Shown piece by piece: positions 1 to 64,000 of a stretch of DNA of 64,000 nt. The DNA comes from Ancylobacter mangrovi (GTDB lineage Bacteria; Pseudomonadota; Alphaproteobacteria; Rhizobiales; Xanthobacteraceae), in NCBI RefSeq assembly GCF_024752355.1, contig NZ_JANTHZ010000001.1:558001-622000 (forward strand), written 5' to 3'. Position 1 is the first letter of the stretch; every line of letters begins with the position of its first letter. A program made the translations under genes and the position numbers. The notes beneath the pieces were generated by a model. It saw nothing but the letters and a program-made list of their open reading frames with translations. It ran no database searches and was not told where the DNA came from.

Positions 1-2411
1 ATGTCGAGGACCATCCGCTCGACTATGGCAGCTTCGAGGGCACGATCCCCAAGGGCGAATATGGCGGCGGCACGGTCATGCTCTGGGACACCGGAAGCTG
101 GAGCCCGATCGGCGATCCGCACAAGGGCTACGCCAAGGGCCATCTCGATTTCGAGCTGCATGGCGAGAAGCTCGACGGGCGCTGGCATCTGGTGCGCATG
201 CATCCGCGCCGCGGCGAGAAGGCCGTCAACTGGCTGCTGATCAAGGGCGACGACGCAGCGGCCCGGCCCGACGGCGCGCCCGACGTGCTCGACGAGCAGC
301 CGGATTCGGTGAAAACCGGCCGCACCATGGACGAGATCACCGAAGGCGCGCCGAAGCATGGGCGCACGGAGCGCGCGGGCAAGGCGAAGGCTACGGCCAC
401 GGCCACGGCGAAGGCGAAGACCGCAACCAAGGCCAAGGGCCCCCGCACCAAGGCGCGCGCCGCCCCTTCGCCCGCCCGCCGGTCGGGCAGCTCCGGCAAG
501 GCCGCCCCGGCCGGAGGCAGCCTCGGCAAGGCCGGTCCGATGCCGGACTTCGTCGCGCCCGAGCTCGCGACCCTCGCCGCCAAGGCGCCCGCCGGGCGCA
601 ACTGGATCCACGAGATCAAGTTCGACGGGTACCGGCTGCAGGTGCGGATCGACCGATCGGCCAGCCCGAAGAAAAGGATACGCCTGCTCACCCGTTCCGG
701 CCTCGACTGGACCGACCGCTTCGGCCCGGCGCTGGTGCACGCGCTCGCCGACCTGCCGGTGGAGAGCGCCATCATCGATGGCGAGCTGGTAGTGGAGGCC
801 GAATCCGGCGCCTCGCACTTCGCCAGCCTGCAGCAGGACCTCTCCGAGGGGCGCACCGACCGTTTCGTGCTCTACGCCTTCGACCTGCTCTATCTCGACG
901 GGCGGGACCTGCGCGAGGTGCCGCTGATCGAGCGCAAAAGCGCACTCGCCGGCCTCCTCGCGGACGCCGCCGCGCCGCTGCGCTACAGCGAGCATTTTGA
1001 GGTCGACGGCGCCACCATGCTGCGCCACGCCTGCCGGCTGAGCCTCGAGGGCCTCGTCTCCAAGCGCGCCGACGCGCCCTATCGCTCCGGGCGCGGCAAG
1101 GACTGGGTGAAGTCCAAATGCACCCACCGGCAGGAATTCGTGGTCGGCGGCTTCGTGCCCTCCACCGCCATGGCGAAGGCGGTCGGCTCGCTGGTTCTCG
1201 GCGTCTATGAGGACGACCGGCTGCGCCATGTGGGGCGCGTGGGCACCGGCTTCTCCCGCAAGGTGGCGCAGGACCTGTTCAGGCAATTGTCGGCGATCGA
1301 GCGGCCGCGCAGCCCGTTCGCGGGCCGGCTGGCCACCGAGGCGGCGCGCGGCGTCACCTTCGTGAAGCCCGAGCTCGTCGCCGAGATCGAGTTCCGCGGC
1401 TGGACCGGCGACGCCAATATCCGCCAGGCAGCCTTTCGCGGTCTGCGCGAGGACAAGCCGGCGCGCGAGATCGTGCGCGAGGATGCCCCGACGCCGGGCG
1501 AGGTGGCCAAGGCCGGCAAGGCGTCGCCGGCGCCGCGCTCGCGGGTCAAGCTGACCCATCCCGACCGCATCTACTGGCCGGAGGACGGCGTCACCAAGCA
1601 GGGTCTCGCCGAATATTACGGCGAGGTCTGGCGCTTCATCGCACCGTACCTGGTCGCCCGGCCGCTGGCGCTGCTGCGCTGCCCGGACGGCATCGCCAAG
1701 GCCTGCTTCTTCCAGAAGCACGCCTGGCGCGGCATCAACCGCGCCATCCGCGTCTCGCACGACACCGAAGGCGAGGAACTGCTGTCGATCGACGATTTCG
1801 ACGGGCTGATCGCGCTGGTGCAGGCGGGCGCGCTGGAGATCCACCCCTGGGGCGCGACGCTGGCCGAGATCGAGACGCCGGACACGCTGATCTTCGACCT
1901 TGATCCCGGCGAGGGCCTCGACTGGTCCGACATCGTGGAGGGCGCGCGCGAGGTGCGCGAGCGGCTGGAGGCGGCGGGCCTTGCCGCCTTCGTCAAGACC
2001 TCGGGCGGCAAGGGGCTGCACGTGGTCGCGCCGCTGAAGCCGCAGGCCCGCTGGGATGCGGCCAAGGACTTCGCCAAGGGGCTGGCCGACGCCATGGCTG
2101 CCGACAGTCCGGACCGCTATGTCGCCGTCGCCACCAAGAGCCGGCGCAGCGGCCGGATCTTCGTCGATTACCTGCGCAACGGGCGCGGCGCCACCGCCGT
2201 GGTCGCCTACGGCACCCGTGCGCGGCCCGGTGCGGCGGTCTCGATGCCGCTCGGCTGGGACGAGATCGAGGGCCTCGCCGGCGCGGCACAGTTCACGCTC
2301 GACAACGCGCCGGCCCGGCTCGCCAACCTGACGGACGACCCGTGGGCGGATTTCCGCGCGGCGGCAAGGCCCCTGCCGGCGCCGACCGGGCGCCGCCGCC
2401 GCACGCGCTGA
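1..2411 (+). CDS. ligD: Multidomain ATP-dependent DNA ligase LigD (5' partial)
   Basis: Non-homologous end-joining ligase, cut by the window start; the first complete codon is at base 3 and 802 residues are visible. The order is phosphoesterase (PE), ligase, polymerase. The PE domain is entered partway (DYGSFEGTIPKGEYGGGT). A low-complexity Lys/Ala/Thr linker follows (about residues 105-175). The ligase domain has the adenylation motif EIKFDGYRL, with nucleotidyl lysine at about visible residue 206. The C-terminal primase/polymerase domain begins near LTHPDRIYWPEDG, with DLDPGEGLDW carrying the metal-binding acidic residues and KTSGGKGLHV. The protein heals and seals double-strand breaks with Ku, which is encoded convergently 24 bp downstream. 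The missing N terminus should be only part of the PE domain. Confidence 0.95.
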   Translation, partial: VEDHPLDYGSFEGTIPKGEYGGGTVMLWDTGSWSPIGDPHKGYAKGHLDFELHGEKLDGRWHLVRMHPRRGEKAVNWLLIKGDDAAARPDGAPDVLDEQPDSVKTGRTMDEITEGAPKHGRTERAGKAKATATATAKAKTATKAKGPRTKARAAPSPARRSGSSGKAAPAGGSLGKAGPMPDFVAPELATLAAKAPAGRNWIHEIKFDGYRLQVRIDRSASPKKRIRLLTRSGLDWTDRFGPALVHALADLPVESAIIDGELVVEAESGASHFASLQQDLSEGRTDRFVLYAFDLLYLDGRDLREVPLIERKSALAGLLADAAAPLRYSEHFEVDGATMLRHACRLSLEGLVSKRADAPYRSGRGKDWVKSKCTHRQEFVVGGFVPSTAMAKAVGSLVLGVYEDDRLRHVGRVGTGFSRKVAQDLFRQLSAIERPRSPFAGRLATEAARGVTFVKPELVAEIEFRGWTGDANIRQAAFRGLREDKPAREIVREDAPTPGEVAKAGKASPAPRSRVKLTHPDRIYWPEDGVTKQGLAEYYGEVWRFIAPYLVARPLALLRCPDGIAKACFFQKHAWRGINRAIRVSHDTEGEELLSIDDFDGLIALVQAGALEIHPWGATLAEIETPDTLIFDLDPGEGLDWSDIVEGAREVRERLEAAGLAAFVKTSGGKGLHVVAPLKPQARWDAAKDFAKGLADAMAADSPDRYVAVATKSRRSGRIFVDYLRNGRGATAVVAYGTRARPGAAVSMPLGWDEIEGLAGAAQFTLDNAPARLANLTDDPWADFRAAARPLPAPTGRRRRTR

Positions 2412-2435
2412 GGGATTTCCGCCGAAGGTTGCACC

Positions 2436-3245
2436 TCAGCGGCCCTTGCCGCGCCCCTTGGTCTCGGCGGCGAGGCTGCTCTTCAGCGCATCCATGATGT
2501 TGACGACATTGGTCGGCGTCTCCTGCTCCGCGCCCTTCTTCGCCTTGGGCGTGCGCCGGTGCTTCTTCTTCGCCTCGATCAGCGCGCGCAGCTCGTCCTG
2601 CATCGGGTCGTGGACCAGCGCCCCATCCCAGTCGCGCGTGCGCCTGTCGATGAGCCTGCCGACCAGCTTAACGAGGTCCGGCTCGACATCGCCGTCGATG
2701 CCCTCGAAATAGTCCTCGGGCCGGCGCAGCTCGTCGGCATAGTGCAGCGTCCACACCACGATGCCGCGCCCGCGCGGCTCCAGCATCACCGGCCGCTCGC
2801 GGCGGTAGAGCACGAGGCGCGAGAGCCCGACCGTGCCGGTGGCGGCCATTGCCTCGCGGATCACCGCGAAGGCCTCCTCGCCGACGGGATCGTCGGGCAT
2901 CAGGAAATGCGGGCGATCGTACCAGATCCACTCGACGCTGTCGGCGGGCGCGAACATCTCGATGTCGATGGTGCGCGTGCTCTCCAGCGCCACCGAGCGC
3001 AGCTCATCGTCCTCCAGCATCACATAGTCGTCGGGCCCGCGCTCATAGCCGCGCACCTGGTCGTCGTCCTCGACCGGCTTGCCGCTGCCGCTGTCGACAT
3101 AGATGCCCTCGACCCGGTTACCGGTGGCGCGGTTGAGGGTGTGGAAGCGGACCTTCTCGGCCTCCGAAGTGGCCGGCATCATCGCCACCGGGCAGGTGAC
3201 GAGCGAGAGCTTGAGATAGCCCTTCCAGAAACTGTGCTGCGCCAT
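2436..3245 (-). CDS. ku: Bacterial Ku protein (NHEJ DNA-end binding)
   Basis: 269-residue homodimeric Ku that encircles DNA ends and recruits LigD. The start at MAQHSFWKGYLKLSLVTCPV matches the usual N terminus of bacterial Ku (xxFWKGxLxLxLVxxPV). The same frame is open 111 bases further upstream, but that extension reads as Arg/Gly-rich junk. The core Ku70/80 beta-barrel is followed by a basic tail ending KGRGKGR, typical of the DNA-binding C terminus. The gene is convergent with ligD. A near-consensus stress promoter lies at 3277-3301 on this strand, which fits stationary-phase or stress-induced NHEJ. Confidence 0.95.
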   Translation of the reverse strand: MAQHSFWKGYLKLSLVTCPVAMMPATSEAEKVRFHTLNRATGNRVEGIYVDSGSGKPVEDDDQVRGYERGPDDYVMLEDDELRSVALESTRTIDIEMFAPADSVEWIWYDRPHFLMPDDPVGEEAFAVIREAMAATGTVGLSRLVLYRRERPVMLEPRGRGIVVWTLHYADELRRPEDYFEGIDGDVEPDLVKLVGRLIDRRTRDWDGALVHDPMQDELRALIEAKKKHRRTPKAKKGAEQETPTNVVNIMDALKSSLAAETKGRGKGR

Positions 3246-3276
3246 CCGCGCCTCCTCCGCCGCGCTCCATCCGGTC

Positions 3277-3301
3277 AACCCGCTACCGCCCCGTCCGTTC
3301 C
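3277..3301 (-). promoter_or_regulatory. Near-consensus sigma-EcfG-type promoter for ku
   Basis: On the minus strand this reads GGAAC, 16 bases, GGTT. The alphaproteobacterial general-stress sigma consensus is GGAAC-N16/17-CGTT, so there is one mismatch in the -10. It ends 31 bases upstream of the ku start. It is weaker than the ten perfect sites elsewhere in the window. Confidence 0.4.
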
Positions 3302-3370
3302 GGCGGCCATGAAGGCCGGAACTTTGCCGGCCCGGGCTCATTTGTTCCCTGACCAACCCGGGGGTAGCGA

Positions 3371-4510
3371 ATGCTCGACATCCGTGCCGGCCATGCGTGC
3401 CGCCTCAGTCCTTCCCTTGCCGGCGACCTGCGCCCCGTCGCCGCGCGCGCCGCCTCCCTCGACGAGGACGGCTGCTTCCCGAGTGAGGACATCGAAGTCC
3501 TCGCCGCCGGCGCGCTCGCCGCCGCCTTCCCCGGCCCGCGCGGCGAGGACGGGCTCGCCATCGGCGCGCCGGAGGAGCTGATGGAGGTCCTGCGCCTCGT
3601 CGGCCATGCGAGCCTGCCGCTGGGCCGGCTCTATGAGGGGCACGTCAACGCCGCCGGCCTGATCGCCCGCTACGGCACGCCCGCGCAGAGGCTCGCCGCG
3701 TGGCGCGACGCGCAGGACGGCGCGCTGTTCGGGATCTGGAACACGCAGGCGCCGCAGGACGGCGTGCGGCTGCTGCGCCGGTCCGGCCGGCTGGAGCTCG
3801 CCGGCGCCAAGACCTTCGCCTCCGGCGCCGGGCATGTGGCGCGCCCGCTGATCACGGCGCAGGACGAGCGGGACGAATGGGTGCTGGTGCTGCCCCGCCT
3901 CGACGGCGCGCCGCGCGCCGACCTGTCGGACTGGCGGGCGCACGGCATGCGCGCCTCGGCGACCGGCAGCTTCCGCTTCGACGGGCTGGCGGTGGACGAG
4001 GGCGACATCATCGGCCGCGCCGGCGACTATCATCGCCAGCCGTATTTCTCCGCCGGCGCCTGGCGCTTCTGCGCGGTGCAGCTCGGCGGCATGGAGCGGA
4101 TCGTCGACGAGGCCCGGCACACCCTGCGCGCGCGCGGCCGCGAGGGCGACCCGCATCAGCGGGCCCGCATGGGCGAGGCCGTCACGGCGGCGGAGACGGC
4201 ACGGCTCTGGGTCGAGCGCGCCGCCCGCATGGCGGAGGCGGAGGATCTCGACACGAACGCCGAGGCCGGCGCCGGTGCTGTCGCCTATGTGAACCTCGCG
4301 CGCGGGGCGGTGGAGCGGGCCGGGCTCGACATCATGGAGCTCGTGCAGCGCTCGGTGGGGCTTTCCGCCTTCCTGCGACCCGATCCGCTGGAACGCCTGT
4401 GCCGCGACCTCGCCACCTATCTGCGCCAGCCGGCGCCGGACCGGGCGCTGTGCGAGGGCGCCGCCCATGTGCTGGCGACCGGCCAGCCGCTGCGGGAGAT
4501 GTGGCGATGA
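3371..4510 (+). CDS. Acyl-CoA dehydrogenase-like protein
   Basis: 379 residues, the length of the acyl-CoA dehydrogenase family, with helical N- and C-terminal halves around a central beta region (LFGIWNTQAP, then [20 protein letters not shown]). It is divergent from the usual fatty-acid enzymes: I cannot place the canonical catalytic glutamate with confidence, so the substrate is unknown. The last four bases overlap the next gene (ATGA), so it is translationally coupled to a PIG-L deacetylase and then to a NodS-like methyltransferase. That context suggests action on a glycan or lipid-linked sugar rather than beta-oxidation. The function is inferred only from family and neighbours. Confidence 0.8.
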   Translation: MLDIRAGHACRLSPSLAGDLRPVAARAASLDEDGCFPSEDIEVLAAGALAAAFPGPRGEDGLAIGAPEELMEVLRLVGHASLPLGRLYEGHVNAAGLIARYGTPAQRLAAWRDAQDGALFGIWNTQAPQDGVRLLRRSGRLELAGAKTFASGAGHVARPLITAQDERDEWVLVLPRLDGAPRADLSDWRAHGMRASATGSFRFDGLAVDEGDIIGRAGDYHRQPYFSAGAWRFCAVQLGGMERIVDEARHTLRARGREGDPHQRARMGEAVTAAETARLWVERAARMAEAEDLDTNAEAGAGAVAYVNLARGAVERAGLDIMELVQRSVGLSAFLRPDPLERLCRDLATYLRQPAPDRALCEGAAHVLATGQPLREMWR

Positions 4511-5244
4511 TGCTGACCGCCGGCGAGGCGCTGCGCGCGATCGAGGACTTCCCGGTCGTCGAGCCGGCCGCGTTCGTGCGTCGCGGGCTGCTCGTGGTGG
4601 CGCCGCATCCCGACGACGAGAGCCTCGGCTGCGGCGGGCTTATTGCCGCCTGCCGCAGTGACGGCCTGCCGGTGACCATCGTGTTCGTCAGCGACGGCGC
4701 CGGCTCGCATCCCCATTCCCGCGCCTTCCCGCCGCCGCGCCTCGCCGCCCTGCGCCGCGAGGAGGCGATGGCCGCCGCGCAACGGCTCGGCGTCGAGGAG
4801 AGCCGCGTGCATTTCATCGACCTGCCCGACCGGGAGGTGCCGACCCGCGGCCCCCTCGCCGAAGAGGCGATCGCGCGCATCGCCGGGCTCGGCGAGGGGG
4901 CGGACGTCGTCCTCGTCTCCTGGCGTCACGATCCCCATTGCGACCACCAGGCGAGCTTCGAGCTGGCGCGGCAGGCGGTGCGGCGGCTCGACGGCGCGCG
5001 GCTGTTCGAATACCCGGTCTGGGGCCTGACCCTGTCGCCGCTGGAGCCGCTGGACGGGCCGGCACCGAAGGGCTGCCGGGTCGAGATCGAGGCCTTCCTG
5101 CCGGCGAAGCGGCGGGCAATCGCCGCCCATGCGTCGCAGACCACCAACCTGATCCATGACGACCCGAAGGGCTTCCGCCTGACGCCCTCGCTGATCGCGC
5201 TGTTCGATACCCGGTTCGAGACCTATTTCGAGGCCGGCGCATGA
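4507..5244 (+). CDS. PIG-L family N-deacetylase
   Basis: 245-residue LmbE/PIG-L zinc-dependent deacetylase. The N-terminal metal motif is APHPDDESLGCGG and the second zinc motif is HDPHCDHQA. Family members remove acetyl groups from N-acetylglucosaminyl moieties of small molecules or glycolipids. The start codon overlaps the stop of the acyl-CoA-dehydrogenase-like gene (two consecutive ATG codons, 4507 or 4510), and its stop overlaps the start of the methyltransferase. The three form one operon. Confidence 0.9.
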   Translation: MMLTAGEALRAIEDFPVVEPAAFVRRGLLVVAPHPDDESLGCGGLIAACRSDGLPVTIVFVSDGAGSHPHSRAFPPPRLAALRREEAMAAAQRLGVEESRVHFIDLPDREVPTRGPLAEEAIARIAGLGEGADVVLVSWRHDPHCDHQASFELARQAVRRLDGARLFEYPVWGLTLSPLEPLDGPAPKGCRVEIEAFLPAKRRAIAAHASQTTNLIHDDPKGFRLTPSLIALFDTRFETYFEAGA

Positions 5245-5816
5245 GCGCGAGCCTTCCCCCCGCCTATTTCGACGCGCTCTACCGGCGCTCGCCCGACCCG
5301 TGGTCATTCGAGACCAGCGCCTATGAGCGCGCGAAATACGCGGCGACGCTCGACGCCCTACCGCGCCCCCGCTACCGGCGGGCGCTGGAGGTCGGCTGCT
5401 CGATCGGCGTGCTCACCCATGAGCTGGCCGCCCGCTGCGACGCGCTGATTGCGATCGACCCCGCGCCGCTCGCGCTGGAACGGGCGCGGGCGCGCTGCGC
5501 AGGGCTGGCGCAGGTCCGCTTCATGGGGGGCTATGCCCCTCGCGACTGGCCCGACGGGCGCTTCGACCTCATCGTGCTGTCGGAGGTGGTCTATTATCTG
5601 GGGCCCGAGGACGTCGCCCGCCTCGCGGCGCGGGTCACGGGCGCGCTCGCCCCGGCGGGGCATGTCGAGCTGGTGCACTGGCTGGGCGAAACCGACTATC
5701 CGCTCACCGGCGACGCGGCGGCCGAGCTGTTCATCCGCGAGACGGCCCGCGTGCTGCGCGTCCACACGCAGCAGCGCACCGGCGACTACCGCCTAGACCT
5801 GCTGGTCGCTCGATAG
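5241..5816 (+). CDS. NodS-like SAM-dependent methyltransferase
   Basis: 191-residue class I methyltransferase. SAM motif I is LEVGCSIGVLTHELA; motif II is ALIAIDPAPLAL, followed by DLIVLSEVVYYL. The short N terminus (YFDALYRRSPDPWSFETSAYE) is typical of the NodS/nodulation-type group that N-methylates deacetylated amino sugars. Coupling by ATGA to a PIG-L deacetylase fits deacetylation followed by N-methylation. Its 3' end overlaps the 3' end of the opposite-strand glycosyltransferase by 24 bp. Confidence 0.88.
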   Translation: MSASLPPAYFDALYRRSPDPWSFETSAYERAKYAATLDALPRPRYRRALEVGCSIGVLTHELAARCDALIAIDPAPLALERARARCAGLAQVRFMGGYAPRDWPDGRFDLIVLSEVVYYLGPEDVARLAARVTGALAPAGHVELVHWLGETDYPLTGDAAAELFIRETARVLRVHTQQRTGDYRLDLLVAR

Positions 5817-6986
5817 CGCCTCGCCGGGCGCCGGCAGGCGCGCCAGCAGCCGATGCGCGGCGGCAAGGTGGTGCTCCATCTCCTCCGGGCGAAGCGGCAG
5901 CGGCCGCAGCAGGGGGCTCAGCGCCTCCGCCCGCGCCCACGCCTCGCCGAAGCGCAGCGAGGCGGCGCCCGAGAGCGTGCCCGCCCTCAGACCCAGCCGG
6001 CGCTCCCACTCGCCGGGGCGAAAACCCGTGCCGAAGGCGCGGCGCAGGCGCGCGCGCAGCCCCATGCGGCGCAGCGCGACCGGCAAGGCCTCCAGCCGCT
6101 CGTCGCCGGGCGTCGCCCGGTCGTCGCAGCGCTCGCGCAGCGTCGCCGCGCAGCCGCGTGCGGCCCGCCCCTCGAGCCGCGCCGAGGTGGTGACGACGAT
6201 GTCGGGATCGTGGCGGATCGGAATGTCGTGGCGCGCCAGCGCGGCGGCGAGCGCGCGGTCCTCGCCGCAGGCAACGGCGGGCAGGCCGCCGATCCGGCGA
6301 TAGGCCGACAGGGTGAGCGCGAAGCTGGCGCCGGAATCGGTCCAGTGGTTCGGCCACGGGTCGTGCGGCTGCGGGTCGAGCCGCGCGGCGAGCGCGAGCA
6401 GCGCCGCCTCATAGGCCGCCTCGACGCGCCGGCGCCGCGCCAGATGGCGCGGCAGCAGGGCCGCCTCGGCCGGATCGAACACGAAGCGGCCGGCCACCGC
6501 CCCGCAGGCACCGCGCAGCCCGGCGAGGTTGCGCACGATCCAGTCCGGCCCGACGCGGCTGTCGGCGTCCGTGGTCAGCAGCGCGCCCTCCCCGCGCCCG
6601 ATCCATAAGCTGGCGATATCGAGCGCCAGCGCCCGCGCGGCGCCGGCGCTGGCCCGCTCGGAGGGCAGGCTGACCGACATCACGCGGTGCGGCATGTCGC
6701 TGGAGGCGAGCAGCCGCCGGGCGCGCCGGACAGTGGCGTCGCGGCAATTGTTGGCGAGCAGGACGAGGCCGACATCGGCCGCCCCATGCTCGCGTCGCTG
6801 CGCCAGCAGCGCCGACAGGCACGCCTCGATCCGCTCCTCCTCGTCGCGGGCGGGGATAGCCACCACCGCGCGCGGCGGACGGACGGACGGGGGCTCCACC
6901 TCATGAAGCCGGGTGGCGGAATCGGTACAGACGGCACGTTCCAGCATGGGCGGGTCCAGCACGCTCGAGAGCACGACCCGGGCCAT
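5793..6986 (-). CDS. Family 2 glycosyltransferase
   Basis: 397 residues. The GT-A fold N terminus is VVAIPARDEEERIEACLSAL and the metal-binding DxD-like motif is LLTTDADSRVGPDW. The acceptor region includes SGASFALTLSAYRRIGGLP followed by GEDRALAAAL (the ED motif of inverting GT2 enzymes). No membrane segment is apparent. It is convergent with, and overlaps, the deacetylase/methyltransferase operon. A perfect stress-type promoter lies just upstream at 7018-7043. It probably builds the glycan that the three-gene operon modifies (inference). Confidence 0.85.
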   Translation of the reverse strand: MARVVLSSVLDPPMLERAVCTDSATRLHEVEPPSVRPPRAVVAIPARDEEERIEACLSALLAQRREHGAADVGLVLLANNCRDATVRRARRLLASSDMPHRVMSVSLPSERASAGAARALALDIASLWIGRGEGALLTTDADSRVGPDWIVRNLAGLRGACGAVAGRFVFDPAEAALLPRHLARRRRVEAAYEAALLALAARLDPQPHDPWPNHWTDSGASFALTLSAYRRIGGLPAVACGEDRALAAALARHDIPIRHDPDIVVTTSARLEGRAARGCAATLRERCDDRATPGDERLEALPVALRRMGLRARLRRAFGTGFRPGEWERRLGLRAGTLSGAASLRFGEAWARAEALSPLLRPLPLRPEEMEHHLAAAHRLLARLPAPGEALSSDQQV

Positions 6987-7017
6987 GAAGGCTTGGAGTG
7001 GCCCGGGGCAGAACCCG

Positions 7018-7043
7018 AACGTTCGATGCGCGCCTCGCGTTCC
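7018..7043 (-). promoter_or_regulatory. Sigma-EcfG-type promoter (GGAAC-N17-CGTT) for glycosyltransferase
   Basis: Perfect match on the minus strand: GGAAC at 7043-7039, 17-base spacer, CGTT at 7021-7018. Expected transcription start is about 7011, some 25 bases before the glycosyltransferase start at 6986. It is one of ten perfect sites in the window. Confidence 0.6.
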
Positions 7044-7075
7044 CTGCCGGCAGGATCACCGGCTGCCAGCCCGCC

Positions 7076-7750
7076 TCAGAGCCGGCCGCCGACCTCGTCG
7101 AGATGGCCGAGCACGTCGGCGGGATCCTCGAACACGCGATAGGCGCCGGCGGTGCGCAGTTCCGCCTCGCCATAGCCGCCCGACAGCAGGCCGATGCCGA
7201 GCGCGCCGCAGCGCACCGCCGCCAGCATGTCCCAGATGCTGTCGCCGACCACCACGGACGAGCCGATCGGCGCGCCGAGCCGGTCGGCGGCGGCGAGGAA
7301 CAGGTCCGGGTCGGGTTTGGCGTATTTCACCATGTCGCGCGTGACGACCGGCACGGCGGACGGATCGACGCCGAGCGCCTCGATGTTGGGCGCAGCCGTC
7401 TCTATGCGCCCGCTGGTGGCGATGGCCCAGCCGATGCCGTTCCCGGTCAGCGCCGCCAGAAGCTCGCGCGCGCCCGGCAGCGGCCGCACGGTAGCGGAAA
7501 GGCGCCGGTAAGCCGCCGCATGGGCGCGGCGAAGCCGCTCGCCGCGCTCGGGATCGATGGTCAGGCCGGTCTCGCGCAGGAGCTGGTTGGTGAACAGCCC
7601 GCCGCTCATGCCGATCTTGCGGTGGATGCGCCAGAAGGAGAGCTCGATGCCCTCCTCGTCCAGCGCCTCCTTCCAGGCGGCGACGTGCTGGTACACGCTG
7701 TCGACCAGCGTGCCGTCGAGATCGAAAAGAAAATGGGTCTGGCTGCGCAT
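7076..7750 (-). CDS. HAD-superfamily phosphatase
   Basis: 224-residue HAD hydrolase of the beta-phosphoglucomutase/phosphoglycolate-phosphatase subgroup. Motif I is FLFDLDGTLVDS (nucleophile Asp), motif II is AIATSG, motif III lysine is in MVKYAKPDPDLF, and motif IV is VVVGDSIWDML. The cap domain lies between motifs I and II. The start MRSQTHFLFDLDGT is chosen because the nucleophile is normally within the first 15 residues, although the frame stays open far upstream. The substrate cannot be named. Confidence 0.9.
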   Translation of the reverse strand: MRSQTHFLFDLDGTLVDSVYQHVAAWKEALDEEGIELSFWRIHRKIGMSGGLFTNQLLRETGLTIDPERGERLRRAHAAAYRRLSATVRPLPGARELLAALTGNGIGWAIATSGRIETAAPNIEALGVDPSAVPVVTRDMVKYAKPDPDLFLAAADRLGAPIGSSVVVGDSIWDMLAAVRCGALGIGLLSGGYGEAELRTAGAYRVFEDPADVLGHLDEVGGRL

Positions 7751-7806
7751 GGCGCCCTCTCCCCGAATAAGTGTCCCCGAAACGTCCGGCGCCGACGCGC
7801 CGGGCG

Positions 7807-8418
7807 TCAGTTCGCGACGCCCCGATAGGGCGCGTCCTTCAGCAGCCGGGCGAGATGGGCCGCGTTGGCGGCCAGGACGCGCGTGGTGTGGCGGGTCTTC
7901 CCGGCGGGCTCCGGCAGGTCCTTGTAGTCGGTGGCGCCCATCGCCTCGCCGACCCAGTAGGTGCCCCCGCCCATGGGAATGGTGAAGCCAATGTCGTTGA
8001 GCGCCTGGAAGATCTCGGCGTGGCAGTGATGCGCGCCGTCCTCGTTGCCCACCACCGCCACCACGGCGACCTTGCCATGGGTGGGCATGCGGCTGTGCTG
8101 GTCGGCCTCGGAGATGAAGGCGTCCATCCGCTCCAGCACCCGCTTGGCGACGGAGGAGGGCTGCCCCATCCACACCGGCGTGCCGATGACGACGATGTCC
8201 GCCGCGAGGATGCGTGTGCGCAGGTCCGGCCAGTCGTCGCCCGGGCCCTCGTCGGCGCTGACGCCGGGCTTAACGTCGAGGTCGACGACGCGGATCGTAC
8301 AGCCCGAGGCATCTTGCGCCTTGAATGCCTCCATCACCTCGTCGAGCAGCCGACCGGTCGATGAGGCGGCGTTGCCGTGCTTCAGCGTGCAGTTGAGCGC
8401 GAGGACGTCGAGGGACAT
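7807..8418 (-). CDS. NAD(P)H-dependent FMN reductase / flavodoxin-fold oxidoreductase
   Basis: 203 residues with a flavodoxin-like fold: MSLDVLALNCTLKHG leads into the phosphate-binding loop, and VVIGTPVWMGQPSSVAKRVLERMDAF is the flavin-binding region. These enzymes reduce quinones, azo compounds or flavins. It starts at MSLDV, because upstream sequence in frame is not protein-like. The intergenic gap to the divergent CBS gene holds a stress-type promoter facing the CBS gene. Confidence 0.85.
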   Translation of the reverse strand: MSLDVLALNCTLKHGNAASSTGRLLDEVMEAFKAQDASGCTIRVVDLDVKPGVSADEGPGDDWPDLRTRILAADIVVIGTPVWMGQPSSVAKRVLERMDAFISEADQHSRMPTHGKVAVVAVVGNEDGAHHCHAEIFQALNDIGFTIPMGGGTYWVGEAMGATDYKDLPEPAGKTRHTTRVLAANAAHLARLLKDAPYRGVAN

Positions 8419-8556
8419 CACGCTTCTCCTTCGTTGGGCATCCCTTGGGAGCACGTATCGGATCGGCCGCGACCTGCCGGCGGGAACTTGCGGGCGGCAG
8501 CGTCGCGGCGCCTGCGACGGCCGGCTTCCGGGCACCGGGACTGAGAAACTTTAGTG

Positions 8557-8581
8557 GGAACTCCGCCACCGACGAACCGTT
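8557..8581 (+). promoter_or_regulatory. Sigma-EcfG-type promoter (GGAAC-N16-CGTT) for CBS protein
   Basis: Perfect match: GGAAC 8557-8561, 16-base spacer, CGTT 8578-8581. The predicted start near 8588 gives a leader of about 60 bases before the CBS-domain gene. Confidence 0.65.
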
Positions 8582-8650
8582 CCCCGGACAGGACGTAGCG
8601 GCAGCGGCACGGGTCCCGAGGTCGCCCTGATCCCAACAATGGAGAGAGCG

Positions 8651-9085
8651 ATGCAGGTGTGGGAAGTAATGACCCGCGACGTGCGCGTCGCCAATGCCGA
8701 CGAGACCATCGAGCAGGCGGCGCGGCTGATGGCCGGCCTCGACGCCGGCAGTCTGCCGGTCGGCAAGGACAACCGGCTGGTCGGCATGATTACCGACCGC
8801 GACATCGTCATGCGCGCCGTGGCGGCCGGCAAGGGGCCGGAGACCAAGGTGCACGAGGTGATGACGCCCGACGTGAAGTACTGCTTCGCCGATCAGGAGA
8901 TCGAAGAGGTCAGCCGCAACATGGGCGACCTGCAGATCCGCCGCTTGCCGGTGGTGGATACCGACAAGCAGCTCATCGGCATCCTCTCCCTCGCCGACGT
9001 CGCCACCGCCGCGACCGACGGCGCGGCGGGCGTGGCGCTGGCCGGCATTTCCCGTCCCGGCGGGATTTACAGCCACACCGGCTAG
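8651..9085 (+). CDS. Tandem CBS-domain protein
   Basis: 144-residue soluble protein made of two CBS motifs (VWEVMTRDVRVANADETI and VHEVMTPDVKYCFADQEI) that together form one adenosyl-nucleotide-binding Bateman module, similar to stress/dormancy CBS proteins. The start at 8651 is preferred over the in-frame ATG at 8639 because GGAGAG sits 5 bases upstream of it. A perfect GGAAC-N16-CGTT promoter at 8557 points to general-stress induction. Confidence 0.88.
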   Translation: MQVWEVMTRDVRVANADETIEQAARLMAGLDAGSLPVGKDNRLVGMITDRDIVMRAVAAGKGPETKVHEVMTPDVKYCFADQEIEEVSRNMGDLQIRRLPVVDTDKQLIGILSLADVATAATDGAAGVALAGISRPGGIYSHTG

Positions 9086-9412
9086 AGGCCCCGGACGGCC
9101 CCCGTGCGGCGGCGTGCGAGAGGCGCGCCCCGCATGGGGACGGTTCGGCGGGCGCCGAATGCCGCTGCGGAAGTCGGCGGAACGACTTTAACCTTTGATA
9201 ATCTTGGCGTTTTTCTGGCGGACACGCTGAACCTTTTGCGGCCGCCGTCGATTGAAGAAGTGGCGGGCAACGACTGGCCCCCCAGCGCTCCAATCACCGC
9301 CCGCACCGACCGGCCGCCGACTGACCGGCCGCCGTCGGAATGCCGCCCAGATCCTGATGGCGGGCCGTGAAGCCCGTTCCGGACAAGCTGGAACTTATCG
9401 GGAGTCACACCC
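9086..9412. other. 327-bp intergenic region
   Basis: No convincing gene. Bases 9180-9240 are unusually A/T-rich for this genome and contain GATAAT at 9197, a possible -10 for the downstream DUF2231 operon. A 12-base direct repeat GACCGGCCGCCG occurs at 9308-9319 and 9323-9334. A ribosome-binding site (GGGAG) precedes 9413. Confidence 0.5.
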
Positions 9413-9862
9413 ATGACCGTTGAAGACGCGCGCGTGATGCGCATCGCCTCCCCTCCGATCCACCCCTTCCTCGCCCTCATCCCGGCCACCTGCTTCACGG
9501 GCGCGCTGCTGACCGACCTCGCCTATTGGGGCTCGGCGCAGATGATGTGGGCCGATTTCTCGGCATGGCTGATCAGCGCCGGCGTGGTGCTCGCCCTGCT
9601 GTTCGCCATCGTCGGGCTGGTCGAGATGATCGTGCGTCCCTCGCTGCGGGAACGCTCGGGGATGGTCCCCTATGTGCTCGGCTACCTGGTCGCGCTCGTG
9701 CTCGCGACCTTCAACATGCTCATTCATTCGCGCGATGCGTGGACGTCCGTCGTGCCCTCCGGGCTCGTCCTGTCGGCGCTGACGGTGCTGGTGCTCATCG
9801 GCACGGCCTTCGCCGGCGCGCTCCTCGTCTATCGCCCTCGCCACGGAGTTGATTACCAATGA
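9413..9862 (+). CDS. DUF2231 family membrane protein
   Basis: 149 residues, four predicted membrane segments (about 17-40, 48-70, 83-103, 115-137). The N-terminal PPIHPFLALIPATCF and the Asp in LLTDLAYW match the DUF2231 family, whose function is unknown. The stop overlaps the start of a sorbosone-dehydrogenase-like gene (ATGA). The pairing suggests the membrane protein is an electron acceptor or anchor for the periplasmic dehydrogenase (inference). Confidence 0.85.
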   Translation: MTVEDARVMRIASPPIHPFLALIPATCFTGALLTDLAYWGSAQMMWADFSAWLISAGVVLALLFAIVGLVEMIVRPSLRERSGMVPYVLGYLVALVLATFNMLIHSRDAWTSVVPSGLVLSALTVLVLIGTAFAGALLVYRPRHGVDYQ

Positions 9863-11220
9863 CCCGCACCCTCATCTCCGCCGGCCGCGGGGCGGCGGTC
9901 GTCCTGCTGTCGGTCACCGCGCTGGCGGTGCCCGGCCTTGCGCAGGAGAACATCGATCCGCAGGCGCAGATCGGCCCCAACCCGACGCTGCCCGAGCCGC
10001 ATGAAGGGCTCTTTCCCACCATGCACCTCGCCGAGGTGGTCGGGTGGAAGGACAACCAGACCCCGACCGCCGCCGCCGGCCTGAAGGTCACGGCGCTGGC
10101 CTCCGGCTTCGAGCACCCGCGCAACATCTTCGTGCTGCCGAATGGCGACGTCCTGGTGATCGAATCGAAGTCGCCCGGCACCGACCCGGTCACGCGGCCC
10201 AAGGGCATCGTGATGAACTGGATCGAGGGCTGGGTGACCTCCGGCGGCGATACCGGCACCAGCAACCGCATCACCCTGCTGCGCGACGCGGATGGCGACG
10301 GCAAGCCCGAGGTCCGCTCGGTCTTCCTCGACCACCTGAACTCGCCCTTCGGCGTGGCGCTGGTCGGCAACGACCTCTATGTCGCCGATACCGACGCGAT
10401 CCTGCGCTATCCCTACCAGACCGGCGACACCAAGATCACCGCCAAGCCCACGGTGCTGACGCCGCTGCCAGGCGGGCCGATCGACCACCACTGGACCAAG
10501 AGCCTGGTGGCGAGCCCGGACGGGACCAAGCTCTATGTCGGCGTCGGCTCCAACAGCAATATCGGCGAGAACGGCCTCGAGGCGGAGAAGAACCGCGCCG
10601 CGATCATGGAGGTCGACCGGGCGACCGGCGCCAAGCGCATCTTCGCCAGCGGCCTGCGCAACCCGAACGGGCTGACCTTCGAGCCGCAGACCGGCGCGCT
10701 CTGGGCGGTGGTGAACGAGCGTGACGAGCTCGGCCCGAACCTCGTTCCCGACTACATGACCTCGGTCAAGGAAGGCGCCTTCTATGGCTGGCCCTACAGC
10801 TATTACGGCCAGCATGTCGACCCGCGCGTCCAGCCGCAGCGCCCGGACCTGGTCGAGAAGGCGATCCCGCCGGACTACGCGCTGAGCTCGCACGTCGCCC
10901 CGCTGGGCCTCACCTTCTACACCGCCAACGCCCTGCCGCAGAAGTATCACGGTGGCGCGTTCGTCGGCGAGCACGGAAGCTGGAACCGCGACCACTTCAA
11001 CGGCTACAAGGTCGTGTTCGTGCCGTTCAAGGACGGCAAGCCGAGCGGCAAGGCCGAGGACGTGGTCACCGGCTTCCTGACCAAGGACGGCAAGGCCCAT
11101 GGCCGCCCGGTCGGCGTCGCCGTCGACAAGAACGGTGCGCTGCTGATCGCCGACGATGTCGGCAACACGGTGTGGCGGGTCACCTCCTCCGGCGCCACCG
11201 CCAGCGCCGCCGGGCTGTAG
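9859..11220 (+). CDS. Sorbosone dehydrogenase family / PQQ-type sugar dehydrogenase
   Basis: 453-residue periplasmic beta-propeller. It has a cleavable signal peptide (TLISAGRGAAVVLLSVTALA, cleavage near GLAQ), then blades of the soluble glucose/sorbosone dehydrogenase type: VTALASGFEHPRNIFVLPNG, FASGLRNPNGLTFEPQTG, GAFVGEHGSWNRDHFNGYK. Family enzymes oxidise aldoses with PQQ. Length and blade motifs match L-sorbosone-dehydrogenase-like proteins. It is coupled by ATGA to DUF2231 and ends before a strong hairpin at 11255-11280. The substrate is unknown. Confidence 0.85.
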   Translation: MTRTLISAGRGAAVVLLSVTALAVPGLAQENIDPQAQIGPNPTLPEPHEGLFPTMHLAEVVGWKDNQTPTAAAGLKVTALASGFEHPRNIFVLPNGDVLVIESKSPGTDPVTRPKGIVMNWIEGWVTSGGDTGTSNRITLLRDADGDGKPEVRSVFLDHLNSPFGVALVGNDLYVADTDAILRYPYQTGDTKITAKPTVLTPLPGGPIDHHWTKSLVASPDGTKLYVGVGSNSNIGENGLEAEKNRAAIMEVDRATGAKRIFASGLRNPNGLTFEPQTGALWAVVNERDELGPNLVPDYMTSVKEGAFYGWPYSYYGQHVDPRVQPQRPDLVEKAIPPDYALSSHVAPLGLTFYTANALPQKYHGGAFVGEHGSWNRDHFNGYKVVFVPFKDGKPSGKAEDVVTGFLTKDGKAHGRPVGVAVDKNGALLIADDVGNTVWRVTSSGATASAAGL

Positions 11221-11254
11221 GCGCCGGCCCTCTCCACTGCTGGAAGAAACCTGT

Positions 11255-11280
11255 CGCGGCCGGCCCATGCGCCGGCCGCG
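11255..11280. terminator. Strong bidirectional hairpin between convergent operons
   Basis: Perfect 10-bp stem CGCGGCCGGC / GCCGGCCGCG with a 6-base loop (CCATGC). It lies between the sorbosone-dehydrogenase gene (plus) and the end of the cytochrome oxidase operon (minus). On the minus strand it is followed by GTTTCTTCC, a modest U-rich tail; on the plus strand by ATGCTTTGC. Confidence 0.7.
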
Positions 11281-11312
11281 ATGCTTTGCGTCTGCGGCCC
11301 CTCCCCGCGCCC

Positions 11313-11588
11313 TCAGGGGCGCATCGCGTAGTCGGCGGAGGTCAGCAGGGTGAAGATGACGAGCCAGGCGGCGACGCCGAGCGCGGCGAGGCGCACCAGC
11401 CCGCCCTCCTCGCGCAGGTGCATGAAGAACCAGTAGATCAGCGCCGCCTTGGCCACGGCGATGGCAAGGCTGGCGGCGAGGCTCGCCGGCCCGGTCAGCG
11501 CGAAGCTGGCGCCGAGCGTGAGCAGCAGCAACCCCAGAAGGGCCGCCCAGACGAGGGAGAGAGTGCGCACCAGGCTCATGCCGCTCAC
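11313..11588 (-). CDS. Cytochrome c oxidase subunit IV (caa3-type)
   Basis: 91 residues with three membrane helices, matching the small COX4_pro/CtaF-type subunit of bacterial caa3 oxidases (conserved KAALIYWFFMHLREE). The start is GTG at 11588, overlapping the subunit III stop (GTGA); an ATG three codons in (11579) is the alternative. It is the last gene of the ACIII/oxidase operon, ahead of the hairpin at 11255-11280. Confidence 0.85.
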   Translation of the reverse strand: MSGMSLVRTLSLVWAALLGLLLLTLGASFALTGPASLAASLAIAVAKAALIYWFFMHLREEGGLVRLAALGVAAWLVIFTLLTSADYAMRP

Positions 11589-12220
11589 CTTGCGAGATAG
11601 AGGGCGGGATAGAGAAACACCCAGATCACGTCGACGAAGTGCCAGTAGAGCCCGCTGTTCTCCACCAGCGCCACCCGCCCGGGCAGCGGCACGCCCCCGC
11701 GCGCGATGCGCCAGGCGAGGCCGGTCAGCAGCACGACGCCGATCGTCATGTGGATCGCGTGCAGGCTGGTCGCGACCAGATAGAGGTTCATGAACAGATG
11801 CTCGACCGGCCCGGAGAAATTCGCCGGGCGGCTGAACAGCGGCAGCAGGCCCTCATGGATCTCAAGCGTGTACTCGAAGGCCTTCAGCCCCAGGAACACC
11901 AGCCCGAGCCCGGCCGCGGCGACGAGCAGGCCCGCCGCCAGCCGCGCCCGGGCCGCGCGGGCGAACGCCACCGCCAGCGCCACGGCGAAGCTCGAGGTGA
12001 GCAGCACGCCCGTGTTGAGCGCGCCGATGAACACGTGCAGCTTCTGCGAGGCGGCGACGAATTCGGCCGGATGAAGCGCGCGGGTGACGAAGATCACCGC
12101 GAACACGCCGCCGAACAGCATCATCTCGGTGCCGAGGAAGACATACATGCCGAGCATGCCCGCCTCGTGCTGCTGGGCGGCATCGCTGAAGGGCTCGTGG
12201 AGCTCGATCCGCTCGCTCAT
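11585..12220 (-). CDS. Cytochrome c oxidase subunit III
   Basis: 211 residues with five membrane helices, the short form without the first two helices of mitochondrial-type subunit III. Landmarks: [17 protein letters not shown] near the N terminus, [15 protein letters not shown], and the C-terminal [20 protein letters not shown]. It starts four bases inside the subunit I stop (ATGA). It stabilises subunit I and the proton pathway entrance. Confidence 0.92.
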
Positions 12221-13950
12221 GCCCGGCTCCCCGCATTCCCTTCAGCCGCGTTCCCTTCCGCCGCATCGCCGGCCTCCCCTTGATCGCCCTCCCGCTCGAG
12301 CGGGTAGTCGTAGGGCGGGCCGGTGACGACGGGGATCTCCTCGAAATTGTGCTTGGGCGGAGGCGAGGGCACGGTCCATTCGAGCCCGCGCACGTCCCAC
12401 GGGTTCGGGCCCGCGGGGGCGCCGTAGCGCATCGACCAGAACAGGTAGGTGAACGGCATCAGATAGGCGACGCCGAGGATCGAGGCGCCGGCCGAGGAGA
12501 GCACGTGCAGCACCTGGAACGAAGGGTCGTAGACGTGGTAGCGCCGCGGCATGCCGAGATAGCCGAGGATGAACTGCGGGAAGAAGGTCAGGTTGAAGCC
12601 GAGGAAGATGAAGATCGCGGCGAGACGCCCCCAGATGCGCGGATAGATCCGCCCGCTCATCTTCGGCCACCAGAAGTGCAGCGCGCCGAAATAGGCGGAC
12701 ACCGTGCCGCCGACCATGATGTAGTGGAAATGGGCGACCACGAAGTAGGTGTCGTGCAGGTGCACGTCGACCGCCAGCATCGCCAGCACCAGCCCGGTCA
12801 GCCCGCCGACGACGAACAGGCCGATGAAGCTGGCGGCGAAGAAGAAGGGCGGGTCGAGCTCGATATGGCCTTTGTAGAGGGTCGCGGTCCAGTTGTAGAC
12901 CTTGATGCCCGAGGGCACGGCGACCGCGAGGCTCAGGAACGAGAACACCGCGCTCGCATACATGGACTGGCCGGCCACGAACATGTGGTGACCCCAGACC
13001 AGGAAGCCGATGATGGCGATGGCGATCGACGAGCCGGCGATGAAGCGATAGCCGAACACCGGCTTGCGCGCCGAGGCCGCCACCAGCTCGCTGACCACGC
13101 CGAGCGCCGGCAGCACCATGATGTAGACCGCCGGATGGCTGTAGAACCAGAACAGGTGCTGGAACAGCAGCGGGTCGCCGCCGAGCTTGGGATCGAAGAT
13201 GCCGAGGCCGAACAGCCGCTCCGCCGCCACCAGGGCGAGCGTGACCGACAATACCGGCGTCGCCAGCACCAGGATCAGCGAGGTGGCGTAGTGCGCCCAC
13301 ACGAACAGCCGCAGCCGGCCCCAGCTCATGCCCGGCGCGCGCAGCTTGTGCACGGTGACGATGAAATTGAGCCCGGTCAGGATCGAGGAGAAGCCGACCA
13401 CGAACACTGCCACCGCGACCATCACCACATGGCCGTTCGAGAACATCGAGGACAGCGGCGTGTAGAAGGTCCAGCCGGTGTCGACCCCGCCGGCGATCAG
13501 CACGAAAACGGTGAACAGCCCACCGAGCATGTAGATGTACCAGCTCAGCAGGTTGAGGCGGGGAAAGGCGAGGTCGCGCGCCCCGATCATCAGCGGGATC
13601 AGGAAGTTGCCGAAGGTGTTCGGGATCGAGGGAATGAGGAAGAACCACACCATGATCACGCCGTGCAGCGTGAAGGCGCGGTTGTAGCCCTCATTGGTCA
13701 GCAGGTCCGCCTGCGGCGTCAGAAGGTCGGCCCGCACCAGCGCCGCCGCCGCCCCGCCGATGAAGAAGAACAGCGTCACCGAGATCAGGTAGAGGATGGC
13801 GATGCGCTTGTGGTCGGTGGTCAGCAGCCAGGAGCGCAGCGTGTGGCCGGCCCGCAGGTAGCTCACCCGCTCGTCCTGCGTCTCGGAAAGGCCGCGGTCG
13901 TTGAGGTCATCGGGGTTGGGCCGGCGCTCCAGCGCGTTGTCCATGGTCAT
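12217..13950 (-). CDS. ctaD: Cytochrome c oxidase subunit I (A2-type heme-copper oxidase)
   Basis: 577 residues, twelve membrane helices, binding low-spin heme, high-spin heme and CuB. Heme/CuB ligands are visible: [18 protein letters not shown] (low-spin heme His), [15 protein letters not shown] (CuB His), GHHMFVAGQ (two CuB His) and [12 protein letters not shown] (heme ligands). YSHPAVY lacks the D-channel glutamate of the GHPEVY type and carries the Tyr-Ser pair of the A2 subfamily, as in Rhodothermus caa3. The start at 13950 ([11 protein letters not shown]) overlaps the subunit II stop. A long in-frame upstream extension reads as antisense of subunit II. Confidence 0.95.
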
Positions 13951-14897
13951 TGCCGCATCCCCTCGGGCGATCCGCTGCGCAGCGACTTGATGTAGGCGAC
14001 GAGCTGGAGAACCTCCTCCTCCGAGAGGACGTTCTGGAAGGTCGGCATGATATGCGGGTAGCCGGCCGCGATCTGCGACTGCGGCAGCAGGATGCTGTCG
14101 CGGATGTACTGGTCGTCGGCGGTGACGACGCCTCCGCCCTCCAGCGGCACCGGCCTGCCGTAGAGCCCGGTCAGCGGGGGCGCGTGCACCGTCGCGCCCG
14201 GCCCGTGGCAACCGCTGCAGCCGCGCTCGCGGAACAGCACCGCGCCGGCGGCGGCAAGTGTGTCGTCGACCTGCGACTGGCCGAGCCAGCGCTCATAGGC
14301 CGCCGGGGTCATGACGATGAAGCTGCCGCCCATCACGGAATGGTCGACCCCGCAGAACTCAGCGCAGGTGAGCTTGTAGGTGCCCGGCCTGTCGGCGGTG
14401 AACCACATCGAGGTGTAGCGGCCGGGAACGACGTCCTGCTTCAGCCGCAGCGCGGGGATGTAGAGGCTGTGGATCACGTCCTCCGACGCCATGGTGAGCT
14501 TCACCGGCTCGCCGGCGGGGACGTGCAGCTCGTTGATCTCGCGCTGGCCGCCGGGATGCTGGAACTTCCACATCCACTGCTTGGCGACGACGTCGATGGC
14601 TATGGCGTCGGCGGGCGGGTCGTAGAGATCGGCGAACAGCTTGGTCGCCCAGACGAAGAACACCACGGTGAGCAGGAACGGGACGATCGCCCACGACACT
14701 TCGAGCCAGACATTGCGGTTGACCGGGTGGGCGCGGTTGGCGGTGCGCCCGCGCCGGTACTTCACCGCGAACACCGCCATCAGCACGAAGACCGGCACCG
14801 AGAGCGCGACCATCATCAGGGTGAAGGCGAGCATCAGGCGGTCGACGCTGGCGGCGTGGGCCGACGCCTCGCTCGCCCAGCCCGCCAGGTTTTCCAT
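13947..14897 (-). CDS. ctaC: Cytochrome c oxidase subunit II with fused cytochrome c domain
   Basis: 316 residues. Two membrane helices (about 18-42 and 58-80) are followed by a periplasmic cupredoxin domain with the CuA motif [12 protein letters not shown], then a C-terminal monoheme cytochrome c domain (GCSGCH heme site, Met ligand probably in HIMPTF). This fusion defines a caa3 oxidase, so the electron donor can be ACIII directly. The translated start at 14897 overlaps the SCO stop by ATGA. No clear signal peptide precedes the first helix. Confidence 0.93.
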
Positions 14898-15733
14898 CAC
14901 CCCTTCCCCCGCGTTCCCGAGCGCCGCTCGCGCAGCAGGGCGACGCCGATGAAGCCGGCGCCGAGCACCACGGTGGCGCCGCCGCCGACCCGCAGCATCC
15001 ACGAGATCATGGAGCCGTAGCGCCCGGTCTTGGGATCGTAGTGGTAGCAGAGCAGCAGGAGCTGATCGCCCCAGGTGCCGAGCTTGCCCTCCCCGGCCTC
15101 GGTGAGCGCCAGCTTGAGGTCGGTCGGCTCCGGCGAGACGCCGTAGAGCCAGCGCGCGAGGCGCCCGTCCGGCGTCAGCACCGCCACCGCCGCGACGTGG
15201 GCGTACTGGCCGATGCGCGGGTCCCACGCATAGCGGTAGCCGAGCGCCTTGGTGACCCTGGCGATGTTCTCCTCGCGGCCGGTCAGCCCGTGGATGGCCC
15301 GGTCCGGCAGGTCGGGAAAGCCGGCATGCAGGGCGTCGACCGAGGTCTGCGCCGCGTCCGGCCCCTCCTTCGGGTCGATGCCGAACGCGACCACGGTGAA
15401 GTCGGAGCCGGCCTTGTATTCCTGCGAGCGGATCGCCTGCGCCAACCCGCCCAGCGTCACGCCGCAGATGTTGGGGCAGTGGTGCAGCACCGGCGCGAGC
15501 AGGATCGGCTTGCCCTTCCCGATCTCGGCCAGCGTCACGGGCGAGCCGTCGGTGTCGCGGAAGGCGAGGTCGAGCGGGATCTGCGCGCCCGGATGCTGGT
15601 CGATGCCCGCCTCGTTGAAGGGATCGAAGGCCTGCGCATGGGCGAAGCCCGGCATCATCAGCAGCAGCATCAGCGGCAACATCGCGGCGACGAGGTGCCG
15701 GACGGCGACATTCGCGATGGCGAGATCTTTCAT
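14897..15733 (-). CDS. SCO1/SenC family copper chaperone
   Basis: 278 residues. The N-terminal signal/anchor (LVAAMLPLMLLLMMPGFAHA) is followed by a thioredoxin fold with the copper site LHHCPNICG (CxxxC) and the distal histidine in QYAHVAAVAVL. A C-terminal membrane helix (about 250-270) is present, which some bacterial SCO proteins have. It assembles CuA of the neighbouring subunit II. Its start and stop both overlap neighbouring genes by four bases or fewer, so it is part of the oxidase operon. Confidence 0.92.
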   Translation of the reverse strand: MKDLAIANVAVRHLVAAMLPLMLLLMMPGFAHAQAFDPFNEAGIDQHPGAQIPLDLAFRDTDGSPVTLAEIGKGKPILLAPVLHHCPNICGVTLGGLAQAIRSQEYKAGSDFTVVAFGIDPKEGPDAAQTSVDALHAGFPDLPDRAIHGLTGREENIARVTKALGYRYAWDPRIGQYAHVAAVAVLTPDGRLARWLYGVSPEPTDLKLALTEAGEGKLGTWGDQLLLLCYHYDPKTGRYGSMISWMLRVGGGATVVLGAGFIGVALLRERRSGTRGKG

Positions 15734-16152
15734 GGCGCGGCGTTGCCTCCCCCGTTGCTGTCGGGCCAGCCGTCCCGGGCAAGCATCTGCATGGCCCGGT
15801 CTATGGGAATGCGCACGCGCCCGGCCGGCTGGTCGGCCCAGCCATATCCTTGGAGGCGCGCCCGGGAGGCGGCCTCGATGGCGCGGCGGTCGGATTCGGG
15901 CGAGACCTCGAGCCGGGGGCCGGGTGGCTCCTGCCGGGCGGTCTCGAGCGCGGTGGCGCGCTGCGGCGGGCGCGAATGGGCGATGAGCGCCAGCACGAGG
16001 GCCACCACCGCGCCGGCGAACGCCATCAGCGCGAACACGCCGAACAGCGCGTAGATCACCCCGCGCACCGGGACGTCGCGCGGCTCATAGGCCGGCTTGT
16101 CATAGGCCGGCTTGCCCGCCTCGGCCGGGGCGTGTCCGCGTGCCGGGCTCAT
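15730..16152 (-). CDS. Small single-pass membrane protein of unknown function in ACIII operon
   Basis: 140 residues: a Pro/Ala/Lys-rich N terminus with a repeated KPAYDKPAYEP, one membrane helix (about 30-60), then a soluble tail containing GYGWADQPAGRVRIPIDRAM. I recognise that kind of WxDxxxGxVRIPIxRAM segment as recurring in small unnamed proteins near SCO and oxidase genes, but I know of no assigned function. It overlaps both actF (upstream) and the SCO gene (downstream) by four bases, so it is made with the complex. It could be an accessory or assembly subunit linking ACIII and the oxidase. Confidence 0.75.
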   Translation of the reverse strand: MSPARGHAPAEAGKPAYDKPAYEPRDVPVRGVIYALFGVFALMAFAGAVVALVLALIAHSRPPQRATALETARQEPPGPRLEVSPESDRRAIEAASRARLQGYGWADQPAGRVRIPIDRAMQMLARDGWPDSNGGGNAAP

Positions 16153-17195
16153 CGCGCCGCCTCCCCGCGCTCCAGGCGCCACTGCCTCAGGCGGCCCGAA
16201 AGCGCCGCCAGCAGCACCGCCATGCCGAGCGCCCCGAGGCCGGCGAAGGCGAGGAGCGCCGCCGCGACCGGGGCCGCCCCGCCCTCGCCCGCCGGCAGCA
16301 CCAGCCAGGCCATCTCCAGCGCCTTGGCGAGCAGCGTCGCCATGGCGAAGGCGGCGAGCCAGCGCGGGCCGTTGCGCACCGGCGGCAGCAGCAGGAGCAC
16401 GATCGGCACCAGCCCGAGCGCGCCGATGGCGTATTCGACCAGCGACCACACGCCCCTGGCCCGCGTCTGGTACCAGGCGACGATGGGCGGGAAGTTGTCC
16501 GACCAGCTTATGAAGTACTGCATGAAGGCCATGTAGGCCCACAGCAGCAGGGCGGTGAGCAGCAGCCCGCCGAGCAGGCCGGTCTGCCTTCCGGTGCCGC
16601 CGGCGGCGAGCCGCAGCAGCACCAGCGTCGCCATCGCGCTGCTCGCCTGGATCGAGAGCACGTAGAGGCCGAAGCCGGAGGAGTGGAAGTGCGGGTCGAG
16701 CGACATCAGCCAGTCGACGGCGGCCGTCGTGTCCAGCAGCACGAAGACGATCAGCCCGCCCGCCGCCAGCCCGCCCGCAGCGCCGCGCGCCAGCACGAAG
16801 GCCGAGACGATCCCGGCGAACGCGAAGAAGACGAGCGTCCTCAGGACGAAGAACCACGGCGTCAGGTAGATGCCGCGCCAGCCCTCGAACGCCATGCCGG
16901 ACCATTCATAGAGGGCGGGAATCGCGAGCAGCACCGGGACCGCGGCCAGCGCGGCCAGCGCGAACGGCACCAGCATCGCGTGGGCGAAGCCTTCCAGCTC
17001 GGGGCGCCAGGCGCCGGGAACGAGCCCCATCATCAGCGACAGGCACAGCGCGCCGATCGGCAGGCCGGACCAGAAGCCGAAGGCGGCGAGCCAGCCCAGC
17101 ATCGCGCCCGGGACGAGGAGAGCGAGCCCGAGCGCGGCCGCGCTCGTCAGCAGGCCCGCGACGCCCAGCAGCCGGAGGGAGCGCGTGTCGCTCAT
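16149..17195 (-). CDS. actF: Alternative complex III membrane subunit ActF (NrfD-like)
   Basis: 348 residues with about ten membrane helices, shorter than the ActC homologue. Landmarks are FFVLRTLVFFAFAG, DTTAAVDWLMSLDPHFHSSGFGLY and MAFMQYFISWSDNFPPIVAWY, typical of the ActF quinol-cytochrome c oxidoreductase subunit. Function in the complex is structural, with a possible second quinone or proton pathway. It overlaps actE by four bases at its start. Confidence 0.88.
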   Translation of the reverse strand: MSDTRSLRLLGVAGLLTSAAALGLALLVPGAMLGWLAAFGFWSGLPIGALCLSLMMGLVPGAWRPELEGFAHAMLVPFALAALAAVPVLLAIPALYEWSGMAFEGWRGIYLTPWFFVLRTLVFFAFAGIVSAFVLARGAAGGLAAGGLIVFVLLDTTAAVDWLMSLDPHFHSSGFGLYVLSIQASSAMATLVLLRLAAGGTGRQTGLLGGLLLTALLLWAYMAFMQYFISWSDNFPPIVAWYQTRARGVWSLVEYAIGALGLVPIVLLLLPPVRNGPRWLAAFAMATLLAKALEMAWLVLPAGEGGAAPVAAALLAFAGLGALGMAVLLAALSGRLRQWRLERGEAAR

Positions 17196-17761
17196 GACCC
17201 GCCTCCGAGGCGGCGCCGCTCGTCCGGCGTCAGGCTGGCGAGCGGCGCGTTCTGGCTGAGCTGGAGCGCGCGGATATAGGCGGCGATCGCCCAGCGGTCG
17301 GCCGGGGAGACGCGGTCGGCATAGGAGTACATCACGCCGTGGCCATGGGTGATGACGTCGACGAAATAGGAGGACGGCGCCTCGCGCAGCCGTGCCTCAT
17401 GCAGGCTCGGCGGGCGGGGAAAGCCACGCGTGGGCACGGTGCCGCCGCCATAGCCGGCATAGCCGTGGCAGGGCGTGCAGTAGATGCCGAAGCGCTCGCG
17501 CCCGCGTGCGAGAAGTCCGGCGCTCATGGCGGGACGCTGGTCGAGTGCCGCCTGTCGCGCCGGCTCGTCCCTCGCCACCGTGCCCTCGGGCGGGGCCTGA
17601 AGCGACTTGCCGTCGGCGAACAGCTCGCTCGGCTCATAGCTGTCGTAGCGCGGCTGGTGGCTCATCTCGTCGTCGCAGGCGGCGAGCAGCGGACCGAGCG
17701 CGAGGGCGAGCAGGGGGGCAAGCAGGAGGGCGATGGCGGGACGGCGCGCGGCGCGGCTCAT
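17192..17761 (-). CDS. actE: Alternative complex III monoheme cytochrome c lipoprotein ActE
   Basis: 189 residues. The lipoprotein signal ends in a lipobox (GPLLAAC, Cys about 29), so the protein is anchored to the periplasmic face. One heme site, CTPCHGY, is followed by a possible Met ligand region (GHGVMYSYADRVSPADRWAI). It passes electrons from ActA/ActB to the oxidase. It has four-base overlaps with actD and actF. Confidence 0.9.
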   Translation of the reverse strand: MSRAARRPAIALLLAPLLALALGPLLAACDDEMSHQPRYDSYEPSELFADGKSLQAPPEGTVARDEPARQAALDQRPAMSAGLLARGRERFGIYCTPCHGYAGYGGGTVPTRGFPRPPSLHEARLREAPSSYFVDVITHGHGVMYSYADRVSPADRWAIAAYIRALQLSQNAPLASLTPDERRRLGGGS

Positions 17762-18411
17762 TCCGGCGCCTCCGTGTGGCGGACCAGCGCCACGCCCACC
17801 GGCTCGAGCCCCTCCAGGAAGCGCCGCGTGGCGCCGTCGTCGAATTTCGGGTCGTCGCCGAAGATGACGAGGAAGAACTTGTCGGAGCTGGCGAGATGGA
17901 ACGCCTCGATGTCGAACACCGGATGGTGCAGGCGCGGCAGGCGGTTCAGCGCCAGCATGCCGCCGATCGAGAAGATGACGGCGAACAGCACCATCAGCTC
18001 GAAGGTGATGAGCATGAAGGCCGGCGTGGCGAAGAGCGGCCGCCCGCCGATGTCGATCGGGTAGGCGGCGTTGGTGTAGACCTGCATGCCGTAGCCGAGC
18101 GCGGCACCGAACACGCCTCCCGCCAGCGTGAGCCAGGGCACGCGGTTGTCCTCGAAGCCGAGCGCCTGCTGCGCCCCTTCCACCGGAAAGGGCGAATAGG
18201 CGTCCATGCGGCGGAAGCCGGCCTTGCGGGCGCTCGCGATGGCGTCGACCAGCGTTTCGGGCCGGCTGAACTCGGCCATCAGGCCGAACACCGGCGTGTG
18301 CGGCGTCGGCTCGCGCAGCGTCGCCTCGCCGCGCGGCATCGTCTTGCCGGGCGCCGGATGGCGGGGCTTCGGATTACGGGGCTTCGGGCTGCGTGGCGCC
18401 GGCTTACGCAT
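17758..18411 (-). CDS. actD: Alternative complex III subunit ActD (DUF3341)
   Basis: 217 residues. DUF3341 core with FGLMAEFSRPETLVDAI, two central membrane helices (about 95-115 and 132-155) and a C-terminal domain with DKFFLVIFGDDPKFD. An N-terminal extension of about 35 residues is basic and repetitive (PRSPKPRNPKPRHP), from a 15-base direct repeat in the DNA at 18362-18387. The first 8 bases overlap the end of actC. The real start could be MPRGEATL, 25 codons later. Confidence 0.88.
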   Translation of the reverse strand: MRKPAPRSPKPRNPKPRHPAPGKTMPRGEATLREPTPHTPVFGLMAEFSRPETLVDAIASARKAGFRRMDAYSPFPVEGAQQALGFEDNRVPWLTLAGGVFGAALGYGMQVYTNAAYPIDIGGRPLFATPAFMLITFELMVLFAVIFSIGGMLALNRLPRLHHPVFDIEAFHLASSDKFFLVIFGDDPKFDDGATRRFLEGLEPVGVALVRHTEAPE

Positions 18412-19750
18412 GGCGCTCCTCCTCGTCCTCGGCCATCACCTCCTTGATCTCGAAGGAGGAGATGACGGGAAGGAAACGCACGAAGAGCAGGAACGGTGCG
18501 AGGAAGACGCCGAGCATGCCGGCGAACAGCCCCCACTCCCAGACGCTGGCGTGGTACTCGGCCCAGGAGGAGACCAGCCAGTCGCGGTAGAGCGAGGTCA
18601 CCAGCAGCATGTAGCGCTCCAGCCACATGCCGATGGTGACGCTGAGCGCGATCAGGAACAGCGGCAGCGGCCGCACGCGGATGGAGCGGAACCACAGGAG
18701 CTGCAGCGGCACGAAATTGGCCACCACCGCGCCCCAGTAGCTCCAGGCATAGGCGCCGACCAGCCGGTCCTGCAGCGTGCCGAGCTCCTGCTTCTCGCCG
18801 GCATAGAGCACGTCGAACACCTCGGCCCAGTAGCCATAGGCGGTCATCAGCCCGGTCGCGAGCAGGAAGATGCCGAGCAGGTCGAGATGGCGTTCGCGCA
18901 CCAGGTCTTGCAGCCCGAGCGCGTGGCGCAGCACGACCGCGATCATCGCTACCACCGCGAAGCCGGAAAAGGCCGCGCCGAGCACGAAATAGGGCGGGAA
19001 CACGGTCGAGGACCAGCCGGGAATCGGCCCGGCGGCGAACAGAAGCGAAATCTCCGAATGCACGGAGACGACCAGCGGCACGGCGATCGCGGCGGTGAGC
19101 CGGTAGGCCTGCCCCCACCGCGCCCAGTGCCGCGCCGAGCCGCGCCAGCCGAGCGCCGCCAGCCCGTAGAACACCTGCTGACGGCGGGTGCGCGCCCGGT
19201 CGCGCGTGGCGGCGAGGTCAGGCACGATGCCGATGTACCAGAACAGCACCGAGACGGTGAGATAGGTGAGGACGGCGAAGAAGTCCCAGGTCAGCGGGCT
19301 CTTGAACTGCGGCCACACCGTCATTGTGCTGGGATAGGGCGCCATCCAGTAGAACAGCCACGGTCGGCCCAGATGCAGGATCGGGTAGAGGCCGGCGCAG
19401 ACGACGGCGAACAGCGTCATCGCCTCGGCGAAGCGGTTCAGTGCATTGCGCCAGTGCGCGCCGAGCAGCAGCAGCATGGCCGAGATCAGCGTGCCCGCAT
19501 GGCCGATGCCGAGGAACCAGATGTAGTTGGAGATGGCGAGGCCCCAGTTGACCGGGATGTTGTTGCCCCACATGCCGACGCCGTAGCGCAGCAGCGCCCC
19601 GGCCGAGACCACGAAGACCATCAGCAGCAGCAGGGCGAAGGCGAACAGGATCCACCAGCCACGCGGCTCGGGGTAGCGCAGCGGGATCGAGGTAACCTCC
19701 TCGGTCACGGCCGCGAAGCGGTCGCGGGAGGGGCCGGCGACGTCGCTCAT
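18404..19750 (-). CDS. actC: Alternative complex III quinol-oxidising membrane subunit ActC (NrfD/PsrC-like)
   Basis: 448 residues, about ten membrane helices, NrfD/polysulfide reductase C family. The typical ACIII N terminus (VTSIPLRYPEPRGWW), NYIWFLGIGHAGTLISAML and the FSGFAVVAMI helix are visible. In ACIII structures this subunit carries the quinol site next to the 3Fe-4S cluster of ActB. Its start overlaps the actB stop (ATGA). Confidence 0.93.
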   Translation of the reverse strand: MSDVAGPSRDRFAAVTEEVTSIPLRYPEPRGWWILFAFALLLLMVFVVSAGALLRYGVGMWGNNIPVNWGLAISNYIWFLGIGHAGTLISAMLLLLGAHWRNALNRFAEAMTLFAVVCAGLYPILHLGRPWLFYWMAPYPSTMTVWPQFKSPLTWDFFAVLTYLTVSVLFWYIGIVPDLAATRDRARTRRQQVFYGLAALGWRGSARHWARWGQAYRLTAAIAVPLVVSVHSEISLLFAAGPIPGWSSTVFPPYFVLGAAFSGFAVVAMIAVVLRHALGLQDLVRERHLDLLGIFLLATGLMTAYGYWAEVFDVLYAGEKQELGTLQDRLVGAYAWSYWGAVVANFVPLQLLWFRSIRVRPLPLFLIALSVTIGMWLERYMLLVTSLYRDWLVSSWAEYHASVWEWGLFAGMLGVFLAPFLLFVRFLPVISSFEIKEVMAEDEEERHA

Positions 19751-22707
19751 CCCGCTTCGCCTCCCCCGTCATTCCCGGCCGGCTCGACCCGGGCGAGATA
19801 GGTGGTGCGCGGCCGGGTGTTGGCCTCTTCCAGCAGGGCGTAGCTGCGCGGGCTCGCCTTGCGGCCGCTGACGGCGCTGGCCGCGTCCGTCACGTCGCCG
19901 AAGCTGATGGCGCGGGTCGGGCAGGCCTGCTGACAGGCGGTGACGACCTCGCCGTCGTGGATCGGGCGGCCCTCCTTCTGCGCGGTGATCCGCGTCTCGG
20001 CGATGCGCTGGACGCAATAGGTGCACTTTTCCATCACGCCGCGCCCGCGCACGGTGACGTCCGGGTTGCGCGCAGCGCGCATTTCCGGCGGGTCGGCGCT
20101 GGTGAAGTCGAACCAGTTGAAGCGGCGCACCTTGTAGGGGCAGAAGGAGGAGCAGGTCCGGGTGCCGATGCAGCGGTTGTAGACCTGCAGGTTCAGCCCG
20201 TCCGAACTGTGCACGGTGGCGTTGACCGGGCATCCCATCTCGCACGGCGCCTGCTCGCAATGCATGCAGGGCACCGGCTGGACATAGGATTTCGGTGCGG
20301 CCGGATCGCCCTCGTAATAGTGGTCGACGCGCAGCCAGTGCATCTCGCGCCCCTGCGCCACCAGATCCTTGCCGACCATCGGCACGTTGTTCTCGGCGAC
20401 GCAGGCGACCACGCAGGCATTGCAGCCGATGCAGGAATCGAGGTCGATCGACATGCCCCAGGACGGGCTGTCCCAGTGGCGGCGCGGATAGAAGCTCGGC
20501 GCGTCGTCCGCCTTCGGCACCGCCTCGCCGGGGGTGGCGACGGTGCGCACGAAGTCGAAGCCGTCCATCGCCTGATGGGTCTGGGTGGTGGCGACCTGCT
20601 GGCGCCCTCCGGTCTTCGCCAGCTCCGCGCCGGCGAGGCTCCAGCGGCCCTCCGGCCGGAGCGCGAAAGCGTCATAGCCGAACCCCGCGCCGAGCCCGCC
20701 CTCGTGCCGGCGCCCATAGCCGAAGGTGAGCGCGAGGGTGCTGCGCTCCTGCCCCGGCATGACCCAGACCGCGCCGGTGAGCCGGCGCCCGGATAGCGTC
20801 AGCGTCACCTCGTCGCCGGTGGCGAGGCCACGCTCGGCCGCGAGCGCGGGACTGACCGCCACGACGTTGCCCCAGGTGACCTTGCTGAAGGGCTTCGGGG
20901 TCTCCTGCAGCCAGGCATTGTCGGAGAAGCGCCCGTCCCACATCGTCGGGTCGGGCCGGAAGCAGACCGTCAGCCCGTCCGCCGCCGCCGGCACGGGGGG
21001 AACGTCCCGCGTGGCGACCGCCGGTGTGACGGGGTCAGGCGCGCTGCCCTCGACGAAGCCGCGCAGCAGCGCGTCGCGCCAGCGCCCGTCGAACGCCTCG
21101 CCCCACCAGTCGCGCCACGTCGCCTGCACGATGTCGCGGCTCCCGCTGCCGAAGTCGCCGGCCAGATTGGCGAGGATCTCGTGCACCCCGCGCACGGCAT
21201 AGAAGGGGCGGATCAGCGGCTGGACGATGCTGGCGGTGCCGTCCACCGCGCGGGCGTCGCTCCAGCTTTCCAGCTCGTGCGCCAGCGGCGCGTGCCAGTG
21301 GCACAGCGCGGCAGTCTCGTCATGGTGCAGGCCGGCATGGAGCCGGAACGCCACCTTGTCGAGCGCGGCGCGGAAATCGACGCCGGCCGGCGCCGTATAG
21401 GCCGGGTTGGTGCCGAGCATGACAAGCGCGCTGACCTGCCCGGCCGCCATGTCCTCGACCAGCGCCGGCAGCGAGCCCATCCCTTCCGGCGGCGCCACCG
21501 CGACCGGAGCGGTGAAGGTCAGGCCGGTGCCCAGCGCGCCAATGCGCTCGTTGACGAGCAGGGCCAGCGCCTGGAACTCGGGCGGCTGCCGCTCGCCGGC
21601 GAGGACCAGCCCGCGGCCGGGCGCGGCTCGCAGCGCGGCGCTGGCATCGGCGAGCCAGCGCCGCTCGTCGCCGGCGAGGTCCGGTGCCGACGCGCCCGCG
21701 ACGCCGAACTCGGCCGCCAGGGCGAGCAGCAGGGCGGCGACGCGCGCTTCCGCCGCGACCAGCCGGTCGCCGGCCATCATCCCGGTCAGGCTCGGCACCG
21801 CCTCGGCGACGAGAAAGCGGCAGCCGCCCTCCCCGCGCCGGAACGCCTCGCGCCGCGCCGACCAGCGCCGGGCATTAACGCTCTGGTGCGCGCCGGGGCC
21901 CAGCGGGTCGGCGTCGAGGCACACCACGGCCTCGGCGCGGTCGAGCCGGGCATGCATGTCGAGCGGGCGCCCGAACACGCGCGCGGTGGCTTCATGCCCG
22001 GAGCCGGCCATCGGCTCCCACACATGCCAGCGCGCCTTGGGCCAGCGCGTGCCGAGCGCCGCGATCTGCCGTGCCATTGTCGGCGAGGTGACGGTGCCCG
22101 TGAGCAGCCGCAGGCCCTCTCCCTGCGTCGCGTCGAGCGCGGTGGCGGTGCGCAGGACGGCGTCGTCGAACGCCGCCCAGGTCGCCGGGCGCCCGAGCCG
22201 GCGCGGCGCCTGCGAGCGGCCGGGATCGTAGAGCCCGAGCAGGGCCGCCTGGAGGAACACGTCGCTGGCGCCGCCTGTGGCCGGATGGTCGGGATTTCCC
22301 TCCAGCTTCACCGGGCGGCCGGCATAGGTCTTCCCGAGCGCCGGCTGGGCGAAGCCGCCGAAGGTGACGGCGGTCGCGTACCAGCGGGCGATGCCCGGCA
22401 CCTCGCCCTCGGGCTGCTCGACATAGGGCAGCGCCGTCTCTTCGGCATGGGCCTCGAAGCCCGTGAGCCCCGACAGGGCGAGAGAGGCCGCCATCGCCCG
22501 CAGCAGCGAGCGCCGGTCGAGCACGCCGGCAAGACTCGCCGCGGCGGGAAACTCCTCGCGCAGGGCGGCCGCGAATTCGGGCGTCCCGGCAAGTTCCTCC
22601 AAGCTGCGCCAGAAGGCACGCCCGGTGCGGCCGGCCAGGCGCTCGCCGAAGCGGGCGGTGCTGGGCCGGCCGGGGCCGGCGGGGCCGTCGCGGGGCGCAT
22701 CGGGCAT
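19747..22707 (-). CDS. actB: Alternative complex III iron-sulfur subunit ActB
   Basis: 986 residues, a fusion of a molybdopterin-oxidoreductase-like domain (about 100-700, with no cofactor-binding cysteine motif visible) and a C-terminal ferredoxin-like domain. Cluster motifs include CIGCNACVVACVAENN, CMHCEQAPCEMGCP, CIGTRTCSSFCPYK and CTYCVQRI with CQQACPTR. The N terminus has a twin-arginine-like stretch (DRRSLLRAMAASLALSG at about 63-79), suggesting Tat export to the periplasmic side. It carries electrons from quinol to the hemes of ActA. It sits 16 bases downstream of actA. Confidence 0.94.
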   Translation of the reverse strand: MPDAPRDGPAGPGRPSTARFGERLAGRTGRAFWRSLEELAGTPEFAAALREEFPAAASLAGVLDRRSLLRAMAASLALSGLTGFEAHAEETALPYVEQPEGEVPGIARWYATAVTFGGFAQPALGKTYAGRPVKLEGNPDHPATGGASDVFLQAALLGLYDPGRSQAPRRLGRPATWAAFDDAVLRTATALDATQGEGLRLLTGTVTSPTMARQIAALGTRWPKARWHVWEPMAGSGHEATARVFGRPLDMHARLDRAEAVVCLDADPLGPGAHQSVNARRWSARREAFRRGEGGCRFLVAEAVPSLTGMMAGDRLVAAEARVAALLLALAAEFGVAGASAPDLAGDERRWLADASAALRAAPGRGLVLAGERQPPEFQALALLVNERIGALGTGLTFTAPVAVAPPEGMGSLPALVEDMAAGQVSALVMLGTNPAYTAPAGVDFRAALDKVAFRLHAGLHHDETAALCHWHAPLAHELESWSDARAVDGTASIVQPLIRPFYAVRGVHEILANLAGDFGSGSRDIVQATWRDWWGEAFDGRWRDALLRGFVEGSAPDPVTPAVATRDVPPVPAAADGLTVCFRPDPTMWDGRFSDNAWLQETPKPFSKVTWGNVVAVSPALAAERGLATGDEVTLTLSGRRLTGAVWVMPGQERSTLALTFGYGRRHEGGLGAGFGYDAFALRPEGRWSLAGAELAKTGGRQQVATTQTHQAMDGFDFVRTVATPGEAVPKADDAPSFYPRRHWDSPSWGMSIDLDSCIGCNACVVACVAENNVPMVGKDLVAQGREMHWLRVDHYYEGDPAAPKSYVQPVPCMHCEQAPCEMGCPVNATVHSSDGLNLQVYNRCIGTRTCSSFCPYKVRRFNWFDFTSADPPEMRAARNPDVTVRGRGVMEKCTYCVQRIAETRITAQKEGRPIHDGEVVTACQQACPTRAISFGDVTDAASAVSGRKASPRSYALLEEANTRPRTTYLARVEPAGNDGGGEAG

Positions 22708-22723
22708 TATGGGCGCGCTCCCC

Positions 22724-23392
22724 TTACCGGTGGCAGACGTTGCAGTCGTCGAGCTTGGAGGGCTCGATGCCGTAGGCCTTCACCATCAGCTCGCCATAGA
22801 GCTTGTGGTCCTGCGGGTGCTCGTCCCAGTCGCTCCAGTCCATCCGCGTCACCTGGTCGGGCGGGCGCAGATGCGGGCCGGGATCGCGGTGGCAGTCGAG
22901 GCACCAGCCCATCTGGAACGGATGTGCGCGCCTCATCAGCGGCATCTTGTCGACCCGCCCGTGGCAGGTGACGCAGGGCACGCCGCGCGCGACGTGGATC
23001 GAATGGTTGAAATAGACATAGTCCGGCACGCGGGCGACGCGGTTCCAGTGCAGGGGCTTGCCGGTGGCGAGGCTGGCGCGGACCGGGGCCAGCATCGGCG
23101 CGCCGGTCCAAATCTGCGAATGGCAGGTCATGCAGACATGGGTCGGCGGCAGGCCGGCCTCGGCGCTCGTCTCGACCCCGGTATGGCAATAGCGGCAGTC
23201 GATCCCCAGCCCGCCGACATGGTGCTGGTGGCTGAACGGAACCGGCTGGCTCCGCGTCCAGCCGACGAGCGTGGCATAGCTCGAGTCCATGTACCCCCCG
23301 ATGAACAGACCGGCGCCGAGCACGGCGAGAACCAGCAGGAGCATGCCTGCTCGCAGGCGCGTGTCGGCCGATGCCGTGAAGATCTGCGGCAT
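22724..23392 (-). CDS. actA: Alternative complex III pentaheme cytochrome c ActA
   Basis: 222 residues. One N-terminal membrane anchor/signal (AGMLLLVLAVLGAGLFIGGY) is followed by five CxxCH heme sites: CRYCH, CMTCH, CVTCH, CLDCH and CNVCH, the last only two residues from the C terminus. This matches the pentaheme ActA that opens ACIII operons. It is the first gene of the eleven-cistron act/oxidase operon running to 11313 with almost no intergenic space. Confidence 0.93.
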   Translation of the reverse strand: MPQIFTASADTRLRAGMLLLVLAVLGAGLFIGGYMDSSYATLVGWTRSQPVPFSHQHHVGGLGIDCRYCHTGVETSAEAGLPPTHVCMTCHSQIWTGAPMLAPVRASLATGKPLHWNRVARVPDYVYFNHSIHVARGVPCVTCHGRVDKMPLMRRAHPFQMGWCLDCHRDPGPHLRPPDQVTRMDWSDWDEHPQDHKLYGELMVKAYGIEPSKLDDCNVCHR

Positions 23393-23501
23393 GGGATGGG
23401 TCCCGTGGGCGTCTGCGACGAAGGTTCAACGAGCCCGCACCGGAATGGTTGCGATGCACCGCCCACTTTCCGTGGGTACCGTTACGTCATTGACTTCGCA
23501 G

Positions 23502-23526
23502 GGAACGGGGCGCCCGCCGGACGGTT
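23502..23526 (+). promoter_or_regulatory. Near-consensus sigma-EcfG-type promoter for antiporter gene
   Basis: GGAAC, 16-base spacer, GGTT (one mismatch from CGTT). It ends 86 bases before the antiporter start. The 220-bp gap 23393-23612 also has to hold the promoter of the divergent act operon, which I cannot place with confidence. Confidence 0.35.
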
Positions 23527-23612
23527 GGCGACGGTAACACCGCCCGTTCGTTTCGCACTGAGGCCGACCCGCCGCCGCGATCCGCCGCGGCGGATCGCGC
23601 GCAGGATTGAAG

Positions 23613-24866
23613 ATGCTCTCGCTGTTCGAACTCGTCGCCGGCCTGCTCACGGCCACCGCGACCTTCGCCTGGCTCAACCACCAGTTCCTGAGGCTGCCGG
23701 CCAATATCGGACTGCTGGTGATGGGGCTTGGCGCCTCGCTGGCCCTGATCGGCATCGAGGTGCTGTTCACCGACACCCACATCTACGCCACGCTCGCCGA
23801 CAGCCTGCGCCAGATCGACTTCTACGAGGCGGTGATGAACGGCATGCTGGCCTTCCTGCTGTTCGCGGGCGCTTTGCATGTCGACCTCGACCGGCTGCGC
23901 CGACGGGCCGCCGTGGTGGGGGCGCTGGCAACGCTGGGGGTCGCGCTGTCGACCCTCATCATCGCCACCGGGCTGTGGTTCGGCACCCAGCTCGCCGGCG
24001 TCCACTTCGCCTTTTCCTGGGCGCTGGTGTTCGGCGCGCTGATCGCGCCGACCGACCCGGTGGCGGTGCTTTCGACGCTGCGCTCGGTCGACGTGCCGGA
24101 GAAGCTCAAGACCGACATGAGCGGCGAAGCGCTCTTCAATGACGGCATCGCCGTGGTGCTGTTCACCATCACCCTGCAGATGGCGACCGGGAGTGGGGAC
24201 GATTTCGACGTCTCCCACGTGCTGCGCCTCATCGTGGTCGAGGCCGGCGGGGGCGCGGTGCTCGGCCTCGTCACCGGCTTCATCGCCTACCGGGCGATGC
24301 GCGCGCTCGACGACTACTCGATCGAGGTGATGATCTCGCTCGCGCTGGTCACCGCGACCTATGCGCTCGCCAACGCCATGCACATGAGCGGGCCGATCGC
24401 GGTCGTGGTCGCGGGGGTGCTGATCGGCAATCGCGGCGCCTCGCACGGCATGAGCGACACCACCAAGCGCTACGTGTTCGGCTTCTGGACCCTCGTCGAC
24501 GACATCCTCAACGCCGTGCTGTTCCTGCTGATCGGGCTGGAGGTGCTGGTGCTGCGCTTCGACCCGAGCTTCGCCTGGGTCGGCCTGCTGGCGGTGCCGC
24601 TGGTGGTGGTGGCGCGGTTCCTGGCGGTGGCGGGCTCGGTGACGCTGCTCGCCCGCTGGCAGAGCTTCGCGCGCGGCACGATCCCGGTGCTGACCTGGGG
24701 CGGGGTGCGCGGGGGCATATCGGTCGCGCTGGCGCTCTCGCTGACGGGGACGGACGCGCGCGCGCCGATACTGGCGGCGACCTATGCCGTGGTGCTGTTC
24801 ACCATCATCGTGCAGGGACTGACCCTCGACCGCGTGGTGCGGCGCACGGCGCTGCGCGAGAGCTGA
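23613..24866 (+). CDS. Na+/H+ antiporter, CPA1/NhaP type
   Basis: 417 residues, about twelve membrane helices. CPA1 signatures: FGALIAPTDPVAVLSTL, and LKTDMSGEALFNDGIAVVLF containing the ND ion-binding pair (Asn-Asp). It exchanges cytoplasmic Na+ or K+ for protons. The start at 23613 (ATG) is preferred over the TTG at 23607, because AGGA lies 6 bases upstream of the ATG and touches the TTG. The C-terminal cytoplasmic domain is essentially absent. Confidence 0.92.
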   Translation: MLSLFELVAGLLTATATFAWLNHQFLRLPANIGLLVMGLGASLALIGIEVLFTDTHIYATLADSLRQIDFYEAVMNGMLAFLLFAGALHVDLDRLRRRAAVVGALATLGVALSTLIIATGLWFGTQLAGVHFAFSWALVFGALIAPTDPVAVLSTLRSVDVPEKLKTDMSGEALFNDGIAVVLFTITLQMATGSGDDFDVSHVLRLIVVEAGGGAVLGLVTGFIAYRAMRALDDYSIEVMISLALVTATYALANAMHMSGPIAVVVAGVLIGNRGASHGMSDTTKRYVFGFWTLVDDILNAVLFLLIGLEVLVLRFDPSFAWVGLLAVPLVVVARFLAVAGSVTLLARWQSFARGTIPVLTWGGVRGGISVALALSLTGTDARAPILAATYAVVLFTIIVQGLTLDRVVRRTALRES

Positions 24867-24893
24867 CGCACACGCACTGCACCGCCCGGGGGC

Positions 24894-24918
24894 GGAACCC
24901 TCCCGCCGGCGATCCGTT
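24894..24918 (+). promoter_or_regulatory. Sigma-EcfG-type promoter (GGAAC-N16-CGTT)
   Basis: Perfect match: GGAAC 24894-24898, 16-base spacer, CGTT 24915-24918. It lies 70 bases before the small gene at 24989. A short hairpin (CCGCC-CGGG-GGCGG, 24882-24895) just upstream may end the antiporter transcript. Confidence 0.65.
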
Positions 24919-24988
24919 CACCCCACAGGCGCCGCGCATCGACCGCCGAGCGCGCACCGTCAGCAACTGATCGAGAAGGAGAGCCGCC

Positions 24989-25309
24989 ATGGCCAGCGAT
25001 GCCAGGTCCCGGCTGGTCGATTTCCTCGACCACGAGGCCTTCGATCCCATCCTGCGCGCCAGCGCCGGGGACTATCCCCGCAGCCGGCACGCGAAGCTGC
25101 ACGACGTCCAGCGGGCGACCGAGAACGAGAAGCGGCGCTATCACGGCTACGATTCCGCCCGCGAGATCTGCCGGATGTTCCGCGACGACCTCGTCTGCGA
25201 GCCCGCGCGCCGGATCGACCGCGAGCTCACCGCGCTGGACCTGCCGACCCTCGACAGCGTGCGCGAGGCGTTCGAACGCCTCGCCGCCGACGTCGGCGCC
25301 ACGCACTGA
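24989..25309 (+). CDS. Conserved-looking small hypothetical protein
   Basis: 106 residues, soluble and charged, no signal peptide or membrane segment. It starts MASDARSRLVDFLDHEAFDP after a good ribosome-binding site (AAGGAGAG). It contains a region rich in basic residues (HDVQRATENEKRRYHGYDSA) and a predicted C-terminal helix. I do not recognise the family. The perfect stress-type promoter at 24894 suggests induction under general stress. Confidence 0.75.
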   Translation: MASDARSRLVDFLDHEAFDPILRASAGDYPRSRHAKLHDVQRATENEKRRYHGYDSAREICRMFRDDLVCEPARRIDRELTALDLPTLDSVREAFERLAADVGATH

Positions 25310-25374
25310 CCCACGGCGATACCTGCCCGCGACCGCCGCGCCGCCCGCGGGCACCAACCTCCCGAGGATGATCG

Positions 25375-26094
25375 ATGGTACCTTCCTGGCTGCACCTCGT
25401 CGCCGGCCTGTCGCTCGCGACCGGCTTCCTCATCGCCGGCTGGATCGCCTGGGACGAATGGCACGACCCCCAGCACATGTGGATCATGAACGTCGTCTGG
25501 CCGATCACCGCCCTGTTCGGCACCGTGATCGCGCTGGCCGGCTATCTGCGCTACGGGCGCCTCGCCAGCCGCAGCCACATGATGGCGATGAAGAAGGGCG
25601 GCGAGGGCGAGACGCCGTTCCCGGTGATGGTGGCGAAGGGCGCGAGCCATTGCGGCAGCGGCTGCACGCTCGGCGACCTGCTGGCGGAATGGCTCGCCTA
25701 TTTCGTGCCGGTGGTCGCCGTGTGGTTCGGCTGGCACACCGTGTTCGCGGAGAAGATGTTCGCGGTCTGGATACTCGACTTCATCTTCGCCTTCGTCATC
25801 GGCGTCGCGTTCCAGTACTTCACCATCAAGCCGATGCGCCAGCTCAGCGTCGGCCAGGGCCTCGTGCAGGCGGTGAAGGCCGACACCCTGTCGCTGACCG
25901 CGTGGCAGGTCGGCATGTACGGCTTCATGGCGATCGCGCAGTTCATCCTGTTCCGGCGCCTGCTCGGCACGCCGCTCGAGGTCGCCTCGATGGAGTTCTG
26001 GTTCATGATGCAGCTTGCGATGATCGCCGGCTTCATCACAAGCTACCCGGTGAACTGGTGGCTGCTTCATCGTGGCATCAAGGAGAAGATGTAG
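25375..26094 (+). CDS. DUF4396 membrane protein
   Basis: 239 residues. The N terminus has two membrane helices (about 5-25 and 38-58), then a cytoplasmic link and the DUF4396 core. The core begins ASHCGSGCTLGDLLAEW (His/Cys-rich, possibly metal-binding) and has four more helices, ending with ITSYPVNWWLLHRGIKEKM. DUF4396 has no known function; the Cys/His motif suggests copper or heme-related chemistry (inference). It is followed 76 bases later by a ZIP transporter. Confidence 0.82.
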   Translation: MVPSWLHLVAGLSLATGFLIAGWIAWDEWHDPQHMWIMNVVWPITALFGTVIALAGYLRYGRLASRSHMMAMKKGGEGETPFPVMVAKGASHCGSGCTLGDLLAEWLAYFVPVVAVWFGWHTVFAEKMFAVWILDFIFAFVIGVAFQYFTIKPMRQLSVGQGLVQAVKADTLSLTAWQVGMYGFMAIAQFILFRRLLGTPLEVASMEFWFMMQLAMIAGFITSYPVNWWLLHRGIKEKM

Positions 26095-26170
26095 GGAAAG
26101 GCGTGAGCGCCGCCCTCCCCGGACGGCGCACGCGTTCTGCTGGCCGCCCGCTCGCCCGCCTGGAATCCGG

Positions 26171-26923
26171 ATGGAATCGCACCTGACCGTTCTCGCCCTC
26201 GCCCTCATGCCGGCGCTGGGCAATTTCGCCGGCGGGCTGCTCGCCGAAATCGTGCCGGCCACGCCCCGCCTGCTGAGTGGCGCGCTCCATCTGGCGGCCG
26301 GCATCATCCTCGCCGTGGTGGCGGTGGAGCTGATGCCGGAGGCGCTGGCGGGCGCGCCGCCCTGGATCGTGCTGCTTGGCCTGTGCCTGGGCGGCGGCTT
26401 CTACATCCTGCTGGAATCGGTGATCGACCGTCTGCAGCCGCGCGGCGGCGGGGCGGAGGGCGGCGCCGAGGGCTCGATGGCCGGCGCCTGGCTCATCTAC
26501 GCCGCCGTCTCGTTCGACCTGTTCAGCGACGGGCTGATGATCGGCGCCGGCTCCTCGGTCTCACTGGAGCTCGCCCTGGTGCTCGCCCTCGGCCAGGTGA
26601 TGGCGGACGTGCCCGAGGGCTTCGCCACCATCGCCAACTTCAAGAATGGCGGCCAGCCGCGACGCCGGCGGCTCATGCTGGCGGCCGGCTTCGTCGTGCC
26701 CTGCCTGATCGGCGCGGCGGGCACCTACGTGCTGCTGCGCGACCTCAGCGACACGATGAAATACGCCGCCCTCGCCTTCACCGTCGGCATCCTGCTGCTC
26801 GCGGCGATCGAGGAGATGATGAAGGAGGCGCATGAATCGGCCGACGACACGCATCTGTCCTCGGCCCTGTTCATCGGCGGCTTCGCGCTCTTCACCTTCG
26901 TCGCTACCTTCTTCGACCGCTGA
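26171..26923 (+). CDS. ZIP family divalent metal transporter
   Basis: 250 residues, about eight membrane helices. Helix 4/5 metal-site signatures are present in modified form: AAVSFDLFSDGLMIGAG (usual HNxxDG becomes DLFSDG) and GQVMADVPEGFATIANF (usual HxxPEG becomes DVPEG). The replacement of the canonical histidines by Asp suggests altered metal preference. It starts at MESHLTVLAL; the upstream in-frame stretch is Arg-rich and not protein-like. Confidence 0.85.
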   Translation: MESHLTVLALALMPALGNFAGGLLAEIVPATPRLLSGALHLAAGIILAVVAVELMPEALAGAPPWIVLLGLCLGGGFYILLESVIDRLQPRGGGAEGGAEGSMAGAWLIYAAVSFDLFSDGLMIGAGSSVSLELALVLALGQVMADVPEGFATIANFKNGGQPRRRRLMLAAGFVVPCLIGAAGTYVLLRDLSDTMKYAALAFTVGILLLAAIEEMMKEAHESADDTHLSSALFIGGFALFTFVATFFDR

Positions 26924-26947
26924 GGGGCGGCGCGGGGTCCGTCGCGT

Positions 26948-28009
26948 TCAGCTCGTCTCCTCGCCCGGCACCTTGGTCTTCTGGTGCAGCGTGTCGCGCA
27001 GATAGAGCTGCTTCAGCGCGACGTAGAACACCACGGTGAGCGGCGTGCCGAGCACCACCCCGACCGGGCCGAACAGCACCGCCAGCGGCAGCAGGGCGAA
27101 CAGCGCCAGCACCGGCGGCAGATGCACCGTGCGCCGCTGCACCAGCGGCATGATGAGGTTGCTCTCCACCTGCTGCACCACGACATAGAGGCCGAGCACC
27201 CAGAACACCGCGCTGCCGCCCTGGGAGAGCGCGATGACCAGCGCCGGCACCGCCCCGACGATGGGTCCGACCACCGGTACGAACTCGGCGAGCCCGGCGA
27301 TGAGGCCGAGGACGAAGGCCGACGGCATGCCGATGAAGTACAGCCCGGCGGTGGTGAACAGTCCGATCAGCAGCATCGAGACGAGCTGGCCGAGCAGCCA
27401 TAGCTGCAACGCGCGCCCGGCATTCTCGGTCGCGCTGGCGACGTTGTCGCGGATCGAGGCGGGGAACACCCGAAGGCATCCCTTCAGGTAGAAGTCCGGC
27501 CGCGCGGCGAGATAGACGCCGCCGACCAGCACCAGCACGATATTGGTGAGCACCCCCAGCAGCCCCGACGTGTAGCCCGCCACGCTCTGGAGGACATTGC
27601 CGCGGCTGGCGAAGCTCTGCGCCTGTTCGGCGAGCCTCGAGCCGAGATCGACAATGCCGAGCCGATCGCCCAGCGCGTCGATCTGCTGGGGAAATTCCTC
27701 GACCAGAGTGGTCATCTGGCCGATGAGCTGGGCGCCGAGCAGCACCGAGACACCGACGCCGAGGGCCAGTATCAGCAGGCACGCCGCGACCAGCGACCAG
27801 CGGGTCGACAGCGGCAGCGCGCGCTCGATAAGCGCGGCGACGCTGCGCAGCATGATGGCGACCAGAATGGCCCCGAAGAACAGCAGCGCGACGCTGACGA
27901 GCTGCCAGGCCAGCAGCGTGAGCACGACCACGCCGACAACGATGAAGGCACCCCGCACGAGCGCGGCCGTATCGGAGAGGCCGCGCGGACGGGATACGGG
28001 CCGGGTCAT
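26948..28009 (-). CDS. AI-2E family transporter (PerM/YdiK-like)
   Basis: 353 residues with the 8-helix AI-2E/PerM topology: two N-terminal helices, a soluble segment (LVEEFPQQIDALGDRLGIVD), then clustered C-terminal helices with LAEFVPVVGPIVGAVPA and QVESNLIMPLVQRRTVHLPP, which are diagnostic. The family exports or conducts small solutes and ions; the specific substrate is unknown. Transcribed alone on the minus strand. Confidence 0.9.
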   Translation of the reverse strand: MTRPVSRPRGLSDTAALVRGAFIVVGVVVLTLLAWQLVSVALLFFGAILVAIMLRSVAALIERALPLSTRWSLVAACLLILALGVGVSVLLGAQLIGQMTTLVEEFPQQIDALGDRLGIVDLGSRLAEQAQSFASRGNVLQSVAGYTSGLLGVLTNIVLVLVGGVYLAARPDFYLKGCLRVFPASIRDNVASATENAGRALQLWLLGQLVSMLLIGLFTTAGLYFIGMPSAFVLGLIAGLAEFVPVVGPIVGAVPALVIALSQGGSAVFWVLGLYVVVQQVESNLIMPLVQRRTVHLPPVLALFALLPLAVLFGPVGVVLGTPLTVVFYVALKQLYLRDTLHQKTKVPGEETS

Positions 28010-28094
28010 TCTGTCTCCATCAATCGAGGTCGCAAGGTTCGCCCGGTAACGCGTGTCAGCGGGGCAGCCGCCGGACGCGAGCGGGCGGTGGGCG

Positions 28095-28637
28095 TCAGGA
28101 CTTCTTGATCACGCCGCAGGCGATCCGGTCGCCCGCATTGCCGGCCGGCTGGCTCACATAGTCGTCCGGGCCGGAATGGATCACGATGGCCGAGCCGTCG
28201 TCGTCGAACAGCGTGGCCTTGCCGGGCTCCAGCGTCACCGCGGTGTCGAGCACCTGAACGCTCATCGTGCCGGCGGCGCCGACGAGCTGGTTCGGCATGT
28301 CGCCCGCATGCGGCCCGTCCGGGTCCATCAGGCCGTGGCGCTTCTGGCGCGGCGCATAGTGCCCGCCAGCGGTCTTGAAGCCGTCCTTCGGGTCGCAGCG
28401 GCCGGTCTGGTGGATGTGGAAGCCGTGCTCGCCCTGCGGGAGCCCGCTCACCTCGACGGCGATGAGGACGCCGTGCAGGGTCTGCCTCAGCGTCGCAGTG
28501 CCGATCTGCGCGCCCTCGGTGTTGATGATGCTCGCGGTGGCGGTCGCGGTCGCGCGGGCGGCCGGTTTCGGCGTTTGCGCGAAGCCGGGCGCGGCGGCGA
28601 GGCAGAGCGCCGCGACGGCGAATGGAAGACGGCCCAT
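28095..28637 (-). CDS. sodC: Periplasmic Cu/Zn superoxide dismutase
   Basis: 180 residues. The signal peptide (LPFAVAALCLAAAPGFAQ) is followed by the SodC domain. Metal ligands are visible in HGFHIHQTGRCD, AGGHYAP, PHAGDMPN and AIVIHSGPDDY. The Cys in TGRCD and in DRIACGVI form the family disulfide. It detoxifies periplasmic superoxide. ATG 28637 is preferred over ATG 28643 because AGGAG lies 6 bases before it and directly abuts the other. A perfect stress-type promoter is located at 28745-28769. Confidence 0.93.
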   Translation of the reverse strand: MGRLPFAVAALCLAAAPGFAQTPKPAARATATATASIINTEGAQIGTATLRQTLHGVLIAVEVSGLPQGEHGFHIHQTGRCDPKDGFKTAGGHYAPRQKRHGLMDPDGPHAGDMPNQLVGAAGTMSVQVLDTAVTLEPGKATLFDDDGSAIVIHSGPDDYVSQPAGNAGDRIACGVIKKS

Positions 28638-28744
28638 GCCCATCTCCTGTGGCTGTGACGGTGACGAGGAACCCCGCCGGCCTTGGCCGGCTGTCCGTCA
28701 GGCCGGCCGATTCCGCCGGCCGGGCGCTCCGCGTCTGCCGGATT

Positions 28745-28769
28745 AACGTTCCGGCCGGAACGCCGTTCC
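28745..28769 (-). promoter_or_regulatory. Sigma-EcfG-type promoter (GGAAC-N16-CGTT) for sodC
   Basis: Perfect match on the minus strand: GGAAC at 28769-28765, 16-base spacer, CGTT at 28748-28745. The leader to the sodC start is about 100 bases. The spacer includes a GTTCCGGCCGGAAC palindrome. Confidence 0.62.
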
Positions 28770-28821
28770 CGCCACCGGGGGGCGAATGTCGCGCCGAGTT
28801 CGCGCGGACCGGCGCGCCGGA

Positions 28822-29877
28822 TCAGTGGCGCGGAGCGGCGCACCGCCCGGCGCCGCAATGGCGGCTGTGGAGCAGGCGGGTGAGCATCTGCGCGCGGCCG
28901 GCGGAGGAGCGCACGGACGCGGCACCAATGCCGAGTTTCCCGCTTTCGAAGGCGGCGATCACGCTGTCATGCACATAGCTGGTGCGGCAGACCGACAATG
29001 TGTTGGCGAGTTGCTCGGCGAGCGGGGCGACCGCCTCGCGGATCTGCCGCCGCCGGCCGCGCTCGCTGGTCTCCGGCGTGACGCGGCCGAGCTGGTCGAG
29101 CACGCCGAGCGATGCGGTCAGGGTACGGAAGTCCTTCAGCGAGATCCGCTGCCCGCTGATGGCCTTGAGGAAGTCGTTCACCTCGTTGGTGCGGACCGGA
29201 TGGATGCGGCCCTCCGCGTCGCGATATTTGAACAGCCGGCTGCCCGGCAGCGTGCGGAGCAGGGTCAGCGCCTCGGCGAGGCGGGCGTCGCGCGCGCTCT
29301 TGCGGATCATCTTGCCGCCCTTGCCCTTGAAGGCGAGCGCGATCTCCTTCCCCTCCACCCGGACATGCGATTTCAGCAGCGTGGTCGCACCCCGGGTGCC
29401 GTTCTCCTCGGCATATTGCTCGCCCCCGGCGCGGATGGCGGTCAGCTCGACGAGCCGGACCACCGCCGCGAGGGCGAGCTGGCGGTCGGGATCGGGCCGG
29501 CGCAGCGCCCGCCGGACCGCCTGGCCGATGGAGACGAGCGCGCCGGCGAGCGCGGCGAGGCGCTGCGCCTTCATCGCCTCGCGCGCCTGGGTCCAGTCGG
29601 GATGGTAGCGGTATTGCAGCCGGCCGGCGGCGTCCTCGCCGACCGCCTGCAGATGCGCCTGCGGGTCGGGCGCGAGGCGCACGTTGCGGTAGGCCGGCGG
29701 CACCGCGAGGCTCCTGAAGCGGGCGAGCGTTTCGGCGTCCTTCAGCACCGCCCCGTCCGCGTCGAGATAGGAGAAGCCGCGCCCGCGCGGGACGCGCCGG
29801 ATCGTCAGCTCGCCGCAGGAGACGAGGCGCAGGCCGAACCGCCGTGCCAGCCGCCTCAGTTCGGTCCTCTCGCTCAT
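28822..29877 (-). CDS. DNA topoisomerase IB (poxvirus/bacterial type)
   Basis: 351 residues, the compact bacterial topoisomerase IB. Landmarks: the N-terminal domain with GFSYLDADGAVLKDAETLARF, catalytic-domain motifs AIRAGGEQYAEENGTRGATTL (first catalytic Arg region), KFRK-like KGKGGKMIRK, ISLKDFRTLTA, and the nucleophilic tyrosine in CRTSYVHDSVIAAFESG. It relaxes supercoils through a 3'-phosphotyrosine. It has its own perfect stress-type promoter at 29909-29933, divergent from another such promoter. Confidence 0.92.
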   Translation of the reverse strand: MSERTELRRLARRFGLRLVSCGELTIRRVPRGRGFSYLDADGAVLKDAETLARFRSLAVPPAYRNVRLAPDPQAHLQAVGEDAAGRLQYRYHPDWTQAREAMKAQRLAALAGALVSIGQAVRRALRRPDPDRQLALAAVVRLVELTAIRAGGEQYAEENGTRGATTLLKSHVRVEGKEIALAFKGKGGKMIRKSARDARLAEALTLLRTLPGSRLFKYRDAEGRIHPVRTNEVNDFLKAISGQRISLKDFRTLTASLGVLDQLGRVTPETSERGRRRQIREAVAPLAEQLANTLSVCRTSYVHDSVIAAFESGKLGIGAASVRSSAGRAQMLTRLLHSRHCGAGRCAAPRH

Positions 29878-29908
29878 CGCGTCACCGTGTCGCCATCACC
29901 GGCGCTAG

Positions 29909-29933
29909 AACGCGCCCCGCCGCGCCGCGTTCC
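29909..29933 (-). promoter_or_regulatory. Sigma-EcfG-type promoter (GGAAC-N16-CGTT) for topoisomerase IB
   Basis: Perfect match on the minus strand: GGAAC 29933-29929, 16-base spacer, CGTT 29912-29909. The predicted transcript starts about 25 bases before the topoisomerase start. It lies back to back with the plus-strand site at 29954. Confidence 0.65.
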
Positions 29934-29953
29934 CGGAGGAGCGGCGAACGGGC

Positions 29954-29978
29954 GGAACGGCGGATGAAGGCCCACGTT
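29954..29978 (+). promoter_or_regulatory. Sigma-EcfG-type promoter (GGAAC-N16-CGTT) for cysteine hydrolase operon
   Basis: Perfect match: GGAAC 29954-29958, 16-base spacer, CGTT 29975-29978. It drives a leader containing a small reading frame (30021-30122) and the cysteine hydrolase gene at 30119. Confidence 0.62.
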
Positions 29979-30020
29979 GATGGGACGCCATATTATCCTG
30001 CCGGCCATGAGGAGGAGGCG

Positions 30021-30122
30021 ATGCACGCGAGGAACGAGGACGCCCGGCCGCGGGGCACGTCACGGGGGGCCGCGGGGAGCCGAACCACCGGGCGCGCCGG
30101 AGCGGGCCGAGCCACGCGATGA
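30021..30122 (+). CDS. Possible 33-residue Arg-rich leader peptide
   Basis: ATG at 30021 is preceded by an unusually strong ribosome-binding site (GAGGAGGAGG at 30009-30018). The frame runs MHARNEDARPRGTSRGAAGS and on to a TGA that overlaps the ATG of the next gene (ATGA). The composition is Arg/Gly-rich. It may be a real small protein, or only a device for coupling translation of the hydrolase. No homology is recognised. Confidence 0.35.
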   Translation: MHARNEDARPRGTSRGAAGSRTTGRAGAGRATR

Positions 30123-30718
30123 CGGAACGACGCGCATCGGCCTTCCACCTCTGCCTCGACATGCAGAGACTGTTCTCGCCGCGCGGTGCGTGGGCGAATG
30201 CGTGGATGGCCGGGGTGCTGCCCAACATCGCCGCCATCTGCGAGAGCTTTGCCGGCCGGACGGTCTTCACCCGCTTCATTCCCGCGCCGCACCCCGACGC
30301 CGAGATCGGCACCTGGCGCGGCTATTACCGGCGCTGGTCGACGCTGACGCTCGAGGAGATCGATGCCGACGAGCTCGCCATCGTCGACGAACTCCGCCCC
30401 TATGCTTCGCGCGCGCCGGTCGCCGACAAGCGGCGCTTCTCCGCCTTCGCCGCGCCCGCGCTGGCGCCGATCCTCAATGGTGCGCACGCCGACACGCTCG
30501 TCGTCACCGGCGGGGAGACCGACATGTGCGTGCTGGCGACGGTGCTGGAGGCGATCGACCGCGGCTATCGCGTGCTGGTGGTCGAAGACGCGGTGTGCTC
30601 CTCCTCCGACCCCGGGCACGAGGCGGCGCTGACCATCTATCGCAACCGCTTCGCCGAGCAGCTCGGTCTCGTCACCACGCGGGAGCTGGTCGAGCAGGTG
30701 GCCGCGCGGGCTCTGTGA
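30119..30718 (+). CDS. Isochorismatase-family cysteine hydrolase
   Basis: 199 residues. The catalytic triad is visible: Asp in FHLCLDMQRLFS, Lys in PVADKRRFSAF, and nucleophilic Cys in VTGGETDMCVLATVLEAID. Such enzymes hydrolyse amides (nicotinamide, N-carbamoyl compounds) or isochorismate; the substrate here is not identifiable. There is no own ribosome-binding site, but the start overlaps the 33-codon frame, suggesting coupled translation from the stress-type promoter at 29954. Confidence 0.88.
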   Translation: MTERRASAFHLCLDMQRLFSPRGAWANAWMAGVLPNIAAICESFAGRTVFTRFIPAPHPDAEIGTWRGYYRRWSTLTLEEIDADELAIVDELRPYASRAPVADKRRFSAFAAPALAPILNGAHADTLVVTGGETDMCVLATVLEAIDRGYRVLVVEDAVCSSSDPGHEAALTIYRNRFAEQLGLVTTRELVEQVAARAL

Positions 30719-30724
30719 CGGAAG

Positions 30725-30749
30725 GGAACGAAGCCCGCGCGGCATCGTT
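30725..30749 (+). promoter_or_regulatory. Sigma-EcfG-type promoter (GGAAC-N16-CGTT) for small membrane protein
   Basis: Perfect match: GGAAC 30725-30729, 16-base spacer, CGTT 30746-30749, about 70 bases before the small gene at 30818. Confidence 0.62.
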
Positions 30750-30817
30750 CTCCGCGAGGCAGGGGACGATGCCGCCGGGGGCACGGCGGGGCAAGCCGCA
30801 GCATCATGGAGGCCATC

Positions 30818-30982
30818 ATGCATGCCCGGACCCTTCTCACCATCGCGCTGGCGCTGATCACCGCGGTCGCGATCGTCTGGTTCATCAGCTCGTTCTTCGT
30901 GCTGCAGGATGAGAACCCGCGCACAAGCCTCGACGCGCCGATTCCGGTCGCGCTCACCGTCCCGGCCGTCGCCTCATCCTGA
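30818..30982 (+). CDS. 54-residue single-pass membrane protein
   Basis: Short frame MHARTLLTIALALITAVAIV with one strong membrane helix (about 5-30) and a short polar C-terminal tail (LQDENPRTSLDAPIPVAL). GGAGG at 30808-30812 is five bases before this ATG; an in-frame ATG at 30806 would overlap that site. The upstream stress-type promoter makes a real gene likely. Family not recognised; small single-helix proteins are common members of alphaproteobacterial stress regulons. Confidence 0.6.
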   Translation: MHARTLLTIALALITAVAIVWFISSFFVLQDENPRTSLDAPIPVALTVPAVASS

Positions 30983-31258
30983 CGGGAGCCGGCTTCGCGA
31001 CGACGGCGGCGCAGCGCGGCCGGTCACAGCGGCCGGCGGTAACATGATAGACAAAAGCCATCATGCTACCTCCACTCCGCGGTGAGACAGGCGCCGTGCC
31101 GGCCGCCGGTGGAACGCCGTGCGTGCGCGGGAATTAACCTAGGTAAATCGCGGACCGGAGGCCCGCCCCCGCGCAGGGCCGACCCCCCGAAGGCTCCTTG
31201 AACGGGAGCACGCGCCGCGGCGCGATCGGACCGACAAACGCATTCTGGAGGTGTCGCC

Positions 31259-31750
31259 ATGCCCCACTTCGCTGGGCGGGTACTTCGTTCCGGAACGACG
31301 GCCGGCCTGCTGATGGCGGCCGTGCTGGCGGGGTGCGCGCGCCGCAAGGGATATACGGCCGTCCAGCCGCTCAACGCGACGAGCCACTGGCTCGATGGCG
31401 GGCGCGCGGCGCGCACGCGGCGGGTCGACCTCGCCCACACGCTTCCCGGCGTCGCCACCCATCTCGCCGCGTCGATGTTCTGGGCCGGCGTGTTCGAGGC
31501 CGCACGGCGCCGCGGCCCGCGCCGGCCGCTGGTGGGCGATGCGGCGGGCGTGGCAGCGCTCGCCGCCTTTGTCGACTATGCGGTGGTGCCGAAACGCCTC
31601 ACGCCGGGCTGGGAGGACGTGGTCGGTTGGCGCGACATCGCGCTTGCCTATGCGGCCATGGCGATCGCCTTCGCCGCCACGGGCGAAAGCTCAATAGAAC
31701 GACTGCGGCGACCGCATAGAACGCCGCTGCGGCTGATGAAGCATAATTAA
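31259..31750 (+). CDS. Conserved hypothetical membrane protein
   Basis: 163 residues with three or four hydrophobic segments (about 14-30, 64-82, 95-110, 126-142). Segments TSHWLDGGRAARTRRVD, HTLPGVATHLAASMFWAGVFEA and AAFVDYAVVPKRLTPGWE resemble a family of unnamed proteobacterial membrane proteins. A GGAGG ribosome-binding site precedes the start. The last 20 residues are basic. The 276-bp gap upstream (30983-31258) shows no gene and no stress-type promoter. Confidence 0.75.
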   Translation: MPHFAGRVLRSGTTAGLLMAAVLAGCARRKGYTAVQPLNATSHWLDGGRAARTRRVDLAHTLPGVATHLAASMFWAGVFEAARRRGPRRPLVGDAAGVAALAAFVDYAVVPKRLTPGWEDVVGWRDIALAYAAMAIAFAATGESSIERLRRPHRTPLRLMKHN

Positions 31751-31883
31751 TCCTGCGGGAGTAGTAAGTTATGTCCGTCAAGCGGAATGAATAGTCGAAT
31801 ATACGTTTCGCCGACGGTTACATTTTACGGAAGCGTTCTTATATGTGCTCGACCACGATCCCTCTCGGGACGAGGAGCAAGCC

Positions 31884-32624
31884 ATGGCTCGCGAAGACCG
31901 CATCGAACTGAAGGCAAGAATGGTCACCGAACGACTGGCGACGCTGAGCGCCCAGCCGCTGGCCGACTTCGCCGTGCTCGAACGCCTGATCTGCCAGCGG
32001 GCGCAGGAAGCGCCGGCCCATGCCGATCTCGTCCGCGAGGGCGAGTCGTCGGCCGGCATCCGGATGATGCTGGGCGGCTGGGCCTGCCGCTACAAGATGC
32101 TGGTGAACGGCCGGCGCCAGCTGCTCAGCTTCGTGCTGCCGGGCGAATTGTGCGATCCCTACATGCACCTGCTCGCCCGCATGGACCATTCGCTGGCCGC
32201 GCTCACGCCGGTCACTTATGCCCAGCTGGGCCGCGAGGAGTCCGAGCGCCTGGTGCACGACCATCCCGCGGTCGCCCGCGCGCTGTGGATCCAGACCATG
32301 TTCGAGATCGGCGTCGAGCGCGAATGGACGGCGAGCCTCGGCCAGCGTGTCGCCTTCCAGCGCCTCGCCCACCTGTTCTGCGACATCTATCTGCGTCTCA
32401 ACATGACCGGCATCGCCGAGGACAACTGGTGCGATTTCCCGCCGACGCAGGGCGATATCGGCGACGCGACCGGCCTGTCCTCGGTGCACGTCAACCGTAC
32501 GCTGCAGGACCTGCGCGCGGCCAACCTCATCACGCTCACCAACAAGCGCCTGTTCATCCGCAATCTCGAGGCGCTGAAGTCGGCCGCGCTGTTCCGCCCG
32601 TCCTATGGCGTGGTGGCACATTAA
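31884..32624 (+). CDS. Crp/Fnr family transcriptional regulator
   Basis: 246 residues. N-terminal cNMP-binding-type beta-roll (RMMLGGWACRYKMLVNGRRQLLSFVLPGEL), dimer helix, and C-terminal winged helix with DIGDATGLSSVHVNRTLQDLRAANLI. The N-terminal Cys cluster of oxygen-sensing Fnr is absent, so it is not a classical Fnr. The start at 31884 has GAGGAG six bases upstream; a GTG at 31845 in frame is less likely. The A/T-rich 133-bp upstream region probably holds its promoter. Confidence 0.9.
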   Translation: MAREDRIELKARMVTERLATLSAQPLADFAVLERLICQRAQEAPAHADLVREGESSAGIRMMLGGWACRYKMLVNGRRQLLSFVLPGELCDPYMHLLARMDHSLAALTPVTYAQLGREESERLVHDHPAVARALWIQTMFEIGVEREWTASLGQRVAFQRLAHLFCDIYLRLNMTGIAEDNWCDFPPTQGDIGDATGLSSVHVNRTLQDLRAANLITLTNKRLFIRNLEALKSAALFRPSYGVVAH

Positions 32625-32702
32625 GGGACCGAGACTAACTTACGTGGTTTCGCGCCCTGCCGAGGTGGCCCATTGTACCGCCACTGAAGGAGCCCGAACA
32701 CG

Positions 32703-32966
32703 ATGACCGATGAACTGGACGTGGCGTTACTCGACCTGTGCATGTGCCAGGCATGGAAGCAGATTCCTCCGGAGATCAAGGAAACCTACGGCGCGGTGAA
32801 CCCGCGGGAACTCCGGCTCAAGCTCGCCCATGCCGTGATCGAGGGTGCCAAGATCTTCGCCGGCGACCCGGACAAAATCGTCGCCTTCGCCCTCTTCACG
32901 CTGCCCTCCCTGCCCAGCGCCTTCGGACGCCCCCATCCGGCCAGCCCGCGCCACCTCGACGCGTAG
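32703..32966 (+). CDS. Small hypothetical protein
   Basis: 87 residues, acidic/helical N terminus (MTDELDVALLDLCMCQAWKQ) with a Cys-Met-Cys, followed by helices and a proline-rich tail. An AAGGAG site lies 10 bases upstream. It sits 78 bases after the Crp-type regulator. Family not recognised. Confidence 0.65.
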   Translation: MTDELDVALLDLCMCQAWKQIPPEIKETYGAVNPRELRLKLAHAVIEGAKIFAGDPDKIVAFALFTLPSLPSAFGRPHPASPRHLDA

Positions 32967-33379
32967 CCGGCCCAAGGGCGGCCCAGGGGAGGCCCCGCGG
33001 AAGCCGCGACGTTCAGCGAGCCCCGCCTTCCCGCCTGCCCTCTCTCGCTCCCCTCGCGAGCGCATGACGCGCGCGAACGCCGCCGCGTCGCCTTATCCTC
33101 ACCTCCCAAAACCTCATCTGCCGACCCATCCGCCGCCGGACATGCCCGTCTGGTGGCGACGAGGCCGTTGCGCCACCCGATCCCGACTTCCTGCCCTCCG
33201 GCCGGAACCTCGCCCGCCGGCCGGCCGTTGACCCATACGGGGACCGGAAAGCCTTCGATCAGGCTCCGGCAGCGCCGCGCGTCAGCCGTGCTCCCCGCCC
33301 CGCCCGCAGCGGCGGGACAGACACCAGACTCATCCACAGGAAGGCGGACGGCGCAGCCCGTCCGCGCAGGGAGAATGTG
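32967..33379. other. 413-bp intergenic region
   Basis: No convincing gene on either strand: open frames here are Arg/Pro/Ala-rich shadows. The only element I can support is the stress-type promoter at 33204-33229, facing the small gene at 33380. Confidence 0.5.
33204..33229 (+). promoter_or_regulatory. Sigma-EcfG-type promoter (GGAAC-N17-CGTT)
   Basis: GGAAC 33204-33208, 17-base spacer, CGTT 33226-33229. The leader to the gene at 33380 would be about 145 bases. Confidence 0.5.
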
Positions 33380-33595
33380 ATGGCCAATGCGAGCCGCAAG
33401 CACATCGGCGTCGGCAGCTCCGGCAAGAAGACCGGCGGCGGCGCGATGACCGACCTGCCCCGGGACACGCTGCCCGAGAACGCGCCGCTGTCCAACCGCG
33501 CCACCAAGCGCCACCCGGAACAGCGGGGCCTCGATTCGAAGGCGGTGCAGACCGACCAGTTCAAGGATCACTCCGCCAATCGCCGCGACGTCTAG
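33380..33595 (+). CDS. Small basic hydrophilic hypothetical protein
   Basis: 71 residues, Gly/Ser/Lys-rich N terminus (MANASRKHIGVGSSGKKTGG), then PENAPLSNRATKRHPEQRGLDSK; predicted disordered, no membrane segment. Composition resembles small stress-induced hydrophilic proteins. ATG 33380 has AGGGAG seven bases upstream; GTG at 33377 is the alternative. A stress-type promoter lies upstream. Function unknown. Confidence 0.72.
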   Translation: MANASRKHIGVGSSGKKTGGGAMTDLPRDTLPENAPLSNRATKRHPEQRGLDSKAVQTDQFKDHSANRRDV

Positions 33596-33657
33596 CGGCG
33601 GCGCCCCGCTCCCGCCCGACGGGCACGGCGCGGGGCGCTTCCTCGCGCCGGCAGCGT

Positions 33658-33683
33658 GGAACGTCCGGTTCGTCTCGTTCGTT
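33658..33683 (+). promoter_or_regulatory. Sigma-EcfG-type promoter (GGAAC-N17-CGTT) for ROK gene
   Basis: GGAAC 33658-33662, 17-base spacer, CGTT 33680-33683; predicted start near 33690, about 44 bases before the ROK gene start at 33734. This position excludes the upstream in-frame GTG at 33656 as the start. Confidence 0.58.
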
Positions 33684-33733
33684 CATGGGAGCGCAACGCG
33701 AAAACGAACACGAACGAGGAGGCGTTTCCCCCC

Positions 33734-34864
33734 ATGGCCAGTGCCGAGCCGAAGACCAAGGAAACGCCTCCCGACGTCGCCGCCCATGGCGGCACCACCC
33801 TGACAGCGGTCACGGTCGACAGCTTCAACGCGCAGCTTCGCGACGAGAACGGCTTCATCGGCGACAGCGTGCGCCGGGCCGCCTTCTTCGAGATCTTCGA
33901 CCGCTGGCGCGCCCTCGGCGACCGCAAGCTCTCGGTGCTGGGCGACACGCCCACCGCCGAGCTCTCCAAGTCGCAGATCGACGAGGCGCTCGCCGACGGC
34001 CGCCCGCACGAGCAGGCGCTCATTCACAGCGCCATCGAAGAATATGCCTGCAAGCTGCTCGCCGTCATCCGGCACCTGATGCGCACGAAGGACTGGCGCG
34101 AGACCCAGCGCATCGTCGTCGGTGGCGGGCTGAGAGGCGGCCGTTTCGCCGAGATCGCGGTCGCGCGCACGGAACTGCTGGCCCGCGCCCACGACATGGA
34201 CGTCGAGTTGCGTCCGATCCGGCACGACCCGGACGAGGCCGGGCTGATCGGCGCCGCCCACCTCGCCCCGAGCTGGATGTTCGCCAGCTTCGAGGACATC
34301 CTCGCCGTCGACATCGGCGGCACCAACATGCGCTGCGGCATCGTGCGGCTCAATCTCGACAAGGCCGAGGACCTGTCCAAGGCGCGCGTGCGCAGCACCG
34401 AGCTGTGGCGCCACGGCGACGAGGAGGTGAGCCGCGAGCAGGTGGTCGAGCGGCTGATCGACATGCTGCAAAAGCTGATCCACGAGGCGGACAAGGACGA
34501 TGTGCGCCTCGCGCCGTTCATCGGCGTCGGATGCCCCGGCTCCATCGCCGATGACGGCACCATCGAGAACGGCGCGCAGAACCTTCCCGGCAACTGGGAA
34601 AGCTCGCGCTTCAACCTGCCCGCCGCGCTATGGCAGGCCATCCCCTCCATCGGCGGTCACGAGACCGCGGTGGTGATGCACAACGACGCGGTGGTCCAGG
34701 GCCTCAGCGAGGTGCCGTTCATGCAGGATGTCGAGCGCTGGGGCGTGCTGACCATCGGCACCGGGCTCGGCAATGCCCGCTTCACCAATCGCGCCCGGGG
34801 CAAGGCTGGCGAGGGCAAGGGAGGCAAGCGCGACGAGCGGAAGGCGGACAAGAAGAAGGACTGA
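33734..34864 (+). CDS. ROK-family protein with circularly permuted domain order
   Basis: 376 residues. Segments normally at the end of ROK kinases come first: a helix then RIVVGGGLRGGRFAE (about 126-140) and HDPDEAGLIGAAHLAP (about 164-179). The normal beginning follows: LAVDIGGTNMRCGIV (phosphate-1 motif, about 190-204), FIGVGCPGSI, VVMHNDAVVQGLSE and LTIGTGLGNARFTN (phosphate-2 motif). The protein then ends in a Lys-rich tail (GKGGKRDERKADKKKD). The ROK zinc motif is absent. It is probably a sugar kinase or a sugar-binding regulator-like protein. A stress-type promoter lies at 33658. Confidence 0.8.
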   Translation: MASAEPKTKETPPDVAAHGGTTLTAVTVDSFNAQLRDENGFIGDSVRRAAFFEIFDRWRALGDRKLSVLGDTPTAELSKSQIDEALADGRPHEQALIHSAIEEYACKLLAVIRHLMRTKDWRETQRIVVGGGLRGGRFAEIAVARTELLARAHDMDVELRPIRHDPDEAGLIGAAHLAPSWMFASFEDILAVDIGGTNMRCGIVRLNLDKAEDLSKARVRSTELWRHGDEEVSREQVVERLIDMLQKLIHEADKDDVRLAPFIGVGCPGSIADDGTIENGAQNLPGNWESSRFNLPAALWQAIPSIGGHETAVVMHNDAVVQGLSEVPFMQDVERWGVLTIGTGLGNARFTNRARGKAGEGKGGKRDERKADKKKD

Positions 34865-34885
34865 CGGGACGGCGCGCCGGTCGCC

Positions 34886-35449
34886 TCAGCTCCCGGCCTT
34901 CCGCCCTCCCGCCGACGTCCCGGCCGATGGCTTGCGCCGCACTGTGCGGCGCTTCGGACCGGAGGCCGGCTTGCTCTTGGTCCGCTCCTTCGCCGCCATG
35001 AGGTCGGCCGGCTCGGCGTCGCTCGCCTCGTCCTTCGTGTCCTCCCCGGCGCCGCCTTCGCGCTCGTGGCGCGCCATCAGCTCATATTCGGAGCGGATAT
35101 CCTCGATCGCCTTGTCGTCGAGCTCCTCGAGATCGAGCAGCACCCGTCGCGTACCCTCGGTGCGGGCGATGAGCTCGTCGATCTTGATGTGAAGCGCCGC
35201 CGTATCGCGGTTCTGGCTGTTCTGGATCACGAACACCATCAGGAAGGTGATGATCGTGGTCGAGGTGTTGATGATGAGCTGCCAGGTGTCGCCGAAGCCG
35301 GCGAAAGGGCCGGTCGCGGCCCAGATCACGATCAGCCCGACGGCGCCGACGAAAGTGACCGGCCGTCCGGCCTGAACGGCGATATATTGCGAGAAACGCG
35401 TGAAGAAGGAACGCTTTGGCTGACCCGCCCGCGTGCTGTTGAGCGCCAT
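34886..35449 (-). CDS. Low-affinity iron permease family protein
   Basis: 187 residues. Two membrane helices (about 30-50 and 60-80) with AGRPVTFVGAVGLIVIWA and INTSTTIITFLMVFVIQNSQNRDT, then LHIKIDELIARTEGTRR: the signature of the short bacterial proteins annotated as low-affinity iron permease (Fet4-like). The C-terminal 60 residues are Lys/Arg/Glu-rich and probably disordered. Whether bacterial members move iron is not established. A perfect stress-type promoter is at 35480-35504. Confidence 0.82.
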   Translation of the reverse strand: MALNSTRAGQPKRSFFTRFSQYIAVQAGRPVTFVGAVGLIVIWAATGPFAGFGDTWQLIINTSTTIITFLMVFVIQNSQNRDTAALHIKIDELIARTEGTRRVLLDLEELDDKAIEDIRSEYELMARHEREGGAGEDTKDEASDAEPADLMAAKERTKSKPASGPKRRTVRRKPSAGTSAGGRKAGS

Positions 35450-35479
35450 TCGACACCCCCTTATGAAACCGCACAGGCA

Positions 35480-35504
35480 AACGCGGCCGCACGCGGCTGG
35501 TTCC
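35480..35504 (-). promoter_or_regulatory. Sigma-EcfG-type promoter (GGAAC-N16-CGTT) for permease-like gene
   Basis: Perfect match on the minus strand: GGAAC 35504-35500, 16-base spacer, CGTT 35483-35480. The leader is about 25 bases. Confidence 0.65.
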
Positions 35505-35559
35505 GGCCGGCGGACGATTCACGGTGCCCGCGTAAGGCCCGTCTGAAGGGTCGATCGGT

Positions 35560-36207
35560 TCAGCCGACGAGCTCGCGCACCGCGCGCAGATCGGCGACGA
35601 AGGCGTCATAGGCGGCGCGCCTCGCCTCCTCGTCCGGCACCCGGAGCACCGAGGAGGGATGCACGGTGAGATAGCCGCGCCGGTTGCCGAAGGAGAGCGG
35701 CCCGCGCTCGCGCATCACCGCCACCTTCCGCCCGGCGAGCGCCTGCCCCGCCGTCCCGCCCAGCGCCACCACCAGCCGGGGATGGACGAGGCCGAGCTCG
35801 CGCTCGAGCCACCAGCGCTCGTGCGCGATCTCGCCGGCGGTCGGCTTCTGGTGGATGCGCCGCTTGCCGCGCTGGATGAACTTGAAGCGCTTGACGGCAT
35901 TGGTGACGTAGCTTTCCGCCCGCTCGATGCCCGCCGCCTCCAGCGCCTCGTCGAACAGGCGCCCGGCCGGCCCGACGAAGGGCCTGCCCTGCCGGTCTTC
36001 CTCGTCTCCCGGCTGCTCGCCGACGAAGGCGATGGCGGCGCCGACCGGCCCCTCGCCCGGCACCGCCTTCGTGCCGCCGGGTACCGAGGGTTCGCTCGCC
36101 CGCAGCGCCGCGTTGAATTCGTCGAGCGTGCGGAAGGAGCGCTCCTCCTCCGGCGCGGGGGTGTCGAACAGGTCGGGCATGTCGCCCGGGTCGCGCTTCG
36201 CGCTCAT
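35560..36207 (-). CDS. udgX: UdgX-type uracil-DNA glycosylase
   Basis: 215 residues, family 4-like UDG fold. Motif A is FVGEQPGDEEDRQGRPFVGPAG; the C-terminal motif is VHPSSVLR. The insertion RGKRRIHQKP is the hallmark UdgX loop whose histidine forms a covalent bond to uracil-excised DNA. There are no Fe-S cysteines at the usual family 4 positions. Its start overlaps the stop of the DUF72 gene (ATGA), so the two are co-translated. Confidence 0.9.
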   Translation of the reverse strand: MSAKRDPGDMPDLFDTPAPEEERSFRTLDEFNAALRASEPSVPGGTKAVPGEGPVGAAIAFVGEQPGDEEDRQGRPFVGPAGRLFDEALEAAGIERAESYVTNAVKRFKFIQRGKRRIHQKPTAGEIAHERWWLERELGLVHPRLVVALGGTAGQALAGRKVAVMRERGPLSFGNRRGYLTVHPSSVLRVPDEEARRAAYDAFVADLRAVRELVG

Positions 36208-37118
36208 GCCGCCTCCCGGGCCTCGGCCTGCCAGTCGACGTGCAGCATCTCCATCAGCCGCGCCGCGTCGTCGGGGGCGTGCAGTTTGTCGGTATTGTCG
36301 AAGAAGACGAACACGTCGCGCGGCTTGGCATGGCTGTCCGGCGCGCCGATGAAATCGCCGTCCTTCATGGTCCGGCCATGCGCCCAGGCCGCCACCCGCT
36401 TCGACCAGCGCGTCAGTGCCTTCTCGTCATAGCGCGAGCGGTAAAGTTCGGACGAGCCGTGCAGCCGGCAGTAGACGAAGTCCGCCGTCAGATCCATCAG
36501 CCGCGGCCACTCGACCGTGTCGGCGCAGACCAGCGCCACGCCGTGTTCGGCCAGCAGGTCGCGGAAGGCGCTGTCGCGGAAGCTCTCGTGCCGGATCTCC
36601 AGCGCGTGGCGCAGCGGCCGGCGCTTGTCGGTGGAGGTCGCCGACCGGCCGTCGAGGCGCTCGTCATGCCGCCGGGCGAGGCGCGCGGCGGCTCGGGTGT
36701 CCTTCGGCAGCAGGGTGAGGAAATCGCGCATCAGTCCGGCATCGAAGCGGAAATTGGGCGGGAACTGCCAGAGCACCGGCCCCAGCTTCGGCCCGAGCCG
36801 CAGCAGGCCGGAGGCGAGGAAGTTGGCGAGTGGCGTCTCGATCTCGCGCAGGCGCCTGGTATGGGTGATGTAGCGCGAGCCCTTCACCGCGAACACGAAG
36901 TCCTCCGGTGTCTCCTCGGCCCAGCGGGCGAATACGTCCGGCTTCTGCAGGCCGTAGAAGGTGCCGTTGATCTCGAGCGCGGGGAAACGCGATGCGGCAT
37001 AAGCCAGCTCGCGCTTGTGGGTCAGGCCCTTCGGGTAGAAGTGCCCGCGCCAGGGGGCGTAGGTCCACCCCGAAACGCCGATCCTTATCTCGCCCTGGTG
37101 CCGTGCCATGTCGGACAT
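36204..37118 (-). CDS. DUF72 family protein
   Basis: 304 residues, TIM-barrel-like DUF72 (YecE). Diagnostic segments: IRIGVSGWTYAPWRGHFYP, INGTFYGLQKPDVFARWAEETP, FAVKGSRYITHTRRL, LWQFPPNFRFD, ALEIRHESF and YCRLHGSSELY. Biochemical role is not established. It is upstream of and coupled to udgX. The start is MSDMARHQGE at 37118, with ATG 37109 as the alternative; neither has a strong ribosome-binding site. Confidence 0.9.
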   Translation of the reverse strand: MSDMARHQGEIRIGVSGWTYAPWRGHFYPKGLTHKRELAYAASRFPALEINGTFYGLQKPDVFARWAEETPEDFVFAVKGSRYITHTRRLREIETPLANFLASGLLRLGPKLGPVLWQFPPNFRFDAGLMRDFLTLLPKDTRAAARLARRHDERLDGRSATSTDKRRPLRHALEIRHESFRDSAFRDLLAEHGVALVCADTVEWPRLMDLTADFVYCRLHGSSELYRSRYDEKALTRWSKRVAAWAHGRTMKDGDFIGAPDSHAKPRDVFVFFDNTDKLHAPDDAARLMEMLHVDWQAEAREAA

Positions 37119-37242
37119 CCCGGTTTCGTGAGATCGCGCCGCCGCTCCCAAGGGGAGCCGATGGGCCGGGCGCTTCCCCGGACCAATCCGCAAGCTGTGC
37201 GGCAGGTTCCGCGGGTTCTGAAGGATGCGCCCGTTGCGTCGG

Positions 37243-37268
37243 GGAACCATCGCCTGCCCCATCTGTTG
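37243..37268 (+). promoter_or_regulatory. Near-consensus sigma-EcfG-type promoter for SDR gene
   Basis: GGAAC, 17-base spacer, TGTT: one mismatch in the -10 (CGTT). It ends 34 bases before the SDR start at 37303. Confidence 0.35.
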
Positions 37269-37302
37269 GTCGGGAAACCCGACAGCGAGAGAAGGCCAGC
37301 CG

Positions 37303-38163
37303 ATGCTCGAGCGTCACCCTGTTCCGCCGTTTCCCGACCAGCAGCAGCCCACGCCCGGCCGCACCGCGGCGATGTCGCCCCGCCCCGACCATGGCGAGGA
37401 AAGCTACAAGGGCTCGGGACGCCTCGCCGGGCGCAGGGCGATCATCACCGGCGCCGACAGCGGCATCGGCCGCGCGGTGGCGCTCGCCTTCGCCCGCGAG
37501 GGTGCGGACGTGCTCATCGCCTATCTCGACGAGCACGAGGACGCGCAGGAGAGCGCCGAGCTGGTGCGCGAGGCTGGCCGCAAGGCGGTGCTGCTCCCCG
37601 GCGACATCCAGCACGCCGGCCATTGCCGCAAGATCGTCGACGCGGCCGTGGCCGAACTCGGCGGGATCGACCTGCTGGTCAACAACGCCGCCCACCAGGC
37701 GACCTTCGAGGCGATCGAGGACATCAGCGACGCGGAGTGGGAGCTGACCTTCGCGGTCAACATCCACGCCATGTTCTACCTGACCAAGGCCGCGGTGCCC
37801 CACATGAAGCCGGGCAGCGCCGTCATCAACACCGCCTCGATCAACGCCGACAAGCCGAACCCGACCCTGCTCGCCTACGCGACCACCAAGGGCGCGATCC
37901 AGAACTTCACCGCCGGCCTGGCGCAGCTTCTGGCCAAGCGCGGCATCCGGGCGAACGCGGTGGCGCCGGGGCCGATCTGGACCCCGCTCATCCCCTCGAC
38001 CATGCCGGCGGAAAAGGTGGCGCATTTCGGCGAGCAGTCGCCGATGGGCCGGCCCGGCCAGCCGGCGGAGCTGGCGCCCGCCTATGTGATGCTGGCCGAC
38101 CCGCTGTCGAGCTATGTTTCCGGCGCAACCATCGCGGTCACCGGCGGCGGGCCGATGCTGTAG
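37303..38163 (+). CDS. Short-chain dehydrogenase/reductase (YghA/GsiB-linked type)
   Basis: 286 residues. The long N terminus (PPFPDQQQPTPGRTAAMSPRPDHGEESYKGSGRL) is typical of the YghA-like glucose/ribitol dehydrogenase-like SDRs often linked to stress. The NAD(P) site is ITGADSGIGRAVAL; NNAA; catalytic Ser in NTASIN and YATTK. The true substrate is unknown. GAGAGAAGG precedes the start. A near-consensus stress promoter at 37243 fits stress induction. Confidence 0.9.
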   Translation: MLERHPVPPFPDQQQPTPGRTAAMSPRPDHGEESYKGSGRLAGRRAIITGADSGIGRAVALAFAREGADVLIAYLDEHEDAQESAELVREAGRKAVLLPGDIQHAGHCRKIVDAAVAELGGIDLLVNNAAHQATFEAIEDISDAEWELTFAVNIHAMFYLTKAAVPHMKPGSAVINTASINADKPNPTLLAYATTKGAIQNFTAGLAQLLAKRGIRANAVAPGPIWTPLIPSTMPAEKVAHFGEQSPMGRPGQPAELAPAYVMLADPLSSYVSGATIAVTGGGPML

Positions 38164-38231
38164 CCGCCGCGCCTACGCGCCTTGCCGTGCCTTTCACCAC
38201 CGGGCGTTCATTTCCAGCGGAGGGAGAGACC

Positions 38232-38489
38232 ATGCCGACGGCGACGCAGACCCGACCCGACATTTATCGCATCAGCGGCAGCGAGGCGGACTGGCACGTC
38301 GAGCGCAACAGCGAGACCAGCATCCCCTATGCGACCAAGGAAGCGGCCTTCGAGGCGGCGGTCGCCGCGGCGTCCAACGCCATCCGCGACGGCCACGAGG
38401 TGGTGATCGTCGTGCCGGGCGCACGGGCGGGCGAGAGCATGCTGGGCGGGGAGGATTCGGGCGAGACGCCCTGGTCGTCCCTGACCTGA
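38232..38489 (+). CDS. DUF2188-like small protein
   Basis: 85 residues. The core DWHVERNSETSIPYATKEAAFEAAVAAASNAIRDGHEVVI has the strand-helix-strand shape of DUF2188, in which a short domain reads W.V....A....A..A...A. The function of the family is unknown. The gene follows the SDR by 68 bases with a strong ribosome-binding site (GGAGGGAGAG) and may be cotranscribed with it. Confidence 0.72.
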   Translation: MPTATQTRPDIYRISGSEADWHVERNSETSIPYATKEAAFEAAVAAASNAIRDGHEVVIVVPGARAGESMLGGEDSGETPWSSLT

Positions 38490-38721
38490 CGAAGGCGACG
38501 GTTGAAAGCCAGCATCCGCCCGGTGACGACGCCGGCGCGGGCGCATCGCCGTGGCCGGCGTGTTCCGCTTAGGTGATCGGCACTCGTCGACGGACGCAAC
38601 GTCCCCTCCCGCCGTGGACGCCGCTGGCGGCGTCGGCGTCGGGTATTTCGCGCGCACAATCATGCTACCAATCGGCCGTCAGCCGGTTTCCCGCCACCGG
38701 GAACCCGCCTAGGAACCGCCG

Positions 38722-39840
38722 ATGACCGACCCCTCCTCCTCCGCGAACGAGACCGGCCGCGTCTGCCGGCCGCAGCCGCGCGACTGGCTGTGCACGGCGA
38801 TCCGGCGGATCGAGGCCGACATCAACCGTTCCGCCGATACCCACCTCATCCGCATGCCGCTCGCCGCCCAGCCCGGCATCACGCTCTACCTCAAGGACGA
38901 ATCGAGCCATCCGACCGGCAGCCTGAAGCACCGCCTCGCGCGCTCGCTGTTCCTCTACGCGCTGTGCAATGGCTGGATCGGGCCGGACACGCTGATCGTC
39001 GAGGCGTCGAGCGGGTCGACGGCGGTGTCGGAGGCCTATTTCGCCCGGCTGCTCGGGCTCGACTTCGTCGCCGTCATGCCGCGCACCACCTCGCGCGAGA
39101 AGATCGCCGCCATCGAGTTCCAGGGCGGGCGCTGCCATCTCGTCGACGATCCGCGCTCGGTCTATGGCGAGGCGGCCGCGCTCGCCCGCGAGGCCGGCGG
39201 CCTCTATCTCGACCAGTTCACCTTCGCCGAGCGGGCGACCGACTGGCGCGGCAACAACAACATCGCCGAATCCATCTTCGCCCAGATGCGCGAGGAGCCC
39301 GCGCCCGTGCCTCGCTGGGTCGTCACCGGCGCCGGCACCGGCGGCACCTCGGCCACCATCGGGCGCTACATCCGCTACCGCCGGCACGACACGCGGCTAT
39401 GCGTGGCGGACCCGGCGGGATCCGTTTTCCACCGCTACCACGCCGACCGCTCCGTCACCGAGATCGAACACTACGGATCGGTGATCGAGGGAATCGGCCG
39501 CCCGCGCGTCGAGCCCTCCTTCATCCCCGAGGTGGTGGACCGGATGATCGCCGTGCCGGACGTGCTCTCGCTCGCCGCCATGCGGGTCATCAGCGAGGTG
39601 CTCGGGCGGCGCTGCGGCGGCTCGACGGGCACCAACGTCTACGCCGCGCTCACGCTCGCCGGGGAGATGGCCGCCTGCGGTGAGGAGGGCTCGATCGTCA
39701 CCATCCTGTGCGATGCCGGCGAGCGCTACGCCTCGAGCCTGTTCGACGATGGCTGGCTCGCCGCGCGCGGGCTCGACATCGCCGCCCCGGCCGAGGCGAT
39801 CCGCGCCTTCCTCGCCGGCGCCGGGCCGATGCCGGCCTGA
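38722..39840 (+). CDS. PLP-dependent cysteine synthase-family enzyme (Cds1-like)
   Basis: 372 residues, fold type II PLP enzyme. The PLP lysine is in [11 protein letters not shown]; the substrate/PLP-phosphate loops are [15 protein letters not shown] and [14 protein letters not shown]. The spacing and [20 protein letters not shown] terminus match the subgroup of unusual cysteine synthase homologues that includes cysteine desulfhydrase Cds1, rather than CysK/CysM. It probably acts on cysteine or a related beta-substituted amino acid. The convergent membrane transporter downstream is not obviously linked. Confidence 0.85.
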
Positions 39841-39860
39841 GCGCGGGCGAGTACCACCCC

Positions 39861-41219
39861 TCAGCCACCGAGCATGTAGAGCGCCGAGAGGGCCAGCACC
39901 GCGCAGCCGAACACGGTCATGACGAAGCCGCGGTTCCAGATGAAGCCGACGACATAGGAGGGCGTGCCGGTCAGCGCCCCGGTGGTCAGCGACATCACGC
40001 TGATCGGCGAGGCGCTGGTGCCGAGCGCCCATCCGAGCGTGAGCGTCAGCCCCACCATCATGGGATGCTCCAGCCCGAGCGTGCTCGGCCCGAGAAGCTG
40101 GGCCAGCAGCACCACCAGTATGGTGTGGGGAATGAACGCCGCCCCGGCGAGCGGGATCAGCACCAGGCACAGGATGAGCAGCAGGCTCGGCGGGTAGTGT
40201 CCGTGCTGCAGCGCGTCCCAGAACGACTGGTGGCGCACCACGATGCTGATCGCCGCGCCGATCACATTGGCGCTCATCAGCACCGTCGCCTCGGTGCGCA
40301 TGTCCTCGATGCCGTGCGTCATCTCCCATATCCGCCGCAGCAGCGGCGGCGCGGGCGTCGGCGGCTCGACCACCAGCCAGAACAGCGCGAACAGCGGCAG
40401 CACGATGATGGTGGAGATGGTGGAGGAGAGACCGCTCGACACATGCAGCCCGACGGTGAGGGCGAGCAGCAGCGCGCTCGCGCCCATCACCACCAGCAGC
40501 GGCACCGGATCGGTGCCCGTGCCCGGCGCGGCGACGCCGAGCGGCAGCGTGCCCGCCCGCCCGGCGACCACGCAGGTCACCAGCAGGATGGTGAGCGCGG
40601 TGGCGCAGGCGAGCGCGAGGAACGGCACCGCGTTGAGCCCGACCACCGAGGTCGTGACGATGGCGAAGCCGAGCCCCATCGGCGACCAGATGGTCATCAG
40701 CACCGCGCCGCGCATGCCCGCCAGCAGCAGGTCGCGGCGCTGGAGGCGCATCTCGGCGGTGTGGTCGGCATGGGACAGCAGGTCGCCGATCATGCGGATG
40801 ATGCCGACATTGAACAGCAGGCTGAGGAAGTGGCTGCCGATGTTGACGGCGGCGTAGCGCCGGCTGGCGGGAAACGACAGCAGGCTGCCCGCCGCCCGCT
40901 TGATGATCGCCGACGTCCGCACCGGGTAGCGCATCAGGCCGAGCACCGACATGAAGGAGGCGAAGCTCACGCCCTGCAGCAGCGCAGTGCGCAGTTGCTC
41001 GCGCTCGCCGGGATAGGCGACAACGATGAAGGCGCCGGCCGCCACCGCGACCAGCGTGAAGAGGCGCGCCAGCGTGCTCACGCGCAGCCATTGCAGGACG
41101 ACGACGCCGAGCCCTGCGGCGATCGCGACGTTCCCAACCGCCACACGCCCGCTCACCGCCGCGGCGACGGTGGCGAGGCACATGACGAGTATGAGCAGGC
41201 GGGTGAGCGATCGAAACAT
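39861..41219 (-). CDS. Multi-pass membrane transporter of unknown substrate
   Basis: 452 residues, about eleven or twelve helices. It has two internally similar pore-like regions, AVLMTIWSPMGLGFAI and TLGWALGTSASPISVMSL, resembling the SPMG/TSASP hairpins of the ion-transporter superfamily (citrate/DASS/arsenite-pump type fold). FIPHTILVVLLAQLLG is also conserved-looking. It starts MFRSLTRLLILVMC; the upstream frame is not protein-like. I cannot name the substrate. Confidence 0.7.
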   Translation of the reverse strand: MFRSLTRLLILVMCLATVAAAVSGRVAVGNVAIAAGLGVVVLQWLRVSTLARLFTLVAVAAGAFIVVAYPGEREQLRTALLQGVSFASFMSVLGLMRYPVRTSAIIKRAAGSLLSFPASRRYAAVNIGSHFLSLLFNVGIIRMIGDLLSHADHTAEMRLQRRDLLLAGMRGAVLMTIWSPMGLGFAIVTTSVVGLNAVPFLALACATALTILLVTCVVAGRAGTLPLGVAAPGTGTDPVPLLVVMGASALLLALTVGLHVSSGLSSTISTIIVLPLFALFWLVVEPPTPAPPLLRRIWEMTHGIEDMRTEATVLMSANVIGAAISIVVRHQSFWDALQHGHYPPSLLLILCLVLIPLAGAAFIPHTILVVLLAQLLGPSTLGLEHPMMVGLTLTLGWALGTSASPISVMSLTTGALTGTPSYVVGFIWNRGFVMTVFGCAVLALSALYMLGG

Positions 41220-41473
41220 ACTGGCAGGGCGAGGCTGGACGGAAGCGGCAAGGCAGAGGTGGGCGCCGCTCCGCCGTCCCGGGGACGGCACCGCCGCTTC
41301 TCGCAGCGCAGCATCCCGGGTTCAAGTGCCGGAGGCGCAATAATCGACGCGCGGGCGGCCGGCGTTCATGCGCCTTCCGCATGGCGAGGGCCGCCGCGCG
41401 GGCTCTCCCCCGCGAGATCGGGACGAACATCTTCGCCCGCCCCGCGTTGTCCTCGCAGCACAAGGAGGCGAGA

Positions 41474-41971
41474 ATGGACAGCAAGCACTCTCTCCCGACA
41501 TCGCAATCCCTCGCGACGTCGCCGCGAGCCAAATCGCCGGCATGGGCCAAGGCTCCGGCGCGTGCCAAATCACCCGCACGTTCGAAATCGCAGACGCGCG
41601 CGGATGCCCGCGATGCCGCTCCCGACAAGCCGGTGTTCCGCTCCGACGAGGCGGCGGCCTTGCGGGAAGGCCATCACGAGGTCTACCGGCCGGTCGATGC
41701 CGCCATGACGCCGATCGACGCCGCGCAGACGAGGCAGCCAGCGCCGGGCGCCTATCCGTCCACCGATGGAAACGCGCATCCCGGCGTGCCCTATCCGCCC
41801 GAGGTCGACCCGAATGTGCGGATGGATGGCGGCGAGTACGAGCCTGTCAGCGAGATCGACACCATCCGCCGGACGCTGGAAGTGCCGGCCAGCCGGCGCG
41901 GCCCGGGATCGCCGCCGGACGACCGCGAAGGCGCCCTGAGCGGATCGAGCGGCGCCCGCCGGCGCGAATGA
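41474..41971 (+). CDS. Low-complexity hypothetical protein with Ala-Lys-Pro repeats
   Basis: 165 residues, no signal or membrane segment. The N-terminal third consists of imperfect 6-residue repeats of the type AKSPAW, AKAPAR, AKSPAR, SKSQTR; the remainder is Pro/Asp/Gly-rich and predicted disordered (PEVDPNVRMDGGEYEP). A strong ribosome-binding site (AAGGAGG, five bases upstream) supports translation. Family not recognised. Confidence 0.65.
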   Translation: MDSKHSLPTSQSLATSPRAKSPAWAKAPARAKSPARSKSQTRADARDAAPDKPVFRSDEAAALREGHHEVYRPVDAAMTPIDAAQTRQPAPGAYPSTDGNAHPGVPYPPEVDPNVRMDGGEYEPVSEIDTIRRTLEVPASRRGPGSPPDDREGALSGSSGARRRE

Positions 41972-41990
41972 GCGGCCGGGAGGCGCGCCG

Positions 41991-42794
41991 TCAACGCGTC
42001 TCCCGGCTGAGCCGGACCAGCTCGGCATGGACGTGCCCGTTGCCGGCCCACAGGGCGCCTGGACGGTCGAGCGCGCCCGCGAAGGTCACGACGCCGCCAG
42101 CCTCGCGCACCAGCACGATGCCGGCCCAGCAGTCCCAGCAGAACAGCGCCGGGTCGTAGTAGCCGGCGAGCCGGTTGGCCGCGACATAGGCCAGCATCAG
42201 CGCGCCCGATCCGACCCGGAACACCACCCCGCCCTCGCGGTAGAGCGCCTCGGTGAAGGCGCCGACCTCGGCGGGCGTCGCCTTCTGCGTGGCGCCGAAG
42301 CCGATGGTGGTGGAGGCGATTGTCCACGCCTGATTCATGACGAGCCGGGCGCCGTTCAGCCACGCCCCGCCGCCCTCCACCGCGCTGTAGAGCTCGCGCA
42401 TCATGGGCGCGAAGATGACCCCCGCCACCGGGCGCCCCTCGCGGGCGATGCCGATCGAGACGGTCCAGTTCGGCTGGCCCACGAGGAACGGCATGGTGCC
42501 GTCGATCGGGTCGATCACCCACACGAAGCCCGAGTTTCCCGCGGTCGGCGCCTCTTCCTCGCCGACAATGCCATCTTCCGGAAAACGCTTGCGAATCGCC
42601 CGGCGCAGCCAGGCCTCGATGGTGCGGTCCGCCTCGCTGACGAGGTCCTGCGAGGCCGATTTCAGCTCCGGGTGCAGGGTGTCGCGGTTGAGGAAGAAGG
42701 CGCGCGCCCTGCTCCCCGCCCTGCGCGCCAGCGCCTCGGCCAGTTCCCGCCGGGCGTGGAGCGGGTCGGTCTCGCCGTTCTGTCCCGTTTCCAT
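41991..42794 (-). CDS. Inositol monophosphatase family protein
   Basis: 267 residues. Metal motifs of the Mg2+-dependent, Li+-sensitive phosphatase family: GEEE (about 79-82), WVIDPIDGTMPFL and, near the C terminus, FCWDCWAGIVLVREAGG. It hydrolyses a sugar or inositol monophosphate. Its divergent orientation to the polyol operon across a 306-bp regulatory gap suggests it acts on a phosphorylated polyol intermediate (inference). Confidence 0.9.
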   Translation of the reverse strand: METGQNGETDPLHARRELAEALARRAGSRARAFFLNRDTLHPELKSASQDLVSEADRTIEAWLRRAIRKRFPEDGIVGEEEAPTAGNSGFVWVIDPIDGTMPFLVGQPNWTVSIGIAREGRPVAGVIFAPMMRELYSAVEGGGAWLNGARLVMNQAWTIASTTIGFGATQKATPAEVGAFTEALYREGGVVFRVGSGALMLAYVAANRLAGYYDPALFCWDCWAGIVLVREAGGVVTFAGALDRPGALWAGNGHVHAELVRLSRETR

Positions 42795-43100
42795 CCTTAA
42801 CGCGCCTCCACATTCTTGAACCGCGGCTCGTTGGCCACTTTAGCTGTTGGACGATGCTATTGCATATTTGAGATTACAAATGTATCGATTTCAGCGTCGA
42901 ACGACGGGCCCATCGAGAGAACGGGACCGGGCTTTCTCGAAAGCGCCGGCGCCGGGATGTGGCCGGCACGTCTCGCGGAAAAGCGGAGAAGCGCGGCGGG
43001 TCCGCCGCCGCGGCCTCTGCCAACGATGAGAGGCGGCTTGAGCCGTCCGGATGTCGGCCTCGCCCAGAACCGTGGCGCTGCGCCATCTCAGGAGGAAAAA
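42795..43100. other. 306-bp divergent regulatory region
   Basis: No gene. Bases 42840-42895 are strikingly A/T-rich for this genome and hold the inverted repeat at 42866-42881, plus a possible plus-strand promoter (TTGCAT 42860-42865, 17 bases, TATCGA 42883-42888). A strong GGAGGAAAAA site precedes 43101. This is the likely control region of the polyol operon by the SorC-type regulator. Confidence 0.55.
42866..42881. promoter_or_regulatory. Candidate operator (ATTTG-N6-CAAAT)
   Basis: Perfect 5-bp inverted repeat with a 6-base spacer inside the A/T-rich divergent region, overlapping the possible -35/-10 spacer. It is a candidate site for the SorC-type regulator encoded at 47860. No second copy was found. 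Confidence 0.35.
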
Positions 43101-44450
43101 ATGAAGCGTGCATTGAGAATCTGCGCCAGCGTCGTGGCCCTGGCGGCCGCGACCGCAACCATGCCGGTCGCCGCCATGGCCGACTGGCTCGAAGACGCCG
43201 CCAAGCCGCTGAAGGGTACCGAGATCAACGGCATCTTCCTCGATCGCCCCGGCTACCGCGCCATCATCAAGCTGCTGCCCGAGTTCGAGAAGAAGACCGG
43301 TATCAAGGTCAATTACGAGATCGTCCCCTACGAGAACACGCGCGAGAAGGAAGTGCTGAACTTCACCTCGCAGGGTGACCTCACCATGGCGCTGGTCGAC
43401 CTGGTGTGGATCGGCGAGTTCGCCGAGAACGGCTGGCTGGTGCCGGTCGAGGACCTCGCCAAGGACAAGTCGATCACCGATCCGAACCTCAACCTGAAGG
43501 GCTTCTTCCCGCTGCTGCTGGACGCCTTCGGCACCTGGGACGGCAAGGTCTACGGCCTGCCCTTCGACAATTATTCCGGCCTGTTGTTCTACAACAAGTG
43601 CATGCTCAAGGACGCGGGCTTCGACAAGCCGCCGGCGACCTGGGACGAGGTGATGAACGTCTACGGGCCCAAGCTCACCGACGCCTCCAAGAACCAGTAT
43701 GCCTACGCCCTGCAGTCGCGCCGCGGCGAGACCCAGTCGGCCGACAGCTTCATGCGCTTCCTGTGGCCGTTCGGCGGCTCGCTGCTGAACGCCGAGTTCA
43801 AGTCCAACCTGATGAGCCCGGAGAGCCAGAAGGGCCTCCAGTTCCGTCAGGACCTGATGAAGTACATGCCGCCGGGCGACGTCAGCTTCGACCATGCCGA
43901 GGCGGTCAATGCGCTGGCGCAGGGCCAGGTGGCGATGATCACCGAGTGGTCGGCCTTCTACCCGACACTGGCCGACCCGAAGACCTCCAAGATCGGCGAC
44001 TGCCTCGCCGTCGCTCCCGAGCCCGCCGGCCCCGCCGGCCGCCTGCCCGCGCTGGGCGGCTTCTCGCTCGCCGTCGCCGCCCAGGCCTCGCCCGAGCAGC
44101 AGAAGGCGACCTGGCTGTTCATCCAGTGGGCGACCTCCGAGGACATCGCCAAGGCCTATGTCGACGCCGGCGGCGTGTCGGGCCGCATGGCGGTCTATGA
44201 CGACCCGGCGATCAAGGAGAAGTACCAGTTCGTCGAGCCGATGGTCGCCTCCTGGCAGTCGGGCGTTCCCGAGTACCGTCCCCGCTTCCCGGCCTGGCCG
44301 GCCATCTCCGAGATCATCGCCGAGTGGGGCTCGAAGATGATGCTGGGCGAGGTCAGCGTGGAAGGCGGCTCGAAGGAGATCGGCACCCGGATGGAGGAAG
44401 TCCTCCAGAAGGAAGGCTACTACGACGGGAAGAAGAAGCTTCTCCAGTGA
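43101..44450 (+). CDS. Polyol ABC transporter, substrate-binding protein
   Basis: 449 residues, family 1 (MalE/SmoE-like) periplasmic binding protein. Signal peptide [25 protein letters not shown]; the mature protein begins about [12 protein letters not shown]. Core segments: [22 protein letters not shown] and [16 protein letters not shown]. The start has a near-perfect ribosome-binding site (GGAGGAAAAA). It is the first gene of the polyol operon and is followed by a stable stem-loop at 44458-44486. The substrate is probably ribitol and/or another pentitol, judged by the catabolic genes. Confidence 0.9.
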
Positions 44451-44457
44451 GTTGAGC

Positions 44458-44486
44458 CCGGCGGTGCGCCTGGTTGGCACCGCCGG
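44458..44486 (+). terminator. Stem-loop 3' of the binding-protein gene
   Basis: Perfect 9-bp stem CCGGCGGTG / CACCGCCGG with an 11-base loop, starting 8 bases after the binding-protein stop and followed only by ACTTTGC. It looks like an mRNA-stabilising or partial-termination hairpin that raises binding-protein expression over the membrane components. Confidence 0.6.
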
Positions 44487-44564
44487 ACTTTGCGGGCGGG
44501 CACCGGAACCCCGCAATCCGGTGTCCGCCCTCTTCTTCCCCGAACCGTGCCGGGATCCGACGAC

Positions 44565-45119
44565 ATGACCACTCTCCATGGCCAGGCGCTGGACGAGATC
44601 CGGGCCTGCCTCGACAAGGTGCGGGGCGAGGAATTCGACGCCGCCGTCGCCGAGATCGCCGGTGCCGGGCGCATCGCGCTCTACGGGGTCGGCCGCGAGG
44701 GCCTGCAGATCAAGGGCCTCGCCATGCGCCTGTTCCATCTCGGGCTGAAGGCCGCGGTGGTGGGCGACATGACCACGCCTCCGCTCGGCGCCGGCGACCT
44801 GCTCGTCGTCTCCGCCGGGCCGGGCGACTTCTCGACCGTCGCCGCGCTGATGGGCGTGGCGCGGGCCGCCGGGGCGAGGATACTGCTGGTCACCGCCGAG
44901 CCCGCGGGAGCGGCTGCCGCGCGCGCCGACCTCGTGCTCGCCGTGCCGGCGCAGACCATGGCGAGCGACCAGGGCGCGGCGGCGCGCTCGGTGCTGCCGA
45001 TGGGCTCGCTCTACGAGGGCGCGCTGTACGTCCTGTTCGAACTTCTCATACTCAGCCTGCGCGAGCGGCTGGGCGTGTCGCCCGCGCAGATGCGCGCCAA
45101 CCACACGAATCTGGAGTGA
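44565..45119 (+). CDS. SIS-domain sugar-phosphate isomerase (HxlB-like)
   Basis: 184 residues, one SIS domain. Phosphosugar-binding segments: IALYGVGREGLQIKGLAMRL, LVVSAGPGDFSTVAALMGVA, and the C-terminal catalytic region MGSLYEGALYVLFELLILSL, all as in 6-phospho-3-hexuloisomerases. Its place between transporter genes of a pentitol operon implies isomerisation of a ketose phosphate produced there, but the usual partner hexulose-phosphate synthase is absent. The substrate is unknown. Confidence 0.85.
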   Translation: MTTLHGQALDEIRACLDKVRGEEFDAAVAEIAGAGRIALYGVGREGLQIKGLAMRLFHLGLKAAVVGDMTTPPLGAGDLLVVSAGPGDFSTVAALMGVARAAGARILLVTAEPAGAAAARADLVLAVPAQTMASDQGAAARSVLPMGSLYEGALYVLFELLILSLRERLGVSPAQMRANHTNLE

Positions 45120-45190
45120 GCCCGACCGGGCCCGTGCCGCTTGCGGCGCCCCTGCCCTCCGGCTCCCGCCAACGCCAGTAGGACGACGCC

Positions 45191-46105
45191 ATGAGAGCCT
45201 CCGTGACCCAAGCCCCCGCGAAGCCCAACCGAGGTTACGGCCGCTGGACGCCGCTCTGGTTCCTGGCGCCCTCGGTGATCACGCTGCTGCTGATCGGCAT
45301 CTACCCGACCCTGTTCGCGCTGGTCACCTCGTTCCGGCGCTACAACATCACCCGCCCGCGCGAGGGCTTCCCCTTCATCGGCTTCGACAATTATGTCGGG
45401 GTGCTCACCGACAGCACCTTCTGGTCCTCGCTGTTCCTGACCGCGAAGTTCTACGTCACGGTGCTGCCGATCCAGATCGTGCTCGGCCTCGCCATCGCGC
45501 TGCTGCTGCACAAGCCGGGCATGGGGCTGCTGAAGTCGCTGGCCCGCGTCACCCTGGTGGTGCCGCTCGCCACCACCTATGCGGTGGTCGGCCTGATCGG
45601 GCGGCTGATCTTCAACCTCGACTTCGGCGTCGCCAACCAGCTTTTCGAGGCGATCGGCATCGGGCGCATCGACTGGCTGAGCTCGCAGACCGGCGCCTTC
45701 GCCGCCATCGCCGTCATGGACATCTGGCAGTGGACGCCGTTCTGCGCGCTGATCTTCCTCGCCGGCCTCTCCATGGTGCCCGGCGAGATCGAGGAGGCGG
45801 CAAGGCTCGAGACCTCCTCCAAGCTCGCCCTGCTGCGCTACGTCCAGCTTCCCTACCTGCTACCGGGCCTGACCGCGGTCATGATCCTGCGTTCGGCGGA
45901 CGTGCTGAAGCTGTTCGACATGGTGTTCGTGATGACGCGCGGCGGCCCGGGCTCGGCCACCGACCTGATCTCGATCTACATCCAGCGCGTGGGCTTCCGC
46001 ATCTTCGATCTCGGCACCGCCTCGGCGCAGGCGATCCTCCTGCTGATCATCACCATCATCATCAGCCGCCTCTACATCCGGCTGTTCTACCGGGAGGTGC
46101 ACTGA
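45191..46105 (+). CDS. Polyol ABC transporter permease 1 (MalF-type)
   Basis: 304 residues, six membrane helices. The N terminus (LWFLAPSVITLLLIGIYPTL) and the EAA loop MVPGEIEEAARLETSSKLALL that docks the ATPase are clear. It pairs with the next gene, whose ATG overlaps this stop (TGATG). Confidence 0.93.
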   Translation: MRASVTQAPAKPNRGYGRWTPLWFLAPSVITLLLIGIYPTLFALVTSFRRYNITRPREGFPFIGFDNYVGVLTDSTFWSSLFLTAKFYVTVLPIQIVLGLAIALLLHKPGMGLLKSLARVTLVVPLATTYAVVGLIGRLIFNLDFGVANQLFEAIGIGRIDWLSSQTGAFAAIAVMDIWQWTPFCALIFLAGLSMVPGEIEEAARLETSSKLALLRYVQLPYLLPGLTAVMILRSADVLKLFDMVFVMTRGGPGSATDLISIYIQRVGFRIFDLGTASAQAILLLIITIIISRLYIRLFYREVH

Positions 46106-46923
46106 TGCGCAGAACGTCCGGCAAGCTGTTCCACGCCCTCGGCCTGACCGCGGTGATCGTGTTCTCGCTGTTCCCGTTCTACTGGATGGTGGCGGCGAGC
46201 TTCAAAACCCAGCCCGATATCCTCGCCTCCCCGCCGGTGTGGTTCTTCACCCCGACGCTGCAGAACTACGCCGACATCTTCGCCGACGCGAAGGTGAGCG
46301 GGGCGATCGTCAACTCGCTGATCGTGGCGACCTCCTCGACCGTGCTGGCGGTGGCGCTCGGCGCGCCGGCGGCCTTCGCGCTCGCCCGCTACGAGTTCCG
46401 CGGCAAGTCCGACCTGTGGTTCTGGTTCATCTCCAACCGCATGATCAGCCCGATCGTGCTGGCGCTGCCGGTGTACCTGCTGGCGATCCAGGTGGGCCTG
46501 CTCGACACCCATCTGGTGCTGATCCTGATCTACCTCACCTTCAACCTGCCGATCGTGGTGTGGATCTGCACCGACCAGTTCAAGTCGATCCCGGCCGATC
46601 TCGAGCAGGCGGCGCGGCTCGACGGCGCCGACCAGTTCACCATCTTCCGCAAGATCTACCTGCCGCTCGGCGCGCCGGGGATCGCGGTGTCGGCGATCTT
46701 CTCCTTCATCTTCTCCTGGAACGAGCTGCTCTACGCGCTGGTGCTGACGCGCCGCAACGTGCAGACCGCGCCGGTCGTCGCCACCAGCTTCATGTCCGGC
46801 TACGAGCTGCCCTGGGGCAAGATCATGGCCACCGGCACGGTGATCGTGCTGCCGGTGACGATCTTCGCGCTCATCGTCTCGCGCCACATGGTGCGCGGCC
46901 TGACCATGGGAGCGACCAAGTGA
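46105..46923 (+). CDS. Polyol ABC transporter permease 2 (MalG-type)
   Basis: 272 residues, six membrane helices. MalG-type start (TAVIVFSLFPFYWMVAASFK) and EAA loop IPADLEQAARLDGADQFTIF. Overlaps both the upstream permease (TGATG) and the downstream TIM-barrel gene (GTGA), so all three are coupled. Confidence 0.93.
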   Translation: MRRTSGKLFHALGLTAVIVFSLFPFYWMVAASFKTQPDILASPPVWFFTPTLQNYADIFADAKVSGAIVNSLIVATSSTVLAVALGAPAAFALARYEFRGKSDLWFWFISNRMISPIVLALPVYLLAIQVGLLDTHLVLILIYLTFNLPIVVWICTDQFKSIPADLEQAARLDGADQFTIFRKIYLPLGAPGIAVSAIFSFIFSWNELLYALVLTRRNVQTAPVVATSFMSGYELPWGKIMATGTVIVLPVTIFALIVSRHMVRGLTMGATK

Positions 46924-47846
46924 GCGCGGGCGGCCCCGACACGCCCGTGCCGATCCCGTTCGGCATCAATCTCGGCTTCTGCGTGAAGCGCTGGGTGACG
47001 CCGGAGCTGTGGACGCGGATCGTGCGCGAGCGGCTGGGCTTCGAGCTGGCGCAGTTCTCCTACGACCTCGTCGACCCGATGTGGCCGGACGCCGTGCTCG
47101 ACCGCCATGCGGAGGCAGTCCGGCGAGAGACGCAGGCGCGCGGGATCACCGTCCACAGCGCCTTCATCGGCCTCGCCCACTACACGTTCAACCAGCTCCT
47201 GCATCCCGACCCGGCGGTGCGCGACTATGCCGAGGCGTGGCTCGTGCGCGCCTACCGCTTCGCCGCGATGGCCGGCATTCCGCGGGTCGGCGGCCCGCTC
47301 GGCGCCATCGCCGCGCGGCTCGACGGCAGCGAGGCCGAGGCGATCGACGAGACCGACTATGCCGATCTGATCGCGCGCATGCACCGCCTCGCCGAGCGGG
47401 CCGCCGCCGAGGGGCTGAGCGAGCTCTACATCGAGCCCACCCCGCTGCGCCGCGAATGGCCGTGGACCATCGCCCAGGCGCGCCGGATGATGGGCGACGT
47501 CGCCGGCAGCGCGGTGCCGTGGCGGCTCTGCCCCGACTGGGGGCACGGCACCTTCGAGCCGCTCTACGGGCCCGATCACGGCGAGATGGAGCCCTGGTTC
47601 CGCGAGCTGAAGGGCGTCATCACCGCGGTCCACGTCCAACAGACCGACTTCGCGCTCGACCGGCACTGGGACTTCTCCGTGCCGGGCCGGGTCGATCCTG
47701 TGGACGTCGCCGCCAGGCTGCGCCGGACCGGCATCGCGCCGGCCCCGGTCTTCCTCGAAGTGTTCTATCCCTTCGAACACGACAGCGGGTCGATCCTGAC
47801 GGCGCTCGAGACCTCCTCGGCGCTCCTCAGGAAGGCCTTCGCCTGA
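46920..47846 (+). CDS. TIM-barrel sugar-phosphate isomerase/epimerase
   Basis: 308 residues, xylose-isomerase-like TIM barrel (AP endonuclease 2 superfamily). GTG start at 46920 overlapping the permease stop. Metal and substrate residues are likely in LYIEPTPLRREWP (Glu), CPDWGHGTFEP (Asp/His), VHVQQTDFALDRHWDF (His/Asp) and PVFLEVFYPFE (Glu). The size and operon type resemble EryC-like tetrulose-phosphate epimerases of erythritol loci. It may epimerise a ketose or ketose phosphate in the pentitol pathway; the exact reaction is not determined. Confidence 0.82.
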   Translation: MSAGGPDTPVPIPFGINLGFCVKRWVTPELWTRIVRERLGFELAQFSYDLVDPMWPDAVLDRHAEAVRRETQARGITVHSAFIGLAHYTFNQLLHPDPAVRDYAEAWLVRAYRFAAMAGIPRVGGPLGAIAARLDGSEAEAIDETDYADLIARMHRLAERAAAEGLSELYIEPTPLRREWPWTIAQARRMMGDVAGSAVPWRLCPDWGHGTFEPLYGPDHGEMEPWFRELKGVITAVHVQQTDFALDRHWDFSVPGRVDPVDVAARLRRTGIAPAPVFLEVFYPFEHDSGSILTALETSSALLRKAFA

Positions 47847-47859
47847 GGGGAGAGCACGG

Positions 47860-48831
47860 ATGAACGGCGGTACGCGCGAACGCAGGCTCACGGCGGCCCA
47901 GGAGATCGAGGCGGCGCAGATCCGCGCCCGCGTCGCCTGGCTCTACTTCGTGGGCGGGCTCACGCAGCAGGACATCGCCGACCAGCTCGGGCTCACGCGG
48001 CTGCGCACCAACAAGATCCTCGGCCAGGTGCGCTCCGACGGCTCCGTGTTCATCGACATCCGCCTGCCCATGGCCGACTGCATCGAGGCCGAGGAGAAGC
48101 TGCGCCAGCGCTACGGACTTGAGGAGGCGACCGTCGTGCCCGCCCTGTCGGACGAGACCGAGCAGCAGCGCGTCATCGGCGAGGCTGCGGGCGCGATGCT
48201 CGACCGCCTGTTCGAGAACGGCATGGGGCTCGGCGTCGGCTGGGGCAAGACGCTGGCGGCCGGGCTGAAGCGCGTCACCGTCCGCCCCATGGCGCAGAGC
48301 TGGGTGACCTCGGTGATGGGCGGGCTCACGCGCGGCTCCGGCTCCAGCACCTTCGAGGTCGCCACCGGCTATGCCCGCGCCATCTCGGCCGAGTGCTACT
48401 ACCTCGCCGCGCCGCTCTATTTCCCGACGGCCGAGAGTCGCACCATGCTGCTCTCCCACCACGGCATCAGCGAGACCATGCGCCGGGCGCGGTCGGTCGA
48501 CATGGCGCTGCTCTCCTGCGGCGACATGACGACCCGCTCGCTGCTGGTGCAGACCCAGACCGTCTCCGAGAACCTCGACGCGCTGCGCGCGGCCGGGGCG
48601 GTCGGGGACCTGCTCGGCGTGTTCCTCGATGCCGAGGGACGGCCGGTCGACCACCCGCTCAACGAGCGCGTGCTCTCGCTGGCACCGCACGAGCTGAACC
48701 CGGTGCGCCATTCGATCCTCGCCTCGGGCGGCCTCTACAAGGTGCCGATCGTGCGGGCGATCCTCCGGGCCGGATATGTGAAGCGACTTGTGACCGACGA
48801 ACGATGCGCCGCCGCGCTGCTGGAAGGCTGA
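47860..48831 (+). CDS. SorC/EryD-type sugar-binding transcriptional regulator
   Basis: 323 residues. N-terminal helix-turn-helix (YFVGGLTQQDIADQLGLTRLRTNKIL) and C-terminal NagB-like effector domain with GLGVGWGKTLAAGLKRV and SSTFEVATGYARAI. Such regulators repress polyol operons until a phosphorylated sugar binds. Its location inside the operon, 14 bases after the isomerase, indicates autoregulation. The probable operator is in 42840-42895. Confidence 0.9.
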   Translation: MNGGTRERRLTAAQEIEAAQIRARVAWLYFVGGLTQQDIADQLGLTRLRTNKILGQVRSDGSVFIDIRLPMADCIEAEEKLRQRYGLEEATVVPALSDETEQQRVIGEAAGAMLDRLFENGMGLGVGWGKTLAAGLKRVTVRPMAQSWVTSVMGGLTRGSGSSTFEVATGYARAISAECYYLAAPLYFPTAESRTMLLSHHGISETMRRARSVDMALLSCGDMTTRSLLVQTQTVSENLDALRAAGAVGDLLGVFLDAEGRPVDHPLNERVLSLAPHELNPVRHSILASGGLYKVPIVRAILRAGYVKRLVTDERCAAALLEG

Positions 48832-48882
48832 CGGACGGCGGCCCGGTCCGCCGGGGCCGGCCCTATCTGGAGTTTTGAACCG

Positions 48883-49965
<1,083 letters not shown>

Positions 49966-50001
49966 GCCTCGCCGACGACGGCAGTTCAACAGGAAAAGCC
50001 C

Positions 50002-51042
50002 ATGGTGCAGGCACTGGTTCTCGAGAAGAAGGGCGAGCTTTCCCTTCGCGACATCGAGCTTCCGCTCGAGGTCGGACCCGACGACGTGAAGATCGCCATC
50101 CACACGGTCGGCGTCTGCGGCAGCGACGTCCACTACTACACGCACGGCGCCATCGGCTCCTTCGTGGTGCGCGAGCCCATGGTGCTCGGCCACGAGGCGG
50201 CCGGCACGGTGACGGCGGTGGGCGCCCGGGTGAAGAACCTCAAGGTCGGCGACCGGGTCTGCATGGAGCCCGGCGTGCCGAACATGAATTCGCGCGCCAC
50301 CAAGCTCGGCATCTACAATGTCGACCCGGACGTGCGCTTCTGGGCGACCCCGCCGATCCACGGCGTGCTGACCCCCGAGGTCGTCCACCCCGCCGCCTTC
50401 ACCTACAAGCTGCCGGACAATGTCAGCTTCGCCGAGGGTGCGATGGTCGAGCCCTTCGCCGTCGGCCTGCAGGCGGCGACGCGCGCGCACATCACGCCGG
50501 GCGACGTCGCGGTCGTCATCGGCTGCGGCCCGATCGGCATCATGACGGCGCTGGCCGCGCTCGCGGGCGGCTGCGCGCGGGTCTACATCTCCGATCTGTC
50601 GGCGCCGAAGCTCGCCATCGCCGGCCAGTATGCGGGCGTCCACCCGGTCAACATCACCGAGCGCCCGCTCGCCGAGGTGATCGCGCAGGAGACCGAGGGC
50701 TGGGGCGCGGACGTGGTGTTCGAGGCCAGCGGCTCGCCGCGCGCCTATGAGGGCATCTTCGACATCGTGCGCCCCGGCGGCACGCTGGTGCTGATCGGCA
50801 TGCCGGTCGAGCCGACGAAGTTCGACGTCGCGGCGGCGATCATCAAGGAAGCGCGGGTCGAGACCGTGTTCCGCTATGCCAACAATTTCGACCGCGCGGT
50901 GAACCTCATCGCCTCCGGCAAGGTCGACCTGAAGCCGCTGATCTCCGAGACCTTCGACTTCGCGCGCAGCATCGAGGCGTTCGAGCGCGCGGCCAAGGGC
51001 CTGCCGACCGACGTGAAGCTGCAGATCGCCATGCCGGGCTGA
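50002..51042 (+). CDS. Zinc-type alcohol dehydrogenase, xylitol/D-xylulose reductase-like
   Basis: 346 residues, medium-chain dehydrogenase with catalytic zinc residues in [14 protein letters not shown] and [14 protein letters not shown], and the NAD motif [14 protein letters not shown]. The four-Cys structural zinc lobe is missing; its place is taken by [19 protein letters not shown]. The closest remembered relatives are rhizobial D-xylulose reductases. It would oxidise xylitol or D-arabitol to D-xylulose. Confidence 0.85.
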
Positions 51043-51062
51043 GCACCCGCCATCGTGCCGCT

Positions 51063-51093
51063 CCCGACCCCGGCCCGCCCCGCGCGGGTCGGG
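51063..51093 (+). terminator. Stem-loop between xylitol-type dehydrogenase and ribitol dehydrogenase
   Basis: Perfect 8-bp stem CCCGACCC / GGGTCGGG with a 15-base G/C-rich loop, followed by GTTCCTCACATTT. It may reduce readthrough into rbtD or stabilise the upstream message. Confidence 0.5.
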
Positions 51094-51130
51094 GTTCCTC
51101 ACATTTGCGAACCGGAAAACGAGGACTGAC

Positions 51131-51859
51131 ATGGCTAGCAGGCTTCAGGGCAAGGTCGCCGCCATCACCGGCGCGGCGTCGGGCATCGGCCTCGAATGCG
51201 CCCGCGCGATGCTCGAGGAAGGGGCGAGCGTCGCCCTCGTCGACCGCGCCGCGGATGCGCTGGAGAGCATCTGCGCCGATCTCGGCCCCAAGGCGGTGCC
51301 GGTGGTGGTCGACCTGCTCGACCCGGCGAGCGTCGACACCATGCTGCCGCAGATTCTCGATGCGTGCGGCCGGCTCGACATCTTTCACGCCAATGCCGGC
51401 GCCTATATCGGCGGCGACGTGGTGGAGGGCGACCCCGACGTGTGGGACCGCGTGCTCAACCTCAACGTCAACGCCGCCTTCCGCACCGTGCACGCGGTGC
51501 TGCCGCACATGGTGGAGCGCGGCTCCGGTGACGTGATCTTTACCTCCTCGGTGGCGGGCGTCGTGCCGGTGGTCTGGGAGCCGGTCTACACCGCCTCGAA
51601 ATTCGCCGTGCAGGCCTTTGTCCACACCGTTCGCCGGCAGGTGGCCAAGCACGGCGTGCGCGTCGGCGCGGTGCTTCCCGGCCCCGTCGTCACCGCGCTG
51701 ATCAAGGACTGGCCGCAGGCCAAGCTTGAGGAAGCCCTTGCGTCAGGGGCGCTGATGGAAGCAAAGGAGGTGGCGGATTGCGTCGTCTTCATGCTGACGC
51801 GTCCGCGCAACGTCACGATACGCGATCTGGTGATCCTGCCGAACGGGACGGACCTGTAG
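51131..51859 (+). CDS. rbtD: Ribitol 2-dehydrogenase
   Basis: 242-residue SDR. The NAD site is [19 protein letters not shown]; catalytic Ser/Tyr/Lys lie in FTSSVAGV and YTASKFAVQ. Long stretches agree with Klebsiella/E. coli C ribitol dehydrogenase as I remember it: [41 protein letters not shown] and [12 protein letters not shown]. It converts ribitol to D-ribulose with NAD+. Directly followed by the ribulokinase gene. Confidence 0.94.
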
Positions 51860-51862
51860 ACC

Positions 51863-53482
51863 ATGAGTGGATGCTTCGCGGGAATCGACGTCGGCACGGG
51901 AAGCGTGCGCGCCGGCATCTTCGATGGCGAGGGCCGGCAGCTCGCCGTCGCCAAGCGCGACATCCGCATCTGGAAGGAGGCGGGCGACGTCATCGAGCAG
52001 TCGAGCGACGACATCTGGGCCTGCGTGTGCGCCTGCGTGAAGGAGGCCGTCGGCAATGCCGGCATCGCCCCCGGGGCGATCGAGGGCATCGGCTTCGACG
52101 CGACCTGCTCGCTGGTGGTGCTCGGCCCCGGCGGGCGCCCGCTGCCGGTCGGCCGCCATGGCGACCCCGAGCGCAACGTCATCGTGTGGATGGACCACCG
52201 CGCCACCGGGCAGGCGGACCGGATCAACGCCCTCGGCAGCCCGGTGCTCGACTATGTCGGCGGCACCATATCGCCGGAGATGGAGACGCCCAAGCTGCTC
52301 TGGCTCAGCGAGGAGCTGCCCGACAGCTTCGCCGGCGCCTGGCAGTTCCTGGACCTCGCCGACTTCCTCACCTGGAAGGCGAGCGGGAGCCTCGCGCGCT
52401 CGGTCTGCACGGTCACCTGCAAATGGACCTATCTCGCCCATGAGCAGCGCTGGGACGAGGGCTATTTCCGCCGCATCGGCCTCGGCCCGCTGGCCGATGA
52501 GGGCTTCACCCGCATCGGCACCGAGATCGTCGCGCCCGGCTCGCCGCTCGGCAGCGGGCTGACGCCAGCGGCGGCCGCCGAGCTCGGCCTCTCCCCCGGA
52601 ACCGCGGTCGCGGCAGGGCTGATCGATGCCCATGCGGGCGGCATCGGCACGGTCGGCGCGCGCGGCGGCGAGGATGGCGTGCTGAACCGCATGGCCTATG
52701 TGTTCGGCACCTCCGCCTGCACCCTCCTCACCACCACGGAGCCCGCCTTCGTGCCGGGCGTGTGGGGGCCCTATTTCTCCGCCATGGTCCCGAACTTCTG
52801 GCTGAACGAGGGCGGCCAGTCGGCGGCCGGCGCGGCGATCGACCGGCTCGTGCGCCTGCACCCGGCCGCGCCCCAGGCGCGCGAGCAGGCCCGCGCTGCG
52901 GACCAGAATCTCAGCGTCTGGCTCGCCGGGCAGGCCGAGGCCGCCGGCGGCGCGCAGGCGATCGGCGAGCTCGTCGGCACGCTGCATGTGGTGCCGGAAT
53001 TCCTCGGCAACCGCGCCCCCTTCGCCGACCATCTCGCGCGCGGCATCATCGCCGGGCTCGGCATGGACGAGGGGCTCGACAGCCTCACCGGGCTCTACAT
53101 GGCCGGGCTCGCGGGCATCGGCTACGGCCTGCGCCAGATCCTCAACGCGCAGGCGGCGAAGGGCGCGAAGACCGACACCGTTCTCGTCTCCGGCGGCGCC
53201 GGGCAGAGCCCGCTGGTGCGGCAGGTGCTGGCGGACGCGGCCAATGTGAAGATCGCCGCGGTGAGCGCTCCCGAGCCGGTGCTGCTCGGCTCGGCCATAC
53301 TCGGCGCGGTGGCCGCCGGGCGCCATGACAGCTTCGACTCGGCGATGGCCTCCATGTCGCGGATCGAGGTCATCTATGGGCCGAGCGCCGTCACCCGCGA
53401 CTGGCACGAGCGCCGCTTCCACGCCTTCGAGACGCTACAGGCGGCCTATCGCAGCGTTCGCGAGCAGGTCACGGCCTCCTGA
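51863..53482 (+). CDS. rbtK: FGGY-family D-ribulokinase
   Basis: 539 residues. FGGY kinase with the ATP/sugar motifs AGIDVGTGSVRAGIFDG, GFDATCSLVVLG, IVWMDHRATGQA and VLVSGGAGQSPLVRQVLADA. The FDATCSLVVL and WMDHRA features fit the D-ribulose kinase (YDR109c/FGGY) subgroup. It phosphorylates D-ribulose from ribitol dehydrogenase to ribulose 5-phosphate. It starts 3 bases after rbtD and ends the operon. Confidence 0.92.
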   Translation: MSGCFAGIDVGTGSVRAGIFDGEGRQLAVAKRDIRIWKEAGDVIEQSSDDIWACVCACVKEAVGNAGIAPGAIEGIGFDATCSLVVLGPGGRPLPVGRHGDPERNVIVWMDHRATGQADRINALGSPVLDYVGGTISPEMETPKLLWLSEELPDSFAGAWQFLDLADFLTWKASGSLARSVCTVTCKWTYLAHEQRWDEGYFRRIGLGPLADEGFTRIGTEIVAPGSPLGSGLTPAAAAELGLSPGTAVAAGLIDAHAGGIGTVGARGGEDGVLNRMAYVFGTSACTLLTTTEPAFVPGVWGPYFSAMVPNFWLNEGGQSAAGAAIDRLVRLHPAAPQAREQARAADQNLSVWLAGQAEAAGGAQAIGELVGTLHVVPEFLGNRAPFADHLARGIIAGLGMDEGLDSLTGLYMAGLAGIGYGLRQILNAQAAKGAKTDTVLVSGGAGQSPLVRQVLADAANVKIAAVSAPEPVLLGSAILGAVAAGRHDSFDSAMASMSRIEVIYGPSAVTRDWHERRFHAFETLQAAYRSVREQVTAS

Positions 53483-53744
53483 AGGCGCGGCGGGCCGCGG
53501 CCTGTGGACAACGCGCTGCGCGTAAAACGCCAAGACTAGGTGAGTATTCGCGTACGCGATGAAGACGATCCCGGATTTTCCGCGCGCGCTCCGATCGGCC
53601 CCTGCCATTCGGATGGACGTCGCGAAACGGCGCCGTGTCTTCCAATTCGCGCCCGTTCCCTTATATGAAGGCGCATGCCGGCCAATCCCGGTCGACATCT
53701 TGAAGGCGCAGCCGGCTCGCCGGCCGCATGTGATTGGATACGAA

Positions 53745-54038
53745 TTGCAGGTTCTCGTTCGCGATAATAACGTCGACCAAGCTCTGCGAGTGCTGAAGAA
53801 GAAGATGCAGCGTGAGGGCGTGTTCCGGGAGATGAAGGCCCGCCGCGCCTATGAGAAGCCGTCCGAGCGGCGCAACCGCGAGGAAGCCGAGGCTGTTCGC
53901 CGGGCGCGCAAGGCCGCGCGCAAGCAGGCGATCCGCGACGGTCTCATCGCCGGCCCGAAGAAGAAGCCCGCTCCCGCGCGCCATGCGCCCCGGCCGGGCC
54001 AGTCCGCGCCGTTCGCCTCGACGGACGCTGCCAAGTAA
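53745..54038 (+). CDS. rpsU: 30S ribosomal protein S21 (TTG start)
   Basis: 97 residues. The family N terminus [25 protein letters not shown] fits only if translation starts at the TTG at 53745; the same frame is open upstream, but those residues ([20 protein letters not shown]) are not ribosomal. The core [21 protein letters not shown] is followed by an Ala/Arg/Lys tail. The 262-bp upstream gap contains TTATAT at 53661, a plausible -10 giving a leader of about 75 bases. Confidence 0.92.
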
Positions 54039-54207
54039 GCCGGACGCAGCCAGGCAGGCTCGCTCACGCAGGCCGGACGCCCCGGACCGATCCGGGCGCT
54101 CCCCCTGCCTGAGACCGGCGTTGCCCGGGATCTGAGCGACGGCGCATCCGCGCCGCCTGCTCGGTGCGGGCCGTCGCAGCCCCTCCCCTTCCCCCGCAGA
54201 AACGTCC

Positions 54208-55503
54208 TTACGCCGACAGCGCCGCCGCGCGCTCCAGGCGCTCGCGTACCGCCGGCCGCTCCAGCGGCAGGTGCTTGAGGTCCTGCGCCTTCAGCGCCGC
54301 GAAGGCGCCATCCGTCGCCTCCAGCGTTGCCGCCACGTCGGCCTCGCTCAGCGCCGCGTTGATGAACATGTTGTGGTAGGGGTGCAGGTAGATGCCGCGC
54401 CGTACCGCCGCCGCGGTCCAGAAATAGCCGAGCCGCATTTCCGGATCGTCCTCGAACAGGATCTGCGGCATCTGCACCGGCCCGGTCTGGCGCAGCGCGA
54501 AGCCGTGATCGGCCGCCTGTCGGGCCAGCCCTTCGCGCAGCAGCGTGCCGGTGCGCGTGATGCGCTCCAGATAGTCGCTCTCGCGGACGATCTTCAGCGT
54601 GGCGATCGCCGCCGCCATCGGCACGGCGGAGAACCAGAACGAGCCGGTGACGAACACGCTGCCCGCCGCCTTGCGCAGATGCTCGCCGCCCACCAGCGCG
54701 GAGATCGGCTGGCCGTTGCCGATCACCTTGCCGCAGGAGGACAGGTCCGGCGCCACGCCCAGCGCCGCCCAGGCATGGTCGCGCGACAGGCGGAAGCTTG
54801 TGCGCACCTCGTCAAGCACCAGCATCGCCCCCTCCGCATCGCACAGCCGGCGCGCCTCGCGCGCGAAGGTGGCGTCGGGCTGCGCCTGATCGCGGAAGGT
54901 CTCGTGCCGGAACGGGGTCGCGAACACCGCGGCGACGTCGCCGGCGTGCTCCTTCATCGCGTCGGCGAGGCTCTGCGGGTCCTGGTCGCGGTAATAGGCG
55001 ATATGGGCGCGGTCGTCGGAGAGGATGCCCGCCGGCCCCGGCGAGCACCAGGGCGCGGCACCGTGATAGACGCCCCGGCCCACCAGGATCTTGCGCTTGC
55101 CGGTGTGCGCCCGGGCGACCACCGTCGCCATCGAGGTGGCGTCGGTGCCGTTCTTGCAGAACATCGCCCATTCGGCGTGGCCGAGCATGCCAACCAGGAC
55201 CTCGGCGAGCGTCACCATGATCTCCGAGGGGCCGGTCAGCGTGTCGCCAAGCTCCATCTGGGCGCGCGCGGCCGCGTCGACGGCGGCGTGGCGATAGCCC
55301 AGAAGATTGGGGCCATAGGCGCACATATAGTCGATATATTCATTATCATCGGCGTCCCACAGCCGGGTGCCGTCGGCGCGCCGGAAGAACTGCGGAAAAT
55401 CGGCCGGCAGGAGAGCGGTGGATTCGTGCCCGTACATGCCGCCGGGAATGACTTTTGCAGCCCGTTCCTTGAGTTCGGCGTTACGCGAATTGGTCCAGCT
55501 CAT
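54208..55503 (-). CDS. Class III aminotransferase (glutamate-1-semialdehyde aminotransferase-like)
   Basis: 431 residues, fold type I PLP enzyme. VIPGGMYGHESTALLP and FRRADGTRLWDADDNEYIDY open the domain; the PLP-binding Asp is in MLVLDEVRTSFRLS and the Schiff-base Lys in SSCGKVIGNGQPISALVGG. It differs from true HemL enzymes and fits the omega-aminotransferase-like subgroup. It is divergent from the TetR gene and probably belongs to the amine catabolic cluster downstream of it. Confidence 0.87.
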   Translation of the reverse strand: MSWTNSRNAELKERAAKVIPGGMYGHESTALLPADFPQFFRRADGTRLWDADDNEYIDYMCAYGPNLLGYRHAAVDAAARAQMELGDTLTGPSEIMVTLAEVLVGMLGHAEWAMFCKNGTDATSMATVVARAHTGKRKILVGRGVYHGAAPWCSPGPAGILSDDRAHIAYYRDQDPQSLADAMKEHAGDVAAVFATPFRHETFRDQAQPDATFAREARRLCDAEGAMLVLDEVRTSFRLSRDHAWAALGVAPDLSSCGKVIGNGQPISALVGGEHLRKAAGSVFVTGSFWFSAVPMAAAIATLKIVRESDYLERITRTGTLLREGLARQAADHGFALRQTGPVQMPQILFEDDPEMRLGYFWTAAAVRRGIYLHPYHNMFINAALSEADVAATLEATDGAFAALKAQDLKHLPLERPAVRERLERAAALSA

Positions 55504-55610
55504 CGATGGGATTCCGGGGATTCATGGCGGCAACCCCGCCCTTCCGCTTCGGAAACGAGGCGACGACCGCAATGCTGATGGGAACGGAGACGACTATCTC
55601 GCAAAACGAT

Positions 55611-55628
55611 ATTGATGAATTTATCGAT
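55611..55628. promoter_or_regulatory. Candidate TetR operator (18-bp palindrome)
   Basis: ATTGATGAATTTATCGAT is palindromic at 14 of 18 positions around a central AATT (pattern ATnGATnAATTnATCnAT). It lies in the 218-bp A/T-rich gap between the divergent aminotransferase and tetR genes, about 105 bases from each start, where TetR-family regulators usually bind. Confidence 0.45.
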
Positions 55629-55721
55629 TATCAACGGAAAACTGAGACGCGCGCCGCCGGGCGTTTGCCCTGCCGGAACGGCGCGTCTAGCCTTGCAGCA
55701 GGAGTGACCGGGCAGGCGCAG

Positions 55722-56411
55722 ATGACGGACATGCAGAAGGCGGACGAGGTGGAAGCGGACGGGATGGCGGATGGCGACGAGGAGCACGCGCCGCGCAAGG
55801 CGCCGGTGCGCCGCCGGCGCGGCCAACTCCGGCTCAAGGCGCTGATCGAGGCGACCGACGCCCTGCTCGTGGATCATGACGTCAGCGAGGTCGGGCTCTA
55901 CCAGATCGCCGAGAAGGCGGGCGTGCCGCCGGCTTCGATCTACCACTTCTTCCCCAACAAGGAAGCCGCGCTCATCGCCCTGGCGGAGGAGCATCTCGGC
56001 ATCATGCTCGCCAATACGCGGCGCGAGATCGAGCCGCGGCCGGCGAGCTGGCAGGAGCTGATCGCCGCCCGCGTGCGCGCCTCGGGCGCCTATTACAACA
56101 GCCATCCGCCGCTGATGAAGCTGTTCCTCGGCGCCAGCATCGGGGCCGAGGTGCGCAAGCGCGACATGGCCGGCACGCTCGCCATCGCCCAGGGGCGCGC
56201 GGACCTGCTGGCGCGCTATTTCGTGATGCCCGCCATCCCCGGCTGGACCGCGAAGCTCGCCAATTCGCTCGCCATCGCCGACGGCATCTGGGCGCTTTCC
56301 TACAGCCAGCACGGGCACATCACCCAGGAATCGATCGAGGAGAGCCTGCGCGCCGCGATCGCCTATCTGCGCTGTTTCCTGCCCGAATGGATCGAGCCCC
56401 GCATAGGCTGA
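55722..56411 (+). CDS. TetR family transcriptional regulator
   Basis: 229 residues. The acidic/basic N-terminal leader (about 1-38) precedes the TetR helix-turn-helix (LIEATDALLVDHDVSEVGLYQIAEKAGVPPASIYHFFPNKEAALIAL) and an all-helical ligand domain. ATG 55722 is chosen by protein-likeness; ATG 55731 is possible and no strong ribosome-binding site is seen. It likely controls the divergent aminotransferase and the monooxygenase/transporter operon. The HTH text here spans more than one motif: recognition helix is around PPASIYHFF. Confidence 0.88.
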   Translation: MTDMQKADEVEADGMADGDEEHAPRKAPVRRRRGQLRLKALIEATDALLVDHDVSEVGLYQIAEKAGVPPASIYHFFPNKEAALIALAEEHLGIMLANTRREIEPRPASWQELIAARVRASGAYYNSHPPLMKLFLGASIGAEVRKRDMAGTLAIAQGRADLLARYFVMPAIPGWTAKLANSLAIADGIWALSYSQHGHITQESIEESLRAAIAYLRCFLPEWIEPRIG

Positions 56412-56428
56412 ACCGATCTTTAGCGAAT

Positions 56429-56443
56429 AAATATCGAATATTT
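56429..56443. promoter_or_regulatory. Inverted repeat AAATAT-CGA-ATATTT
   Basis: Perfect 6-bp inverted repeat with a 3-base centre, 17 bases after tetR. A 13-base stretch of it (AAATATCGAATAT) recurs inverted with one mismatch at 56659-56671, so the two may be paired regulator sites. Confidence 0.4.
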
Positions 56444-56595
56444 CGCGCTTCCCGCCCCACTTGACGAAAGCGCGTGCCGCGAGGTGCCGCGGTGCAACCC
56501 GCCGGCAGCGGCGCCGGCCCACTTCGGCATTACCGCTCGAATTGCTTGCGATTGCTCGGAATATTCCCGACCGCACTAGGCAATTGCGCAATATT

Positions 56596-56608
56596 TAGGC
56601 TCAGCCTA
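56596..56608. promoter_or_regulatory. Palindrome TAGGCT-C-AGCCTA
   Basis: Perfect 13-base palindrome about 180 bases before the monooxygenase gene, in the same A/T-rich gap. A possible operator or short hairpin. Confidence 0.35.
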
Positions 56609-56658
56609 CAGAAACGTCACAATTCGCCCGCCAAAAGCCCGGCGCGCCCGTTTTTGAT

Positions 56659-56671
56659 ATTGATATTCGAT
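56659..56671. promoter_or_regulatory. Inverted second copy of the 56429 element
   Basis: The minus-strand reading ATCGAATAT matches 56433-56441 exactly, and the 13-base element matches with one mismatch. It lies in a run of A/T (TTTTTGATATTGATATTCG) also sharing GATATTGAT with 55609-55617, beside the candidate palindrome near tetR. Confidence 0.35.
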
Positions 56672-56790
56672 TTTTCCATCACTAGCGTCATCGCCATCGC
56701 GAACGTGACGAGCGCCTGCATCGAACGAACCCGCCCTTTCCGGGGTGGCTCGCCGGTGCCGTGCCATGTCGATCCTCAGGGGTGGTGGTC

Positions 56791-58104
56791 GTGCCGAGGC
56801 AAATGCACTTCATCGGTTTCTGCATCGCGGGACCCAACTGGCACCACAACGGCGCCTGGCGGCACGATGAGAGCGACGGCACCGATTTCCTGAACCCGGC
56901 CCGCTACGAGAACATCGCCCGCATCCTCGAGGAGGGAAAGTTCGACGGCCTGTTCTTCGTCGACGTGCTGACGCTGTTCGACACCTTCGGCGGCAATTTC
57001 GCCGCCAATCTGCGCCAGCCCGGCCAGATGTTCCTGCTGGAGCCGCTGCAGCTCCTCGCCTGCATGGCGCGCGCGACCAGCCATCTCGGCCTCGCCGCCA
57101 CCATGTCGACGGCCTTCTACCACCCGTTCCACATAGCCCGCTCCATGGCGACGCTCGACCACATCAGCGGCGGGCGCGCGGCCTGGAACGTCGTCACCTC
57201 AGCCAATGACCGCGAAGCGCAGAATTTCGGCATGGACCGGCTGATGGAGCGCGGCCTGCGCTACGACCACGCCGAGGAGGTGGTGGAAGCCTGCCAGGCG
57301 CTGTGGCGGAGCTGGGACGAGGACGCGCTGGTGCTCGACCGCAAGAACGGCGTGTTCGCCGACCCGGACAAGGTCCATTACGTGAATTTCGAGGGCCGGT
57401 GGGTGAAGACCCGCGGCCCGCTGCAGACGCCGCGCTCGCCGCAGACCAGCCCGGTGCTGATGCAGGCGGGCTCCTCCGAGCGCGGGCGCGAATTCGCCGG
57501 GCGCTGGGCCGAGGTGCTGTTCACCCTGCAGCCGGACAAAGCGCGGATGCAGGACTTCTATCGCGACATCAAGTCCCGCATGGCCGCGCATGGCCGCGCG
57601 CCCAACGAATGCGCCATCCTGCCGGCGGTGGACATCATCGTCGGCGAGACGGAATCGATCGCCCGCGAGAAGGCCGCCTATCTTGAATCGCTGGTCAGCG
57701 ACGAGCTCGGCGTCGCGGAAATCTCCAACGCCATGGGCATCGACCTCGCCGGCTACCCGCTCGACCAGCCGCTGGTCGACATGGAGATCACGCAGGGCTC
57801 GCGCGGCGTGTTCGACCACATCCTGCGCGCCAGCCAGAACAAGAACATGACCCTGCGCGAGGCGGGCCATGCCTATGGCGTCAACGAGATCACCCCGCAG
57901 ATCGTCGGCACGCCGCAGATGATCGCCGACTACATGCAGGACCTGTTCGAATCCGAGGCCTGCGACGGCTTCGTCGTGGTGCCGACGCTCTCGCCCACCG
58001 GCTATGTGCAGTTCGTGCGCTCGGTGGTGCCGGAGCTGCAGCGCCGCGGCATCTACCGCACCGAATATGCCGGCCGCACCTTCCGCGAGAACCTGCGCAG
58101 CTAA
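56791..58104 (+). CDS. LLM-class flavin-dependent monooxygenase (NtaA/SnaA/DszA family)
   Basis: 437 residues, bacterial-luciferase-like barrel using reduced FMN. Family signatures: MHFIGFCIAGPNWHHNGAW, NIARILEEGKFDGLFFVDVL, TAFYHPFHIARSMATLDHISGGRAAWNVVTS, HAEEVVEACQALW and VLMQAGSSERGREFAGRWAE. Relatives oxidise nitrilotriacetate, EDTA, dibenzothiophene sulfone or sulfonates. GTG at 56791 (AGGGG upstream) is chosen; ATG 56803 is the alternative. The flavin reductase at 62190 should supply FMNH2. Confidence 0.9.
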   Translation: MPRQMHFIGFCIAGPNWHHNGAWRHDESDGTDFLNPARYENIARILEEGKFDGLFFVDVLTLFDTFGGNFAANLRQPGQMFLLEPLQLLACMARATSHLGLAATMSTAFYHPFHIARSMATLDHISGGRAAWNVVTSANDREAQNFGMDRLMERGLRYDHAEEVVEACQALWRSWDEDALVLDRKNGVFADPDKVHYVNFEGRWVKTRGPLQTPRSPQTSPVLMQAGSSERGREFAGRWAEVLFTLQPDKARMQDFYRDIKSRMAAHGRAPNECAILPAVDIIVGETESIAREKAAYLESLVSDELGVAEISNAMGIDLAGYPLDQPLVDMEITQGSRGVFDHILRASQNKNMTLREAGHAYGVNEITPQIVGTPQMIADYMQDLFESEACDGFVVVPTLSPTGYVQFVRSVVPELQRRGIYRTEYAGRTFRENLRS

Positions 58105-58216
58105 GGCCCCCCGCCGCCCCGGCCCGCGGCGGGGGGTGGCACAGCACGTGCTTATCCCTCGCCGGCGTCGCCGGCTCTGTGCCTCAGGTCTTCCCTTCGA
58201 GATCAGGATGTCCGCC

Positions 58217-59311
58217 ATGACTGACCGCACTGACCAGAAGAACCACAGCGCCGGATCCGGCATTCTGCCCGGCGTGTCCCGCCGAACCTTCCTGGCCGGC
58301 GCAGCCGCCCTGACCGCGGCCGGCGTCGCGCGTCCAGGCATCGTGCGCGCCGCCGACGCCACCATGACCGTGCCCAATTCGGGCGGCGCGCTCGAGGCCG
58401 CCTACAAGGCCGCCTATTTCGACACCTTCACCGAAAAGACCGGCGTGAAGATCCTCGGCGCGCCCTATATGGATACCGCCCGCATCAAGGCGATGGTGGA
58501 CGCCAACGCGGTCGACATCGACGTCGCCAATATCGACTTCGCCGAGGCCGCGGTGCTCGCCAAGCTCGGCCTTCTGGAGCCGATCGACTACGACATCGTC
58601 GACCGCAAGGCGCTGCTGCCCTGGGCCGCGGACGACCACTACATCGTCTCCGACGTCGCCGGCACGGTGATGGGCTGGAACACCCAGGCCTTCACCGAGG
58701 AGACCCGGCCCAAGGGCTGGGTGGAGTTCTTCGACGCCAGCGCCAAGCCGGGCCAGCGCAGCCTGTGGAAGCTGGCGCCGCAGACGATGGAAATCGCCGC
58801 CCTGGGCGCGGGCGTCTCGCCCGACAAGCTCTACCCGCTCGACCTCGATGCGGTCTTCTCCTCGCTCGACAAGATCAAGCCGAACCTCACCTGGTGGACC
58901 TCCGGCGCGCAGAGCGCGCAGCTGCTCATCAGCAACGAGGTGGACGTGGGCACCTCGTGGAACGGGCGCCTCTACAAGCCCAAGGTCGACGGCGCGCCGA
59001 TCGACTACACCTTCGACCAGTGCATCTTCACCTGCGACGCCTTCATCGTGCCCAAGGGCGTGAAGGACAAGAAGCGGGCGATGGAGTTCCTCGCCAACCT
59101 GATCGAGGCCAAGAACCAGGCGGTGTTCGCCCAGCACATCCCCTACGGGCCGACCAATCCGAAGGCGTTCGACATGCTCGACGCCAAGACCAAGGCGCTG
59201 CTGCCGAACTCGCCGGAGAACGGCAAGACCGCCGTGCTGCAGAACGTGCCCTACTGGGCCGAGCACGGCGACGAGCTGTTCGCCAAGTTCAACAAATGGC
59301 TTGTCGGGTGA
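58217..59311 (+). CDS. Polyamine-type ABC transporter, substrate-binding protein
   Basis: 364 residues, PotD/PotF-like. A twin-arginine signal (SRRTFLAGAAALTAAGVARPG) indicates Tat export. Core: VPNSGGALEAAYKAAYFDTFTEKTG, then VDIDVANIDFAEAAVLAKLG and EVDVGTSWNGRLY. ATG 58217 has AGGA at a suitable distance; ATG 58208 is nine bases upstream in frame. Substrate is unknown; relatives bind cationic or carboxylated amines. Confidence 0.9.
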   Translation: MTDRTDQKNHSAGSGILPGVSRRTFLAGAAALTAAGVARPGIVRAADATMTVPNSGGALEAAYKAAYFDTFTEKTGVKILGAPYMDTARIKAMVDANAVDIDVANIDFAEAAVLAKLGLLEPIDYDIVDRKALLPWAADDHYIVSDVAGTVMGWNTQAFTEETRPKGWVEFFDASAKPGQRSLWKLAPQTMEIAALGAGVSPDKLYPLDLDAVFSSLDKIKPNLTWWTSGAQSAQLLISNEVDVGTSWNGRLYKPKVDGAPIDYTFDQCIFTCDAFIVPKGVKDKKRAMEFLANLIEAKNQAVFAQHIPYGPTNPKAFDMLDAKTKALLPNSPENGKTAVLQNVPYWAEHGDELFAKFNKWLVG

Positions 59312-60207
59312 GCGATGCCGCGATGGCCGATGCGCGCGCCGGAACGGGCGCGCGCACGCAGCGCACGCCCGCGCGGGCCTGGTCGCCGGCGCGGCGCGGT
59401 ATCTGGCTGCTGGTGCCGCCGCTGCTGCTGCTCGGCCTCTTCTTCGTGCTGCCGCTCGCCTATGTGCTGATCCAGAGCGGCTCGGCGCCGAAGGGGCCGT
59501 TCGACACCTATGTGCGGATCGCCCGCGAGACCTCGCTGCACTACCCGCTGATCTACACCTTCCGCACCGCCGCGATCGTCACCGTTTTCGCGCTGGTGCT
59601 GAGCTATCCGGTGGCGTTCCTCATCAGCCGCGCGCGCGGGCGCTGGCAGCTCGTGGCGATGACGCTGGTGCTGGTGCCGTTCTGGACCAGCGCCGTCATC
59701 CGCTCCTATGCCTGGCTGGTGCTGCTGCAGCGGCGCGGCATCATCAACGAGGCGCTGCTGACCCTCGGCCTGGTCGACCGCCCGCTGCGCCTGTCCAACA
59801 CCGACATCGGCACCCATGTGGCGATGGTGCAGATCATGCTGCCCTTCATGATCCTGCCGCTGCTCAGCTCGATGCGCGCGATCGACCCGAGCGTGCTCCG
59901 GGCGGCGGCAATTCTTGGCGCCAATCCGGCGCGCCAGTTCGCCCATGTCTACTTCCCGCTCACCCTGCCGGGGGTGGGCGCGGGCTGCGCGCTGGTGTTC
60001 ATCTCCACGCTCGGCTTCTACATCACCCCGGCGCTGCTCGGCGGCTCGAGCACCATGGTCGCGGTCGCCATCGAGCAGCAGGTCTCGCGCCTGCTCGACT
60101 GGCCGCTCGCCTCCGCGCTCGCCACCGTGCTGCTGGTGCTGACCTGCCTCATGTTCCTGCTCTACGAGCGGCTCAACAGTCGCCTCGCCTCAAGGGGAGG
60201 CGCGTGA
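59308..60207 (+). CDS. Polyamine-type ABC transporter permease 1 (PotB-like)
   Basis: 299 residues, six membrane helices, with RGIWLLVPPLLLLGLFFVLPL and the EAA loop AIDPSVLRAAAILGANPARQF. GTG at 59308 overlaps the binding-protein stop (GTGA); ATG 59323 is a possible alternative. Confidence 0.92.
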   Translation: MSDAAMADARAGTGARTQRTPARAWSPARRGIWLLVPPLLLLGLFFVLPLAYVLIQSGSAPKGPFDTYVRIARETSLHYPLIYTFRTAAIVTVFALVLSYPVAFLISRARGRWQLVAMTLVLVPFWTSAVIRSYAWLVLLQRRGIINEALLTLGLVDRPLRLSNTDIGTHVAMVQIMLPFMILPLLSSMRAIDPSVLRAAAILGANPARQFAHVYFPLTLPGVGAGCALVFISTLGFYITPALLGGSSTMVAVAIEQQVSRLLDWPLASALATVLLVLTCLMFLLYERLNSRLASRGGA

Positions 60208-61043
60208 TGCGCGCGAACGCGAGCGAGCCGCTGTGGCGCATCGTCGGGCTCGGCCTCACGGGCTTCGCCGTGCTGGTGCTGATCTATCTGGTGGCGCCAA
60301 CGCTCGCCATCGTGCCGCTGTCGCTGAGCCCGGACCCGTTCCTGCGCTTTCCCCCGCCCGGGGTCTCGTTGCGCTGGTACGAGGCCTTCGCGCACAGCAT
60401 CGACTACCAGCTCGCCATCCTGAACAGCCTGAAGATCGGCATTCCCGCCGCCGCGCTCGCCACGGCCTGCGGGGTGATGGCGGCGCTCGCCGTGGTGCGC
60501 GGCGCGGTTCCCTTCCGGCGCACGCTCGCGGCCCTGCTCATCGCCCCGCTGATCCTGCCGCAGATCGTGCTGGCGATCGGCCTGTTCCCGCTGATGGCCA
60601 AGGTCGGGCTGGTGGGCACCTATCCGGGCATCGTGCTCGCCCATGCGGTGGTGACGATGCCGCTGGTCTTCATCACCGTCTCGGCGGCGCTGAGGACCTA
60701 CACGCCCTCCTTCGAGCTGGCGGCGATGACGCTCGGTGCCAATCCCTGGCGCACCTTCGTCCACGTCACCTTCCCGATGATCCGGGCGGGCATCGTGGTC
60801 GGCTTCATCTTCGCGCTGACCTTCTCCTTCGACGAGCTGATCCTGGCCATGTTCCTGACCAGCCCGACCACGCGCACCGTGCCGCGCCTGCTGTGGGAGC
60901 AGCTGAACTACCAGATGACCCCGATCATCGCCGCCGCCACCGTGGTGCTGCTCGGCGCGACCATCGCGCTCCTGTGCCTCGCCGCCTTCGCCGCCACCCG
61001 CTCTCGCCATCTGTCCGGCGGCGCCAAGGGAGTGCAGCCGTGA
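60207..61043 (+). CDS. Polyamine-type ABC transporter permease 2 (PotC-like)
   Basis: 278 residues, six membrane helices; PotC-type segments APTLAIVPLSLSPDPFLRFP and the EAA loop TPSFELAAMTLGANPWRTF. ATG overlaps the upstream stop (TGATG) after an AAGGGGAGG site; its stop overlaps the ATPase start (GTGA). Confidence 0.92.
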   Translation: MRANASEPLWRIVGLGLTGFAVLVLIYLVAPTLAIVPLSLSPDPFLRFPPPGVSLRWYEAFAHSIDYQLAILNSLKIGIPAAALATACGVMAALAVVRGAVPFRRTLAALLIAPLILPQIVLAIGLFPLMAKVGLVGTYPGIVLAHAVVTMPLVFITVSAALRTYTPSFELAAMTLGANPWRTFVHVTFPMIRAGIVVGFIFALTFSFDELILAMFLTSPTTRTVPRLLWEQLNYQMTPIIAAATVVLLGATIALLCLAAFAATRSRHLSGGAKGVQP

Positions 61044-62173
61044 ACATGTCGAACCCGGACTTCCATGGAAGCCTGCACGCCGCGCCGGCCGGGCGCGGGG
61101 CGGCGGTCGAGTTCGACCACATCAGCAAGGACTATGGCGACCTCACTGTGCTGCACGAGACCTCGCTGCGGATCGAGCCGGGCGAGCTGTTCGCGCTGAT
61201 CGGCCCGTCGGGCTCGGGCAAGTCGACCCTGCTCGGCATGCTCGCGGGTTTCGTGCCGCCGAGCTACGGCGCGATCCGCGTCGACGGCACCGACATCGTC
61301 GCCGTGCCGCCCTACCGGCGCAACATCGGCATGGTGTTCCAGAACTACGCGCTGTTCCCGCATATGAGCGTCGCCGAGAACATCGGCTTTCCCTTGAAGA
61401 TGCGCGGCTGCTCGCGGGGCGAGATCGCCGAGCGGGTGAAGCGGGCGCTCGCCATGGTGCGGCTCGACTCCATGGGCGAGCGCCGCCCCGCCCAGCTTTC
61501 GGGCGGCCAGCAGCAGCGCGTCGCCCTTGCCCGCGCCGCCGTCTACGACCCGCGCCTGCTGCTGATGGACGAGCCGCTGGGCGCGCTCGACAAGAACCTG
61601 CGCGAGGAGATGCAGGAGGAGATCAAGCGCCTCCAGCGCGCGCTCGGCGCGACGGTGATCTACGTCACCCACGACCAGCAGGAGGCCGCCTTCCTCGCCG
61701 ACCGGCTGGCGGTGATGCGCGCGGGCATGCTCGAGCAGATCGGCACGCCGCGCCAGCTCTACGAGATGCCCGGCACCCATTTCGTCGCCAGCTTCCTCGG
61801 CGAGGCGAGCCTGCTGCCGGTGGAGGAATTGCTCGCCCGCGACGGGCGCGAGGTGCGGGTGCGCACGCCCGGCGGCCTCGTCATCCGCGCGCTGGCGCCG
61901 AGCCGGGTGAGCGAGCGCCGCGCGGTGTGCCTGCGGCCGGAGAACATCGTCCTCGGGCCGGCGGCGCGCGAGCGCGACAACCACTTCCTCGGCGTGGTCG
62001 AGGAGGCCGTCTTCACCACCGGCTCGCTGCGCTACCGCGTGCGCCTGCCCGGCAGCGACAGCGTGCTCACCGTGCGCGTGCCCTCCCATCCCGGCATCGA
62101 GCTCCTCGCGCCCGGCAGCAGCGTGGATGTCGGCTGGGACGCGGCCATGGCGGTCACCATCGCCGACGACTGA
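61040..62173 (+). CDS. Polyamine-type ABC transporter ATP-binding protein (PotA-like)
   Basis: 377 residues. Walker A LIGPSGSGKSTLL, signature LSGGQQQRVALARA, Walker B LLLMDEPLGALDKNLR, switch YVTHDQQEAAFLADR, and a C-terminal TOBE domain. GTG at 61040 is preferred over ATG 61046 because AAGGGAG lies 7 bases before it. It completes the four-component importer. Confidence 0.94.
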   Translation: MNMSNPDFHGSLHAAPAGRGAAVEFDHISKDYGDLTVLHETSLRIEPGELFALIGPSGSGKSTLLGMLAGFVPPSYGAIRVDGTDIVAVPPYRRNIGMVFQNYALFPHMSVAENIGFPLKMRGCSRGEIAERVKRALAMVRLDSMGERRPAQLSGGQQQRVALARAAVYDPRLLLMDEPLGALDKNLREEMQEEIKRLQRALGATVIYVTHDQQEAAFLADRLAVMRAGMLEQIGTPRQLYEMPGTHFVASFLGEASLLPVEELLARDGREVRVRTPGGLVIRALAPSRVSERRAVCLRPENIVLGPAARERDNHFLGVVEEAVFTTGSLRYRVRLPGSDSVLTVRVPSHPGIELLAPGSSVDVGWDAAMAVTIADD

Positions 62174-62189
62174 CCCGGAAATCCCCCGC

Positions 62190-62738
62190 ATGCACCAGCC
62201 GACGACGACCCGCATGACCCCCGCCCCCGCGCCCGCCGATCTCGACGCCCGAAGCTTCAGGAACGGCATGGCGCGGCTCGCGGCCGCCGTGAACGTCATC
62301 ACCACCGTCCGCGACGGCGAGCCCTACGGCTTCACCGCCTCGGCGGTGTGCAGCGTCACCGACACGCCGCCCACGCTGCTCGTCTGCGTGAACCGCACCA
62401 ACCGCACCCATCCGGTCATCGCCGCGAGCCGCATCCTGTGCGTGAACACGCTGTCCGGCCCGCATGAGGAGCTGTCCATGGCCTTCGCCGGCGGGGCCAG
62501 CGCGGCCAGCATGGCCGAGCGCTTCCGCCACGGCGAATGGACCACGCTCGCGACCGGCGCCCCTGTCCTCGCCGATGCAGCGGTGGCCTTCGACTGCCGG
62601 GTCAACGCGTTCCACGAGGTCGGCACGCATGACGTGCTGATCTGCGAGGTGCTGGCGCTGCGCGAGGGTTCCTCCGGCGAGGGCGCCGCCGCGCAGGGGC
62701 TGGTCTATTTCGACCGCCGCTTCCACCGGCTGGCGTGA
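62190..62738 (+). CDS. Flavin reductase (HpaC/NtaB-type)
   Basis: 182 residues, DIM6/NTAB split-barrel flavin reductase: [60 protein letters not shown] and [21 protein letters not shown]. It makes reduced FMN with NAD(P)H for a two-component monooxygenase, here most likely the LLM enzyme at 56791, from which it is separated by the transporter genes. Confidence 0.92.
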
Positions 62739-62785
62739 CCGCCCGCCCGACCCAACCGACCCACGCCGCAACGAGGAGCCGTCCG

Positions 62786-63748
62786 GTGAGTGCCATGAGC
62801 TGCGTCTTCGAGGGTTACGAGCGGCGCCTCGAAGCGCTGAAGTCCAGCCCCGGCCCGTTCGCCGACGGGATCGCCTATGTCGGCGGCGAGCTGGTGCCGG
62901 TGGCCGAGGCCCGCATCCCGCTGATGGACCAGGGCTTCCTGCACTCCGACCTGACCTATGACGTGCCGGCGATCTGGGACGGGCGCTTCTTCCGCCTCGA
63001 CGACCATCTCGACCGGCTGGAGAGGGGCTGCGCCCGGCTGAAGCTGCGCTGCCCGCTCGACCGGGCGACGCTCACTGCGACGCTGGTGGAGATGGCGGCG
63101 CGGAGCGGCATACGCGACGCCTATGTCTGCATCATCGTGACGCGCGGCCTGAAATATGTCCGCGGCAACCGGGCCGAAGACCTCGTCAACAGCCTCTACA
63201 TGTATCTGGTGCCCTATGTCTGGGTGGTGCCGCCGGAGATGCAGAAGACCGGCGCGAGCGCGGTGGTCACCCGCACGGTGCGGCGCGTGCCGCCCGGCGC
63301 CATCGACCCGACGGTGAAGAACCTGCAATGGGGCGACTTCATCCGCGGCCTGTTCGAGGCGCGCGAGCGCGACGCGGTCTACCCGATCCTGCCGGACGGC
63401 GACGGCAACATCACCGAGGGCGCCGGCTACAACATCGTGCTGGTCAAGGACGGCGTGCTGCACACGCCCGATCGCGGCGTGCTCGAAGGGGTGACGCGCC
63501 GGACGGTGATGGAGATCGCCGCCGCCAGTGGGATCGAGGTCCGGCTTGCGCCGGTGCCGGTCGAGCTCGCCTATTCCTGCGACGAGATGTTCTTCTGCAC
63601 CACGGCGGGAGGCGTCATGCCGGTCACCCGGCTCGACGGCGCGCGGGTCGGCGGCGGGCAGGTCGGGCCGATCACGCGCGCCATCTGGGAGGCGTACTGG
63701 GACCTGCACCAGAACCCGCAGCTGAGCTTCGCCATCGATTACGGGTGA
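62786..63748 (+). CDS. Fold-type IV aminotransferase resembling (R)-amine transaminases
   Basis: 320 residues, BCAT/D-amino-acid transaminase fold. The PLP Lys is in [79 protein letters not shown] and [11 protein letters not shown] resemble the Arthrobacter-type (R)-selective amine transaminases as I remember them. GTG 62786 is chosen (GAGGAG 7 bases upstream); ATG 62795 and the coupled GTG 62735 are alternatives. It may deaminate the imported amine or a product of the monooxygenase. Confidence 0.85.
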
Positions 63749-63789
63749 ACGCGGGCGCTCATCGAAGCAACCAGGCGCCACAGGCCGGG

Positions 63790-64000
63790 TCAGTCGCCCT
63801 CCGCCGGCCGTTCCGCCGCCCGCGCCTGCAGCGCGTCAAGATGGGGCCTTGCGGTGGCGGCGGTGATCTCCTCGATCAGGCGATAGCGCGCGACCAGCTC
63901 CTCGCCGAAGGGAGTGAGCTTCGCCCCTCCCCCATGCCGGCCGCCGGTCTGCGAGACGACCACCGGCTGGCCGAAGATCCGCCCGAGCTCGTCGACGAGG
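63790..64000 (-). CDS. ModE-type winged-helix DNA-binding protein (5' partial)
   Basis: Only the C-terminal 69 residues lie in the window; the gene continues beyond base 64000. The visible part, LVDELGRIFGQPVVVSQTGG then GGGAKLTPFGEELVARYRLIE, is the second half of a LysR/ModE-like winged helix. The protein ends 20-odd residues later without a molybdate-binding (MopI) domain, so it is a stand-alone ModE N-terminal-type regulator. Its target is unknown. Confidence 0.85.
   Translation of the reverse strand, partial: LVDELGRIFGQPVVVSQTGGRHGGGAKLTPFGEELVARYRLIEEITAATARPHLDALQARAAERPAEGD

Follow-up and report, generated by a model that had tools for sequence, protein, structure and literature searches.

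The EcfG (ECF15) regulons of Sphingomonas melonis Fr1, Sphingopyxis granuli TFA and Methylobacterium extorquens AM1 are the described systems closest to the sites reported here. According to the parts of the published reports available to us, genes for topoisomerase IB, Ku, a CRP-like protein and a glycosyltransferase are EcfG-dependent in S. melonis and carry GGAAC sites, with a consensus of GGAAC-N17-20-GTT (PMC6599016), and ku-ligD is EcfG-dependent in S. granuli (PMC7083833), for which the EcfG consensus is given as GGAAC-N16-CGTT. We found no paper in the open-licence literature that treats Ancylobacter and EcfG together and, as far as titles and the openings of abstracts indicate, no account there of clustering of an EcfG regulon.

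The window, by which we mean the whole 64-kb stretch of Ancylobacter DNA that was analysed, contains ten perfect matches to GGAAC-N16/17-CGTT on its two strands, with no further perfect site at either spacing. A sequence-only reading had reported these ten, and each was recovered exactly, at its coordinate and on its strand, with both the -35 box GGAAC and the -10 box CGTT present at 16-17 nt. That reading had put the chance expectation at about one match per 64 kb; the computed value was about 0.6 (base composition gives 0.68, the genome rate at eight other spacings 0.59). By GC-frame gene calls, a gene start on the same strand follows within 200 nt in all ten cases and none of the sites lies in a gene body, under a rule that allows overlap with the longest open reading frame (ORF) of up to 120 nt. 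The description of the sites as lying in gaps and facing the next gene held for all ten, with ORF overlaps to be noted at 7018 and 33658; the near match before an SDR gene lies inside the longest ORF. We consider it very probable, judging from sequence, that the ten sites are promoters of EcfG, the sigma factor of the alphaproteobacterial general stress response. The candidate promoters and their genes are as follows.

2436-3356, minus strand: ku, longest ORF (Pfam Ku 2.2e-42); likely start by reading at about 3245 (MAQHSFWKG...)
3277-3301, minus strand: EcfG-type site, GGAAC-N16-GGTT, before ku; fits the M. extorquens consensus
5793-6986, minus strand: glycosyltransferase family 2 (Pfam 3.7e-05)
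7018-7043, minus strand: perfect candidate EcfG-type promoter, N17, 32 nt to the start of the glycosyltransferase
8557-8581, plus strand: perfect candidate promoter, N16, 58 nt to the start of the CBS protein
8639-9085, plus strand: protein with two CBS domains (Pfam CBS 3.2e-26)
23502-23526, plus strand: EcfG-type site with GGTT as -10 box, one base different, before the antiporter
23607-24866, plus strand: Na+/H+ exchanger, the antiporter (Pfam 3.4e-58)
24894-24918, plus strand: perfect candidate promoter, N16, 71 nt to the start of the 106-aa protein
24989-25309, plus strand: 106-aa protein without a Pfam match
28095-28643, minus strand: SodC, Cu/Zn superoxide dismutase (Pfam 7.2e-41)
28745-28769, minus strand: perfect candidate promoter, N16, 102 nt to the sodC start
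28822-29877, minus strand: DNA topoisomerase IB (Pfam Topoisom_I 9.9e-24, Top1B_N_bact 6.7e-21)
29909-29933, minus strand: perfect candidate promoter, N16, before topoisomerase IB; half of a divergent pair
29954-29978, plus strand: perfect candidate promoter, N16, before the isochorismatase gene; other half of the pair
30119-30718, plus strand: isochorismatase-family cysteine hydrolase (Pfam 4.8e-36)
30725-30749, plus strand: perfect candidate promoter, N16, 57 nt to the start of the small membrane protein
30806-30982, plus strand: small membrane protein of 58 aa (longest start) or 54 aa (MHAR), without a Pfam match
33204-33229, plus strand: perfect candidate promoter, N17, 148 nt to the start of the 71/72-aa protein
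33377-33595, plus strand: 71/72-aa protein without a Pfam match
33658-33683, plus strand: perfect candidate promoter, N17, 51 nt to the ATG at 33734 (ROK)
33734-34864, plus strand: ROK-family protein (Pfam ROK 4.2e-10); longest ORF from 33656
34886-35449, minus strand: low-affinity iron permease family protein (Pfam Iron_permease 1.6e-46)
35480-35504, minus strand: perfect candidate promoter, N16, exact match, before the iron-permease-like gene
37243-37267, plus strand: possible weaker EcfG-type site with TGTT as -10 box, before an SDR dehydrogenase, inside its longest ORF near the start

The longest ORF of the ROK gene begins with a GTG at 33656 and so overlaps its site; the start was taken to be the ATG at 33734. 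Site 7018 is crossed by an apparently spurious ORF, and the accepted gap, 6987-7075, extends from a HAD-like ORF (assigned by reading) to the glycosyltransferase gene. Upstream of the isochorismatase gene, the earliest ATG with an RBS-like sequence begins a 33-aa ORF at 30021-30122.

The sites before ku, the antiporter and the SDR gene each proved to be one base off the perfect motif (GGTT, GGTT and TGTT, respectively), in line with their earlier description as near matches. In the accessible parts of the respective reports, GGTT agrees with the M. extorquens consensus GAAC-N16,17-C/GGTT (PMC4814048), and TGTT is among the -10 boxes of S. granuli (PMC7083833). Neither the window's CRP-like gene, although its namesake in S. 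melonis is EcfG-dependent, nor its ligD has a GGAAC-C/GGTT site upstream.

Comparison of the motif in coding and intergenic DNA across the genome had been proposed together with the claim. The whole genome (4.9 Mb) holds 91 perfect sites, whereas eight other spacings predict about 45.5; the total of 182 for those spacings is approximate by a few, nested matches being counted once (the ROK site appears there as an N13 form). Promoter positions are occupied by 46 of the 91 perfect sites versus 4 of 48 wrong-spacing controls, the latter drawn from 40 stretches that represent part of the off-spacing places, themselves a list of limited length, with sites less than 400 nt from the end of a stretch omitted; the proposed comparison therefore suggests that about 42 sites are real. 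Two further controls addressed composition only, and we rely on the spacing control: exchanging the order of the true boxes gave 51 matches, in view of which the background may be somewhat over 45.5, and reversal of each box in the original order gave 24, six of them intergenic by gene calls. Counting bases across the 46 sites in promoter position revealed no clear extended element outside the two boxes, and a C following GGAAC was weakly preferred (50% of these 46 versus 27% of the other 45). Outside the window, Pfam scanning covered 28 of the 36 promoter-position genes, as well as EcfG and the kinase.

The cognate regulators EcfG, NepR and PhyR are all encoded in the genome. The single NepR match is on contig C16, beside PhyR, EcfG and an HWE kinase, and the window contains neither EcfG nor NepR, as had been said of the sigma factor. 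C16:180726-191135 contains six perfect sites, of which three occupy promoter positions, one of these before phyR, and nepR has a site with one mismatch upstream. The neighbourhood of the phyR-nepR-ecfG locus on C16 thus resembles the window cluster in its dense EcfG-type sites, as does G019, which has 15 sites in 58 kb and in which the portion read contains phyR, nepR and ecfG; the window cluster differs from this locus in having no NepR or EcfG gene and in lying on a different contig.

Perfect sites are also conserved before relatives of two targets, topoisomerase IB and the iron-permease-like gene. For topoisomerase IB, 27 of 60 loci from alphaproteobacteria and 0 of 17 others have one within 300 nt upstream, distances being measured from where the protein match begins, often some residues inside the gene; twelve wrong spacings gave 2 matches across the same 60 loci. 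Some of the 27 are close relatives with a near-identical spacer and so not independent, and 33 of the 60 have no perfect site. Class labels in this survey came from record titles, two records (one with the motif) were of ambiguous class, and locus L162, with its short upstream region, was left out. The divergent pair at 29909/29954 is present in 8 of 13 genus relatives. A perfect site precedes 17 of the 24 other matches to the iron-permease-like gene in the genus, and sixteen wrong spacings gave none. For the CBS gene, among seven matches of at least 54% identity taken from a longer list, a perfect site occurs at one of the six other genus matches (54-64% identity), and a 76% relative in A. 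gelatini (L113) also has one upstream.

Compared with the three regulons described above, the Ancylobacter system matches in promoter consensus and spacing, shares the regulators (PhyR, NepR, EcfG, HWE kinase), and overlaps by name in its targets (topoisomerase IB, Ku, glycosyltransferase). The attribution to sigma-EcfG is thus supported by genome-wide placement, the cognate regulators, two conserved targets, and the EcfG dependence of topoisomerase IB, Ku and glycosyltransferase genes in S. melonis.

There is practically no probability that GC-rich DNA produced the sites by chance. The spacing control does make roughly half of the 91 sites in the genome look random, and 30 of the 81 perfect sites outside the window lie inside gene bodies; however, ten sites, all promoter-positioned, were found in the window where about 0.6 were expected, and sites are kept before relatives of topoisomerase IB and the iron-permease-like gene, so that a chance origin was rejected on spacing, placement and conservation controls. 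It is very unlikely that the sites are real promoters of a different ECF sigma factor whose -35 box resembles this one, rather than of PhyR-controlled EcfG. Sigma-70 region 2 is matched 15 times in the genome, in several cases within short frames of ECF size, and according to the portion of the S. granuli report available (PMC7083833) ECF promoters generally carry AAC in the -35 box, but the motif fits the consensus given for EcfG of S. granuli, M. extorquens and S. melonis in the accessible parts of those reports, and the identical motif occurs at the phyR locus and before relatives of EcfG-dependent genes.

The perfect sites are clustered: ten of the approximately 42 likely real ones, about one quarter, fall within 28.5 kb, or 0.58% of the genome, and the maximum in such a stretch was 7 when 91 points were scattered at random 20,000 times. 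These simulations covered G000 and four relatives (the length of G011 being a rounded value); sites in G019 and G028 were listed only. In 13 relatives pooled, site density round topoisomerase IB was likewise raised (45 versus 2.5). The label "stress island" is apt for such a cluster of sites; none of the results demonstrates a mobile element. A mobile island gained as a block would fit with the detection of topoisomerase IB in no more than 14 of the 26 genomes of the genus and with its varying neighbours between species, but we regard it as improbable: the window has no tRNA gene, no integrase or transposase was found among the 30 window proteins scanned by Pfam, relatives have only pieces in common, with neighbours differing gene by gene, and three genes of the G031 cluster have homologues here on other contigs, each with its own site. 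On balance, the mobile-island reading was not supported. Some genes shift location together with their candidate promoters among relatives, and relatives of the small membrane protein lie near topoisomerase IB in G031 and G015.

The sites, the regulators, the conservation and the S. melonis precedent therefore point to the known general stress response as the probable mechanism. In stressed cells, the HWE kinase whose gene lies next to phyR on C16, or similar kinases, would phosphorylate PhyR, which would sequester NepR and free EcfG, and RNA polymerase with EcfG would then initiate at GGAAC-N16/17-CGTT; we infer both these signalling steps and transcription from the sites. The window would thus be a second stress-gene cluster apart from the regulators, with some ten to twelve units, each under its own switch, predicted to serve DNA topology and repair (topoisomerase IB, probably ku), oxidative defence (SodC), ion transport and glycosyl transfer, and to include small proteins without assigned function. 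This mechanism is already known, and the less ordinary feature is the clustering: unlike in the described regulons, a single 28.5-kb cluster separate from the regulators holds about one in four of the perfect sites that are likely to be real. Speculatively, and with only a slim probability, the surroundings of topoisomerase IB in Ancylobacter may be a gathering place where cassettes of a single gene and an EcfG promoter come and go while promoter density stays high, and selection may keep them in one domain, with supercoiling set by stress-induced topoisomerase IB, so that they switch jointly.

These data extend the general stress regulon to Ancylobacter on strong sequence evidence, and several unnamed small proteins gain candidate stress functions. 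Recurrent clustering with gene turnover offers a testable case of how a regulon is organised on the chromosome.

All ten perfect sites (GGAAC-N16/17-CGTT, the candidate EcfG promoter) that the sequence-only reading had listed for the window were found exactly as given, where chance would supply 0.68 judging by base composition, or 0.59 judging by how often the same boxes occur across the genome at other spacer lengths (wrong spacings). Across the 4.91-Mb genome (22 contigs; the window is C12:558001-622000) there were 91 perfect sites. The ten spacings from 12 to 21 together gave 273 matches; the eight other spacings account for about 182 of these, or 45.5 per two spacings, leaving an excess of about 45 sites, and a control with swapped box order gave 51 matches. 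The check proposed with that reading, comparing perfect sites with gene bodies genome-wide, placed 46/91 in promoter position (outside a gene body, with a same-strand gene start within 200 nt, by our own gene calls) versus 4/48 among the wrong-spacing matches listed, and therefore roughly 42 perfect sites are real. By the same gene calls each window site does point at the next gene (10/10 in promoter position), as do 36 of the 81 sites outside the window. In 20,000 simulations of 91 random points, the maximum in 28.5 kb was 7, versus the window's 10; thus 0.58% of the genome contains about 24% of the sites that are likely real. A further perfect promoter-position site, before a DJ-1/PfpI gene 2 kb to the left (C12:555996), shows that the cluster reaches slightly past the window.

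The suggested near matches are also present: GGAAC-N16-GGTT before both ku and the antiporter gene, and a site with the -10 box TGTT before the SDR gene. The consensus in Methylobacterium (M.) extorquens is GAAC-N16,17-C/GGTT, according to PMC4814048. For S. granuli, PMC7083833 describes a flexible -10 box in which CGTT is commonest, and reports that replacing CGTT by TGTT or by CATT, one base in each case, reduced transcription in vitro. When GGTT was admitted, 12 sites were counted from the window's start to 38.2 kb, all 12 in promoter position (control, 0.75); in that stretch neither the CRP-like gene nor ligD had a GGAAC-C/GGTT site upstream. We regard ku and the antiporter gene as likely EcfG targets, and the SDR gene as a possible one.

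NepR has one match in the genome, on contig C16. Its neighbors are EcfG, an HWE kinase and a PhyR protein that has PhyR_sigma2 and receiver domains. This region (C16:180726-191135) holds six perfect sites, and three of these count as promoter-position sites, one each upstream of phyR, a PRC-barrel gene and a 257-aa gene; nepR itself is preceded by GGAAC-N16-TGTT. Elsewhere in the genome, promoter-position sites precede genes for three DUF892 proteins, a DJ-1/PfpI protein, a GH13 (alpha-amylase family) enzyme, a KGG stress-motif protein, a glycine-betaine-type binding protein and an RpoH-like sigma factor (our reading; Pfam regions 1.2, 2 and 4), the last of which suggests a sigma cascade. Two such genes are as follows.

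L076:2066-3046 (C21:103565), RpoH-like sigma factor, perfect EcfG site 30 nt upstream
L041:2021-3390 (C12:937320), LigD primase-polymerase as a separate protein, perfect EcfG site 55 nt upstream

The window itself begins with a ligD-ku pair, to which the second gene is additional. In the order given in PMC8103513, a stress signal would act on the HWE kinase and the kinase on PhyR, which would free EcfG from NepR, and EcfG would then transcribe from the GGAAC-N16/17-CGTT sites. The parts of the pathway and the sites are present in this genome; we infer that the pathway acts in this strain.

Conservation was assessed at topoisomerase IB loci drawn from 80 genome records, scoring a perfect site on the correct strand ≤300 nt upstream; one locus with too little upstream DNA was left out. 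By our class assignment, a site was found at 27/60 alphaproteobacterial loci, 0/17 non-alphaproteobacterial loci and 1/2 of unclear class, and twelve wrong spacings gave 2 matches over the same 60 loci. The gene is present in 14 of 26 genus genomes, and 8 of 13 relatives share the window's divergent site pair upstream of it. The iron-permease-like gene has a perfect site at 18/25 genus matches, the window's own included, and sixteen wrong spacings gave none. The CBS gene has one at only 2/7 (own included); the A. gelatini relative carries it.

Several observations concern neighboring genes. A short ORF of 33 aa at 30021-30122 (+) has a leader rich in purines, GAGGAGGAGG, and its end overlaps the isochorismatase start through ATGA; this ORF may be a remnant or may act as a leader. 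Relatives of the ROK protein (33734-34864; 50-52% identical) are encoded no more than 10 kb from topoisomerase IB in three records, two of Reyranella and one of Rhodospirillales (L116, L127, L129); L116 carries 5 perfect sites over 19.8 kb. The idea that this protein is permuted agrees with Pfam, where its C-terminal half alone matches ROK, in the family's N-terminal part. Palindromic sites, GGAACG...CGTTCC, which are perfect on both strands with a 2-nt offset, occur in relatives at these positions.

G011:C1:2079488 and 2924157
G015:C1:3742986
G019:C2:259622
G028:C6:628312
G020:C296:6104

The G015 site and one of G011's precede the iron-permease-like gene. Such a palindrome could drive EcfG transcription in both directions.

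The cluster recurs in relatives. Thirteen 19-20-kb genus stretches around topoisomerase IB held 45 perfect sites, versus 2.5 predicted from wrong spacings, with a wide spread of 1 to 8 per stretch; two of the three single-site stretches carry a more distant topoisomerase IB (51-54% identical). In relative G031 this region carries 9 sites over 20 kb, with mostly other genes than the window's: GH13 enzymes, a DUF892 protein, a GlsB-like protein and DUF2934-like proteins. In G031 a DUF2934-like protein separates the divergent site from the isochorismatase gene. Three homologues of G031 cluster genes lie on other contigs of our genome, each with its own site (GlsB-like, 81% identity; DUF892, 86%; GH13, 68%), and hence genes appear to shift location along with their promoters; the G031 copy of that GH13 gene has no site directly upstream. 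The DUF892 gene, with a site, is also near topoisomerase IB in G007 and G008. No perfect site stands before the window's respiratory genes, as had been claimed, whereas G031 has back-to-back sites about 250 nt before an apparent cytochrome-oxidase gene set (L210:12018-12087).

In two of the four simulated relatives, G031 and G015, sites are densest at topoisomerase IB, with 9 and 7 (reached in 0/5000 simulations). The densest clusters of G010 and of G011, which lacks the topoisomerase IB gene, have six sites each (simulated frequencies 0.0048 and 0.006), and we read them as the phyR region purely by spacing and order. In G019, from another family of the order, 15 perfect sites lie in 58 kb (C2:250217-308507; L259, L260), and the L260 part holds phyR, nepR and ecfG.

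The mechanism is already known, and the Ancylobacter case adds a member. The clustering, together with the turnover of genes within it, is the aspect worth following; the idea that topoisomerase IB sets a shared supercoiling domain is speculation.
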